Source: Notamacropus eugenii (taxonomy: Eukaryota; Chordata; Mammalia; Diprotodontia; Macropodidae). From it: DNA of 64,000 bases. The stretch covers positions 326,843 to 390,842 of the forward strand of contig NW_027325142.1 in assembly GCF_028372415.1 (NCBI RefSeq). Reading direction: 5' to 3'. Of the stretch, positions 1-64,000 are shown piece by piece. Made by a program: the position numbers and the translations under genes. Position 1 is the stretch's first letter, and every line of letters starts with the position of its first letter. Below the pieces are notes generated by a model. It was not told the DNA's origin and did no database searches. It was given only the letters and a program-made list of their open reading frames with translations.

Positions 1-85
1 AGTGACTTGTCTGACTTGGGAGATGAACTCAGGTTTCCCTGATTCCAGACCTAACACTGTATCTGCTATGACACTTAGCTACTTT
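1..85 (-). repeat. MIR/MAR-like tRNA SINE fragment
   Basis: Shows the reverse of the SINE block that reads as tRNA-derived consensus (GTGACTTG, GAACTCAGGT, CTGATTCCAGACC). Cut by the window edge. Confidence 0.6.
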
Positions 86-124
86 TACAACAATGTAAGT
101 TGGTGATAAGAAAGGGAAATCATA

Positions 125-1165
125 AGGTGACACTGTTTACTTTCTTATATTGCAAGATGGTGTCTGTAACTCACGAGACCTTTCTCATTATTAGGGTAGT
201 TAGAAGGGGTGTGTACAGACAGAGGACATAGGTGTGAGGTGAATATAAAGGAATGATATCTAAAAATAAAATTAAGGGGTGAGAGAAGAATGTACTGGGA
301 GAAAGGGAGAGGTAGAATGGGGCAATATGCCACACAAAAGAGGCAAGAAAAAGTCTTTCCAGTGGAGGGTATCACGCTCATTTAAATGGGAAGATCTTTA
401 CCATTCGTTAATAGGTCCAACTCACCTGCCTGGGTCACGTGAAATCCCAAGCAGGCTGTGATGGGAGAAGGTTGCTGAATGAGTGGAACAGGAAGAGGCA
501 GAGCCAAGGCAGAGCAAGCTAGTGAGAGAGCAATCAGAACTGAACCCTAAAAGCAGGCAGCTGGTTGCAAGTGAGAGAAGGGCGCTTTGTTTAAGGGAAG
601 CATGCTTCTGATTTGCTTAATGGAGCTGGTTTGTGGGAAGCTGCTCTCTACCTTGTTATTGCATAAAGATTTTTGTTACTATGATGGATATGGCTTTCTG
701 GTGTCCAAAACAAAAATATTTTGGTTCTGTTTTTCGTGAGTAGAATCTGTTGCATTTCACGATTCAGAATTGCACCAGCATATTCACGAGCACGGGAGGC
801 ACTGTGGATATGGTGTAGGTGCCATAGGGGGGAAGAGGGGGAGGTGAGAGTGAGTGAGTGAGGGGAAGGGAATAAGAGAAGGGGAGAGGTGAGAGAAGAG
901 AGGACAGATGGGGGGTAGTTAGAAGCAAAAGTATTTTGAGGAGAGACAGGGTGAATGAAGACTGAGAACAGAATTAAAGTGGAGGCGGGCGGGAGTTGCA
1001 CGGAGGGAGATACAATTAGCCACGTAACTGAAAAAAATTTTAAAACAAGTTTCTCTGATAAAAGCCTCATTTCTCAAACATATAGAGAACTGAGTCAAAT
1101 TCATAAAAGAAAGAACTATTCCCCAGTTGATAAAGTTTTATATGTACAGGTTTCATATATAGAAA
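125..1165 (+). mobile_element. HAL1/L1 fragment
   Basis: Closely parallels 9760-10380: ACTCAYGAGACCTTTCTC, then the purine-rich stretch with GGTAGAATGGGGC, then GATAARAGYCTCATTTCT and the CCCCAGTTGATAAA block. No coding potential remains. It lies outside the inverted-repeat arm and is an independent copy of the same family. Confidence 0.7.
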
Positions 1166-1270
1166 ATGTGTGTATATAATGTTTAGACCTATATGTATAA
1201 ATATGTGTGTTCAGACATGTATATATGTGTTTATGTATGTCTGTATGTGTGTATGTATATATCTATATGC
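1166..1270. repeat. AT/TG-rich low-complexity stretch
   Basis: Alternating TATG, TGTG and TATA words between two LINE fragments. Confidence 0.7.
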
Positions 1271-1274
1271 GGTT

Positions 1275-1520
1275 TAATAGATTTCAAGCCCAGTTCCAAC
1301 TTGCCTTCCATAATAGCTACACTATTCTATCAACGATACACCTGTAGTAATATACACCACGCACCTACTTTCCAACAAGTCCCTTCAGCATTTGTCATTC
1401 TCCTTTTTTGCTACGTTGGCCAACGTGATGGGTGTAAGGTGGCACCTCAGAAATGTTCCAGTGAGTATTTCTCCATTCTTAGCTGCTTTGCTTTAATTCT
1501 CCACTTTTAATTCTTAAGGC
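1275..1520 (-). mobile_element. L1 ORF2 3' fragment, antisense
   Basis: Degraded reverse complement of the L1 ORF2 C-terminal region, including the GTAAGGTGGCACCTCAGA block typical of antisense L1. Similar to the better preserved copies at 4360-4900 and 61086-61560. Confidence 0.55.
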
Positions 1521-2719
1521 TGTTACCTTTTTAGTCTTCTTTATTGCTTGTCGTGTGGCAATAATTTTCTAACTGTCTTATGTTTCATATGTAATTCTTC
1601 ATTTAAGGACTTTCTGCGAGAGAACACTGGGAGAAGGGAGTAGCTAATCCTCTAACTTTCTGGTGATCTGGATTTATAAGAGCAATGCAGGAAGTCTATA
1701 AACATAACACACTACATGAATGACAAAAACTGTAAGATAATATGTAATTATCTCATTAAATAAAAAAATCCCTTTCTCACAATACAGAATAACCACAGAC
1801 TCTTCATAAATATGGTGACCATAGCCTTTCTAAAGCCAAGGAAAAGTGTTATTTGAAAGTGAGAAGCAGAAGCTGTTCTACTCAGGTTAGGGTAAAGCAA
1901 AGGTGCCCACTGTCATCACTATTACATAAGTGCTAAAGAGACAGAAGAACAAAACAAATTTCAGGGAAGAAGCATAGACAAAGATTATAGAAAGAAAACT
2001 TACTTCACTGGTAAAGGACAGCGCTTACTTGATTGAATGGCTTATGTTTAATGCCTAGACTTCAGAGGGAGGAAGATGAAGTCAGAGCACGAGAAATAAT
2101 TTAGCAGGAGGGCACTGAGTAACAGGACGACTTCACATCCTAATGAAAGTCCAGAATAGATTTATGAGGTGGAAGCCAAGGTGGAAGGACAGGAAATTAT
2201 TACCCAGAGAGAAATTTAAGGATTCTAGATCATGTAAGTAGAAGACTTGTGGCTTGTTGCTGGGTAGGAAGTGAATGTGCAAATTATGGCAAGAGAGAGG
2301 CCACTGCGTTTGAGGGGACATCAGTCTGTATACTGGAATCCCTTAAATATGTAAGCAATGCTTGGGATCAGAGGAAGAATGAGCCAGATGTTGAGTTCAC
2401 TGAGAAAGGAGGGAAAAACAATGCAGAGCTCAGCACAGAACATCAGTGAAGGTCTGGATAATTACTGTTTATTATTATTTTTTACAAAACTATGAAAAAC
2501 CCATAAACCTTACATGGCTAGGAAAGAACTCATTCTGTGGAGGATTACTGTTCTTAGAACAATACAAAGCCCCAGCACAAAACAACTCTGAGGCATGGAA
2601 ATAGATTGTTATTTAGAACAGGGTGGATTGTGGATTTGCACAAATAGTAAACTGTAATCCACTGAGAAGAATGATCCGCATTTCTTTTGCTCTTGATTCA
2701 TAGTCTTGAAGATCAGATT
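1521..2719. other. Unassigned flank, no gene recognised
   Basis: AT-rich sequence. Two short overlapping ORFs near 2133-2449 have no recognisable domain. Probably 3' flank or last intron of the PABIR2-like gene with old repeats. Confidence 0.4.
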
Positions 2720-2885
2720 GGGAGCCAGCCAGACATATTGGAAAGAGCACTGGACTTGATCTCACAATTCAGTTCCACCCCTAAAAACAAGTAAATTTTA
2801 TGTCCTACGGCAAGTGACTCTCTCTCCATGACCTACTTCCCACCTATAAATGGGGGACAGGATCACAGTATTTGTACTTGCTAAT
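2720..2885 (+). repeat. MIR-like SINE
   Basis: Contains GGAAAGAGCACTGGACTTG, GGCAAGTGACTC and a TATAAATGGGGGACAGG end, the usual order of the MIR/MAR consensus. Confidence 0.6.
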
Positions 2886-3059
2886 ATATTGAGACATCAT
2901 GAAAAGATTGCCTTTAAAACCTGCACAGAAAATGGGGATTAAATTTTAAAGGCAAGGAAATGTTTCGTAAATATTGTGAACAGTGTGGTGGCAAAATATT
3001 TTGGGATTAAAGTATTCATTTGCTTTGCAGCAGATCTGAACTGCTCTCGATCCCTGAAC

Positions 3060-3985
3060 TATTTCCAGAATACATTTATCTCTGAAGTACCACCTCTCTC
3101 ACCTGTCAGGTTGCCTGTTATGATGAAAGAACAAAAATGATAAATGTTGGAAGAGATGTGAGAAAACTGGGACACTGTTGTGAACTGATCCCACCATTCT
3201 GGAGAGCTCTTTGGAACTATGCCCAAGGGGCTATAACAATGTGCATAGCTTTGATCCAGCAATACCACATCTAGGTCTGTGTCCCAAGGGCATTTAAACC
3301 AAAAAAAGAAAAAAGAAAAAGGAAAAGGAAAAGGAAAAGAAGCTATTTCCAAAAAACTATTTATAGCAGCTCTTTTTATAATGGCTAAGAATTGGAAATT
3401 GAGGGGATGTCGATCAACTGGGAAATGAGTGGGCAAGTTGTGGTATGATTATAATGGAATATAATATTATTGTGCTATGAGAAATGACAAGCAGGTTGAT
3501 TTCAGAAACACCTGGAAACTCTTACATGCACTGATGCAGAGTGAAGTGAGCCGAACCAGGTGAGCATTGTGCACAATAACAGCAATACTGAATGATGAAC
3601 ACCTGTGAATGACTTAGCTCATCCCAGCTACACAATAATCCAAGTCCAAAGGATTCGTGAGGAAAAATGCTGTCTCTATGCAGAGGAAGAACTGATGGCA
3701 TCTGAATATAGACCAAAACATGCTACTTTCACTTCCTTTGTTTTCTTTGTTTTGTTCGACGTTTCCCCCCACAAAATGACTACCCTGGAAATATTTTTAT
3801 ATGGTTACACCTGTAGAACATACACCAGTTTTCTTACTGTCTCACGGGGCTGCAGGGGGGGGGGGGGGGTGGGAGGGGCGGGGGAGGTAGAATTTGAAAT
3901 TCAAAATGTAACAAGAAATGCTTAAAATCGTTTCTGTGTGTAACTGGGAAAAATAAAAAAGAAATTCAGATCTTATTAAAAAAAG
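3060..3985 (+). mobile_element. 5'-truncated L1, ORF2 tail and 3' UTR
   Basis: Carries the ORF2 C-terminal region (CCAGCAATACCACATCTAGG, then AATTGGAAATTGAGGGGATG), the marsupial-type 3' UTR (GAAGTGAGCCGAACCAGG, AATAATCCAAG) and an A-rich end near 3985. A G-rich tract sits before the tail. Confidence 0.8.
3855..3887 (+). repeat. Poly-G tract in the L1 3' UTR
   Basis: About 15 consecutive G followed by GGG, GGGG and GGGGG runs separated by single bases. Can form a G-quadruplex on the plus strand, the sense strand of this L1. Confidence 0.8.
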
Positions 3986-4055
3986 AAAACTGGCTATTGC
4001 TATCTTGTGTTGTTGACATCATCGAAGTTATCCCAAGTAGCCTTACTCCTTCCCA

Positions 4056-4135
4056 TCTAGAGAATCATTCTGGCTAACAAATAATTGTTTCCTTTCCGTC
4101 TAGAGAATCATCCTGACTAACAAATAATTATTTTC
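4056..4135. repeat. Two-unit tandem repeat, about 43-bp period
   Basis: TCTAGAGAATCATYCTGRCT followed by AACAAATAATTR occurs at 4056 and again at 4099 with a few mismatches. Confidence 0.8.
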
Positions 4136-4359
4136 TAAAAATCAGGCACATTGGATTAATGGATTTAAAAACATCTCGAAACACGCAATGTGTAAAAACT
4201 GTGGTCTTTCCACCTCCACAAAGCAGTGGGTTTTCCTCTCTCCTCATTTGAGACCTGCTTCATCTTATGAGTTTTATCACATTTTGTAACATTTACTTTT
4301 GAGTTTTTTGGTTTGTCACTTTCTTTCCATTTACTGTTGCTGCATGTACTCTTTGCTTG

Positions 4360-4900
4360 ACTCTGCTTCACTCTGCATCAGTTCATACAGATCTTTGCAT
4401 AATTCTTCATATTCATCATACATAACTTCTTACATCACAACAGTATTCCATTACATTCGTATTCCACAGTTTGTGTAGCCCTTTCCCAGTTGATGGGAAA
4501 TGCTGATTTCCAGGTAGTTCTAGCTATCACAAAAAGAGCTGTTGTAATTATTCTGGGGGTGTTTGGGAAATCTTTTCTTATCAGTGGCTTCCTTCATATA
4601 TAAATCCAGTAAAGGAACCTCCCTTTCAAAGGGTACAAATATTTAAGTCACGTTATTTTCATAATTCCAAATTGCTTTCCAAAACAGCTAGATCATTTCA
4701 CAACTCCACCAATAAAGTATTATTGTGACGCCTATCATTTCACATCCCCACACCCCAACATCGAATATTGCCATTTCTTGTTGTTTTTGTCAATTTGCAG
4801 AGCATGAGGTAAAACCACAAGGTGGCTTTGGTTTGCATTTATGTTTTATTATTCATGATTTAGGGCATGATACTAATAAGTAAATGACGGGACATGATAT
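4360..4900 (-). mobile_element. L1 3' half fragment, antisense
   Basis: Reverse of the L1 ORF2 end: CTGCATCAGTTCATACAG, CCCAGTTGATGGG, AAAAAGAGCTGTTG, CAAATTGCTTTCCAAAAC and TTTGCATTTATG blocks in antisense order. Degraded. Confidence 0.7.
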
Positions 4901-5123
4901 AGCATACAATTTTGAGTATGTAAGATGAAAGCGATTGGTTTTTGTTGAAGCAAGTTACAAAGGAGAGTCGAATGGCTATCAAATTAATGATTATTACTAG
5001 TATAATTACTGCAGTAGGTGATCTTTTGTCCTTAGAAGGAATTTGCTACACATTTTTTTCTAGTAGTATCTAATAATGTACAATTCACACACGTGGAATT
5101 TGTGATTATTGCTAAGATGTGCT

Positions 5124-5330
5124 TTAGAGGACAGGAGAGATGAGGAATATTTGCTCAATTAAACTAGGAAAGACTTCTACTGAGAATGAAGGAAGAGTGC
5201 AGGGGGTGCAGGAGGAAGTTTGAAATAGTTTCCATAGAAAGTGTATCAAACAGATAGGAATGAAAGAAATGTTCTGTAATAGCTGGCAACCATTGTTGTT
5301 TTCCAGTAGCACTCAGTTATCCCTGTCTGT
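5124..5330 (-). CDS. Candidate diverged terminal exon of the PABIR2-like gene
   Basis: Downstream of exon 9 on the minus strand, a pyrimidine-rich tract ending CTCACAG near 5331 precedes sequence with patchy nucleotide resemblance to the human last exon, as I recall it. The frame fails. Joined to the TG left by exon 9, the first base makes TGA; the alternative AG four bases on gives a stop after three codons. Either the protein ends near residue 231, the last exon has decayed, or the real one lies elsewhere or left of the window. Boundaries are tentative. Confidence 0.3.
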
Positions 5331-5542
5331 GAGAGGTGTAAGCATTTGGATGGTGAAGGTAAGTCCCATGCTGGGTTTGTCAAGGGCAAGTGAAATCAAG
5401 ACTGTACTGAATGTCAGATCTTGTATTCACATATTAGAAATCAGGAGTTGAGCTTTTTCTGAAAAAACTCAAACTAGGATGCTTTCAAAAAATTCTTTTA
5501 CTGATTAATATCTAATCAATATCAATCAAAGATAGTACTCAC

Positions 5543-5639
5543 CATGCATTTAGCTCTGACAGATGTGTAACATCAGAATAAAGCATGTTGGTTATGCCTT
5601 GAAAAGATTTCTTTGGCTGATCTTCTGTATCCATTTCAC
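5543..5639 (-). CDS. PABIR2: PABIR2-like coding exon 9
   Basis: 97 nt between CCCACAG and GCATG/GTGAGT. It encodes EMDTEDQPKKSFQGITNML then YSDVTHLSELNA and two bases (TG) of a split codon. FQGITNML is a conserved family block. In human PABIR2 the split codon is cysteine, so the next exon should begin with T or C. Confidence 0.9.
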
Positions 5640-8600
5640 CTGTGGGAGAGTAGCAATGAAAAAGTACTCACAATCTGCTTGGTTATCTGTCTATCATTTC
5701 CCTCTCTCTTTATCACTGTAAGTGGAATCACTTCATGAGACCGGGAAAAGCAATGGAAGTAAAAAATTTAAGTGAAGTAAAAACATTAAAAGAAACTAAA
5801 ATAAATTAGACGAAACTAAGTCACGTCATTCCCAGAGCACTTAAAGCTACAACTGGGCAGAAAATAAGAAACAGATTAAAAGTAGAAAAGTCTTTTAAAA
5901 CAAATTAAAGTGGATGCATTAATTACATTTAGGCTACAACACCACAGTCTCTGATATATTGTACAAGGAAGGAAATATGGCAATAAAGAAAACAAGGAGG
6001 AGAAAATTAGAGCAACTACAGCAAGTATACAAAGAAAGTTTCCTTTTGAAGGTGACCTTTTATTTTTTTAGTCCGTTGAAGGTTTGACTTTCAAGATAGC
6101 TGAAAAGGAGTAGGATGCTAACGGTTTAGGAAAGAAACAAACTCTGGCAACTGTTGTAATCAAAAACGGGCAGCAAATCTACACTTACTTTCCCAGATTT
6201 ATAATACTTTATTTTTAATACTTTTTTTTTTTGTTAAAATGCTTAAAATTTAAACTTGTTGAGGTTAGAGGCTCTTTTGTTTATAGAGGTATCACCAGCG
6301 TGTATAGGAAAAGCCATGTACATATAAAAGAGATACAGCTGGAAAGAGGGAGGGAAGGATGGTAGAGGGTTCTCTTGGGACAGAGAAAGAATAGACTGAA
6401 GTGTAGGTGACATGATTTGGGGGTGTCAAAAGAGTCTATTCTAGATTTAAATGTAGCAAATCCTTAATGAAAGACTTGTCTCATGCCTTCATAAACATGC
6501 TTCTAAATGAAAGGTGTAGAGAATGGAATATGTGAGCTGGGCCCGAGGACATGAGGATGTGAGTTCAATTCTAACATCAGACACTTATCATCCATGGTCA
6601 CCTTGGGCAAGTCACTTAAGCCCTGCTTGCCTTAGTCTCCTCATCTCTGTAATGGGGATAATAATAGCACCTACCTCCCAGGTTGTGTGCATCAAATACG
6701 ACATTAATTTTAAAATGCTTACGCATGGTACCTGACACATACAAGTGAGCACCATATAAATGGTAGCTATTATTACTATTATGAATGATGGAGGGTGAAA
6801 CCTGTAGAGAAGACAGGATGAAATGCGGTCAGTTGTGCATTAGTTGCATTACTGCATTGGCAAGGAGAACAGCCTTTTGACATGAGGCAGAGATTAAAGC
6901 AAACACAGCAGCAAGAAAGCATCTCTGTGATGTGATATGAAAAGTAGTGAAGAGGGAGGTATCGTTTTTTTTTTTCCTCCAAAGAAAAACACAGGGTAAG
7001 GTTCTCAGCTAAGAATATGGGGAAAGGAAAAGGTATGGGAGGTTTCAGGAGAGATGAAACATTTTGGGAAAGCTGAGGTGGGACAGTCACTTAAAGAAAG
7101 GGCCCAGCTGAGGCTAGATAACAAAAATTTGGAGTGTGTAGGAATGAAAAAAGAAGTAGATAGTGAAAGGCTTCGCGGCCTGGCACAGCAATATAAGGGA
7201 CAAAGAACGCAAGAAAACAGTATAGAGATAAAATGGTCAAGATGGGAAAAGGAGAAGAGAATAACAGTGATGGCCAAAGGTCCTGGTAAAGATGAGCAGT
7301 GAGAGTTTGGAGTTGCAGAGGGAGAGATGGAATGACAACAGACTGATAAATGTGTTCTAAATAAATTTTACAATTCTATTTTGAAATTCGGGTATACACA
7401 CAGTACCTTTTCTTTTCACTGCTCCAAGAATCCCTGGTCTAATACAGTTGACGGGACTGTGGCTTCTTCTGCTAAAATTATATGTAACAGTATAATTTCA
7501 GTGGTAGATATGTCATTAATAATTAGAAATAACAGTAGTAACAAAAGAATAGAGTTATAAGACAAAGGAAAAGTTATTACAATTCAGAGAAAAGTTTCTA
7601 GTTCCAGGTCTATCAGCTAATCATAATCATATAATTATGGTTTATGTAGCCCATTTCTCATATTTCACTGCTCCCTTAAAAATGCTTTAAAAAGTTATTT
7701 CAAGGTTATGAATCTTGAAACAGAACCTTCGGGTTTTCAAGATGCTTTATACTGTTTAAAATAAACTCTAAGCAAAAGAAGCTAGGTAGTATCTGGCTGA
7801 GAAAACAAACTGTGCTGGATTCAATTTTTAATTAGGTAAATGTTACTGAAGCATTACTTGAGTGTATCAGACATTTTATTATTAAACGCTCAACATGCGC
7901 TTGTGTTGGAAATCATTAAGGACAACTATGCTAGGTAAGATATTACATCCAGCATCACATCAATGTAGAATTTTTTCTCTACCAATAAAGAGAATGCAAA
8001 CCCATCCATACTATCTCATCTGTAGTTAAAATGGTAAAATTGTGTTTTTCCTCACTCTCTGGCCTTATTCAATGATTTTTTTCAATTATTATTTATTCCA
8101 CATGCCCTGTATTTCATTGCTCATAATGGAGAAACTGCTACTATTCTAGGCCTGTCAGTTCCTTAGCTTCCTCAGCTTTCCTGAGCCCAAATTTCATTTT
8201 ACCTTGGCTGTCCAAGGAGACACTCACACTTTAGTTTTACCATTTCTTAAAAGTGGTCCACCTCAGCTTTAAATAAACTAGGAATGGTCCAACCACCGAG
8301 AAAAAAAGCACCTGGAATTTTGCCAGACTGTTTAAGTCAGGGCGGGAACCTAACCTGTAGGCTTCCCTTTCCCCCTGAAGGTTCCCTACCCCTAGCCTAA
8401 GATTATGAATTGAAATCCAAGGAGGCTAAAGTCACAAAGAGAGGTCCCATTTTGTGGAGTAGCAAAAAAACCTGGAAACAAAATGTAAGTACGCTAATTT
8501 GGGAATGACTAGATAAGAAAAACAAATATGAAAGCAAATATGGAAAAGAAAACAAATATGAAGAATTAAGAGAAACTTAGGAGGACTTGGATGAACTGAT

Positions 8601-11600
8601 AGAAGGTGACATAAAGAGAAACATTAAAAAACATATGCATGATGTAAATGGAAAAATTAAAAATGAGTTGTTTTTGTAATGATCAGGAAGCTTTCCTGGG
8701 AAGTGGAGCCAAGACAGGCTCTTGATTGTGCTGTTTCCCAAACCCCTCCAAATACCTTTAAAAATGACTCTCGACAAATTCTCCACAAAATGATGGAGTA
8801 AAACATATTTCTAGCCCATGACAACGTAGAACTCTGGCGGGAAACGTCTGCTGTTGCAGCAGAGTGAGAGAGGAGCACAGTCCAGCACAGGCTGGAGCAG
8901 CACTTAGGAGTGAATCAATCAGCAGCAGCGGTGGCTATGTCTGGAGCTCTCAGCCCAAAGATGGTAAGAGAGTTGAACAGACTAGGCTAAATGTCAAAAG
9001 AGGTCCAAAACATCCGGTGAGGAGAAGAATGCTTTAAAAAGCAGAATTGAAGAAATGGAAAACAAGGTCCAAAAGCTCACTGAGGAAAATAATTCCTTAA
9101 AAATTAGAATGGAGCACAAGGAAGCTAATGACTCCAAGAGAAACCAAGAAATTATTAAATAAAAAGATGAAAAAAAATTAGGAGGCAAAGTGAAATAGCT
9201 CCTTGGAAAAACAAATGAACTGGAAAATAGATCCAGGAGAGATAATTTATAAATTAGTGGACTACCTGAAAGTTGTGATCAGAATAAGAGCCTAGATATC
9301 ATCTTTCAGGAAATTATCGGGGGGAAATGCCCTGAAATTCTAGACCCAGAAGAGAAAATAGAAATTGATAGAATTCACTGATCACTCCCTAAAAGAGATC
9401 CCCAAATGAAAACTCCCAGGAATATTATAAATTCCAGAGTTCCCAGGGCAAGGAGAAGCAATCAGAAAGACACAATTCAAGTACGGTGGAGCAACAGTCA
9501 GGATAACTTAGTAGTTTCTACATTAAAGGATCAGAGAGCTTGGAATATGATACTCCCAAGGACAAAAGGGTCAGGATTACAACCAAGAATCACCAACCCC
9601 ACAAAACCGAATGTAATCCTTCAGAGGAATAGTTGGACATTCAATGAGACAGAGGACTTTCAAGCATTCCAGATGAAAAGATCAAAACTGAATAGAAAAA
9701 CTGACTTGCAAATACAAGATTCAGAAGAAACATAAAAAAGATAAGATTAAACTGTTTGTGTTCCTACACTGCAAGATGATATTTATAACTCATGAGACCT
9801 TTCTCATTATTGGGGTTGTTAGAAGGAGTATATATAAACAGAGCACAAGGGTGTGAGTTGAATATGAAGGGATACCTAAGAAATAAGGGGTGAGAAAGAG
9901 GAATGGATTGGAAGAAAGGGACAGGGAGAGGTAGAATGGGGCACATTATCTCACATAACGGAGGCAAGCCAAAGCTTCTACAGTGGAGTGGAAAAGGGCA
10001 AAGGTGAGGGGGAGTGAACCTTACTCTCATCAGAACTGGCTCAAAGAGGGAATGATATACACCTTCAACTGGGTGTAGAAATCTATCTTGCCCTACAGGA
10101 AAGTAGGAGGGAAAGGGGAAAAGAGAGAAGGGGGGTAGCGGTGATAGCTGGGATGGCAAATTGAGGGAAGGGGTAAGTCAGAAGCAACCCACTTTTAAAG
10201 AGGGACAGGGTGAAAGGAGAAAGAGACTGGAATAAATGGGGTGGAGATAGGAAGGTGGGAAATATTATTAGCAAAGGAAACTGTGAAAAAACATTATGAA
10301 GCAAGTTTCTTTGATAAGAGTCTCATTTCTTAAACATATAGAGAACTCAGTCAACTTCATAAAAATAAGAGTCATTCCCCAGTTGATAAATGATCAAAAG
10401 ATATGACCAGTTTTCAGATGAAGTAATCAAAGCTATCTACAGCCACTACTGATTGGAGAAATGCAAACTGAAACAATCCAGAGGATACCTCATCCCTATT
10501 AGACTGGCTAATAGGACAGAAAAAGGTAATGACCAATGTTCGAGGGGATGTGTGGAAAATGAGACAGTAATGCACTACTGGTGGAGTTGTGACCTAATTC
10601 TGTAGAGCAATTTGGAACTATGCCCAAAGTTCCTATAAACTCTGCCTATAAAACCATGGATACCTTTTGACATAGCAATACCACTGCTAGGTCTGAATCC
10701 CAAAAGGGATAAAAGAAAAGGACCTATATGTACAAAAATATTTGTAGCAGCTCTTTTCTGGGTACAAAGAATCATAAATTGAGGGGATGCCCATCAATTC
10801 ATTAACGGCTGAACAAACCGTGGTATGTGATTATGATGGAATGCTATTGCTTTATAAGAAATGGTGAGCAGGATGCTCTCAGAAAAGCCTGCAAAGACGT
10901 ATCTGAGCTGATGTAAAATGAAAGGTGCTCTGCTCAAAGTAACAGCAATGCTCTAAGAGGTGATCAGCTGCGAATGGCTTAGCTATTCTCAGCAATGCAA
11001 TGATTCAGGACAACTCTGAAGGACTTCTGATGAAAAATGTTAACCTTCCCTAGAGAAAGAAGTGATGCTGTCGGAATACAGATTGCAACATACTTCTTTT
11101 TGTCTGTGTTTTCTTTGACAACATGACTATTATGGATATGTTTTGCATAACTAGACGTGCATAACCTGCATCGAATTGCTTGCCTTCTTAATGTAAAGGG
11201 TTGAAGAGGGAGGAAGGGAGAGATTTTGGAACTCAGCTTTAAAAATGAATGCTAAACAATTTTTACGACCAGTGTCTCTGATAAAGGGCTCATTTCTAAA
11301 ATACCTAGAGAACTGAGTCAAATTTATGAGAATACAAGTCATGACCCAATTGCTAAATGTTCAAAGGATATGAACAGGCAGTTTTCAGATGAAAAAATTA
11401 AAGATATCTATAGTCATATGAAAAATACTCTAAATCACCTTTGGTTGGACAAACGTACATCAAGACAACTCTGTGATGGTCTAACATGACAAAACAGGAA
11501 AATGATCAACGTTGGAGAGGATGTGGGAAAATTGGAACACTAATTCATGGTTGGTGGAGTTGTGAACTGATCTAATCCTTTAGGAGACATATTTGGAACT

Positions 11601-14600
11601 ATGCTCAAAGGGCTATGAAACTGTGTACCCTTTGACCCAGCAATATCGCTTCTAGGGCTGCATCCCAAAGACATCATAAAAAAGGGAAAAGGACCCACAT
11701 GTACAAAAATATTTATAGCAGCTCTTTTTGTGGTAACCAAGAATTGGAAATTGAGGAGATACCCATCAACTGGGGAATGACTGAACAAGTTGTGGTATAT
11801 GAATGTCATGGAACACTACTGTGTTATGAGAAAGTTGGAAGAAGGAAACAATGTAATAAATAATAGCTGCAAGTGGAATTTTAGGGTATTACTAGTGGAT
11901 AAATAATTCCTCATATTATAATAGTAAAAGGCATTCAATGAATATAGTTTTTTGAAGTGTGAAGAATACAGCCCCATGATTTCACAATGTAGAAAAAAGT
12001 GTTCAAAATACTTATATTTGTAAAAACAAAAACAAGAACTACAGAGCCTCCATTGAAGTCCTACAGCAAGTCAAAATTCTTCAAAACTCTGAAAGTAGCA
12101 CTAAATTTACCACATTGTACCAGGTTCTCAGGTCTTGCATTAGAAAGTTACGCCTGTATTCCAAGCACTAAACCAGTTAACATTGAAAGAGAGGCCTGTT
12201 ATTAGTTAGTGGGGTAACAAGTGAACTTTTTTGATCATGACAACTTGTGAACTGGTATTAAAGCATGAAGGATTTTCAATTTATATTAATGAAGGGAGAG
12301 TCCTGACAATTGTGAAATCAAAGAATTTGCAGTTGAGCAGTACACACGTACTTACGTTGTAAATCGTCTTGTTGGGCTAGGAATAGGACTTGGAGGAAAT
12401 CCGCTGCTGCTCACAAAACTTTGTAATGATGGTGAGAAACATTGCTTTAAAAAAGGAAAAGTTTAAGGAAAACAAACAATGTTTTTTTTTAATTTGAAAT
12501 AAGTCGAAGCAAAAGAAAACTGCCAGAAAGATTCGTAAAGCGGTTCAAATTTCTGCTTTCCTGGCTTACCTTGCCAACTCCCCTGGTGGGTGAAGGTGCT
12601 GGGGAAACTGGAACGAAATCAATTAACTTCCGAAAGGATGACTTCTCGGCATCACCACCACTCTATTTTTTTTTTAAAGTTACAAAATTGCAGATGGTCA
12701 ATTAATTTAGACTCAAGACATTTGAAAGGATTTAATGTAATGCAAAGAGATTTGGAATCAGAAGCCCCATCTATGTAGCCTTTTATAAATCACTTCACTT
12801 CCCTGCGTTTCTCATAAGGGAGTTAGACTAGATGATTCTAAGATCTAGTACACTCGAAATATGGTCCATAGTCGACATTAACTTAGTCTCCAGGAAATCC
12901 TTTTCTGTGGGGGGAAGTATTTCTTGGCATTGCGATTCTCATAAGACCTGGTATGTTGAGAACAACAAACACAATAACCGCAGAAGGAAACCAAAGAATC
13001 AGAAATGCTACTGATCTCTTGGAAAAGCCAGGTAATCAAAAGGGCGCTGACCCTTCGGGAAGGTAGCGCTGTTCGCTCTTAACAGTACCATTGCAAGGGT
13101 GTTCACATGTGTTTGCGTAAAAGTGTAGGGTAAGGACAGAGATCTACAACAATGTGTGTAACACTGGCTCTAATGAAGAAGAAGACTGAAAAGGAAGGTG
13201 CAAAGAAGAAGGAGACCACTACGTTGGAAATGAAAAAAAAGAAATCACTGAGAAGCATGAATCTGGCGTGCGTGCGTGCGTGTGACCGACCTCTCACGGT
13301 TTTATAATGCATCTACAATCTGTACCTTTTTGAGGAAGAAGGACAAAATAAAGGCAGTAGATGCAGTGAAAGGGGTCACGAGAATATCAAAGCAAAGGCC
13401 ACGTGTTCCAGAATATGTTGAAAAGCTGCTTCTCATGTGGATCAGTGAGAAGTAGTTAGCAGATGATACCGAACCGAGAACAAAGAGCCAGTGGAAGAAC
13501 ACAGCCAGGAGCTGACGATCAACGAACTGATGGATCTGCAAGAGGAGATCAGCGAGAGGTTGCGGAGGATACCTCATCTGAGGAGGAGGTGGAGAATTCG
13601 GAGGACTGCCTCATGTCAAGTGAGATTAGGGAAGCTTATCAGATGTGGGGAAAAGTGCAAAATTTTGTTGAAAAACGTCACCCAAGTAAGGCTGTAGCAA
13701 GGAGAACCACAAATATTTTTAACGAGAATGCAAAGTCACATTTCTGTGAGTCTGAAAAAATGTCAAAAAGAAGTATCATTAGATAGAGTCCTAATCAGAA
13801 GCGAACGTAAAGGAAAAAAAAACACAGTGAGTCAAAACATGAAAGTGATTCGAACAAATGAAAAAAAGTGAAGACAGTAATGTTAGTCTTGCTTTTAGTG
13901 AAAGTAGCATAGGAGAGAACACTCCTGACACTGAAATCCCCAATGTTCCCCAATGTCCCCAATGTTCAATCTCCTTCCAAGCAATATCCCTTCTTCCTCC
14001 TCCTCCCTCTCAACTCCCTTATGCCAGCCACAACTCTTTTCAAAGGTAAAGTGCAGGTGAATTTACTTTATTTTTGGTTCGTATTGTGCATTAATCATTG
14101 CTATTGTATTTCAGGTGCATGAGGGACAAAACGCTTACTTAAAATCATAAATAATTATGTGTACTTTCTATATATATATACATATATATAATTATTTTTA
14201 CATGAATGTTTTGGGGGATGAGGTACTGATCATGTGACTTCACATTATTTCCTATGGGAAAATTCGCTTTGCAATACGAAAAAATCGCATGATGAACAGA
14301 ATCTTGGAACAAATTAAATTCGTAAACCGAGGTTCTACTGTACGTGCCTCCTTCTTTTCTCTGACACAGCTTGCAGCAAGCCCTTATCACCAGGCCTGGT
14401 TGATTACAAAACCCTACTACCTGGTCTTGCCTTAAGTCCCTCCCCAAATCAATCTATCCTCCACTCACTTGACAGATTGATTTCCCTAAAATGAAGACCT
14501 CACCATTATTATGCTCCTATTTAATAAACTTCAAAGGACCCCTATTCCCACCCACCATGATCAAAGATAAGATATCCTAGTTTTCAAAGCCCTTCGTACC

Positions 14601-17600
14601 TTGGCCCTTTAGCTACCCTTCTAATGTCTTTACATTCTATGTCCCTCCACAAACACTATGATACATTGACATGTTGTTCTTCACAAGATGCTCCATTTTC
14701 CAACTCTAGGCATTTTCCCCAGCTGGCACCCATGACTAGAACGCTCTCCTTCTGCATCCCAATCTCCCAGCTTCCCAGACTTCCTTCACTAAATTTCTTC
14801 AACTAAATTTCTACCTTTTGTAAGAAGCCTCTCTCAGTCCTCCTTAATCTCAATCCCTTTCCTCTGAGATTTATCTTGAATTTATCGGGTAGAGATCTTT
14901 TTGTACCTAGCCTTCTCCACTCCATTAGCTCATGAGATCCTTGAGAAGAGGGGCTGTTGGCCTGTCTTTCCCTATACCACCAGCATTCAGTGCATAGTAT
15001 ATGGATCTTCTTCTTTTCCCTTCAAATATATTCCTTTTCTCCTCCATTCCTACTCATCCTTTAAGATCATCCAAACATCAAAACACATCCTTATTAGACT
15101 CCTTCTGATGGAATCCTAAAAAAGCTGCCTCCAGTCCCAACAATTCTAACCTCCTTGTGGAACAGCAGGCATGTCCTGATTTGACCACACAGTCTAGCTT
15201 TAACCACATCTCAGGCCCCAGACTCAATATAACCATTGCCCCCAGATCCATTTCACATATTTGAACGGGTACGTCCTTGTACTCAACCACAATCACGTCA
15301 ACCATCCAAGACAGGACACGATACCTAACTGTCCATCTTGACCAGTCAAGATAACAGCTAGTCAATCAGAAAGCCGTATGAACAGGATGTTTGACCACTA
15401 AACCACAGAAGGGACCCTTTCCCCATTACCTAATCCCTTAACAAATTCTTCCTGCCTTTTTAATATTCATAATTTCTGTTATGTAGTTGCATCTTTGCCC
15501 TATAAGAAACCCATCTTGCTTTCTCTGAAGTTGCTGGTTCCTCCTGGAACCTAGTCCACTTCTGAGGGGCATCAGTCTTCAATAAATGTCTTGGATCCGA
15601 GGTGGTCTGACTCTGAATTCTTTGAGATGGTGCCACCATGACACACCATGAAACCGCAATACTTCTGTGACAGCCAATGATGATAGGGATCTGAAGTGAC
15701 ATGTACCATTTTCCTGTATTAGATTTTAAGCAGTATGCTAATGATAGCCCCTCAAAAGCGTTCCTCATATTTACCTTTTCATGTTTCTCTTGACTCCTGG
15801 GTTTATATTGAAAAGCTTGGGGGTTTTTTTTGCATCAGGAATACTTAAAAGTACTCTTTTGAAGGTCCATGTGTTCTCCCTCCCTATGTCCTACATGACT
15901 ATAATCGATTTTGATGAGTGAATTGTTCATCAGAGTCTGTCTGATTTCTTTCGGAATTTTGTCTTCCAAACTCTCTACTCTTTTAACGTATTTTCTAAAT
16001 GTAATTGCTATCTTGATTGTGGCACCTTGATGCTCAAATTCTTTCTTTCTGCCTCCTTGCACTTTTTCCTTTCTTGTGATATATCTGGATTTTGGCTATA
16101 ACAACTGTCATAATTCATAATTTGGTTTGGTTTTTTTTTTCAGAAGGTGCTCAGTGGATTCTTCTATTTTCCTTTTCCTTTTGGGTTCTAGAAATCTGCA
16201 CAGTTTTTATCATGTATTGAAGTAAATGTATCTATTTATTGAATGTCGAAACCCCTTAAGGGGTAGAGAGTGGGGAAGGAGTCCTTGGCTTTCAGGCAAT
16301 CCAATGATTTTAAAATTATCTTTCTCCAAATATTTTACCCATCAGTTGTTTCTGACATGAGATACCTTTCATTTTTCTTCTATTCTTCCATGTTTTGGCT
16401 TTTCTTTAATATTTCTTGCCACATGAGGTCACTGACTTTTCTTTTGGTTCATTTTATTTTTTTAGGGTTTCTGTTGGCTGACGAAGTATCTTTTGTTTAC
16501 TTTTTTACTTCTTGTGCCAAGCTGTTGTTTCTATTTCCAATTATTTTTTCCAAAGGTCTCATTTCTTTTCCAAAATTTCCCTCCAGTGCTTTCATACAAC
16601 ATATAAAAACAATTTAGGGTCTGCTTTATCATCTTTGGCTTCATACTTTGCAAGAACTGTGGTTTAGTTTGTGCACAAGTTGTTCTTTGCTTTGTGGCTT
16701 TGCTTGTAAGTGCCTTGAAGTAATTTTCTTCTTCTGGGTTTAAGTCTTGAACATTCCTGTCATCATATTTGCCCTAGTGCCCAGATTCAGGCACTGTGTG
16801 TTGATGGTATCCTGGTTTGACTCAGTAGCAGCTTTATTTCCTAATGCTAACCTGACCCCCTGCCGTCTTTTGCTTGGATTTTTAGTGATTTAGATTTAGA
16901 AGCTTCTATCCTTTAGTTTTTCTAGTCCTTTGTTGGAATAATTGAATGAGGAGAGTGGCCTGTACATCTCTTCCTGTTTTGGTGGTCCTCTATCCTCAAC
17001 CTATGTGACCCTTTTACAGCACCTAAAATTAGTGGCTATCTTTTTCAAATGGAATCTCCCTGAGATTTCATGGCAATGTTCCGTCCCTCCACATATCTGA
17101 TCTCTCCTCAGTTTCCTTTGCTTATCATCCATAATGTGTCTTCCCTTCATGCCTCCCACCCCACTCCCCACCCCTGAAACTGCCTGCGATGTTTTTCTCC
17201 AAGGCTCTGTCCTGGGCTCCCTTTCCTGAATGGGATATGGAATGAATTAAGGATAAGCACAATGCCTTGATGTAAACTGAAGCTTAGCTGAGACTGGATA
17301 ATATTAAGTAGAAGTTAAATCAAGAGAAGACTGTATATTAGGCTAAGGAGTTAAGGCATAAGGTAATCCAGAAGGTGAATCCACAACAAAACTGGTTTTC
17401 AAGACTTTACCAAATGCAGGCTTTCCTCCCAAGACTGACTTATCTGCATTGCGGTCTGCACCTCCCTATAAACACAAGAGATTTGATTGGTGATGTATGT
17501 TATTATCTTCTTCATAAAAAAAAAAATGCCCATCATAACACTTCAAAGTGCTATACTCACCTTTCACGTACAGTTTCTCTGTTTATCAAATCCATTGCTT

Positions 17601-20600
17601 CTTCCTGAAAAAAAATTAATCAAATTTAACCCATTATAGTCTCACAACATTTTATTTAATTTCAGTAAGTCCTAATCTTTATTTCCTGTAGTACAAAGAG
17701 GCAAATGCATCTTTAAAATCTCTGAACGAATGAAACTTAAAACATATCATAATTTTATCTGCAAAAGGCATAATAACAAAGATGTAATATATATTTCAAC
17801 ACACAAAAAAATTTGAGAATTCCTCAGGGAGCAGAAATTTCAATGCTAAAATAAAAATAAGTTAACTATTAATGAACAGTTTTTCTACACATCATGCTAT
17901 GAAATATTGAACATGTTCACAGAGCCCTTTAACTGTGTTTACGCTACAGACTCTTAAGAACCAAGTAATTCTTCGTGTGCTCTTTCTCTCTCTCATACTT
18001 ATCCATCATTATTAACATACATAAAAGCACTTAATAAGTGCTTTTTCATTCATTCATTCACTCACTCACTCATTCAATTATTCATGCATGCATCCAACTA
18101 AATGCAGGACAGCAACAGCAACCAGCATAGGAAAGCCAGAAGAAATGAAATGTCAATAAATTGTAATCCTTTCCTCAAGATGACAGAGTATATGGAAACT
18201 GAACAGGCCAGCCCTCACCTAATTACTTTTTTCTCCTCTAACAGGGATAATAACAATCCCTCAGATATTGGAATGGGCCAGGGAAGCCTAGAGCCTGAGG
18301 TTACATGAAACATGTACTAGTTGTGTGAGCCTGGGCAAGTCACTTAACCTGTTTTTAGTCTCCTCAATTCTAAAATGGGGATAATAATAGCATCTGCTCA
18401 CTGCTGTTGTGACTGGCACGGAGAAGGTACTATAAAAATGCTTATTCTCTTTCCTGCCTCCCCTCCCCAAATGTGCTAGGGCAGGGAGACTGAAGTCCAG
18501 AGAAGGTTCTAGTGAAGAACTCTGGAACCTGAAGCTGTATTATTCTGTAAAAGAACTTGGGTTTTCCCCTACTGATCAGAAAGGGAAGGCAAAGAACAGG
18601 TGCACCTTGGTTCAGGACTTTACAGCACCTCTGCCAAGGCTGTTGTGCTCACGCTAATCCTGGCAGAGGCCACTGACCATACAGTACAGAATAATAACTT
18701 ACTATGTGCCAGACATTGTGATAAATGCTTTACAATGGTTATGTCACTTGATCCTTGCAGGTATACCTTGGGAGGTAGAAGTGTGTGTGGGAGAAGACAG
18801 GTTATGAGGACTTTGGAGGTGAAACAGAAGATTTCACACTTTATCTCAGAGGTGATAAGGAGCCACTGGAGTTTATGCTGGCAAGTGGGAGGAAATGACA
18901 CGGACAGAAGTATACTCTAGGAAGATCATTTTGACAACTGAGTGGAGGATGCACTTGAGAGAACTGTAGCAGGCAGAACAACCAGCGGGCTCCTGTGAAA
19001 GTTCAGGCATAAGAAAATGAGGGCCTGTGTTGAGGTGGTGCAGGTATCAGGAGAGAAGAAGGCAGATGTGAGAGACAAAGGCAAAATCCAAAGGTCTTGG
19101 GTATGGTGGGGTGAGCGACTAAGGAATCGAGGATGATTCCTAATATGTGAGCCTGGGTGATGGTGGTGCTCTTAACAGTAATGGAGAAGTTTGGAAATGG
19201 GATAAGAGACCGTGGAATATGATTGATATTCCAAAAGTCAAGAGACGGTTTACGACCAAGAATAGCAAAACAGTATAATCTTACTGGGTGGGGGGTGGGA
19301 AGTGGACGGGTCGGTAAGGAAGGGAATTAATAAAATAGAGCACGTCTAAAAATTGTTGATAAAAAGATGAAAGGTAAGCAGAAACTTTGAAATAAACATA
19401 CAAGACCCCAAACAGCAAAAAGCAAATAAAACCGAGCATTTAAAAGTGACTATGTAGAAAGTGAAGTATTTACAGTCTAATGGGGAAATGTCCCCTCAGG
19501 GTCATTGAGGAGAAGCAGCAGGTGGTGGAAAATCAAAAGAGATCAGTGTCAAGAAGCCCTCAAGGAGACAGCATGCAGGAAAAGAAAGGGATCTACAATG
19601 TCAAAGGCTGTAGGGAGGTCAAAAACAGATGGAGATTGAGAAAAAGTTCATTAACTTCAGCTAACTTTAGAAAAAACTTAGAGCTGAATGATGAGGTGGG
19701 AAGCCAGACTTAAAAGACTGTAAGCTCCTTGAGAATGGGAACTGTTTTTCCTGTTCCTTGCAGATCCTACCAGTTACCCAGTATGGCTAGTGATAGCTTG
19801 GATTTCTTCCTTTCCAGACTGTTCACTCATATCACTTGCTTATTTATTAGGGGAAATGACTCTTCTCATGAATTAAGGATTAGTTCTTTATGTATCTTCA
19901 AACAACAACTTTATAACACAATGACTTTACCCCCTGGTAAACTTTTTATAATTCAATTTTATTTAATTTTCATTTCTCAGCAGGCATTCATCAGTTCTCC
20001 ATGTTGAGTTGGACAGCAAGTTTTACTCTGAATCCCCTAGAATTGTGGTTGGTTGTACTGATCAGAACGATTATTTAAGTCTTTCAAGGCTGATTATTTT
20101 ACATATTGTTATCACATAATTGTTCTCCTATTTCTGCTCACTTTAATGTGCATTAGCTTACACAAGTCCTCCACAGTGTCTATGAAACTATTCCCTGATT
20201 AATTTCTTGTATTATAATATATATACGATATAATATAATACTAAAAATTTCTTACAGTATAATAACAATAACTTATTCAACTACTGTCCAATTGATGGAG
20301 ACCTGACAATTTCCAATTCTTCGTATCCACACATGTGTCTTTCTTCTCCTTTCTTTGACAATTTTGGGGACGATTGTCCTGAGTTGTACGTTTAGATCCT
20401 GGTTGATACATCTCGTATGATCTTTATTGTGGCTTCTCTGTCACTGAATCCTTTCTTTCAGGTTGCTTGAAGGATTTTCTTTTCCTTCATCTTGGAGTCC
20501 TGCATTTTGGCTATACTATCCTTAGGAGTCTTCTTTTGTGCTTTTTTTCTGGAGACAACTAACTGGTGGTATTCCCTGGTTCTAAACTATCTAAGTGTTT

Positions 20601-23600
20601 TCTTGTAGGATTTCTCAGAATAGGAGACTTTCTCTTATTCTTGCTCTTATTGTCAGGTGGTCCAATTATCCTTAAATCATCTCTCTTTGATCTTTTTTCC
20701 AGGATAGTTGTTTTTCCTATTAACTATTTCACACACATCTTTTTCAGACTCAACTTTCTTTTATTTCCTGGTAGCTCATGAAATTATTAGCTTTCATTTG
20801 GCCAATTGTAATTTTGTATGGCTTACCTTTCTTCAGCACAGTTTTGTACCTCTTTTTGAAAGCTGTTACTCCTCTATTCATAAATACTTTAGTTCTTTTA
20901 CGTTTTTTCCCCTCCACTGCTCCCATTTGGTTTGTAGAACTTTTTTTTTTAAGTCTTTAGAAAAGCAACTTTTCTTTTTAACTCTTCTAGGAATACTTGT
21001 TGTACCTGTTAGTCCTAAGCTCTGTGTATCTGAGGAGGGACAACGTCCATCTGACCTGAGTTTCTGTCCTCTTACATCCATCTGCTCCTTTCATAATTTT
21101 GACTAAAAGTCTACAAACTTTCAGGGCTCCCAAAGAGTGAGCAAGGATGAGGTCTGCTCACTGTCCTCCTGGTCTGGGCTTGGCCTAGTAGAGGACTACT
21201 GGATTCTATTGGGCTATTAGGGAGGTTGTAGGACTCAGAGCAACCAAAATGCTAGCTCCACTTTGGTCTGGGACTCCTATTTTGATTATTCCGCTGCAAG
21301 TTTCCATGCTGAGTTCAAAGATGAGACTTGGTTGGTACTCTGTTCCTGGTATCAGAGTCACATGGCTGTTGTTTGTTTTTGGTATTTGTTTCCTGCTGAG
21401 GACTCAAGTCAGGGACAGTTCCAGGCACCCTGGATCTGGTGATCTGGGAAGAGGACAAACGAGTTGCTAGATGGTACCTGTTTCTGAACACTGTGCTTTT
21501 CAGGGACCCCTTGGCACCTCTTTCAGCCTTGGCACTTCCTGCCCCAATGTCATGTCTTGGCCCTCTATCACTTGGTGACAGAATCTCTCAAGGCTCCATT
21601 CCTAGTGTAGGTATTTCCTTAAACCACCTTAGGCTGGAAAAATAATTCACTATGACTTTTTCCTTGCCTCTTCTCATCAGAATTTGATCTTTTGCATTTC
21701 CTAAGTGTGTTGGTGAAGTGTTCCTGCCCATCATCTTAAGTCCCTCCTTTCCTGTTTCCCCTCACTTTAACTGAGAGTTATTTTTAAAATCAGATGTAAT
21801 CACAATTATCCACTTCACATTTCATGATTCTTCCCATGACATATTTTATTATGCACCCCTATCTAGAGCTGCTAAAAGTAATTTCTCCCCTAGACGTCTG
21901 GTTTCTTTATGATGCGATCTTTTATATCTAGTTATGTATCTATTTTAGGGTCATTTTGATATGTTGTCTGAAGTTTTGAACAACACTCAATTTCTCCTAG
22001 ATTGCGTTTTGATTTTCATGGCAGATTTACTGAATAACTGCCATTCAGGGGTTAACAAAGTCTGAGCCACAAGGTTTGTTTCCTTCTGTACTTTGTATAT
22101 ATAATCAATTCCACTGACTGATCAATTGTTTTAGACAATACCAAATACCTTTTAGGATCAATATTTAGGACCACTCTGGTAATTCTGCCTCCCTTCTCTG
22201 GCTTGGTTGTTTTTGTTTTGGTTTGGTTTGGGTTTTTTTTTTTTTTTGGTTTTTTTTGTGTGTGTGTGTGATCATTTCCTTGGAGAATCCTAACCTCTGG
22301 TTCCTCCAAGTGAATTTTATCCATTTCTTTAGATCTATAAAGTAACTGAATGATAGTTTCATTAGATTACAATTCCATGTGTAAGTCACTTTAGGAAATA
22401 TTATACTTTTGCTACTTATTAGGAATATTGCTCCAATTTCTTAGGTCTACTTAACTTAATATTTTACATTTTATATTTTTTATGCTTGGTAGTTAATATA
22501 AATGAATATTGTCTGTCTGCTGGGTTATACTGAATATGTATAGGAGTGCTGATGATTTATGTACATGTACTTACTAACTTGCTTAAGGCCTCCCAAGAGC
22601 TCTCTAAGTAAACTGTCATATCATCTTTAAAAGCAGCAGTTTTTTGTTTCTTCCGCCCCCACAAATTAAGCAGTACATCAGATAAAACTGGTGATAAAAG
22701 ACATCCTTGCTTAGCCTGCAGATCTTACCTCTCAGAATTTATGGACATAAACTTCTTGGGCATAAACTATCTCCATTCCACATAAACTTGGTTCTTGGCT
22801 TTAGAGTCTTAACAGCTACTATGTTAATCAAAAATTCATTTATTCCTTTTCTTAAAAAAAACTATTAAAACAAAACAAAGTGCTCTGGTTTTTGCAAAGA
22901 TTTTTGGAATATGAAATATTTATATAATCATATGATTTTTATTTTCATTGATACAACTGATTATATCATTGCTATTTAAATGTGTTCTCCTATTTAAATT
23001 TTTCCATTACTGGAAACTCTTCTTGCCTGCTATAAACCCAGACTGGTCACAATATATAACTGCTGTGATATGCTCTTGTAGGGTCTTTGCTAATACTTTA
23101 TTTAAAACCTTTGCCACAATCTTAATTGGGGATATTTGTTTATAGTTTTATTTTTCCATTGTCTCTCTTCATAGTTTAGGTATCAAGTTGCATTTGCACT
23201 AAAGAAGGGCCTTGGTAGGAAAAGTTCCATGTAATACTGTAATTCATTGTTTTATTTTAATATTCACTATAATTTGCTTATAACGTCTTCTGGTCGCAGA
23301 TTTTTCCTTTGCAGTTAATTTGCTTGTTTTATTTTTCTGAGATCATGCTATTTAAATTCTAAATTTCTCATTCTGCTTATACGTTCATTTTATATTTTTT
23401 GATCCCTTTTGTGAGATTACACTTTAACACTAAAGATTAAATGTTTAATAAAAGCATTTACAGATTAAATATCAAAGTGTTAACTATAATGAGAAGGAGT
23501 ACATCAGCAGTTGGGGGCAAGGAAGAAGATCTACCACCTCCAGAGGTAAACCATGCCACTTTGGACAGCTCTAAGGTTTAAGAAGTTTTTCCTAATTAAA

Positions 23601-26600
23601 AAAACAAAACAAAACAACTAGTGATGGAGTGAAGAGACCTAAATTCAGGAAAATCTGAGTTCAAATCCAACTTCTGACTCTAGCTGTGTGACTCTGAGCA
23701 CACAATAGGACCTCCCTCAGAAGGTTTTTGTGAGGATCAAATGAGAGAATATTCATAAAAGCCCTTAGCATTTTATGAATGATTATTCCCTTTCCCCTTT
23801 TCCTAACATCAAGCCATCTGCTTCTTGTTCTTCCAAAATAGCCCTTCAGACACCTGAAGACACCTTCCATATCCCCCTAGTCTTTTCTCCAAGTTAAACA
23901 TTTTCAGATTCTGTCCTTCTCTGGACACTTTCTAGCTGATCAATCGCTTTCTCGTAGCATAGTGCCTAAAATCAAAAAATAATACTCTAGTCTGTTAAGG
24001 ACATAACACTGTGTTATTATCACCTCCATATTCCTAGAAGATAGGTGCTATTTTAAGTTGCTGACACATTGTGAGTATGCAGTTCATTTTAATTTCTAGA
24101 TCTTCTTTACAACTGCTGTCTGTCTATGCTGTCTACTTTTTTGTATCCAAATTCAAAACTCTATAATCAGTCCTACTGAATTTCCCTAATGCTGGATCTG
24201 GTCTGTTAGTTTTGTTTCATCTATAAATTTGATGAACATACCAACTATGCTATGAGGTAAGTGTATGACAAAAAAGTGAAACAGCAAAGAACCAGCTAAC
24301 GATTACTTGGCTGTAATTACACAGACTCTTTCTGCCATATTGATAGTAAACTACTAACAAGTACTCTGAATTCAGCGAGCCAATCAGTTTAGAATCCATT
24401 TAATCCATGTATTTCCATCTTCTCCAGAAGCAGAGTAAGAGTAATAATGAAAGTTAGCATTTATATAGCACTTTTAAGTGGTATGTGTGTGTGTGTGCAT
24501 GTGCGTGCGTGCGTGCGTGCGTGCGTGTGTGTGTACACACATTAAAAAAAATCTCATTTGGTCATCACAACTCTGTGGTAGGTGCTATTATTATCCACAT
24601 TTTACAGATGAGCAAATTAAGGGTGAGAGGTTAAGTGATGTGTCCGCTAGGCTCACACAGCTAAGTAAATGTCTGACTACAAGCCCAGGACTCTTAACTC
24701 ATTAGTTTTCTTCCTGTTCCTTCTCAGTCTCTATTCCTGGATCCTCAGCTAGATCATACACTCTAATCAACCCTCAAGCCCTCTTTTTATTTTCTCAACC
24801 AAAATGCTAGGGAAAAAAAGATACTTATATTTGCAGACTCACCTGCTCAAACCTTTGCAGTCTGGCTTTGGACTTCATTATAAGCCTATGGAAATTGCCC
24901 TCTCCAAAGCTACCAATAATCTTTTACTTGCCAAATTTGACTCTCTATTGGTTAAATGAGATATTATTTATTTAAGGCTCAGCACAGTGCTTGGCACACA
25001 AATACCATATATTTATGTCCTTCTTCCCCCTTCTTTGTTTCAGATGTCTGACCAAACTTTTGAAGCCTCCTATGCTAGCTCATCTTTCACATCATATACC
25101 CTAACCAGATATTTCCTAAGGCTGTGTCTTTAAGGCACCTTCTTTTCTCCATTTATACACTTTCTTGCCAACCTTATCAGCTCTCAAATTTTTAATGATT
25201 CATTTGATGCAGATGACTCATAAATCTATATATCCTTCCTTGGTCCTTCTTTGAAATTTCAGTATCACATCCTCCCTTGCTTAAAGGGACCTTCACATCT
25301 GGTGTCCTAAAGCATTTTAGAATGAACATATTTAAAATTGAATTCATCAACTTTTCCTTAAAATCTCAACATTTTTTCCCCTTACCTTTCTATTTCTATC
25401 AAAAAACATCACCATTATTCCTGTCTCCTAGGTTCAAAGCCTTATTCTTGTCCTCAGTTTCCTTACCCTTCGTCTCACATATTCAGTCATTTGACAAGTG
25501 ACGTTTTCTGCTTCTACGTTATCCCTTCAACTCCTTTTCCATGTCTACCACCTCAGTTCAGGCCCACATTACTTCTTGTTTTGATTATTGCAACAGCCTG
25601 CTAGTTGGCCTATGTCTGCAGTTTCTCTCTACTTACACTCATCCTTCAAGACGTGGAGCCAAAGTGATTTTCCAAAGACATCGATGTCACTGCGCAATCA
25701 ATTCCATTAGTCACTTAATCCTATTTGCCTCATTTTCCCCATCCGGAAAATGAGCTAGAAAAGGAATGGCAAACCATTCCAGTATCTTTGCAAGACTGAA
25801 CAATATACATACAAGCACAAACTTTGAAAGACTTTCACAGTTTCACTACAGTCTATCTTTAGACTCTTCCTATCTTCTACATTCAAACAAAACTGGCCTT
25901 TTATCTTTTTCCTACATGACACATCACTTCACATTAACAAGTCCTTGCATTAGCTCTCACTGATTCCACTTTCTTCGCACCTTTACCTCATAGTTTCACT
26001 TTCTTGGGTCCTGAAAGAGCTCACACATGTTATTGCTGAACCTTGGTCAATGGTATTTGAGATAGTGATTAAAAAGAGATTGGAGAAGGGCAATGTTTTT
26101 CAGAGGAAGAAACCAAAAAAAGTATAGAAACTATTAAAATAGTGAGTTCTGCGTTGGACATGTTGAGTTTAAGATGTCTTCATCATAAAATTCAATATGT
26201 CTCAATAGCAGTAGGATATGAGAGATAGGAGGTCAGCAGAAAGACATGTCCTGAAAACCTGAAGAAGGGATGGTATGAAACTTAGAGAGAGGTGAAATTC
26301 AATCTGGAAGTTGAATTTGAACTCAGGTCTTTCTGATATCCAGAGTACCAAGGAGAAGAGGGTGATCAACACTGGCCAAAGCAACAGGGAGGTCTGGAAG
26401 GATTGAGAAAACATCATTAGATTTAGCAACTAAGAGATAATTGGGAACCTTTGAGAGAACAATTTTAGTGGAAGGATGAGGTTAGATGCCAGGGATTAAG
26501 AAGAGAATGAGAAGAGAGAGTAAGAAAACATATCTACTATAGATGACTGCTTTAAGTAGCTTAGCCACAAAAGACTGGAGAGAAATGAGATGATACATCT

Positions 26601-29352
26601 CCTATCAATCAGGTGCCTTTTTCACTCAGTCGATCCCTGTCTCCTGTGACGAGGTTGTCTTCCTCCTTACCCAGGATCACCTCCTACCTGGATTACTGCA
26701 GTATATTGTCTGCAGATGGGTCTACCTGTTTCAAGTCTCCCACCATGCAATTCATTCTCCACTTAGTCACCAAAGTGTTTGTTTTTTCTAAAGTGAAGTT
26801 CTGACTATGTCAGCCTCCACTTGGCCCACTCCCATTCTATAAATACCAATGTCTCACTATCACTTTTAGGTCCAAATGTGAAATCCTTTTTGATATTAAA
26901 AACCCATCATGAGCTCCCTCCTTACACCCTCTCTCAGTTCCCATACTCTTTCCTCTATTGGATCTTCTCCTCCCCCTCTCCCCGGCACTTGACACTCTTC
27001 TCATTTCTTATCCTAACCATCATTCTGCTTTCTTAAGGGGTTCTTAAAGGGCTCATTCAGTGTCAGTCCTGTTAACTGTGGATAATGCTGAAGGGTCTGT
27101 TCTGTAAGGCTTTCCCCCTTTATATCATCTTATTTGGTGAACTACCTGACAAGAATATTTATTATCCTGTACTTTCTCCTCTTAGGGACTAATTCTATGG
27201 GAAGATCCTGGAACCTATTGTTTAATAAGAGGTAACATTCAAACGTGTCAGTTACTGTACCAAGGACTTTTCAATTAATACTGCATTTGATCCTGATTCA
27301 GGTGGGAGCTGTTTTCATCCATGTCTTACAGATGAGAAAAATGAGGTAGGCAATGCCCACAGTTAGATATCTGGTAAGTGTCTGAAGATTTAAATTTGTA
27401 TTCCTGTCTCCAGACCTGGTGCTTTATCCACCGTGCCACCCTTAATTCCCCCAGGGAGCGGAGCCAACAAAAGATCAAGCTGAGACATTTTTCCAGCCTA
27501 AACAATGGAGGAGACTGGCAGAAAGGTCCCAGTTGTGGGCTTTGCAGGTGGCTGTAACAGCGGCAGTGGCAGGACCTTTGAGAACTCTTAGCCCAGAGAC
27601 AGTAAAGGGAGTCAGAAAATTAATCTGAAAGGGACCAAAAGGGACCCTTCACTGACACTTGGTGCAGGAGCAGTGCACTCTATCGCCCATATGCAGTTCT
27701 GGGTTGGTTGTCATTGGTCACAAGAAAGGAGGGGCCTTGGTCACAGTTCCAAGGTCATGAGGAGTACTAGTACTTGTGGCTAGAATAGGATAAAAAAAAA
27801 GCAGCATGAAAAAGCCTGAAGATTGGAACAGTGCCTCCCCACCCCCAAGGGAGCAGAGCACAGTAAAGTTAAAGACAAAAAATAGGGAAAGAAAAATGAG
27901 CAAACAACAATGGCAACAAGATCTTGACCATACAAAGTTACTATAATGTGAAGGAAGACCAAGACATAAACTCAGAAGAAGATAATAGTGTGAAAGCAGC
28001 TACAAGCAAAACTTGATAGAAAAATGCACAACATTTTATATGTTGCTTCTCCCATTAGAATGTGGGCCCCTTTAAGGATAGGGACCTTAGGGAGTCCTTT
28101 ATCTCTAGCATACAGCCCCTGACACATAGATTTAAATGCATGTTTACCTAGTATTTTTAAATGGAACAAAAGAAGGGTGATGTTGACAAAGCTTATGTTA
28201 AAATGGAAAAGCATCCTATTCTTCACTTTTAATAAGTTTCACATATATCCAATATAAAGTAGCTACTATGAGAAAGTTTTGAAAAACTGTTTTTGCTGCA
28301 ATTAAGTTTATTATTGTTGTTTTTTATGTTTTACATAGGCAGAGAGATAGAATAGAATGTTGGACCTGGAGTTAAGAAGACTTTCCCTCAGTCACTTGTT
28401 AGCCAAATGCTGTTGAGCAATTCATTTAACCTCTCCCACAGTTGCTGGGACAATCAAATGAACTACTAAATGAGCTTTGCAAACCTTAAGTCGCTATACA
28501 AACACTAGACATTTTTACTTTAAAAGGGAATCCTCCATCCACAACTAAAATTTTATGAATGATTTTACCATGTAATAAATATGTATTTGAGAACCGATTT
28601 TCTTAAAAAAAGGATTCCACTCTAAAAATGTCACTGTTCTCTATGCATGTTTTTTAAACTTCATCCCAAACTCTTTCAAATGGAGTCAATAATTTGGAGT
28701 TGTTTCAAACCACCCAGAATAAGTTATTTGAAGATGAATCTACTTTGCAAATGTCAATTTTCAAATTATGCTTACTTGTTTGATTTGATGAAGACGACTA
28801 CTAGAAATACGAACAGGAGACGAAGGCAGCAACTGTAAAGCAATAGGGGAAATTTCAGCTATCACAATACTTAGAAATATTGAAGCAATATTTCCTTAAG
28901 ATTTAACCTTGTAAATATTACACCTCAGTTGAGAATATTATATGTGGTATGAGCCTCTACTAACGTTCTTTGGTGCATTATTGTGGTTTAGAGGTAATCT
29001 GAAACTGGTAGGTCTTGCAAAGCTAAAAAGACTTCAAATACTACATCTTTAACGTATGTTGTCCAACAATCAGCAAACTTAAGTTTTAAAGGATCACCAA
29101 GGGCTGACTATCAGTGACTATCACTATCACTATCGGTGACTATCAGAAGTTTATATCCCTAACAACTCATCATTCCATTGCTAGATATCACCTATGTCTA
29201 TTTAAGATGTGCAAAGATTAACAATCCATGTCAGTAAAATATCCAGGAACATACACTGACACACTGAAGCAGAGACTTGGAACTACTGAGAATGTGTGAT
29301 TATTTGAAAATACATGCAATTTAAATACACCAATACAGATATACATATATGT

Positions 29353-29398
<46 letters not shown>

Positions 29399-31520
29399 CA
29401 CATGGAATTACTTAGGCCAGACTCATTGCAGATACCACCTATCTTGGCATCTACTCCAGCCAGATGGAATAAATGGCTATTTCCTTCATTCTTCAACAGT
29501 TTCTTGTTATCTGACTCTAGCTTCAAGAACCCAGCATCATCAATACTGACCCCCTCCCTGGGCCCCATCCTCCCCATCCCCAATTCCACTGCAGCATTAA
29601 GAAAAGACTTGCTGGAAACCCTGTTTTTTGTCTTTAAAAGTGTAAAGAAACAATAGATGCAGAAATGTTATGTAGATTAAAACTGAAAAGGCAAGTAAAG
29701 AAAATTTTCATTATTTTGAGAATTATTCCTTCCACTTATGCCTGCCCAACAAGATTAAAATCTGGTAACACTGATCTCAAAGATTGTTTCTGAACCACTC
29801 ACAGACACTGTAGTCCCAGCATAAAAAGTAACAAATAAAATGAACATGCCATAACTAGAAGAGTGAAATTACTCTAAAATAAAGTTGAAATTTTTTATTA
29901 ATAATGAAGATATTAAAAAGCAAATTTTTAAACTGCTATTTATATTGGCTCACTGTCATGGATTATCAATGTTACTTATTCTTCTCACCTGAGGAAAAAT
30001 GCAGTCAAATTAGCAAATTTCAGTCAAAAGAAAAATGCTGCTAAGTGAAAAAGCATTCTTGGTTCCTATTCTGTGTTATTAGACTTCAGTCCATTAGCAG
30101 TGGTATCTTAGCAGTGGTAGTTCTTCAAGTTCAGTGGGTCACATTTTTCAAAAAGCTTTCAGCTTGAAGCCTACAATTTGGTTCCATGACTACAAGAAAT
30201 TTTTCTTTACTTTCTAATGAGATAAAAATACCTTTGTGAACTCATTTCCTAAAAGTTACAGCCAAAGGAGCGACAGAGTCTCTGCCTTATAAGCACAGAG
30301 GACTTGTACAAATACCTAAAGAGAGTGGAAGTTTAACAAGATGTTTTGAGAGAGAGAAAAGCAGACTGACAGAGACCGAGAAAAGAAAAAACGAGACGTT
30401 CTTCTTCCATGCCTGGAACTCACCTCCTGCTCGTAGGCTTTCCACTCTTGGAGTGGATTCCCCCCAGCCTTCACTACCCCTGATTGCCCTAATTATCTTG
30501 ATTCTATTCCATATGTGCTTATTATCTACATACTTAGATATGTACATGCATACTCTCCAGATAAAATGTGTTTGTGAACCCACTGCCTAGCACAGTGCAT
30601 GGTAACCTCATCAATGTTTAAGAAATACTTATTGAATGATCAAGTGGATGAATGACAAGAAGTGATTTTTCAGCTTCTTTGAAGGAGACTAGACGTTGTT
30701 AGAGGAGACAGTGAAGAGAGAGTGCATTCTAACATAGAGAAAAGACAGCCTGTGAAAAGATGCAGAAATGCAGATAAATGCTGTTTATAAGGAAGAGCAA
30801 GAAGGTCTCTTCAATCATTGCCTATGCTATTACGTTATTTTCTTCATTTCTTTTTAAGCTACTTGTTTCTCAATTCTGTCCTCCAGAACTCTAAGTTCAT
30901 TTTTATTTCTTTGTTTCTTCTACATGTTTATGCACCAGACTGAATTCTGATCAGGAAAGCTAAGATTGAGCACAATGGAGACAGAGGGCTGGGGACAAGA
31001 GCTTTGGGGGGCATGTGCTGGTTATGGCAATGAACATTTAGCTACCTATGGACTGAGAGAAAACAAGGAAAGGGTACCAAAAAGAGGTCCCAAGAGATTC
31101 TGTGCAAGGGCTGGGTGCATGAATGGGGCCCTCTGGCAACTCTATAGCCCACCACCCCAGAACTGGGTCACAAATTTAGGACAGAAAGGATTTGCCATGA
31201 CTGTGACTGAACAAGGAACAAGTTGTGGAAGCAAAGGGTTAGCTGTGTGGCCCTAAGCCCAAAAGCAGAACACAGGAGCCAAAACCAGAGCAGAGCTGGC
31301 AGTCTGCTAAACCTGAAGAGACTTTTAAAAAATTATTTTGTTTTTAATTCATGGAATAAAACACATTTCCGTAATGTAGAATGATAAAAAGAAAGAAAAG
31401 ATGATCACACATGAAACTGCAAATCAACTACTCACAAATTGTAATTCCTTTAAAATATACAAGAAAACTATCATGTACATTTCTTCTGCCCAAGAGATGG
31501 CTACCATTTAACATGAATCT

Positions 31521-31560
<40 letters not shown>

Positions 31561-34500
31561 TTATAATACATATACTGCTTCTATTTATCAGTTTTTTTTC
31601 TTTGAGTGGAGACAGCATCTTTCTTCATATGTCCTTTGTACTTAATTTGGGTATTTATGGAGACAAAATCATGTATTTGCTCAAAGTCATTCTGTTTTTC
31701 AGTGTTTACTTTTTCCACGTTACAAGTAAAAACAATTTTTTAGTATTGTTTTTTAAAACTTTAAGTTCCAAATTTTCTCCCTTCCTTTCCCTCCCCACTC
31801 CCCCTCACTGAGAAGGCATGCAGTTTGATACAAAGTTATACATATGTAGTCATGGAAAACACTTCCATTAATAGTCCTGTGAAAAAGTAACCATATTTCC
31901 CTCCATCCTATGCCATCCACCCCCTATGTTAATTCGATTCTCTGCTTTGACCTAATAATAACTAATAATTAATGCTAACCTAATACTGAGAAAGGCCTCA
32001 TGACTTACAAACATCATCTTTCCATGAAGGAACATCAACAGTTCACCTTTAATGAGTCCCTTATGTCTTCTCTAGAGAGCTGAGTTAAATTTTCTATTCA
32101 GCTCTGGTCTTTTTCTCAAGAATGCATGGCATTCTTCTACATTGGGATTCCATTTTTTCCCTCATGGATTACACTCTGTTTTGCTGGGTAAATGATTTTG
32201 GTTTAATTCCCAGCTCCATTGATCTCGAGAATATCATACTCCAAGGCCTCCTTAATGTAGAACCTGCTAAATCTTGTGTAATCCTGATTGTATTTCCACA
32301 GTACTTGAATTGCTTCTTTCTGGCTGCTTGCGATATTTTCTCCTTGACCTGGGAACTCTGAAATTTAGCTACAATATTCCTGGGAGTTTTCCTTTTGGGA
32401 GATGATCAGTGAATTTTTTCCATTCCTATTTTACCTTCTGGGTCTAGAGTCTCAGGGCAGTATTCCTTCATAATTTCTGGAAAGATGATGTCTAGGCTCC
32501 TATTTTTGGCATGGCTTTCAGCCAATTTTTAAAAAATTGTCATGTTCATAAAACATCTTATCGAAATATGCTGTTCAGCCAACAATTTTTAAATTATCTC
32601 TCCGGCATCTATTTTCCAGGGCAGTTGTTTTCCCAGTGAGATATTTTGCACCGTCTTCTATTTGTCCCTTCTTTCAGTTTCATTTTATTGCTTCTTGATT
32701 TCTCACAGAGTCATTAGTTTCCATGTGTTCCATTCTAATTTTTAAGAAATTATTTTCGTCAGTGAACTTTGGGATCTCCTTTTCCATTCTGCCAACTCTG
32801 CCTTTTAAGGGATTCTTCTCCCCACTGGCTTTTTGGACCTCTTTTAGCATTTGGCCTAGTCTATTTTTAAGTATTTTTCAGTATTTTGGGGAGTCTCCTT
32901 TAGCCTTGTTTTCATGATTCCCTTGCATCACTCTCATTTCCCTTTCCAATTTTTCCTCTTCTCTTCTCTTACTTGATTTTCCAAATTCTTTTTGAGCTCT
33001 TCCATGGCCCAAGACCAATTCACATTTTTCGGGGAAGCTTTGAATGTAGGAGCTTCGACTTTGTGGTCTTCTCCCGAGTGTGTGTTCTGATATTCCTTGT
33101 ATAAGAGTCAGAGGGTTTTTTCACTGTTTGCTCATTTTCCCAGCCAATTCCAAATTTCCCCATAGTTTGGCTCTGTGATAAGCTTGGACTCTGCTTCCAA
33201 GGGGGTAGCTTCCAGGAACTTGCAAGTTTTCCATTCTTCCAAGGAGGTATGATCTAAGCAGAGCTGTTTACCCCTCTCTTGACCTGTGCTCTGGTCAGTG
33301 AGTGACCACAAGCACTTTTTTCTGCCTTTAAACTGTGAAGAAGATTCCCTCTCCACTGCCACCACAAGCTCCACCATGCCAGCCCTTCTCCTCACCCTGG
33401 TACTGCAGCCGAGATCCAAGCACTGGCAAAGCAACAGAGTCCTACCCTAGTGCTAGCTATCTCCTTTTGACCATTGACTCAATCCTCTTACCGTCTCCGG
33501 GCTGAGAGCTCTGGAAGCAGCCACCACTGCCACGGCTGTGCCACTGGCACTGCAGTCCCGCCCAAGGCCTGCTCCTGGATTTCTGCAGTTGGGAAAGTGC
33601 TGGGACTGGGAATGGACTGCACTCCTCTCTCAGCCTGGAGCAACAGACTTTTCCTGTCGACCTTCCAGGTTGTCTTGGGCCTGAAATTTGCCTCACTTTG
33701 TCTTTTTGTAGCTTCTGCTGTTCTAGAATATTTTAGTCATTTTTAAAGGTATTTGGTGGGGTTTGGGGGAGAGCTCAGGTGAGTCCCTGTCTTTCCTCTG
33801 CCATCTTGACTCTGCCTCCTCAAAGTCATTATTAAAACAATACTGTTATTCCTGCATACCATAGTCTCTTAGTTCTGCTCACTTCACTCTTCACTATTTT
33901 GTGCAAGACTTTTCACGTTTTTCTAAAATCACTGAGCTCATTATTTTTTATAACACAGTAATATTCCGTCACAATCATTTACCGTAACTTGTTTGGCCAT
34001 TCCCAATGTCCAATTCTTTGCTACCACAAAGAGAGCCGCTTTAAGCTATTTTAGAACATATAAGATCTTTTCCCTTTTTCCCTAATCATCTTCGGAAATA
34101 GACCAAGCAGTGGTATTGCTGGGCCAAGGGCGTATTAGTAGTTTAATAATTCTTTGGGCATAATTCCAGATGGCTCTACAAAATGGTTGTATCAGTTCAC
34201 AATTCCACCAACAATGAATCAGTGTGCCAATTTTTCCACATCCCTTCCAAGAGTTGTCATTTCCCCCTTCCATCATTTTATTCAGGCCGGAAGCTGTAAA
34301 ATGATAGCTCAAGGTTGTTCTAATCTGCATGTCTCTAATCAATAATGACTTAGGGCATTTATTAATAACTACAGCAGTGAGGTCAGCAATACAAAGTCAG
34401 CACGGTGCTAGCCTAGTTGTTGTACGCCTGTGAAACATGGACAGTCTATCAGCACCATGCCAGGAAATTGAACCACGGTACCAGACACTGAGGTCCTTAC

Positions 34501-37500
34501 TCCAGCTAAACTACTAAGCATTCAAACTATGCTTCCGAGAGTGCAACTCAGATGGGCTGGCCATGTTGTTTGAATGCAAAACATACGCTTGCCAAAAAGA
34601 CTATCTTAGGGAGAACTCACACAGGGCAGGCGATCACACGGTGGTCAGAAGAAGTGATACAAGGACACTCTCAAGGTTTCTCTCAAGAACTCTGAGACTG
34701 TGTGACATGGGAGACACTGGGGCAGGACGACTCAGCACAATATACCCACATCAGAAAAGGTGCTGTGCTCTATGAGCAAAGCAAAATTGAACCAGCTCAG
34801 GAGAAGCGCAACATCAAGTACACATTTAGAGTATCCACCCCAAATATTCACGTGGACTTTTTGTGCCCGATCTGTGGTAGAGCATTCTGAGTTCATATTG
34901 ATCTACTCGGCCACAGCTGGACACACTGAAACTTGACTTTGTCATAGTATTATCATTTTGGTCCTCTTTGAGAAGGAAGGACAACCACCACCACCACCAC
35001 CACCACCACCACCACCGCCACCCACATAACTATAAATTATCTTGATTTCATTGGAAAACTGCCTGCTCATATCCTTTGACCATTTATCAGTTGGGGAGTG
35101 ACTCATATTTTCACAGATTTCACAAAATTCTCTCTATATTTTTTGATAGGAGACCTTTACCTGATAAACCTTAAAATTTTACAAAAATTATATCCCCAAT
35201 TTTCTGCTTTTCTTCTGCTCCAGCTGTATTTATTTTACTTGTACAAGAACTTTTTAATTTAATGTAACTGAAACTGTGCACTTTACACATAACTCTACCT
35301 CCATCTCTTTGTTTATTCACAAAATGTTTCCCTGTTCACAAGTTTGATATGCTATGTGTTCCATGTTCCTCTAATTTTCTTTGAAAATTGTCTCTTTATA
35401 TCTGGGTCATGTATCCATTCTGATCTTGCCTTGGCAAATGGTGTGAGATACCCTAAATGCCCCATTTCTGCCATGCTGCTTTCCATTTTTCCCAAGAATT
35501 TTTTTAACCAAATAATGAATTCTTACCCCCAAATCTTAAGGTTTTAACATATATTTGGATTACTATATTTATTTATAATTATTTGCTGCTGCAAATTACA
35601 CACCTACTCTCTTCTACTCATCTACATTTCTGTTTCTTGGCCAGTACCAGATAATTTTGATAATTACTGCCTCAAAATATAATGTAAAATCTGATACTGC
35701 TAAACCTCATTCCTTTATGCTTTTTTTCATTACTTCCTTTGATACTCCTGTTTTTCCAAATGATTCTTTTATAATTTTTTTTCCAACTCAGTAAGTACTT
35801 TCGTTAGGTAACTTAATTGTTGGGTAGTTTAATTAAATTGACATTTAACAATGTCAGTGATGGCGCTGATGGCAAAATTACCACTTTCATTAATTATACT
35901 CGCCTTGACATTATTTAAATCTGATTTTATTTGTATAAAAAGCTGTTTTTGTTTTTATTTTCTTTACATGTATTTCCTGGGTTTGTTTGGGCAGGTATAC
36001 TCCCAGGTTTTTTGTACTGCTGAGACCCCTAGAGTCATTTAAAATGGGGTATTTTTTACTATCACTTCTTGCAGAGTTTTGTTTGTGCTACATAGGAATA
36101 CTGATGATTTATGTGGATTTCCTTTATATATTGCTACTTCAATAAAATTATTAATTCTCTCAACTAACCGTTTAGTTGAACCTTCGGGATTTTCCAGGAA
36201 TGTCCTTGCATTGTCTGCAAAAAGCGATAGTTTTACCACCTCATTCCTCATTCTGATTCTTCCCATTTCTTTTTCTTCTCTTATTGCTATTGCTAGGACT
36301 TCCAAAAGATTATTAAAACAATATTGGTGACAGTGGGCATCCTTGTTTCACACTTCATCTCACTGGGGAGGCCTTTAGTTTATCCCCAATGCAGATAATG
36401 CTTGCTGATGGTTTTGAGATAAATGCTTTTTATTTTATCAGTTTTTATGAATTTAATTTTTTTAAATCAGTTTGAGGACAAATCCATGTGTGCTTTCAAG
36501 TGTTTTTAATAGGGGTGCGTGTTTATTTTCTGCATCCATTGATATAATCATGTGATTTTTTTTTTTTACCTTTATCATTGATGTAGTCAGTTATGGTAAT
36601 TGGTTTTCTTTTATGTTAAAGTCTCACTTGATCATAATATTTGATCTTTTAAGAGACTGTGGTAATGTTTTAGCTAGTATTTAATGAAATTGGTCTATAA
36701 TTTCCTTTTTTCTGTTTTTACTTTTGCTGGTTTAGGCATCAGTTATCATATTTGCTTCACAAAAGGAGTTAAGTAGAATCCCTTCTTTACCAGTTATGCC
36801 AAATGGTTTATTTAATATTAGAATTAGTTGATCTTTAAATGTTTGATAGAATTCACTTGCTAATCCATCTGGTCCTGGTGGTTTTCTCTCAGGAAGTTCA
36901 TGTATGGTCTGTTCAATGTCTTTTACTGAAAGAGATCTATATAGATGTTCCATTGCCCCTTCTGCTAACATAGGCAATTTATATTTTTGCAAATATTCTT
37001 GCATATTGTTTAAATTGTTAAATGTATTGGCATATAATCTGGCAAATGAACTGCTTATTATTGCTTTAATTCCATCTTTATATGTGGTATAATCACCCTG
37101 CTTATTTTTAATACTAATGATTTGGTTTTCTTCTCTTTTTAACCAAATTAACCAATTGCTTATCTATTTTGTTTTTTGTTCATAAAACCAACTCGTAGCT
37201 TTATTAATTAACTCAATGGGTTTTTTTTACTCTCGATGTCATTAGTCTCCCTTTACTTTTTAAGATTTCCAAATTACTGTTTAATTGGGGATTTTTAATT
37301 TGCTTTTGTTCTGCTTTCTATTTAACTGTGTGTCCAAATCATTACTCTGCTCTTTCTCCATTTTACTGATGTAAGTATTTAGAGATAAACATTTCCCTCT
37401 AATCACTGTTTTTTTCAGTATTCTGATATGTTATCTCATTGTTGTCATTCTCCTTAATGAAATTATTAACTGTTTCTACAGTTTGTTTTTTAACCTACTC

Positions 37501-40500
37501 ATTCTTTAAGATTGGGTTGTTTAATTTCCGATTAGTTTTTAATCTATGTTTCTGTGGTTTCTAATTAAATATCATTTTTATTGCATTATGGTTTTTCAAA
37601 ATTTCTCCTTCTAAGTGTAAAATTTTAATGTACTAATACATGGTCAATCTCGGTAAAAAAAAAAAAAAAGTACCCTAAACTGTGGAGGACAAGTTGTACT
37701 CCTTTCGATTCCTTTCAATTCTCTCCAGATATCTATCATACGTAACTTATCTAAAATTTTATTCATTTCCTTAGTTTCTTCATCATTTATATTTTGGTTA
37801 GATTTATCTAGTTCTGAGAGAAAATCTTTTCCCCAGGGAAAAAAAAAGTCCCATTTAAACTTTACCGTATTAGGGCCAAATTAAATTCTCGGTATTCACA
37901 TATATATTACAGAGTGGGAGAGTAAATGGTTAATAAGACTTCCTGGCATTTAGCTGAGACACTTTTGACAAAAGCAAAGCAGGGACCAAAACATTGAGCC
38001 AACATAGCTCACAATCTCTATTCACCAGTTTTCACATAGAAATTATGGCCCCTCTCTCCTGCCTTTGTTGTTGTTTTAACTGTCATTCTTTCAAGAGCAA
38101 GTCAGTTTTTTTCTCATTTGCCATGGCATCTATGCATCAAAAAGACCCTTCGGTATACTGTTAATTCTTCTGTGGGGTTTAAGATAAATTTTCACTTGCT
38201 TCTCAAGTGAAAACTCTACCACCATCACCGACCAGAGAGAAAATAAGAAGTTCCCAACAAAGTTAGAGGGACACTGCGTATGGAGAGCTGGGTGGGGGAG
38301 CTCCAAAAATATGTTGTAGCTTATGCTGTTAAGTTGAAACGTCTCTTTTACCTAAATCTCCAGCAGGATAATGAAGTAGGGAAAAGCACGTTGAAATTGA
38401 AGATTTAAAAAAATCAGTTACAAGGTAGCTTCTTTGTTGACTATGATTACCAAAATCGGGAGTATGGTATTCTTCAAAATATATGTATACAGATGTAAGT
38501 GGGGCTTAGTTTCTCTTTTATAAGTGAAATTTAAAAGTAAGCTGTCCAGAGCACACACATGCAAATGCAAACACACACACACACACATAACTTATTGTTT
38601 TCCTTTTCCTTGCCAGCCCCCATGTTAGCAGTATCAAAACAGAAGAAATTTAGAGAACAGAACTTCAGGCCAAACATCTTTCTCCCTCCCTCCCTGCAGT
38701 GTACAGATCAAGTCCAAAGACAAGAAAACAGGCTGGAAAGAAAAGCAAACACAAACACATCAACCAAGAACTATGATGCCAACAAACAATCTCAAGATGT
38801 GAACACAGAATGACTTCAACATATTTACATGTAAAACCATAAAGATAAATGCATCTTAGACACAAAGAGAAATTTCCAAAAAGAATTAAAAGAAATCTCT
38901 AAAAGGAGATAAAAAATTATTTTAAATATCCAATGAGAGAAGCAAAGGCAAGAAAAATAAGTGAGGTCAGACCCAGGAAAGCAACGTATTAAGGGAAAAT
39001 TTAACAGCTCATGGGAAAAGTTCAAAGCCTCAATGAAGAAAATGACTTCTCCACAGCTAGTAACTCGAGAAGTCACAAAAGAAAATCGCCCAGATCTCTC
39101 TGACGCACAGGCCAAAGTGGAAATAGAATCTACTTATCACCTCCTGAAAGAGACCTCCCCGCAAGGGTAAACTCCCAGAAATATTATAGCCAAAATTCAG
39201 AGCTCTAAGGTCAAGTGAAAACCGGTGGAAACAGCTAGAAAGAAGAAATTACAGTATGATGTAGCCATACAGCCACCACTTAAACAGAAAGGTTGGTATA
39301 TGATATTCCAGAAGGCAACAGATCAAGGCTCACAAGCAAGAATCTGAGCAAAACTGAGTAAAATCCTTTCAGAGGAAAAAGGGATTTTAATGAAATAGAG
39401 GACTTCCAAAGCATTCCCAGTGCAAAGATCAGAGCTGAATCAAGTATCTGACACACAATCTCTGGATTCAAGATGAGTGTGAAGGGTGGTGAAAACTTCT
39501 GAAGAACTTAAATCTCAAGTAGATCAGATTTGAGACCTGACTTTCAATTTCTCAAAAATCAAATGATATAGGGAAACTTGAAGTTGTGAAACCACCTGTA
39601 GTCCCTCTGCCCAAATTTGCTTAACCTATTTCCTCATTTCTGAAAATAAGACTGCTTGCTCAGACTCTTGAACAAAAGGGTAAAGGGAGTTTTGTGGTTT
39701 TCTAGTACACAACCACGCATCTGCTTCTGTACTGTGCCTCTCTTCCTCTGCTCAGGGGAAAGTGATGCCCGCTTCTCCCAAGAACCACATAAAGGACTTT
39801 CTGTTTATACTTTGAGACCAAACAGTGTCTTGGGCTCTTGGTCCAGAATCACATGACTTCCCAGAAAGATGGTCAGTGCTTCAGTTCAAGGGCAGGTGCC
39901 GGCTGAGGGATTTTCTCTAATGGTCCTTGCAACTGAGTGCCAGACCTCCCTGTCTGTGAACTAATGAGCCAAAGAGGAGGAACTCGGTAAAACTGGAAGT
40001 GTAGGGTGTCTGAAGCTCTGAAACTGTGACCAGTTGTTTGATTTTGCCAGTCAGGTAACTTATGTGGGCATAACCCAGAGGTAAGTAAGTGATGAAAATA
40101 TTGATGTTCACTACATAATGGTAGAGTTAACTTCTTTGCTTTAAGCGCATAATCCAGACCCAGAGCACTTGTGGGTCTGGGTGTTATTTGTTGCGTCTTA
40201 GACTCAGGGAGACTGCAGACAGCTTCTATCCAAATTTTAAGGGTCTAAATCCCAAGGCAAGGACCCCCAAGAACGATACTGGGTGACTGCTGGTTGGGAG
40301 CTATCCCACCATGCTGGAAGGATCAGCTGATCATCCTCAGGCAAAATGGGTAAGGAGCAGTCCAAACTTGCTCTCCAGAGCATAGTCAGAGTATATGGGT
40401 AAACAGTCCCCTGGGAAATAGATTACAGAATTGAAATGAGGTACTAAAATACAAAGGAAAAGATAAAAAGAAAATGATCAAGTATTGTTGTTTCGTATGA

Positions 40501-43500
40501 GGTCATAAAGATATTAAAGGAGGCATGATCTGGCCAAAGCACCAATCCTCCAAGACCCTGGAGGAAGTCACCTACATAGGACTCTTTTGAGTTGATAAAG
40601 CAGTACAGAAGTCTTGTGGGAGATGTCCTACAAGCCCGCCTACACTCTTTAGGTCAGCAACCAAGAGGATGAGGAAATCAAAATTCAAAATTGGGTGAAA
40701 ATGATTTGTTATGTTTTGTCTGTATGTGGTTGTGTGTGAATGAAAGTCTATGTCTCTGTCTTCTCTGACACTTTGTAAGGCAGCCAGCCAGTAAGAGCAG
40801 GAAGGCTGAGGGGAACTTATCTCCCCCTCTCAAACTAAAAGAAAGGCAGGCTAACTAGCATCCAATCATTTCCTGTCTTACCCACAATGAGACATGAACT
40901 GGAAAGCCTTTCCATTTGTTTGTGAATGCAGACAAGACTTGACTCAAAAAAGAGGAGCGCAGAAAGTTTTCTTGTAAGTAGCAAAAGTGTTTGACAATAA
41001 AAGATGTTTATCAGTAGTGATTACAAAATTCAGTTTTGATAAGATTTCAAGTTAAAATTTGTCCTGAAAGAATAATAAGCAGCATCTGAAAATGCTCTTC
41101 CTATCAGCATTAGGTAGAAAATGATACTGTTATATGGCATTTATGATTGTAAAGGGTATTTGTTAGATGTAATATTAATTTAATGCATTGATTACATATA
41201 GAGAGAGATTTATAAAGGATGAGATAGAAATTTGTAAGTAAGTGATGAAAATACTGATGTTCATTACATAATGGTAGAGTTAACTTCTTTGCTTTAAGCT
41301 AGAAGAGGATTCTAGTGCAGAAAGTTGTAGTTAAAGATGTGAAGGAAGTAGACAATCTGAGTAATGGGACTGAGAGACTTGGGAAGCTGAATGACTCTGA
41401 ATGGGTCAGTTTCAGTAAGTACTGAGGGTGTGAGGAAGTATTTTCAGAAGAGAGAAAGAAAAATCACTTAACTTGATTTAACATAGTTAACAGCTCAATC
41501 AAATTTAAGATGACTTTATCTGATCAAGGTGATAAAGAGTATATAAGCCCACATGGTAAGGTTATTGTGCAAAGTGATGTGGAGATGCATTCAGCTGAAT
41601 GGGTAATGGTTCATTTAAAGTTTTAAGTAAACTTAAATAGTTTAAGTTTTTAAGTAAATCTAAATGTTGTTATATTAGAAAATTCATTGTTAACTAAAAT
41701 TGTTTTTTGCTAGGAATCAACCAAATTTACAAAAATATGTAAAAAGAAAACTTATGGCCAAATGTGAGAAGGCCTTGGTTTTATGTCTTGTAACTGCTGC
41801 CAATTAGGCTCATGAGGGTTTTGTGACAAATTGTAAATTGTTTGTAAAAGAGGAAAATATTTGTCGTATGAATCTTTTGTATGATTTTTGAAAGGCCTAC
41901 CTACCAAATTTATATTTGTAAACTAATCTGCTGTAACAACTTCAGGCTTTCTGGGAGGTTTGGAAGAGAAGAGACAAGATAATGGAGACCAGGAATTTTA
42001 AGACAAAAAAGTCTCCTGGCCCCATCACCCCCCCTTCCTTTTGAAATCCAGTCATTACAGAAAGACTTCTTACAATCTAATCAGAACTGGAAATGCTCAG
42101 AGATGTTAACTTTCTAAAGTAAAAGGAGAGGAGTTGGCCCCATCCCCACCCAGGGGTGGCTTAGATTAAGGAGAGTTTAAAATAAACACCCAAATGGTGT
42201 GGCCCTTCACTTTGTTAAAGTTGTTATGTCTATGTAAAATGTAAACTGAGTATGGAGTACCTAAACCAGGAATTTGTTTAGATGATAATCTCTAGTGCTT
42301 GGTTTTTAAGACAAATTTAAAATTTAAGATGTGTAAAATTTTTGATTAGTGAAACCCAATTGGAGTATAAAAACTTCAAAAATAAATGCAGAACAAAAAT
42401 ATTAAATGTATCTCATAATGCCTTTGAAGAAAAGATGTGTGTGTGTATGTGTGTGTATATATATAACTGCAAACTATATAACTCAACCACAAAGACTGGA
42501 AGGTCAGCAAAGAAATTACAGAAATAATCAACGATTTCATTACAGATAATGATCACAATGAGACAATATACCAAAGTCTGTGAGATGCGGTCAAAACGGT
42601 ACTCAGGTAAAAATTTATAAAGTCATCAATAAAAGAGAAAAAGAGCAGATCAACAAACAAGGAATACAACTTAAAAGCTAGAAAACAAATTTAAACATTT
42701 AAAAAAATTGCATACTAAAGTAGACATCCTGAAAATCAAAAGAGGGATTTAAAAAATTGAAAGTTTGAGGATTTTTTAAAAAATGAACTAGTAAATAATA
42801 TTGGGGTTTGGGGAGGGACAGTGAGAAGAAGGACAGAAAGGTAAGCTTTTATAAACTCACGCTAATTTAATAAAAAGAAGAAAACTAAGTTATCTGTATC
42901 AAAAATGAAAACAATGAATTTGCAACTGATAAAGAAAGAAAAGCAGTGATTAGGAACTATTTTATCCAACTATATGCCAATAATACTGACAATATAAATG
43001 AAATGGATCAATCTTCACACAAGTACAAATTACTCAGCTTAACCAAATAACACAGTTTAACACAACCCTTAAATAACACTTTCACTGCTAAAGAAATTAA
43101 GCAAGACAGATTCCCAAAGGAAAAACAAAGCTTAGGACAAGATGTATTTACAAATGAATTCTAACAAACATTTAAAAAACAATCAATTCCAATGCTAAAT
43201 AAACAAAAAAAAAATAGTTTAAGAAAAGATCTTACCAAATTCTTCCTATGGCACAAATATGGTACTGACACCTCAAACAGGTGAAGTCAAAACAGAGATA
43301 GTTGCAGAAATAACTCTAATTTTGATGCAAGCATTTTAAGTAAAGAAAATAAGAGAAATAAGAAGACACCAGTACATCACCAAGATCATATGCTATGACC
43401 ATGCTGGGCTCAGCAGAAATCGAGAGAAAATTATTTAAATACATACACGAAAAGCTTTGTACAAAACACCACACCCATTCCTGTTAAAAAAAAAAAAGGC

Positions 43501-44361
43501 TGGAAAACATAGGAGCTAAAGAAATAAATGAGGGAGGAAGAAGATGTGGACCTAAAAATAAAATGAACTGAATTCAAAATCCTATTAAACCAGCATAATA
43601 ACTGCAAATAGGAAATGCAAACATTTCAGTTGTATATCAACTATTAGTATTCAATGATAGGGAAATCTTTGCATTAAGTTTTTTTGAATAACATCTTGAT
43701 ATCTTAGACAAGTTCTGTACATGCCAAATAATAGAAGTATATTGGATTGTCAGCTTGTTGTAACTATTAACTACATGAAAGACTGCTCTCAACTGCTGAT
43801 AACAGAGGTACAAGTGAAAACAGTGTGGGGTATTTCCTCATTAGTACTCTGTCATTCTATCAATATGACGTAGTCAAGAACTCCTTTTCCTATATCTAAA
43901 GACAGAATTGAAATATGTATCTGAATTCTTTTCTAGCTGTACAGCCTAGGATTTCTTTGACCTCTGAACCTTCAGGGTAGATACTTCCTACCGCTCCTCC
44001 CCCATTAGATTGATTGTAAACTCTTTGTTGATACAGACTCTTCTTTTTCATATTTTTCCCCAGTGCTTAGCACCAGGTCTGGAACATAGTTTATTGACTA
44101 TGCTTAGAGGGGATAGAAATGTCCAGCAATCTTACTGCTAGACTTATGCATGAAAACATCAAAAGAAAGAGAAGTCATACAGCATTTCTGCAGTACCTCC
44201 TCAAACTGGAAACAAAGTAGATGACCATTTTGGGAAATGGCTATGAAATTAGGAAAGATGATATAGAAGCAAAATAGCCAGTGTTGGAAGGTCTTCAGGA
44301 ATTCAAGCATGCTTGTCAGTAGCTTCAACCATTCCTAAGAAGATCCTGAATTATGTAAAGA

Positions 44362-44405
<44 letters not shown>

Positions 44406-47400
44406 ACAAGACCCTGAAAATAACATATGGTGCCAATTCATTCTGTGGGGTAACAATGTACTGTACAAAAGCAAAAATATGAAGAATTCAAAGAATGTAA
44501 AAATGCTTGTATGAACTGATGCAGAGTGAAAAACTAAAACTAAGATAGCAACATATACAATGCCTCTATTAATAACAATAATGTAAATGAAAAACAGAAC
44601 AGATAACAAAATATAGGTAATTCCCTTCTCTCACTCCTTTTTGTTTAACTGTTTTGTTTGTTGGTTATAAGTAAGGTTTCTGTTTATGCCTTGTTCTCCA
44701 TCAGGGAGGTGATGTCATGACATATAAATGAATTGGATTTAAGTGAGGGAGTCACTGAAAGGTCACCAGCCTCACTATCTCCTCCACAGGCATCTGGGTC
44801 CAGTGGGCAGACATGAACTGAGATAACTGAGATAACTGGAGATGGGCCAGGATGCTGGAGGACCTTGGCCTTTTCAAGCTAAGGGCAACCCATTCAATAA
44901 TTACGCCTTAATAAACAGATGAAGCAAAGAATATCTTCTAGACCTGGGTTCCTTACAAAAACAGAAACAATTGTTATCTGCATTCATTCTGAGTTAATCA
45001 GGCCCTAAAGAGTGACCAAGCTTGGTCTGAAAACAGAGTCATTGGGGGTTAAGGTTGATCTTTAAGAGAAAAGTAAGAATTCACAGTGGGGAAACGGAAG
45101 AGGTGGAAATCCTGTGAAGTAACAGTCCATCTTGCAAAAAGTCAGAAGGTATCAATTTGTTAAGTCATTTCAGGTTGTGTCCAATTTTTAGTAAGCCTAT
45201 TTGGGTTTTTTTTGGCAAAGATAATGGAAAGGCTTGCCATTTCCTTCTCCAGCTCATTTTACAGGAAAGTGAGGCAAACAGCATTAAGTGACTTGTCTAG
45301 GATCTCACAACTAGTAAGTGTCTGATACTGGATTTGAATTCATGAGCATGAGCCTTCCTAAATGCAAAGTCAAAGCTCTATCCATTGTACCACCTAGCTA
45401 TGTACATGTATCACACATGGGACATAATAAACACTTGTTGATTTATTGTATTTCATTTTCAATTGTAATAATGAGTACCTATAATTTAATTATGTATTAC
45501 TGTGATCTTGTGTTTGCATTATATCCCTACTGCTTTATGAGAACAGGAACCAGGCCCTAATTAATTATCTTGGCTTGTCTTCCAGTGCCTAACATGTTAC
45601 ATTTTGGAAATTAAGAGATGAAGGAAGAGATACAAGGAGGGAGCTAAGTATGGAGAGAGGGAGGAGTAAAATGGAGGAAGGAGGGAGGAGAGAAAGAGGA
45701 AAGGAGGAAGAGATGGATGCAATTTTGTTACAGCTTCAGAGAAGAGCTGATGACAAGTGTAACTTCTCCTTTGATTTCATGGATTGCTACTGGAAAAGAA
45801 TTCATTGTCACTTGCCAAGACTACCTTACACAGGCCTTGTTACATTCTGAGCTAAAATGGTCTTAGGAAATTTAGTGATATAACTTTTCTTACCAAATTG
45901 TGACGATTCATAACTGTTGTGCTATTCCTTCGAGGTTGAAAGATGTCATTTTGAAACACCTGTGAATTATCACTGAGGGAAAAAAAGGTAAAAATAAACT
46001 TTTGTTATAAAAGCTGTTATTCCCAATTATTCCACCTTATTATTTGCTCTACATAATATCATTATAGAATGAACCAAATTTTTATGATAATTTGCTAATT
46101 CTAAGTAGGGCATTCATCTATCAACTGGGGAGCTAAACAAATTGTAGTATGTGATTGTAATGGAATATTATTCTGCTATAAGAAATGACAAGCAGGATGA
46201 TTTCAGAAAATGTAGAAAGACTTGCATAAGCTGATAAAAGTAAAGTAAAAGTAGGTAGACCTAGCATATTGTAAACAGTAACAGCTATATTGTAAAATGA
46301 AAAATTATGAATGACTCAGCTCTTCTCAGCAACATAATGATCCAAACCCAAAAGACTATGCACCGCCAGAAGAACTGATATTGATCAAATGTTATTTTTC
46401 ACCTTCATTTTTTTCCTTTACTTGAGTCCTCTTGTACAAAATGACCAGCATGGAAATGTTTTACATAATTGCACATGTATAATTAACATCTCATTGCTTA
46501 GCATTTCAACGAAGAGAGAATGGTGGAAGGAGGACAGAATTTGGAAATCAAAATGTAAAACAAAATAGGGCATCTAAAAACACCAGCCACAAACTGCCCT
46601 CTCCAAATGTATAATGTGCACTCAAGTATCATATTTTTTTAGTACATCTACCCTATAGAGTCAGACTTATTTCCTGATAAGGACTGCCTACCTATTAGTA
46701 AGTTTTTACATCACTTTTTCATTATAGCTACAATTGACAAGACTTAATTAATTTAATAATTTTATTTGACTTAATCATGGTTGACTTTCTTCCTAGTTTT
46801 GGGGAACTGATCTTATTTTGAAAAATAATTCTGAAAGACCACATAATGAATATATATAAAATCAGTAAAAACAACTTTCTCTTTACTTATATCTTGGCAG
46901 TATCAAGTTACTGACTCAGAGCCAGATCTTTTATCAACCAATTTCACAAGCAGGGAAAACTCAAATGAACCCAGTCTATGAGCCCTAGACTGCAATTCTG
47001 GGGAGAAAAATCAAATCAACATGCAAAGCTGTATCCAAGTGAATAGCTGCTTTCTTTAGATGTACAAAGTGGTCACCTGCACTGTATCTTTTAGTCATCA
47101 AAGTTCAGTGCCAAAAGTCAACAATGCTGGTAATGGTTTGGCATGCAATGAATGTCTGACTGAGCTGTAAGTGTTCAACAGGGCCTGCTTCAGTCTTCAT
47201 GACAACTGTTCTCAACTGCCCATTCCACTTTCATCTGTAAAGAAGGCTTATCATATGGATGTGACTACATGGATACCAAATGCAAATGAGTAGTCATAAA
47301 AAAGGACTCATCAAGCTTTCAGAAGAGAGGCAATTATCTTTTCTGAACATTCCATGTATCTCAATATAAATGTTCTTACACAGCCTTCCAATTTTCTTAA

Positions 47401-49985
47401 TTCAAAAAGTGTTTCTTCCCAAAACCATAAAAGGTTTCTTAATTATGAAATTTTCTCAAAACATCTGGTGCTGTTCATCAAATGTTGATGGATAATTTTT
47501 CCAGTCTAAAATATTGCATTTATCTCTGATTCTTCTATCTTTGTAAGTTAACTTCACTCCGTCATTACTATCTTTTGGTACTCTCCTCTGCCTCTAATCT
47601 CCTGACCTTCCTTGATAACAATCACTTGCAAAAGTGATATTTGTAATGTTTGGTTTCACCATTTCACTCTCTTATCTCTTTAAATTATTATGGCTCCTTA
47701 TTATCTGTAGTATCAAATTTTATGTCAAGGTTTTAAAATTTAAAGGTCTTCACAATTCCTACTAAGTTCTCTTACTACCTTCTATGAATTTTACAATTTA
47801 ACTACAATACTTACATGCTGTTCCTTCAAAAGAAAAAAAAACTCCATGTTCTGTGTGTTCAATATCAAAATCCTTTTTTCAACATTCAGCTTAAATCTTA
47901 CTTTTTCTATAACGGCTTTCTCAGTTTCATTGTTTTATGTTTCACAGCCTATGTTTCATTTACTGTATATATCTTCTATCTATGCAGTTACTCCTGTGTT
48001 GTTAGTAATTTCTTGGGGACAGAGACTATGATTTTGGTCTTTCTTTTGAATTGAAGTATGTTTCATAGCACTTGGCACAAAATAAGTACTTGATAATTTT
48101 TTTTGTTAATTTTAAAGAATGAAACACAATTAGGTGGCAAAGTGGGCTGAAGAGGACTGGGCATGGAATCAGAAAGACTTTAGTTCAAAACAGCTTTAGT
48201 CACTCAATACCTGTACGAACCTGGCCAAATCATTTAATCTTTCTTACTTCAATTTCATTATCTGTAAAATGAAATGGAGAAGGAAATAGTAACCCAAATG
48301 TGAAGAAGAAAAAAAACAAAAAGAAAGAAAAAGGGAAAGCCAGGATAGAGATTTTTATACATGGCAGAGTCAGAAGACATCATAGTGGTACACTTCACAG
48401 GTAAAAATTTAGGGTTAGTATAAGTAGATTGAAATGGTCAATACATATTTATATACATATATTTGTGCATATGTGCATATATGTATGTATATACAGTCAT
48501 AACTGAGAAAGTGCTTATTTTATCATATTACAAAAAGAGATTTGGTTAATGTTTTATTGCACATGTGAATTTCTCTGTTTGTCACATAAAATATATTAGG
48601 TTCTACGTGCATCTATTTGTCCTTCCTGTTAACTGTTAATTTTGAATGTAAGAATCTCCTTTGTTTTATTAGACAGTTAGCTGTTTCTATGAATTATTGG
48701 ATTTGTTTAGGTAAAAATTCTGGTGGCAATTTTTGAATTGCTAAAATTAATTGTTTAATCTTTTATTTACCTTATTGTTTACTATGTTTCTAATGTTTGA
48801 GGATTTTCATATTTTGTGATTTATGTGGTTCAGCATTATTGGCCTAAATGTATTTTTTGAGAATTATTGTTGTATGTTTCTGTGGTGTACTATGGAGTGG
48901 TTTGTTTAATTAAATTATGTAGTGTACTTGTTTGTAGCCCAATTTAGCAGATTGGAATGATGTGTTTTTAATGTGCTTTATAGATGTAAGAGCTATTCTA
49001 CTTATAGGTTATTTGTTGAAAAAACTTTTTTGCTTTGCTTTACATATATTAATTTTTTAAATTTTTGGAAGTAAAGCAATTTTTTTTTATTGCCAGTTGC
49101 ATGTATAGTGATTAGTGCTAAGTAATGTTTAATGTATGGTGATGGATTGCTTTTTATATACATGTAAGTGTGTGTGTCTGTGAGAGAGAGAAAGGGTTAA
49201 TGGTGCATGTATGTTATTAAGTATATATGTTCAGTTTTTTAAAGTGGTGGAATGTATTTGACAGATAAGTAAGTTTAAAATCAGTACTGTTGTTGAAGTG
49301 GTAGGAAACAAGTTTAAAGTTTGTATTAATATATGGGCTGGGTGTTAAAATTTATTAAATTATATTTTTATTGTTAAATGTTGAATTGGATAACTTGTAA
49401 TGAATTTTGGTTTTAAACCGATTTTTAAATAGTTTGGTATTGTTGTTTTATTCATAGTAGCCTAAATGAAAAAAATATATATATATATGGTATGTCAGTA
49501 CAGTTCATAGTGGTAAACACCTCTGTTTAATTTTTGATGGGGTTTGGAATATGCACGCTTAAAAAATTAAGTTTTAAATCTAAAAATGTGTTATTTCGGT
49601 TTGAGTCAAAGACAGTATCAGTGATAAAGTTTTGTGAGAAAGTATTTTCATTTAAGAAAATTATGTGTTCTTGGTTCACGTGTTGAAGGTATGAAGTTAA
49701 ATTTTTTAAGGGAGTAAACGATATGTTTGGTTAAGTAAATTTTTTGGTTGGAATTGTTTTATTTGAGTACGAGAAAGGTTAGTACGGTTTTTTCTTCAGT
49801 AAACGATCGAAATAATCAAGAGGAAGTCAGAAATCTTCAGTCCCTCCCCCAACATATCTTGTCACTGACCTGACTTCTTGAATGAGAGGGGCGCTGTTGG
49901 ATCTCCTCAGATTTCCCCGTTCACTGCAGGCACCAGAGGTATTTGTCGAAATATCAACGTCCAGTTCCATTTTTTCCTGAGCCAT
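5543..49985 (-). CDS. PABIR2: PABIR2 (FAM122B)-like PP2A-B55 inhibitor, nine-exon coding region
   Basis: Spliced gene on the minus strand. Exons of 116, 79, 57, 44, 55, 93, 89, 65 and 97 nt join in one frame: 231 codons plus 2 nt. The start is the ATG at 49985, in the family context MAQEKMELD. Family blocks appear in order: RRSNSAPL (the region of the CHK1/14-3-3-regulated serine in PABIR1), RRNSTT, RLHQIKQ (the known B55-binding short motif), the PP2A-inhibitory helix EEAMDLINRET plus AMQISQSWEES, two proline-directed blocks (VSPAPSPTRG, PPSPIPSPTRRFTT), NCIRPG with a basic KRK, and FQGITNML. Family members bind and inhibit PP2A-B55 in the nucleus and help control mitotic entry. Most blocks resemble human FAM122B more than FAM122C, although EEAMDL is C-like. 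The C-terminus is unresolved. Exons 4-7 lie in the left palindrome arm. Confidence 0.9.
5640..6519. other. Intron 8, distal half, nothing recognised
   Basis: AT-rich intronic sequence between exons 9 and 8 with no clear repeat or conserved element by eye. Confidence 0.5.
6520..6785 (+). repeat. MIR SINE, nearly full length
   Basis: Runs from ATGAGGATGTGAGTTCAAT through TTGGGCAAGTCACTTAAGCC and GTAATGGGGATAATAATAGC to TGGTAGCTATTATTACTATT, the complete MIR order. Confidence 0.85.
7407..7471 (-). CDS. PABIR2: PABIR2-like coding exon 8
   Basis: 65 nt. It completes the threonine and encodes RRSHSPVNCIRPGILGAVKRK, then one base of the next codon, with AAAAG/GTACTG as donor. The acceptor is a tandem TAG-CAG (NAGNAG). 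Using the first AG keeps the family's double arginine; using the second drops one. The exon lies outside the arm length visible here, so whether the right arm has a copy is unknown. Confidence 0.9.
7472..8689. other. Intron 7, proximal part, nothing recognised
   Basis: Between exon 8 and the HAL1 at 8690. No confident repeat family or conserved exon. Confidence 0.5.
8690..11262 (+). mobile_element. HAL1-type (ORF1-only) LINE, long copy
   Basis: 5' region with GGAGCCAAGACAGG and an AAACCCCTCCAAATACCTTT block, then an ORF1 remnant with stops: a coiled-coil-like lysine/glutamate-rich stretch near 9000-9200, ISGLPESCDQNKSLDIIFQE near 9255-9310, and an open tail at 9406-9735. After ORF1 it joins directly to an ORF2 C-terminal/3' UTR region, with no endonuclease or reverse transcriptase domain, which defines half-L1 elements. 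Ends near 11262. The palindrome begins (as visible) inside it at 8895; mirrored at 61633-64000. Confidence 0.75.
11263..11835 (+). mobile_element. L1 ORF2 3' fragment
   Basis: Starts with GTGTCTCTGATAAAGGGCTC and carries ORF2 C-terminal blocks (GGACAAACG, GATGTGGGAAAATTGGAAC, ACCCAGCAATATCGCTTCTA, AATTGGAAATTGAGGAG) but stops before the 3' UTR. Abuts the HAL1 upstream head to tail. Mirrored at 61060-61632. Confidence 0.75.
12356..12444 (-). CDS. PABIR2: PABIR2-like coding exon 7, left-arm copy
   Basis: 89 nt after a T-rich AAAG acceptor. It encodes QCFSPSLQSFVSSSGF followed by PPSPIPSPTRRFT and ends with the first two bases of a threonine codon before GTAAGT. Intron 6 is only 125 bp. Mirrored copy at 60451-60539. 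This is the most downstream exon shown to lie in both arms. Confidence 0.93.
12570..12662 (-). CDS. PABIR2: PABIR2-like coding exon 6, left-arm copy
   Basis: 93 nt, 31 codons, encoding SGGDAEKSSFRKLIDF and VPVSPAPSPTRGVGK, the family's first SP-rich block. The donor AAG/GTAAGC is strong. The acceptor TAG is preceded by a run of A rather than a pyrimidine tract, so splicing here may be weak. Mirrored copy at 60233-60325. Confidence 0.9.
12735..12880 (+). repeat. MIR-like SINE fragment in intron 5
   Basis: TTGGAATCAGAAGCC, AAATCACTTCACTTCCCTGC and GAGTTAGACTAGATGATTCTAAG in MIR order. Only about 70 bp upstream, in gene sense, of exon 6. Mirrored at about 60015-60160. Confidence 0.6.
13040..14340 (+). 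mobile_element. Tigger/pogo-type DNA transposon, internally deleted and decayed
   Basis: Translation in shifting frames gives a Tigger N-terminus (KKKETTTLEMKKK, a CENP-B-type HTH region) near 13180-13440, then jumps to the transposase C-terminus at 13490-13780 (SSEIREAYQMWGKVQNFVEK, NIFNENAKSHF). The catalytic core is missing. The 3' terminal inverted repeat is clear: CAGTAGAACCTCGGTTTACG on the minus strand, ending at 14340 next to a TA target site. The 5' repeat was not found, so the left end is approximate. Mirrored at 58551-59855. Confidence 0.75.
14168..14192. repeat. TA microsatellite, the one difference found between arms
   Basis: The left arm reads CTATATATATATAC where the right arm (58695-58728, reverse complement) reads CTATATATATATATATAC, two TA units longer. 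This 4-base indel accounts for the change in mirror sum from 72891 to 72895. Confidence 0.85.
14460..15119 (+). mobile_element. L2 LINE 3' region
   Basis: Pyrimidine-rich L2-type tail with AAAGCCCTTCGTACCTTGGC, CTCTCCTTCTGCATCCC and AGATCCTTGAGAAGAGGGGC (the L2 'ctccttgagggcaggg' motif). Mirrored at 57772-58431. Confidence 0.65.
15120..15642 (+). mobile_element. Solitary ERV LTR (approximate ends)
   Basis: Contains a polyadenylation signal TTCAATAAATG at 15580 and ends near CACCATGACA. Promoter-like upstream half. No internal retroviral sequence follows, so probably a solo LTR. Mirrored at about 57249-57771, where it lies upstream in sense of nothing recognisable. Confidence 0.5.
15830..17050 (-). 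mobile_element. HAL1/L1 ORF1 region, antisense
   Basis: On the minus strand it reads as an A-rich, lysine- and glutamate-rich decayed ORF1 with AAACCCAGAAGAAGAAAA-type blocks and the CCAAAATCCAGATAT block. Several stops. Mirrored in sense at 55841-57061. A perfect 14-base palindrome (ACCCCTTAAGGGGT) lies within it near 16251. Confidence 0.6.
17411..17465 (-). CDS. PABIR2: PABIR2-like coding exon 5, left-arm copy
   Basis: 55 nt between TTTATAG and TTG/GTAAAG. It completes the arginine and encodes EVQTAMQISQSWEESLHL, the conserved AMQIS.SWEES helix segment. Mirrored copy at 55426-55480. Ends in phase 0. Confidence 0.93.
17561..17604 (-). CDS. PABIR2: PABIR2-like coding exon 4, left-arm copy
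   Basis: 44 nt after a T-rich tract ending TTTCAG, with an AAG/GTGAGT donor. Encodes EEAMDLINRETVRE plus a split arginine, the start of the family's PP2A-inhibitory helix. An identical mirrored copy is at 55287-55330. Intron 4 to exon 5 is only 95 bp. Confidence 0.93.
18310..18445 (+). repeat. MIR SINE
   Basis: GTGTGAGCCTGGGCAAGTCA, CTTAACC and AAATGGGGATAATAATAGC. Mirrored at 54446-54581. Confidence 0.8.
18690..19700 (-). mobile_element. L2 LINE fragment, antisense
   Basis: The minus strand carries L2 ORF-like blocks (GCCTTTGACATTGTAGATCC, GATCTTCCTAGAGTATACTT, CTCCAGTGGCTCCTTATCAC). ORFs across it are not intact. Mirrored in sense at 53191-54201. Confidence 0.65.
19960..21650 (-). mobile_element. 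HAL1/L1 antisense copy crossing the arm's inner edge
   Basis: 3' UTR-like part (CTGATTAATTTCTTGTATTA, CAATTGATGGAGACC), joined to a decayed ORF1 and then 5' UTR-like sequence. The inverted repeat stops at 21143, inside this element. The right arm therefore holds only its 3' part (51748-52931), joined to a different LINE. Confidence 0.6.
21870..23420 (-). mobile_element. L1 ORF2 fragment, antisense
   Basis: The minus strand near 23050-23145 reads NKVLAKTLQEHITAVI and then DQSGF, the L1 reverse-transcriptase block. Antisense ORF2 signals continue to about 21870. Heavily frameshifted. A poly-T and TG stretch lies at 22228-22271. Confidence 0.65.
23615..23790 (+). repeat. MAR/MIR-like tRNA SINE
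   Basis: GAGTTCAAATCCAACTTCTG, AGCTGTGTGACTCTGAG and GTGAGGATCAAATGAGA blocks in consensus order. Confidence 0.75.
24440..24710 (-). repeat. MIR SINE split by a TG/CGTG microsatellite
   Basis: Antisense MIR (GTGCTATTATTATCCACATT, TTACAGATGAG, GCTCACACAGCTAAG). The microsatellite at 24484-24534 expanded within or next to it: (TG)n, CATG, six or seven CGTG units, then (TG)n. Confidence 0.75.
24790..26020 (+). mobile_element. L2 LINE with a nested SINE
   Basis: L2 ORF-like pyrimidine-rich sequence (TGATTATTGCAACAGCCTGC followed by TAGTTGG; CAGTTTCCTTACCC). A MAR-like SINE piece interrupts it at about 25705-25800 (CCTCATTTTCCCCATC, AATGGCAAACCATTCC), and L2-like sequence resumes after. No intact ORF. 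Confidence 0.6.
26590..27035 (+). mobile_element. L2 LINE fragment
   Basis: CCTACCTGGATTACTGCAGT, AAGTGAAGTTCTGACTATGTC and CATCATGAGCTCCCTCC blocks in the order of the L2 3' region. Confidence 0.55.
27230..27440 (-). repeat. MIR SINE, antisense
   Basis: TTACAGATGAGAAAAATGAGG, then AGTTAGATATCTGGTAAGTG and CTCCAGACCTGGTGC as in reversed MIR. Confidence 0.7.
27450..28020 (+). mobile_element. L1/HAL1 5' UTR and start of ORF1
   Basis: GGAGCGGAGCCAACAAAAG start, GC-rich 5' UTR, then AAAAATGAGCAAACAACAAT and CTCAGAAGAAGATAATAGTG, the ORF1 beginning of marsupial L1/HAL1. Truncated after the first ORF1 codons. Confidence 0.7.
28330..28520 (+). repeat. MAR/MIR-like SINE
   Basis: GGACCTGGAGTTAAGAAGAC, AATTCATTTAACCTCTC and TTTGCAAACCTTAAG blocks. 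About 310 bp from exon 3. Confidence 0.65.
28776..28832 (-). CDS. PABIR2: PABIR2-like coding exon 3 (B55-binding motif)
   Basis: 57 nt, exactly 19 codons, between a TTTACAG acceptor and a CAA/GTAAGC donor. It encodes LLPSSPVRISSSRLHQIKQ. The R-L-x-x-I element in RLHQIKQ is the short linear motif by which PABIR1 docks on B55. The motif continues into the two glutamates of exon 4. This is the last exon in the invertible spacer, so the spacer/arm split separates the docking motif from the inhibitory helix. Confidence 0.92.
29106..29150. repeat. Short TGACTATCA-type tandem array
   Basis: About four imperfect units of TGACTATCAG/TCACTATCA. Confidence 0.7.
29355..29397. repeat. (AC)n microsatellite
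   Basis: About 21 uninterrupted AC dinucleotides. Confidence 0.95.
29400..30939. other. Intron 2 stretch, nothing recognised
   Basis: AT-rich sequence with scattered short ORFs and no confident repeat or exon. Confidence 0.45.
31529..31557. repeat. (GT)n microsatellite
   Basis: About 14 GT units. Confidence 0.95.
31740..33825 (-). mobile_element. HAL1, near complete, antisense
   Basis: On the minus strand it starts at about 33825 with AGTCAAGATGGCAGAGGAAA, the classic L1/HAL1 5' end. It passes a GC-richer 5' UTR and a decayed ORF1 (mirrors of CCTGGGAGTTT and GGGTCTAGAGT blocks at 32380-32450), then goes straight to a 3' UTR at 31740-31860. No RT domain is seen. Parallel in structure to the copy at 8690. 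Confidence 0.7.
34365..35025 (+). mobile_element. RTE-type LINE 3' end nested in L1
   Basis: Translation gives YACETWTVYQHHARKL, then QLRWAGHVV and GDTGAGRLS, the C-terminal signature of RTE-class elements. Next comes a C2H2-like FLCPICGRAF remnant, then TTGACTTTGTCATAGTATTA, TTTGGTCCTCTTTGAGAAGG and a (CCA)n tail at 34985-35021. Frame broken. The flanking L1 resumes on both sides, so it is a later insertion. Confidence 0.8.
34985..35021. repeat. (CCA)n tail microsatellite
   Basis: Eleven to twelve CCA units with one CGC interruption, at the 3' end of the RTE element. Confidence 0.9.
37871..38560. other. Intron 2 stretch, nothing recognised
   Basis: No repeat family or exon identified. Confidence 0.4.
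38571..38587. repeat. Short (AC)n
   Basis: Eight AC units. Confidence 0.85.
38690..39560 (+). mobile_element. HAL1-like ORF1 fragment
   Basis: Parallels 9010-9735: AAACTCCCAGAAATATTATA, AAATCCTTTCAGAGGAAAAA, TGAAATAGAGGACTTCCAAA and AAGATCAGAGCTGAATCAAG in the same order. Stops throughout. Confidence 0.65.
40081..40146 (+). repeat. 66-bp direct repeat, copy 1
   Basis: Matches 41234-41299 at 64 of 66 positions: begins GTAAGTAAGTGATGAAAATA, ends CTTCTTTGCTTTAAGC. The copies are 1153 bp apart, and the sequence between them is unrelated to either flank. Confidence 0.9.
41234..41299 (+). repeat. 66-bp direct repeat, copy 2
   Basis: Second copy of the unit at 40081, with two transition differences. 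Same orientation. Confidence 0.9.
41300..42430. other. Intron 2 stretch, possible old retroviral remnant
   Basis: No ORF. A TTTAAAATAAACACCCAAA end near 42180 resembles an LTR polyadenylation signal, but boundaries could not be found. Confidence 0.25.
42480..43480 (+). mobile_element. L1 ORF2 fragment, sense
   Basis: CAATATACCAAAGTCTGTGA, GATGCGGTCAAAACGGTACT and AAAATTTATAAAGTCATCAA, followed by an A-rich decayed ORF2 N-terminal/RT region. Confidence 0.7.
43990..44105 (+). mobile_element. L2 3' end fragment
   Basis: TGATTGTAAACTCTTTGTTG and CCAGTGCTTAGCACCAGGTC resemble the L2 terminal motif. Confidence 0.5.
44363..44402. repeat. (TG)n microsatellite
   Basis: About 20 TG units. Confidence 0.95.
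44700..45090 (+). repeat. Probable marsupial interspersed repeat, family not named
   Basis: GGTGATGTCATGACATATAA, AAGTGAGGGAGTCACTGAAA, CATCTGGGTCCAGTGGGCAG and GGACCTTGGCCTTTTCAAGC read like a repeat I associate with marsupial genomes, but I cannot name it with certainty. Confidence 0.4.
45165..45425 (-). repeat. MAR-type SINE, nearly full length, antisense
   Basis: TTTCTTGGCAAA-like start, CTTGCCATTTCCTTCTCCAG, CATTAAGTGACTTGTCTAGG and ATCCATTGTACCACCTAGC in reverse consensus order. About 470 bp from exon 2. Confidence 0.8.
45894..45972 (-). CDS. PABIR2: PABIR2-like coding exon 2
   Basis: 79 nt flanked by a pyrimidine-rich tract with CAG acceptor and a TTG/GTAAG donor. It completes the split serine codon from exon 1 and encodes DNSQVFQNDIFQ, then PRRNSTTVMNRHNL, matching the family's second exon. 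It ends in phase 0. It is unique to the spacer. Confidence 0.92.
46100..46575 (+). mobile_element. 5'-truncated L1, 3' UTR
   Basis: TCTATCAACTGGGGAGCTAA, AATATTATTCTGCTATAAGA, ATGAATGACTCAGCTCTTCT and the TACATAATTGCACATGTATA block, ending A-rich near 46575. Confidence 0.75.
47520..48105 (+). mobile_element. L2 LINE 3' region
   Basis: ATTATGGCTCCTTATTATCT, AAAGGTCTTCACAATTCCTA, CTTGGGGACAGAGACTATG and TAGCACTTGGCACAAAATAA, followed by GTACTTGATAA. This is the L2 tail order. Confidence 0.7.
48128..48300 (+). repeat. MAR-like SINE
   Basis: TAGGTGGCAAAGTGGGCTGA, CATGGAATCAGAAAGAC, CCAAATCATTTAATC and ATGGAGAAGGAAATAG blocks. Confidence 0.7.
48661..49800. other. Strongly C-poor, G/T-rich intron 1 segment next to the promoter
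   Basis: Hand count over the 1140 bases gives roughly 76 C and 236 G on the plus strand, with T well above A. The skew starts near 48.6 kb and ends at the CpG-rich promoter. I recognise no repeat family. No ORF of note. Confidence 0.7.
49870..49985 (-). CDS. PABIR2: PABIR2-like coding exon 1
   Basis: Begins with ATG in good Kozak context (GGACATGG on the minus strand). It encodes 38 codons plus 2 nt, starting MAQEKMELDVD and ending RRSNSAPLIQEV. The donor is CAG followed by GTCAGT, read at 49869 downward. The RSNSAP serine corresponds to the residue that CHK1 phosphorylates in the paralogue PABIR1 (family knowledge). The exon lies in the spacer, about 1.8 kb from the right-arm inner edge, and is single copy in the window. 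Confidence 0.93.
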
Positions 49986-50250
49986 GTCCGTGAAGGTAAA
50001 AGGCTTTACAAGCTCCGTAAGACTTCCGGTATGCCGAGTACGTAAAGCAAGATCCGGTCGTACCGCGCTGATCCGTAGTTGTTGTTATTTCACGACAATT
50101 CAGGTATCCACTCAATTTAGAAAAGACGTTTACAGAACTTAAAGCTAAGCTCCTGTCTGCTCCGCCCAAAAGCCTTGGGCGTTTACTTCCGGGTTGCGGG
50201 ATTTTTTTTTTTTTTTTTCTCTCCAAACTTGGGGGCGGTTATGTGTACAA
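49986..50250 (-). promoter_or_regulatory. CpG-rich promoter and 5' UTR of the PABIR2-like gene, possibly bidirectional
   Basis: Locally high CpG density in otherwise AT-rich DNA directly upstream of the start codon. Minus-strand ETS/GABP boxes (CCGGAAGT, CGGAAGT) lie near 50184-50193 and 50022-50029. GC boxes lie near 50160 (GGGCGGA, minus strand) and 50230 (GGGGCGG, plus strand). There is no TATA box near the start. These are housekeeping-type elements and often fire both ways. On the plus side a donor-like CAG/GTAAAC at 50296 is followed about 5 kb later by exon 4 of the right arm. Confidence 0.65.
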
Positions 50251-50559
50251 CGGCAATAAATAACTACACACTGGAATAATGCCTAACAATATCCAGGTAA
50301 ACTTCATTTTGTTTAGGTAATATTTGAAAGCACAACATACGTTATTTTAAAAAGCTGTGTCCAACTCATACTATAACATAATATGTAAAAAAGTTAACAA
50401 AATATCTTTTCTATAACCTTCAAATACACTTTATAGCTTTTTCATGGTCCAATTTAAATTTTACATAATTATCTCCCAATTCACATTTTCAAATCCCCTT
50501 TTCATCCAAATACATGAAATGAATACTTTCTTCCAACTATTCATTTTGGTAAAAATTAA

Positions 50560-51747
50560 CCGCACAAATTCCAAAAGAATGGATTTCATAATAGAAAACA
50601 AGTACATCATTAAATAATAGAGGTGATAATGAGTGTCCTTGCTTCACCCCTAATCTTATTGCTGTGTGGGATGGCTCAGGTCCCTACATAAATCAATTAT
50701 TCAGAGGCCTCTCAAAGTGATGACAGAAAAGAGTTTTATTCGATTCTCGAGAATCTGGACAATCCCACAGCAGTTCACCTGGAGTAGGAAAGCCGAAGAT
50801 AAAAATCAGGACAGTGATTTATAAACCCTAACGCAAGTCCCTCCTCCCTCCCCCGCCACTGACCATTATCCTCATTAGCTGAGGATATGGTCTTACATTC
50901 TAGACAGGAGATCGAACCAATCCCTTTGAAATGAAGACATCGAGGAATTACGCAAGTTTTGTCCAATCATTGAGACCCCAGTACACCACACAGTTTTATA
51001 CCTTATATGGAACTATTCTATTCCAAAAACACTGCAGCCCCGAGCCTCCAGGCCCCACCTCACCCTTGGGAGAAAACCACAATCTGAGGAGTCTTCACCA
51101 AGTCTATCCCACTCATTGTGAAGTCTTCTCCCTTGTCTCCATTATACATAGTAGTTGCTCATGGTTACATATAAATATTACATATAATTCTAAAGTAAAT
51201 TCGATTTATACTGATGCTCTTTAACATTTTTAATAGGAATGGGTGCTGCATTTTGTGAAAGTGTTTTTCCGCATGTATGTAATATCTGTTACTTTTGTTA
51301 TTGATGTAGCCAATTATGCTAATACTGAGCCACATCTCCATGCGTGCTACAAATCCCACCTGGTCCTAGTGTCTCATACTTGTGTAATCTCTTTGCTAGT
51401 ATTTCATTTAAATTTTTTCCATCAATATTCACCAGGGAAATTTGTCTATAATTTTCTATCTCTCAGCTCTTCATGATTTTTGAATCACTGTGTTTACATT
51501 TGTGTAGTACTAAGAGTTTGATACAACTCCTTCTTTCTGTATTTCTCCAAACTATTTCCATACTACTCCGATTAATTTTTCTTTAAATGTGTACTGAAAA
51601 CCATTTGCAAATCGATCTCATCCTTGGAATTTTTTATTACAAGGTCCATTGAAGGCTTTTTCAAATGATTTTTCTAAGGTTAGGTTATTTAAATATTTTT
51701 TTTCTTCATTTGTTAATCTGTATCATTTATATTTCTGTATACATTCC
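50560..51747 (-). mobile_element. L1 ORF2 fragment, antisense, interrupted by an LTR
   Basis: Antisense ORF2 signals before (GAGTGTCCTTGCTTCACCCC) and after (AATAGGAATGGGTGCTGCAT, TTGATGTAGCCAATTATGC) the LTR at 50662-51115. It ends exactly where the right palindrome arm begins at 51748. Confidence 0.75.
50662..51115 (-). mobile_element. Solitary ERV LTR upstream of the PABIR2-like promoter
   Basis: Minus-strand order: TGAGTGGGAT terminus, TATAAAACTGTGTGG box at about 50990-51000, a second TATAAA near 50818, AATAAAACTC polyadenylation signal near 50735, and an ATCCCACA terminus. ATTG flanks both sides (50658-50661 and 51115-51118), a plausible 4-bp target duplication, with L1 resuming on each side. 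Same orientation as the PABIR2-like gene and about 0.7-1.1 kb upstream of its start codon, so a possible alternative promoter. Confidence 0.6.
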
Positions 51748-52931
51748 TGCTCACTCTTTGGGAATCCTGAAAGTTTGTAGACTTTTAGTCAAAATTATGA
51801 AAGGAGCAGATGGATGTAAGAGGACAGAAACTCAGGTCAGATGGACGTTGTCCCTCCTCAGATACACAGAGCTTAGGACTAACAGGTACAACAAGTATTC
51901 CTAGAAGAGTTAAAAAGAAAAGTTGCTTTTCTAAAGACTTAAAAAAAAAAGTTCTACAAACCAAATGGGAGCAGTGGAGGGGAAAAAACGTAAAAGAACT
52001 AAAGTATTTATGAATAGAGGAGTAACAGCTTTCAAAAAGAGGTACAAAACTGTGCTGAAGAAAGGTAAGCCATACAAAATTACAATTGGCCAAATGAAAG
52101 CTAATAATTTCATGAGCTACCAGGAAATAAAAGAAAGTTGAGTCTGAAAAAGATGTGTGTGAAATAGTTAATAGGAAAAACAACTATCCTGGAAAAAAGA
52201 TCAAAGAGAGATGATTTAAGGATAATTGGACCACCTGACAATAAGAGCAAGAATAAGAGAAAGTCTCCTATTCTGAGAAATCCTACAAGAAAACACTTAG
52301 ATAGTTTAGAACCAGGGAATACCACCAGTTAGTTGTCTCCAGAAAAAAAGCACAAAAGAAGACTCCTAAGGATAGTATAGCCAAAATGCAGGACTCCAAG
52401 ATGAAGGAAAAGAAAATCCTTCAAGCAACCTGAAAAAAAGGATTCAGTGACAGAGAAGCCACAATAAAGATCATACGAGATGTATCAACCAGGATCTAAA
52501 CGTACAACTCAGGACAATCGTCCCCAAAATTGTCAAAGAAAGGAGAAGAAAGACACATGTGTGGATACGAAGAATTGGAAATTGTCAGGTCTCCATCAAT
52601 TGGACAGTAGTTGAATAAGTTATTGTTATTATACTGTAAGAAATTTTTAGTATTATATTATATCGTATATATATTATAATACAAGAAATTAATCAGGGAA
52701 TAGTTTCATAGACACTGTGGAGGACTTGTGTAAGCTAATGCACATTAAAGTGAGCAGAAATAGGAGAACAATTATGTGATAACAATATGTAAAATAATCA
52801 GCCTTGAAAGACTTAAATAATCGTTCTGATCAGTACAACCAACCACAATTCTAGGGGATTCAGAGTAAAACTTGCTGTCCAACTCAACATGGAGAACTGA
52901 TGAATGCCTGCTGAGAAATGAAAATTAAATA
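51748..52931 (+). mobile_element. HAL1/L1 fragment, right arm (mirror of 19960-21143)
   Basis: Reverse complement of the left-arm element. The open frame of 132 codons antisense at 51785-52183 is a shadow of decayed ORF1. Confidence 0.6.
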
Positions 52932-53190
52932 AAATTGAATTATAAAAAGTTTACCAGGGGGTAAAGTCATTGTGTTATAAAGTTGTTGTTTGAAGATACA
53001 TAAAGAACTAATCCTTAATTCATGAGAAGAGTCATTTCCCCTAATAAATAAGCAAGTGATATGAGTGAACAGTCTGGAAAGGAAGAAATCCAAGCTATCA
53101 CTAGCCATACTGGGTAACTGGTAGGATCTGCAAGGAACAGGAAAAACAGTTCCCATTCTCAAGGAGCTTACAGTCTTTTAAGTCTGGCTT

Positions 53191-54201
53191 CCCACCTCAT
53201 CATTCAGCTCTAAGTTTTTTCTAAAGTTAGCTGAAGTTAATGAACTTTTTCTCAATCTCCATCTGTTTTTGACCTCCCTACAGCCTTTGACATTGTAGAT
53301 CCCTTTCTTTTCCTGCATGCTGTCTCCTTGAGGGCTTCTTGACACTGATCTCTTTTGATTTTCCACCACCTGCTGCTTCTCCTCAATGACCCTGAGGGGA
53401 CATTTCCCCATTAGACTGTAAATACTTCACTTTCTACATAGTCACTTTTAAATGCTCGGTTTTATTTGCTTTTTGCTGTTTGGGGTCTTGTATGTTTATT
53501 TCAAAGTTTCTGCTTACCTTTCATCTTTTTATCAACAATTTTTAGACGTGCTCTATTTTATTAATTCCCTTCCTTACCGACCCGTCCACTTCCCACCCCC
53601 CACCCAGTAAGATTATACTGTTTTGCTATTCTTGGTCGTAAACCGTCTCTTGACTTTTGGAATATCAATCATATTCCACGGTCTCTTATCCCATTTCCAA
53701 ACTTCTCCATTACTGTTAAGAGCACCACCATCACCCAGGCTCACATATTAGGAATCATCCTCGATTCCTTAGTCGCTCACCCCACCATACCCAAGACCTT
53801 TGGATTTTGCCTTTGTCTCTCACATCTGCCTTCTTCTCTCCTGATACCTGCACCACCTCAACACAGGCCCTCATTTTCTTATGCCTGAACTTTCACAGGA
53901 GCCCGCTGGTTGTTCTGCCTGCTACAGTTCTCTCAAGTGCATCCTCCACTCAGTTGTCAAAATGATCTTCCTAGAGTATACTTCTGTCCGTGTCATTTCC
54001 TCCCACTTGCCAGCATAAACTCCAGTGGCTCCTTATCACCTCTGAGATAAAGTGTGAAATCTTCTGTTTCACCTCCAAAGTCCTCATAACCTGTCTTCTC
54101 CCACACACACTTCTACCTCCCAAGGTATACCTGCAAGGATCAAGTGACATAACCATTGTAAAGCATTTATCACAATGTCTGGCACACAGTAAGTTATTAT
54201 T
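53191..54201 (+). mobile_element. L2 LINE fragment, right arm
   Basis: Mirror of 18690-19700, in sense here. Confidence 0.65.
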
Positions 54202-54445
54202 CTGTACTGTATGGTCAGTGGCCTCTGCCAGGATTAGCGTGAGCACAACAGCCTTGGCAGAGGTGCTGTAAAGTCCTGAACCAAGGTGCACCTGTTCTTT
54301 GCCTTCCCTTTCTGATCAGTAGGGGAAAACCCAAGTTCTTTTACAGAATAATACAGCTTCAGGTTCCAGAGTTCTTCACTAGAACCTTCTCTGGACTTCA
54401 GTCTCCCTGCCCTAGCACATTTGGGGAGGGGAGGCAGGAAAGAGA

Positions 54446-54581
54446 ATAAGCATTTTTATAGTACCTTCTCCGTGCCAGTCACAACAGCAGTGAGCAGATG
54501 CTATTATTATCCCCATTTTAGAATTGAGGAGACTAAAAACAGGTTAAGTGACTTGCCCAGGCTCACACAACTAGTACATGT
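54446..54581 (-). repeat. MIR SINE, right arm
   Basis: Mirror of 18310-18445. Confidence 0.8.
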
Positions 54582-55840
54582 TTCATGTAACCTCAGGCTC
54601 TAGGCTTCCCTGGCCCATTCCAATATCTGAGGGATTGTTATTATCCCTGTTAGAGGAGAAAAAAGTAATTAGGTGAGGGCTGGCCTGTTCAGTTTCCATA
54701 TACTCTGTCATCTTGAGGAAAGGATTACAATTTATTGACATTTCATTTCTTCTGGCTTTCCTATGCTGGTTGCTGTTGCTGTCCTGCATTTAGTTGGATG
54801 CATGCATGAATAATTGAATGAGTGAGTGAGTGAATGAATGAATGAAAAAGCACTTATTAAGTGCTTTTATGTATGTTAATAATGATGGATAAGTATGAGA
54901 GAGAGAAAGAGCACACGAAGAATTACTTGGTTCTTAAGAGTCTGTAGCGTAAACACAGTTAAAGGGCTCTGTGAACATGTTCAATATTTCATAGCATGAT
55001 GTGTAGAAAAACTGTTCATTAATAGTTAACTTATTTTTATTTTAGCATTGAAATTTCTGCTCCCTGAGGAATTCTCAAATTTTTTTGTGTGTTGAAATAT
55101 ATATTACATCTTTGTTATTATGCCTTTTGCAGATAAAATTATGATATGTTTTAAGTTTCATTCGTTCAGAGATTTTAAAGATGCATTTGCCTCTTTGTAC
55201 TACAGGAAATAAAGATTAGGACTTACTGAAATTAAATAAAATGTTGTGAGACTATAATGGGTTAAATTTGATTAATTTTTTTTCAGGAAGAAGCAATGGA
55301 TTTGATAAACAGAGAAACTGTACGTGAAAGGTGAGTATAGCACTTTGAAGTGTTATGATGGGCATTTTTTTTTTTATGAAGAAGATAATAACATACATCA
55401 CCAATCAAATCTCTTGTGTTTATAGGGAGGTGCAGACCGCAATGCAGATAAGTCAGTCTTGGGAGGAAAGCCTGCATTTGGTAAAGTCTTGAAAACCAGT
55501 TTTGTTGTGGATTCACCTTCTGGATTACCTTATGCCTTAACTCCTTAGCCTAATATACAGTCTTCTCTTGATTTAACTTCTACTTAATATTATCCAGTCT
55601 CAGCTAAGCTTCAGTTTACTTCAAGGCATTGTGCTTATCCTTAATTCATTCCATATCCCATTCAGGAAAGGGAGCCCAGGACAGAGCCTTGGAGAAAAAC
55701 ATCGCAGGCAGTTTCAGGGGTGGGGAGTGGGGTGGGAGGCATGAAGGGAAGACACATTATGGATGATAAGCAAAGGAAACTGAGGAGAGATCAGATATGT
55801 GGAGGGACGGAACATTGCCATGAAATCTCAGGGAGATTCC

Positions 55841-57061
55841 ATTTGAAAAAGATAGCCACTAATTTTAGGTGCTGTAAAAGGGTCACATAGGTTGAGGATA
55901 GAGGACCACCAAAACAGGAAGAGATGTACAGGCCACTCTCCTCATTCAATTATTCCAACAAAGGACTAGAAAAACTAAAGGATAGAAGCTTCTAAATCTA
56001 AATCACTAAAAATCCAAGCAAAAGACGGCAGGGGGTCAGGTTAGCATTAGGAAATAAAGCTGCTACTGAGTCAAACCAGGATACCATCAACACACAGTGC
56101 CTGAATCTGGGCACTAGGGCAAATATGATGACAGGAATGTTCAAGACTTAAACCCAGAAGAAGAAAATTACTTCAAGGCACTTACAAGCAAAGCCACAAA
56201 GCAAAGAACAACTTGTGCACAAACTAAACCACAGTTCTTGCAAAGTATGAAGCCAAAGATGATAAAGCAGACCCTAAATTGTTTTTATATGTTGTATGAA
56301 AGCACTGGAGGGAAATTTTGGAAAAGAAATGAGACCTTTGGAAAAAATAATTGGAAATAGAAACAACAGCTTGGCACAAGAAGTAAAAAAGTAAACAAAA
56401 GATACTTCGTCAGCCAACAGAAACCCTAAAAAAATAAAATGAACCAAAAGAAAAGTCAGTGACCTCATGTGGCAAGAAATATTAAAGAAAAGCCAAAACA
56501 TGGAAGAATAGAAGAAAAATGAAAGGTATCTCATGTCAGAAACAACTGATGGGTAAAATATTTGGAGAAAGATAATTTTAAAATCATTGGATTGCCTGAA
56601 AGCCAAGGACTCCTTCCCCACTCTCTACCCCTTAAGGGGTTTCGACATTCAATAAATAGATACATTTACTTCAATACATGATAAAAACTGTGCAGATTTC
56701 TAGAACCCAAAAGGAAAAGGAAAATAGAAGAATCCACTGAGCACCTTCTGAAAAAAAAAACCAAACCAAATTATGAATTATGACAGTTGTTATAGCCAAA
56801 ATCCAGATATATCACAAGAAAGGAAAAAGTGCAAGGAGGCAGAAAGAAAGAATTTGAGCATCAAGGTGCCACAATCAAGATAGCAATTACATTTAGAAAA
56901 TACGTTAAAAGAGTAGAGAGTTTGGAAGACAAAATTCCGAAAGAAATCAGACAGACTCTGATGAACAATTCACTCATCAAAATCGATTATAGTCATGTAG
57001 GACATAGGGAGGGAGAACACATGGACCTTCAAAAGAGTACTTTTAAGTATTCCTGATGCAA
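55841..57061 (+). mobile_element. HAL1/L1 ORF1 region, right arm
   Basis: Mirror of 15830-17050. Sits in the intron between right-arm exons 5 and 6. Confidence 0.6.
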
Positions 57062-57248
57062 AAAAAACCCCCAAGCTTTTCAATATAAACCCAGGAGTCA
57101 AGAGAAACATGAAAAGGTAAATATGAGGAACGCTTTTGAGGGGCTATCATTAGCATACTGCTTAAAATCTAATACAGGAAAATGGTACATGTCACTTCAG
57201 ATCCCTATCATCATTGGCTGTCACAGAAGTATTGCGGTTTCATGGTGT

Positions 57249-57771
57249 GTCATGGTGGCACCATCTCAAAGAATTCAGAGTCAGACCACCTCGGATCCAA
57301 GACATTTATTGAAGACTGATGCCCCTCAGAAGTGGACTAGGTTCCAGGAGGAACCAGCAACTTCAGAGAAAGCAAGATGGGTTTCTTATAGGGCAAAGAT
57401 GCAACTACATAACAGAAATTATGAATATTAAAAAGGCAGGAAGAATTTGTTAAGGGATTAGGTAATGGGGAAAGGGTCCCTTCTGTGGTTTAGTGGTCAA
57501 ACATCCTGTTCATACGGCTTTCTGATTGACTAGCTGTTATCTTGACTGGTCAAGATGGACAGTTAGGTATCGTGTCCTGTCTTGGATGGTTGACGTGATT
57601 GTGGTTGAGTACAAGGACGTACCCGTTCAAATATGTGAAATGGATCTGGGGGCAATGGTTATATTGAGTCTGGGGCCTGAGATGTGGTTAAAGCTAGACT
57701 GTGTGGTCAAATCAGGACATGCCTGCTGTTCCACAAGGAGGTTAGAATTGTTGGGACTGGAGGCAGCTTTT
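57249..57771 (-). mobile_element. Solitary ERV LTR, right arm
   Basis: Mirror of 15120-15642. In antisense orientation within intron 5 of the orphan exon set, as in the left arm. Confidence 0.5.
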
Positions 57772-58431
57772 TTAGGATTCCATCAGAAGGAGTCTAATAA
57801 GGATGTGTTTTGATGTTTGGATGATCTTAAAGGATGAGTAGGAATGGAGGAGAAAAGGAATATATTTGAAGGGAAAAGAAGAAGATCCATATACTATGCA
57901 CTGAATGCTGGTGGTATAGGGAAAGACAGGCCAACAGCCCCTCTTCTCAAGGATCTCATGAGCTAATGGAGTGGAGAAGGCTAGGTACAAAAAGATCTCT
58001 ACCCGATAAATTCAAGATAAATCTCAGAGGAAAGGGATTGAGATTAAGGAGGACTGAGAGAGGCTTCTTACAAAAGGTAGAAATTTAGTTGAAGAAATTT
58101 AGTGAAGGAAGTCTGGGAAGCTGGGAGATTGGGATGCAGAAGGAGAGCGTTCTAGTCATGGGTGCCAGCTGGGGAAAATGCCTAGAGTTGGAAAATGGAG
58201 CATCTTGTGAAGAACAACATGTCAATGTATCATAGTGTTTGTGGAGGGACATAGAATGTAAAGACATTAGAAGGGTAGCTAAAGGGCCAAGGTACGAAGG
58301 GCTTTGAAAACTAGGATATCTTATCTTTGATCATGGTGGGTGGGAATAGGGGTCCTTTGAAGTTTATTAAATAGGAGCATAATAATGGTGAGGTCTTCAT
58401 TTTAGGGAAATCAATCTGTCAAGTGAGTGGA
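57772..58431 (-). mobile_element. L2 LINE 3' region, right arm
   Basis: Mirror of 14460-15119. Confidence 0.65.
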
Positions 58432-58550
58432 GGATAGATTGATTTGGGGAGGGACTTAAGGCAAGACCAGGTAGTAGGGTTTTGTAATCAACCAGGCCTG
58501 GTGATAAGGGCTTGCTGCAAGCTGTGTCAGAGAAAAGAAGGAGGCACGTA

Positions 58551-59855
58551 CAGTAGAACCTCGGTTTACGAATTTAATTTGTTCCAAGATTCTGTTCATC
58601 ATGCGATTTTTTCGTATTGCAAAGCGAATTTTCCCATAGGAAATAATGTGAAGTCACATGATCAGTACCTCATCCCCCAAAACATTCATGTAAAAATAAT
58701 TATATATATGTATATATATATATATAGAAAGTACACATAATTATTTATGATTTTAAGTAAGCGTTTTGTCCCTCATGCACCTGAAATACAATAGCAATGA
58801 TTAATGCACAATACGAACCAAAAATAAAGTAAATTCACCTGCACTTTACCTTTGAAAAGAGTTGTGGCTGGCATAAGGGAGTTGAGAGGGAGGAGGAGGA
58901 AGAAGGGATATTGCTTGGAAGGAGATTGAACATTGGGGACATTGGGGAACATTGGGGATTTCAGTGTCAGGAGTGTTCTCTCCTATGCTACTTTCACTAA
59001 AAGCAAGACTAACATTACTGTCTTCACTTTTTTTCATTTGTTCGAATCACTTTCATGTTTTGACTCACTGTGTTTTTTTTTCCTTTACGTTCGCTTCTGA
59101 TTAGGACTCTATCTAATGATACTTCTTTTTGACATTTTTTCAGACTCACAGAAATGTGACTTTGCATTCTCGTTAAAAATATTTGTGGTTCTCCTTGCTA
59201 CAGCCTTACTTGGGTGACGTTTTTCAACAAAATTTTGCACTTTTCCCCACATCTGATAAGCTTCCCTAATCTCACTTGACATGAGGCAGTCCTCCGAATT
59301 CTCCACCTCCTCCTCAGATGAGGTATCCTCCGCAACCTCTCGCTGATCTCCTCTTGCAGATCCATCAGTTCGTTGATCGTCAGCTCCTGGCTGTGTTCTT
59401 CCACTGGCTCTTTGTTCTCGGTTCGGTATCATCTGCTAACTACTTCTCACTGATCCACATGAGAAGCAGCTTTTCAACATATTCTGGAACACGTGGCCTT
59501 TGCTTTGATATTCTCGTGACCCCTTTCACTGCATCTACTGCCTTTATTTTGTCCTTCTTCCTCAAAAAGGTACAGATTGTAGATGCATTATAAAACCGTG
59601 AGAGGTCGGTCACACGCACGCACGCACGCCAGATTCATGCTTCTCAGTGATTTCTTTTTTTTCATTTCCAACGTAGTGGTCTCCTTCTTCTTTGCACCTT
59701 CCTTTTCAGTCTTCTTCTTCATTAGAGCCAGTGTTACACACATTGTTGTAGATCTCTGTCCTTACCCTACACTTTTACGCAAACACATGTGAACACCCTT
59801 GCAATGGTACTGTTAAGAGCGAACAGCGCTACCTTCCCGAAGGGTCAGCGCCCTT
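58551..59855 (-). mobile_element. Tigger/pogo-type transposon, right arm
   Basis: Mirror of 13040-14340. The terminal repeat CAGTAGAACCTCGGTTTACG starts at 58551, preceded by TA. Contains the longer allele of the TA microsatellite at 58695-58728. Confidence 0.75.
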
Positions 59856-60014
59856 TTGATTACCTGGCTTTTCCAAGAGATCAGTAGCATTTCTGATTCT
59901 TTGGTTTCCTTCTGCGGTTATTGTGTTTGTTGTTCTCAACATACCAGGTCTTATGAGAATCGCAATGCCAAGAAATACTTCCCCCCACAGAAAAGGATTT
60001 CCTGGAGACTAAGT

Positions 60015-60160
60015 TAATGTCGACTATGGACCATATTTCGAGTGTACTAGATCTTAGAATCATCTAGTCTAACTCCCTTATGAGAAACGCAGGGAAGTGA
60101 AGTGATTTATAAAAGGCTACATAGATGGGGCTTCTGATTCCAAATCTCTTTGCATTACAT
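60015..60160 (-). repeat. MIR-like SINE fragment, right arm
   Basis: Mirror of 12735-12880, about 70 bp before orphan exon 6. Confidence 0.6.
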
Positions 60161-61059
60161 TAAATCCTTTCAAATGTCTTGAGTCTAAATTAATTGACCA
60201 TCTGCAATTTTGTAACTTTAAAAAAAAAATAGAGTGGTGGTGATGCCGAGAAGTCATCCTTTCGGAAGTTAATTGATTTCGTTCCAGTTTCCCCAGCACC
60301 TTCACCCACCAGGGGAGTTGGCAAGGTAAGCCAGGAAAGCAGAAATTTGAACCGCTTTACGAATCTTTCTGGCAGTTTTCTTTTGCTTCGACTTATTTCA
60401 AATTAAAAAAAAACATTGTTTGTTTTCCTTAAACTTTTCCTTTTTTAAAGCAATGTTTCTCACCATCATTACAAAGTTTTGTGAGCAGCAGCGGATTTCC
60501 TCCAAGTCCTATTCCTAGCCCAACAAGACGATTTACAACGTAAGTACGTGTGTACTGCTCAACTGCAAATTCTTTGATTTCACAATTGTCAGGACTCTCC
60601 CTTCATTAATATAAATTGAAAATCCTTCATGCTTTAATACCAGTTCACAAGTTGTCATGATCAAAAAAGTTCACTTGTTACCCCACTAACTAATAACAGG
60701 CCTCTCTTTCAATGTTAACTGGTTTAGTGCTTGGAATACAGGCGTAACTTTCTAATGCAAGACCTGAGAACCTGGTACAATGTGGTAAATTTAGTGCTAC
60801 TTTCAGAGTTTTGAAGAATTTTGACTTGCTGTAGGACTTCAATGGAGGCTCTGTAGTTCTTGTTTTTGTTTTTACAAATATAAGTATTTTGAACACTTTT
60901 TTCTACATTGTGAAATCATGGGGCTGTATTCTTCACACTTCAAAAAACTATATTCATTGAATGCCTTTTACTATTATAATATGAGGAATTATTTATCCAC
61001 TAGTAATACCCTAAAATTCCACTTGCAGCTATTATTTATTACATTGTTTCCTTCTTCCA

Positions 61060-61632
61060 ACTTTCTCATAACACAGTAGTGTTCCATGACATTCATATAC
61101 CACAACTTGTTCAGTCATTCCCCAGTTGATGGGTATCTCCTCAATTTCCAATTCTTGGTTACCACAAAAAGAGCTGCTATAAATATTTTTGTACATGTGG
61201 GTCCTTTTCCCTTTTTTATGATGTCTTTGGGATGCAGCCCTAGAAGCGATATTGCTGGGTCAAAGGGTACACAGTTTCATAGCCCTTTGAGCATAGTTCC
61301 AAATATGTCTCCTAAAGGATTAGATCAGTTCACAACTCCACCAACCATGAATTAGTGTTCCAATTTTCCCACATCCTCTCCAACGTTGATCATTTTCCTG
61401 TTTTGTCATGTTAGACCATCACAGAGTTGTCTTGATGTACGTTTGTCCAACCAAAGGTGATTTAGAGTATTTTTCATATGACTATAGATATCTTTAATTT
61501 TTTCATCTGAAAACTGCCTGTTCATATCCTTTGAACATTTAGCAATTGGGTCATGACTTGTATTCTCATAAATTTGACTCAGTTCTCTAGGTATTTTAGA
61601 AATGAGCCCTTTATCAGAGACACTGGTCGTAA
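61060..61632 (-). mobile_element. L1 ORF2 3' fragment, right arm
   Basis: Mirror of 11263-11835. Confidence 0.75.
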
Positions 61633-64000
61633 AAATTGTTTAGCATTCATTTTTAAAGCTGAGTTCCAAAATCTCTCCCTTCCTCCCTCTTCAACCCTTT
61701 ACATTAAGAAGGCAAGCAATTCGATGCAGGTTATGCACGTCTAGTTATGCAAAACATATCCATAATAGTCATGTTGTCAAAGAAAACACAGACAAAAAGA
61801 AGTATGTTGCAATCTGTATTCCGACAGCATCACTTCTTTCTCTAGGGAAGGTTAACATTTTTCATCAGAAGTCCTTCAGAGTTGTCCTGAATCATTGCAT
61901 TGCTGAGAATAGCTAAGCCATTCGCAGCTGATCACCTCTTAGAGCATTGCTGTTACTTTGAGCAGAGCACCTTTCATTTTACATCAGCTCAGATACGTCT
62001 TTGCAGGCTTTTCTGAGAGCATCCTGCTCACCATTTCTTATAAAGCAATAGCATTCCATCATAATCACATACCACGGTTTGTTCAGCCGTTAATGAATTG
62101 ATGGGCATCCCCTCAATTTATGATTCTTTGTACCCAGAAAAGAGCTGCTACAAATATTTTTGTACATATAGGTCCTTTTCTTTTATCCCTTTTGGGATTC
62201 AGACCTAGCAGTGGTATTGCTATGTCAAAAGGTATCCATGGTTTTATAGGCAGAGTTTATAGGAACTTTGGGCATAGTTCCAAATTGCTCTACAGAATTA
62301 GGTCACAACTCCACCAGTAGTGCATTACTGTCTCATTTTCCACACATCCCCTCGAACATTGGTCATTACCTTTTTCTGTCCTATTAGCCAGTCTAATAGG
62401 GATGAGGTATCCTCTGGATTGTTTCAGTTTGCATTTCTCCAATCAGTAGTGGCTGTAGATAGCTTTGATTACTTCATCTGAAAACTGGTCATATCTTTTG
62501 ATCATTTATCAACTGGGGAATGACTCTTATTTTTATGAAGTTGACTGAGTTCTCTATATGTTTAAGAAATGAGACTCTTATCAAAGAAACTTGCTTCATA
62601 ATGTTTTTTCACAGTTTCCTTTGCTAATAATATTTCCCACCTTCCTATCTCCACCCCATTTATTCCAGTCTCTTTCTCCTTTCACCCTGTCCCTCTTTAA
62701 AAGTGGGTTGCTTCTGACTTACCCCTTCCCTCAATTTGCCATCCCAGCTATCACCGCTACCCCCCTTCTCTCTTTTCCCCTTTCCCTCCTACTTTCCTGT
62801 AGGGCAAGATAGATTTCTACACCCAGTTGAAGGTGTATATCATTCCCTCTTTGAGCCAGTTCTGATGAGAGTAAGGTTCACTCCCCCTCACCTTTGCCCT
62901 TTTCCACTCCACTGTAGAAGCTTTGGCTTGCCTCCGTTATGTGAGATAATGTGCCCCATTCTACCTCTCCCTGTCCCTTTCTTCCAATCCATTCCTCTTT
63001 CTCACCCCTTATTTCTTAGGTATCCCTTCATATTCAACTCACACCCTTGTGCTCTGTTTATATATACTCCTTCTAACAACCCCAATAATGAGAAAGGTCT
63101 CATGAGTTATAAATATCATCTTGCAGTGTAGGAACACAAACAGTTTAATCTTATCTTTTTTATGTTTCTTCTGAATCTTGTATTTGCAAGTCAGTTTTTC
63201 TATTCAGTTTTGATCTTTTCATCTGGAATGCTTGAAAGTCCTCTGTCTCATTGAATGTCCAACTATTCCTCTGAAGGATTACATTCGGTTTTGTGGGGTT
63301 GGTGATTCTTGGTTGTAATCCTGACCCTTTTGTCCTTGGGAGTATCATATTCCAAGCTCTCTGATCCTTTAATGTAGAAACTACTAAGTTATCCTGACTG
63401 TTGCTCCACCGTACTTGAATTGTGTCTTTCTGATTGCTTCTCCTTGCCCTGGGAACTCTGGAATTTATAATATTCCTGGGAGTTTTCATTTGGGGATCTC
63501 TTTTAGGGAGTGATCAGTGAATTCTATCAATTTCTATTTTCTCTTCTGGGTCTAGAATTTCAGGGCATTTCCCCCCGATAATTTCCTGAAAGATGATATC
63601 TAGGCTCTTATTCTGATCACAACTTTCAGGTAGTCCACTAATTTATAAATTATCTCTCCTGGATCTATTTTCCAGTTCATTTGTTTTTCCAAGGAGCTAT
63701 TTCACTTTGCCTCCTAATTTTTTTTCATCTTTTTATTTAATAATTTCTTGGTTTCTCTTGGAGTCATTAGCTTCCTTGTGCTCCATTCTAATTTTTAAGG
63801 AATTATTTTCCTCAGTGAGCTTTTGGACCTTGTTTTCCATTTCTTCAATTCTGCTTTTTAAAGCATTCTTCTCCTCACCGGATGTTTTGGACCTCTTTTG
63901 ACATTTAGCCTAGTCTGTTCAACTCTCTTACCATCTTTGGGCTGAGAGCTCCAGACATAGCCACCGCTGCTGCTGATTGATTCACTCCTAAGTGCTGCTC
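61633..64000 (-). mobile_element. HAL1-type LINE, right arm, cut by the window edge
   Basis: Mirror of 8895-11262. The 5' UTR continues past the window. If the arm matches the left flank further, it should reach the HAL1 5' end at about 64.2 kb. Confidence 0.75.

Follow-up and report, generated by a model that had tools for sequence, protein, structure and literature searches.

Human inversions provide precedents for the gene layout considered here, namely CTRB1/CTRB2 (HsInv0030), AQP12A/AQP12B (HsInv0241) and, in part, IDS/IDSP1, exon 1 of IDS lying inside the inverted segment. At CTRB1/CTRB2, as outlined in PMC6748972 and PMC4591017, the inversion swaps the first exon plus promoter and rebuilds complete gene copies, and at AQP12A/AQP12B an inversion between inverted segmental duplications swaps the first exon of the family members (PMC3961182). 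The IDS/IDSP1 region of human Xq28 contains an opposite-oriented partial copy with exons 2 and 3 plus parts of introns 2, 3 and 7 (PMC11610362, PMC6982257), and recombination there inverts the segment, 130 families being included in the table of PMC11610362. In the FLNA-EMD inversion (HsInv0389), inverted repeats flank a gene-bearing segment (PMC3961182). Primate X palindromes have arms of >99% identity kept so by gene conversion, the conserved examples having a median arm of 37 kb and a median identity of 99.953% (PMC8981503), and the flip/flop region of Saccharomyces chromosome XIV consists of 24 kb, re-inverted many times, between homogenised 4.2-kb inverted repeats (PMC9731477).

The locus, contained in a 64,000-bp stretch of tammar wallaby (Notamacropus eugenii) DNA hereafter termed the window, resembles CTRB1/CTRB2 in having first exons in a spacer and the following exons in both flanking arms, and the two human pairs CTRB1/CTRB2 and AQP12A/AQP12B have its essential geometry in common, namely, as outlined in those sources, an exchange of first exons between inverted copies. 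However, CTRB1/CTRB2 as there described comprises two complete genes, both of which have a first exon and promoter of their own, whereas the window holds one set of exons 1-3 and two sets of exons 4-7; moreover, the CTRB1/CTRB2 inversion is polymorphic, whereas the wallaby locus is known from one assembled orientation. The AQP12 pair differs in consisting of two genes with different first exons. IDS/IDSP1 shares with the wallaby locus a nearby opposite-oriented partial copy of internal exons (in the wallaby, exons 4-7 at 55287-60539, plus strand), yet the recombination described at IDS disrupts the gene and causes disease, whereas an in-silico flip of the wallaby spacer keeps exons 1-7 intact. 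Unlike the wallaby arrangement, HsInv0389 is reported to change only the orientation of whole genes (PMC3961182). Primate X palindromes are similar in placing inverted repeats around a gene-bearing segment, and the Saccharomyces system differs, apart from its occurrence in yeast, in that its repeats carry gene pairs, no split gene being described in the relevant parts of PMC9731477. The wallaby locus is thus set apart from its precedents by one set of exons 1-3 serving two coding-identical sets of exons 4-7. No description of it was noticed among the titles and abstract openings of the papers listed. Should both orientations exist, it would represent a mammalian gene, occurring outside humans and with no disease known, whose single group of first exons can be connected with one or other of two mirror-image exon sets, and could be used to measure the flip frequency of such segments.

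Self-BLAST of the window aligned 8895-21147 with 64000-51745 as an inverted repeat over 12,257 alignment columns, five of which were mismatches and five gap columns, an identity far above chance level. The alignment ends at the final base of the window, and the ~12.25 kb recorded is therefore the visible part of the arms only. Mirrored arms of >99% identity around a spacer characterise large mammalian palindromes, and the value obtained here, 99.918% over 12.25 kb, is close to the median cited above for conserved primate X palindromes. The repeat geometry of the original prediction was accordingly sustained, its spacer bounds requiring adjustment from 21144-51747 to 21148-51744. The next-longest self-matches in the window were <450 bp in length and 73-86% identical, and the terminal 2 kb at each end of the spacer matched nothing elsewhere in the window. 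In left-arm positions, the arms differ at 14168, 17271, 18704, 20455, 21126, 21127 and 21144, the seven sites comprising five mismatches, one 4-bp step in a TA repeat and one 1-bp gap; the final 22 bp before the spacer contain two of the five mismatches and the 1-bp gap.

The gene involved lies on the minus strand, with exons 1-3 in the spacer, exons 4-7 in the left arm and exons 8-10 to the left of the visible arm. When spliced from the window, its ten exons yielded the N. eugenii protein P0005 (isoform X3) in all 237 of 237 residues, with GT at 9/9 donors and AG at 9/9 acceptors; the model represents isoform X3, the P0005 cluster having 8 member sequences. Among solved structures, the translation of exons 1-2 matched PABIR1 (PPP2R1A-PPP2R2A-interacting phosphatase regulator 1, previously named FAM122A), and residues 24-114 of P0005 matched chain D of 8so0 (PABIR1) with an E value of 1.1e-36, both helices being spanned. 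As judged from sequence resemblance, the gene is assigned to the PABIR (FAM122) family of PP2A-B55 inhibitors. A Pfam scan of P0005, a second tammar protein (P0126) and eight ORFs of the window matched 0/10 at a threshold of 0.001, although database records carry a precomputed PF27638 assignment for P0005. In 200-bp windows across 49800-50299, GC ranged from 0.41 to 0.48 and the CpG observed/expected ratio from 0.67 to 1.3, and this CpG-rich stretch probably represents the promoter region.

Table 1. Positions in the window of the repeat arms, spacer, exons and right-arm exon copies.
Feature	Position	Strand	Evidence
Left arm, visible part	8895..21147	+	Self-BLAST, 99.918% vs 51745-64000
Right arm, cut by window end	51745..64000	-	Self-BLAST
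Spacer, 30.6 kb, with exons 1-3 and probable promoter region	21148..51744	.	Self-BLAST and exon model
CpG-rich stretch around exon 1, probable promoter region	49800..50299	-	Base composition
Exon 1, coding part, start codon at 49985	49870..49985	-	Translation = P0005; GT donor
Exon 2	45894..45972	-	Ten-exon model = P0005
Exon 3, most of B55-binding helix (RLHQIKQ)	28776..28832	-	Ten-exon model; helix positions from PMC10765524
Exon 4, left arm	17561..17604	-	Ten-exon model = P0005
Exon 5, left arm	17411..17465	-	Ten-exon model = P0005
Exon 6, left arm	12570..12662	-	Ten-exon model = P0005
Exon 7, left arm	12356..12444	-	Ten-exon model = P0005
Exon 8, left of visible arm	7407..7471	-	Ten-exon model = P0005
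Exon 9, left of visible arm	5543..5639	-	Ten-exon model = P0005
Exon 10, coding end of isoform X3 (GGTEL, stop), left of visible arm	2762..2780	-	Ten-exon model = P0005
Exon 4 copy, right arm	55287..55330	+	Exact with 30-bp flanks
Exon 5 copy, right arm	55426..55480	+	Exact with 30-bp flanks
Exon 6 copy, right arm	60233..60325	+	Exact with 30-bp flanks
Exon 7 copy, right arm	60451..60539	+	Exact with 30-bp flanks

All four right-arm exon copies (4/4) were exact, inclusive of 30-bp flanks and splice sites, and this result, together with the P0005-equal splice, bore out the earlier claim that exons 1-3 occupy the spacer and that exons 4-7 occur, mirrored, in both arms. Inversion of the spacer in silico moved the start codon to plus-strand position 22907, where one near 22906 had been foreseen, and joining the flipped exons 1-3 to those of the right arm re-formed on the other strand, as had likewise been anticipated, an identical exon 1-7 coding sequence with an open frame. 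The distance between exons 3 and 4, 11,172 bp as assembled, became 11,171 bp. The corresponding mirror of exons 8-10 falls at 65421-70130, beyond the window end. One proposed check, RNA-seq of exon 3-4 junctions tagged by arm-specific variants, proved unworkable for the arms as far as they are visible: exons 4-7 contain none of the sites at which the arms differ, and reads across that junction therefore cannot be assigned to an arm.

Probes for exons 1-3 from four family members (P0022, P0046, P0017 and P0010) each located every exon once in the window, at the known gene; no second set was found there, other probe matches having E values of 0.3 or worse. The idea that the right arm is an independent gene with the MSIERE start found in P0126 was rejected when a degenerate-codon search for that sequence, covering both strands, gave no match in the window, a test which covers this one first-exon sequence within 64 kb. 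The right-arm copy probably does not give rise to a full protein.

The division of the gene between spacer and arms also has a functional aspect. In PABIR1, R84-E92 form the B55-binding helix and residues 97-111 the inhibition helix (PMC10765524), and in the P0005-PABIR1 alignment exon 3 ends at the equivalent of Q90 and exon 4 starts at that of E91. The docking helix is thus encoded for the most part by the spacer, and the helix that blocks the active site by the arms; with the exon 3-4 boundary separating the two in this way, a product made from the right arm alone would be expected to be devoid of docking.

P0126 (203 residues), coded for on another contig (479,429 bp), consists of exons 4-9 plus the last exon common to the relatives (CLSSD...ELISK) and has no exons 1-3. 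In the part it has in common with P0005, and besides its own start and end, it differs at three residues (SLNL for SLHL, SQTRR for SPTRR, and GEMETED for GEMDTED), and these differences argue against its being the product of the right arm of the window: both arms carry the window versions SLHL and SPTRR, so that this candidate was rejected. The third difference belongs to exon 9, which the visible arms do not include. Since P0126 comes from another contig and is without exons 1-3, partial copies appear to recur, and copies of that kind would exist at least twice if the P0126 annotation is complete. When probes from P0126, P0020 and P0017 were used to search for the relatives' last exon, the best match in the window had an E value of 0.039 and was not exon-like; isoform X3, which is equal to the window, ends in the short GGTEL exon in place of CLSSD...ELISK.

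A tree of 30 proteins chosen from 174 placed P0005 and P0126 as sisters (100/99) inside a six-row marsupial clade (100/100). That clade (P0005, P0126, P0127, P0125, P0017 and P0020) groups with placental PABIR1 at moderate, unstarred support (88/77). Placental PABIR1 is an intronless retrogene, and the possession of introns by the marsupial gene suggests a possible relationship to the gene from which that retrogene arose. Both P0017, the orthologue of Gracilinanus, and P0173, which is of PABIR2 type according to the tree, are listed with an 82,251,158-bp contig; PABIR2 is X-linked. Among the best-120 lists, the gene was on contigs <1 Mb in three of five marsupial species (tammar, Monodelphis and Trichosurus), and on 82- and 85-Mb contigs in Gracilinanus and Dromiciops; the sub-1-Mb contigs hint at a region that is hard to assemble.

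The reading considered the most probable, and held with some though by no means full confidence, is that a large imperfect palindrome, either young or gene-converted, contains a mirrored exon copy, and that any flip of its spacer would more often be silent. The part copied, in mirror orientation, would be internal to a PABIR1-like PP2A-B55 inhibitor gene and include at least exons 4-7. As assembled, the spacer promoter, at its predicted position, would drive exons 1-3 into exons 4-7 of the left arm and exons 8-10 of the left flank, and the near-identity of the arms may have arisen either from recent duplication or from gene conversion, which would allow any age above a mutation-rate estimate. 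GC contents of 38.8% in the arms, 38.0% in the left flank and 36.2% in the spacer put the arms only slightly above the flank and give no strong gene-conversion signal. By analogy with similar loci, a crossover between the two arms would invert the spacer, so that the promoter came to serve the exons of the right arm. Natural flipping is offered here as a proposal made from a single assembled orientation, and it may be a rare event, given that inversions are far fewer than conversions at the human Y palindrome P6, where 83 phased chromosomes revealed 3 and 56, respectively, these counts being ascertained in the outer ~16% of the arms only (PMC3723533).

Whether such a flip would be silent or would swap the C-terminus depends on sequence past 64 kb, where the mirror of exons 8-10 lies. 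A silent flip is the more likely since the arms may well reach past their visible part. Were they to extend past 2762 on the left, i.e. for ~18.4 kb or more, a flip would be silent for isoform X3, an outcome given a somewhat better than even chance on the strength of the median arm length of conserved primate X palindromes. By way of contrast, a heritable switch between two C-termini would arise if the arms ended between exons 7 and 10, both orientations segregated in wallabies and each flank provided its own last exons. That combination is regarded as improbable; the conserved last exon could nevertheless lie on the other side, since CLSSD...ELISK was not found in the window yet is present in P0126.

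The arms might instead represent a static segmental duplication, inverted, of recent origin and with no flip in its history; the right arm would then be a dead fragment, and the gene would work in its present orientation only. With the koala mutation rate (6.12e-9 per base per generation; PMC13247528), and assuming no gene conversion, five mismatches in 12,253 bp correspond to ~33,000 generations (11,000-78,000), and the three that remain without the last 22 bp to ~20,000 (4,000-59,000); a single young event would thus suffice, and the scarcity of inversions relative to conversions at P6 points in the same direction. Nothing within the window itself speaks against such a history, but human inversions at highly identical inverted repeats are mostly recurrent (PMC3961182, PMC6748972), with high recurrence and three exceptions in the latter account, and a static duplication is on balance thought rather unlikely. 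Partial falsity of the duplication or of the spacer orientation, caused by a repeat longer than the reads in an unplaced contig, is given a small probability, and is kept in view because the contig is <1 Mb. The P0005 contig measures 534,368 bp, and that of P0126 and those of Monodelphis (562,252 bp) and Trichosurus (801,294 bp) are similarly below 1 Mb; reads may, moreover, be shorter than arms of at least 12 kb and so leave the spacer orientation arbitrary. A false haplotype duplicate would, however, be expected to be direct, with the spacer copied, whereas here mirrored arms enclose a 30.6-kb spacer and differ at discrete sites, the TA-repeat step included.

Human PABIR2 and PABIR3 are adjacent and divergent, an arrangement which lends some colour to the suggestion that the right arm is part of a second, rightward-transcribed gene next to the first, the two forming an ancient divergent paralogue pair homogenised by gene conversion; the right-arm exons do indeed point away from the spacer promoter. 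Against this, the family probes found a single set of exons 1-3 in the window, and a tammar PABIR2-type protein and another paralogue (types from the tree) are listed with a contig of 103,022,542 bp, and the suggestion is consequently viewed as highly improbable.

Several minor features of the window were also recorded. Searches of the window returned no tRNA genes and, at gathering scores, no Rfam match. An L1 element suspected by eye at the right inner breakpoint was dropped when no solved-structure match was obtained at E 0.01. A LINE-1 ORF2 fragment was located in the spacer at 36732-37163 on the minus strand (E 1.4e-28 to 8uw3). The first 16 residues of P0125 from Trichosurus vulpecula (MEPNCRLQAESFLKNV) matched 30187-30140 on the minus strand in 16/16 positions (E 3e-5), in intron 2 and 1.3 kb upstream of exon 3, and this match may represent either a conserved element that is shared or an alternative first exon located within the spacer. 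A tandem repeat at 4047-4133 comprised a 43-bp unit present twice, with 88% matching between the copies.
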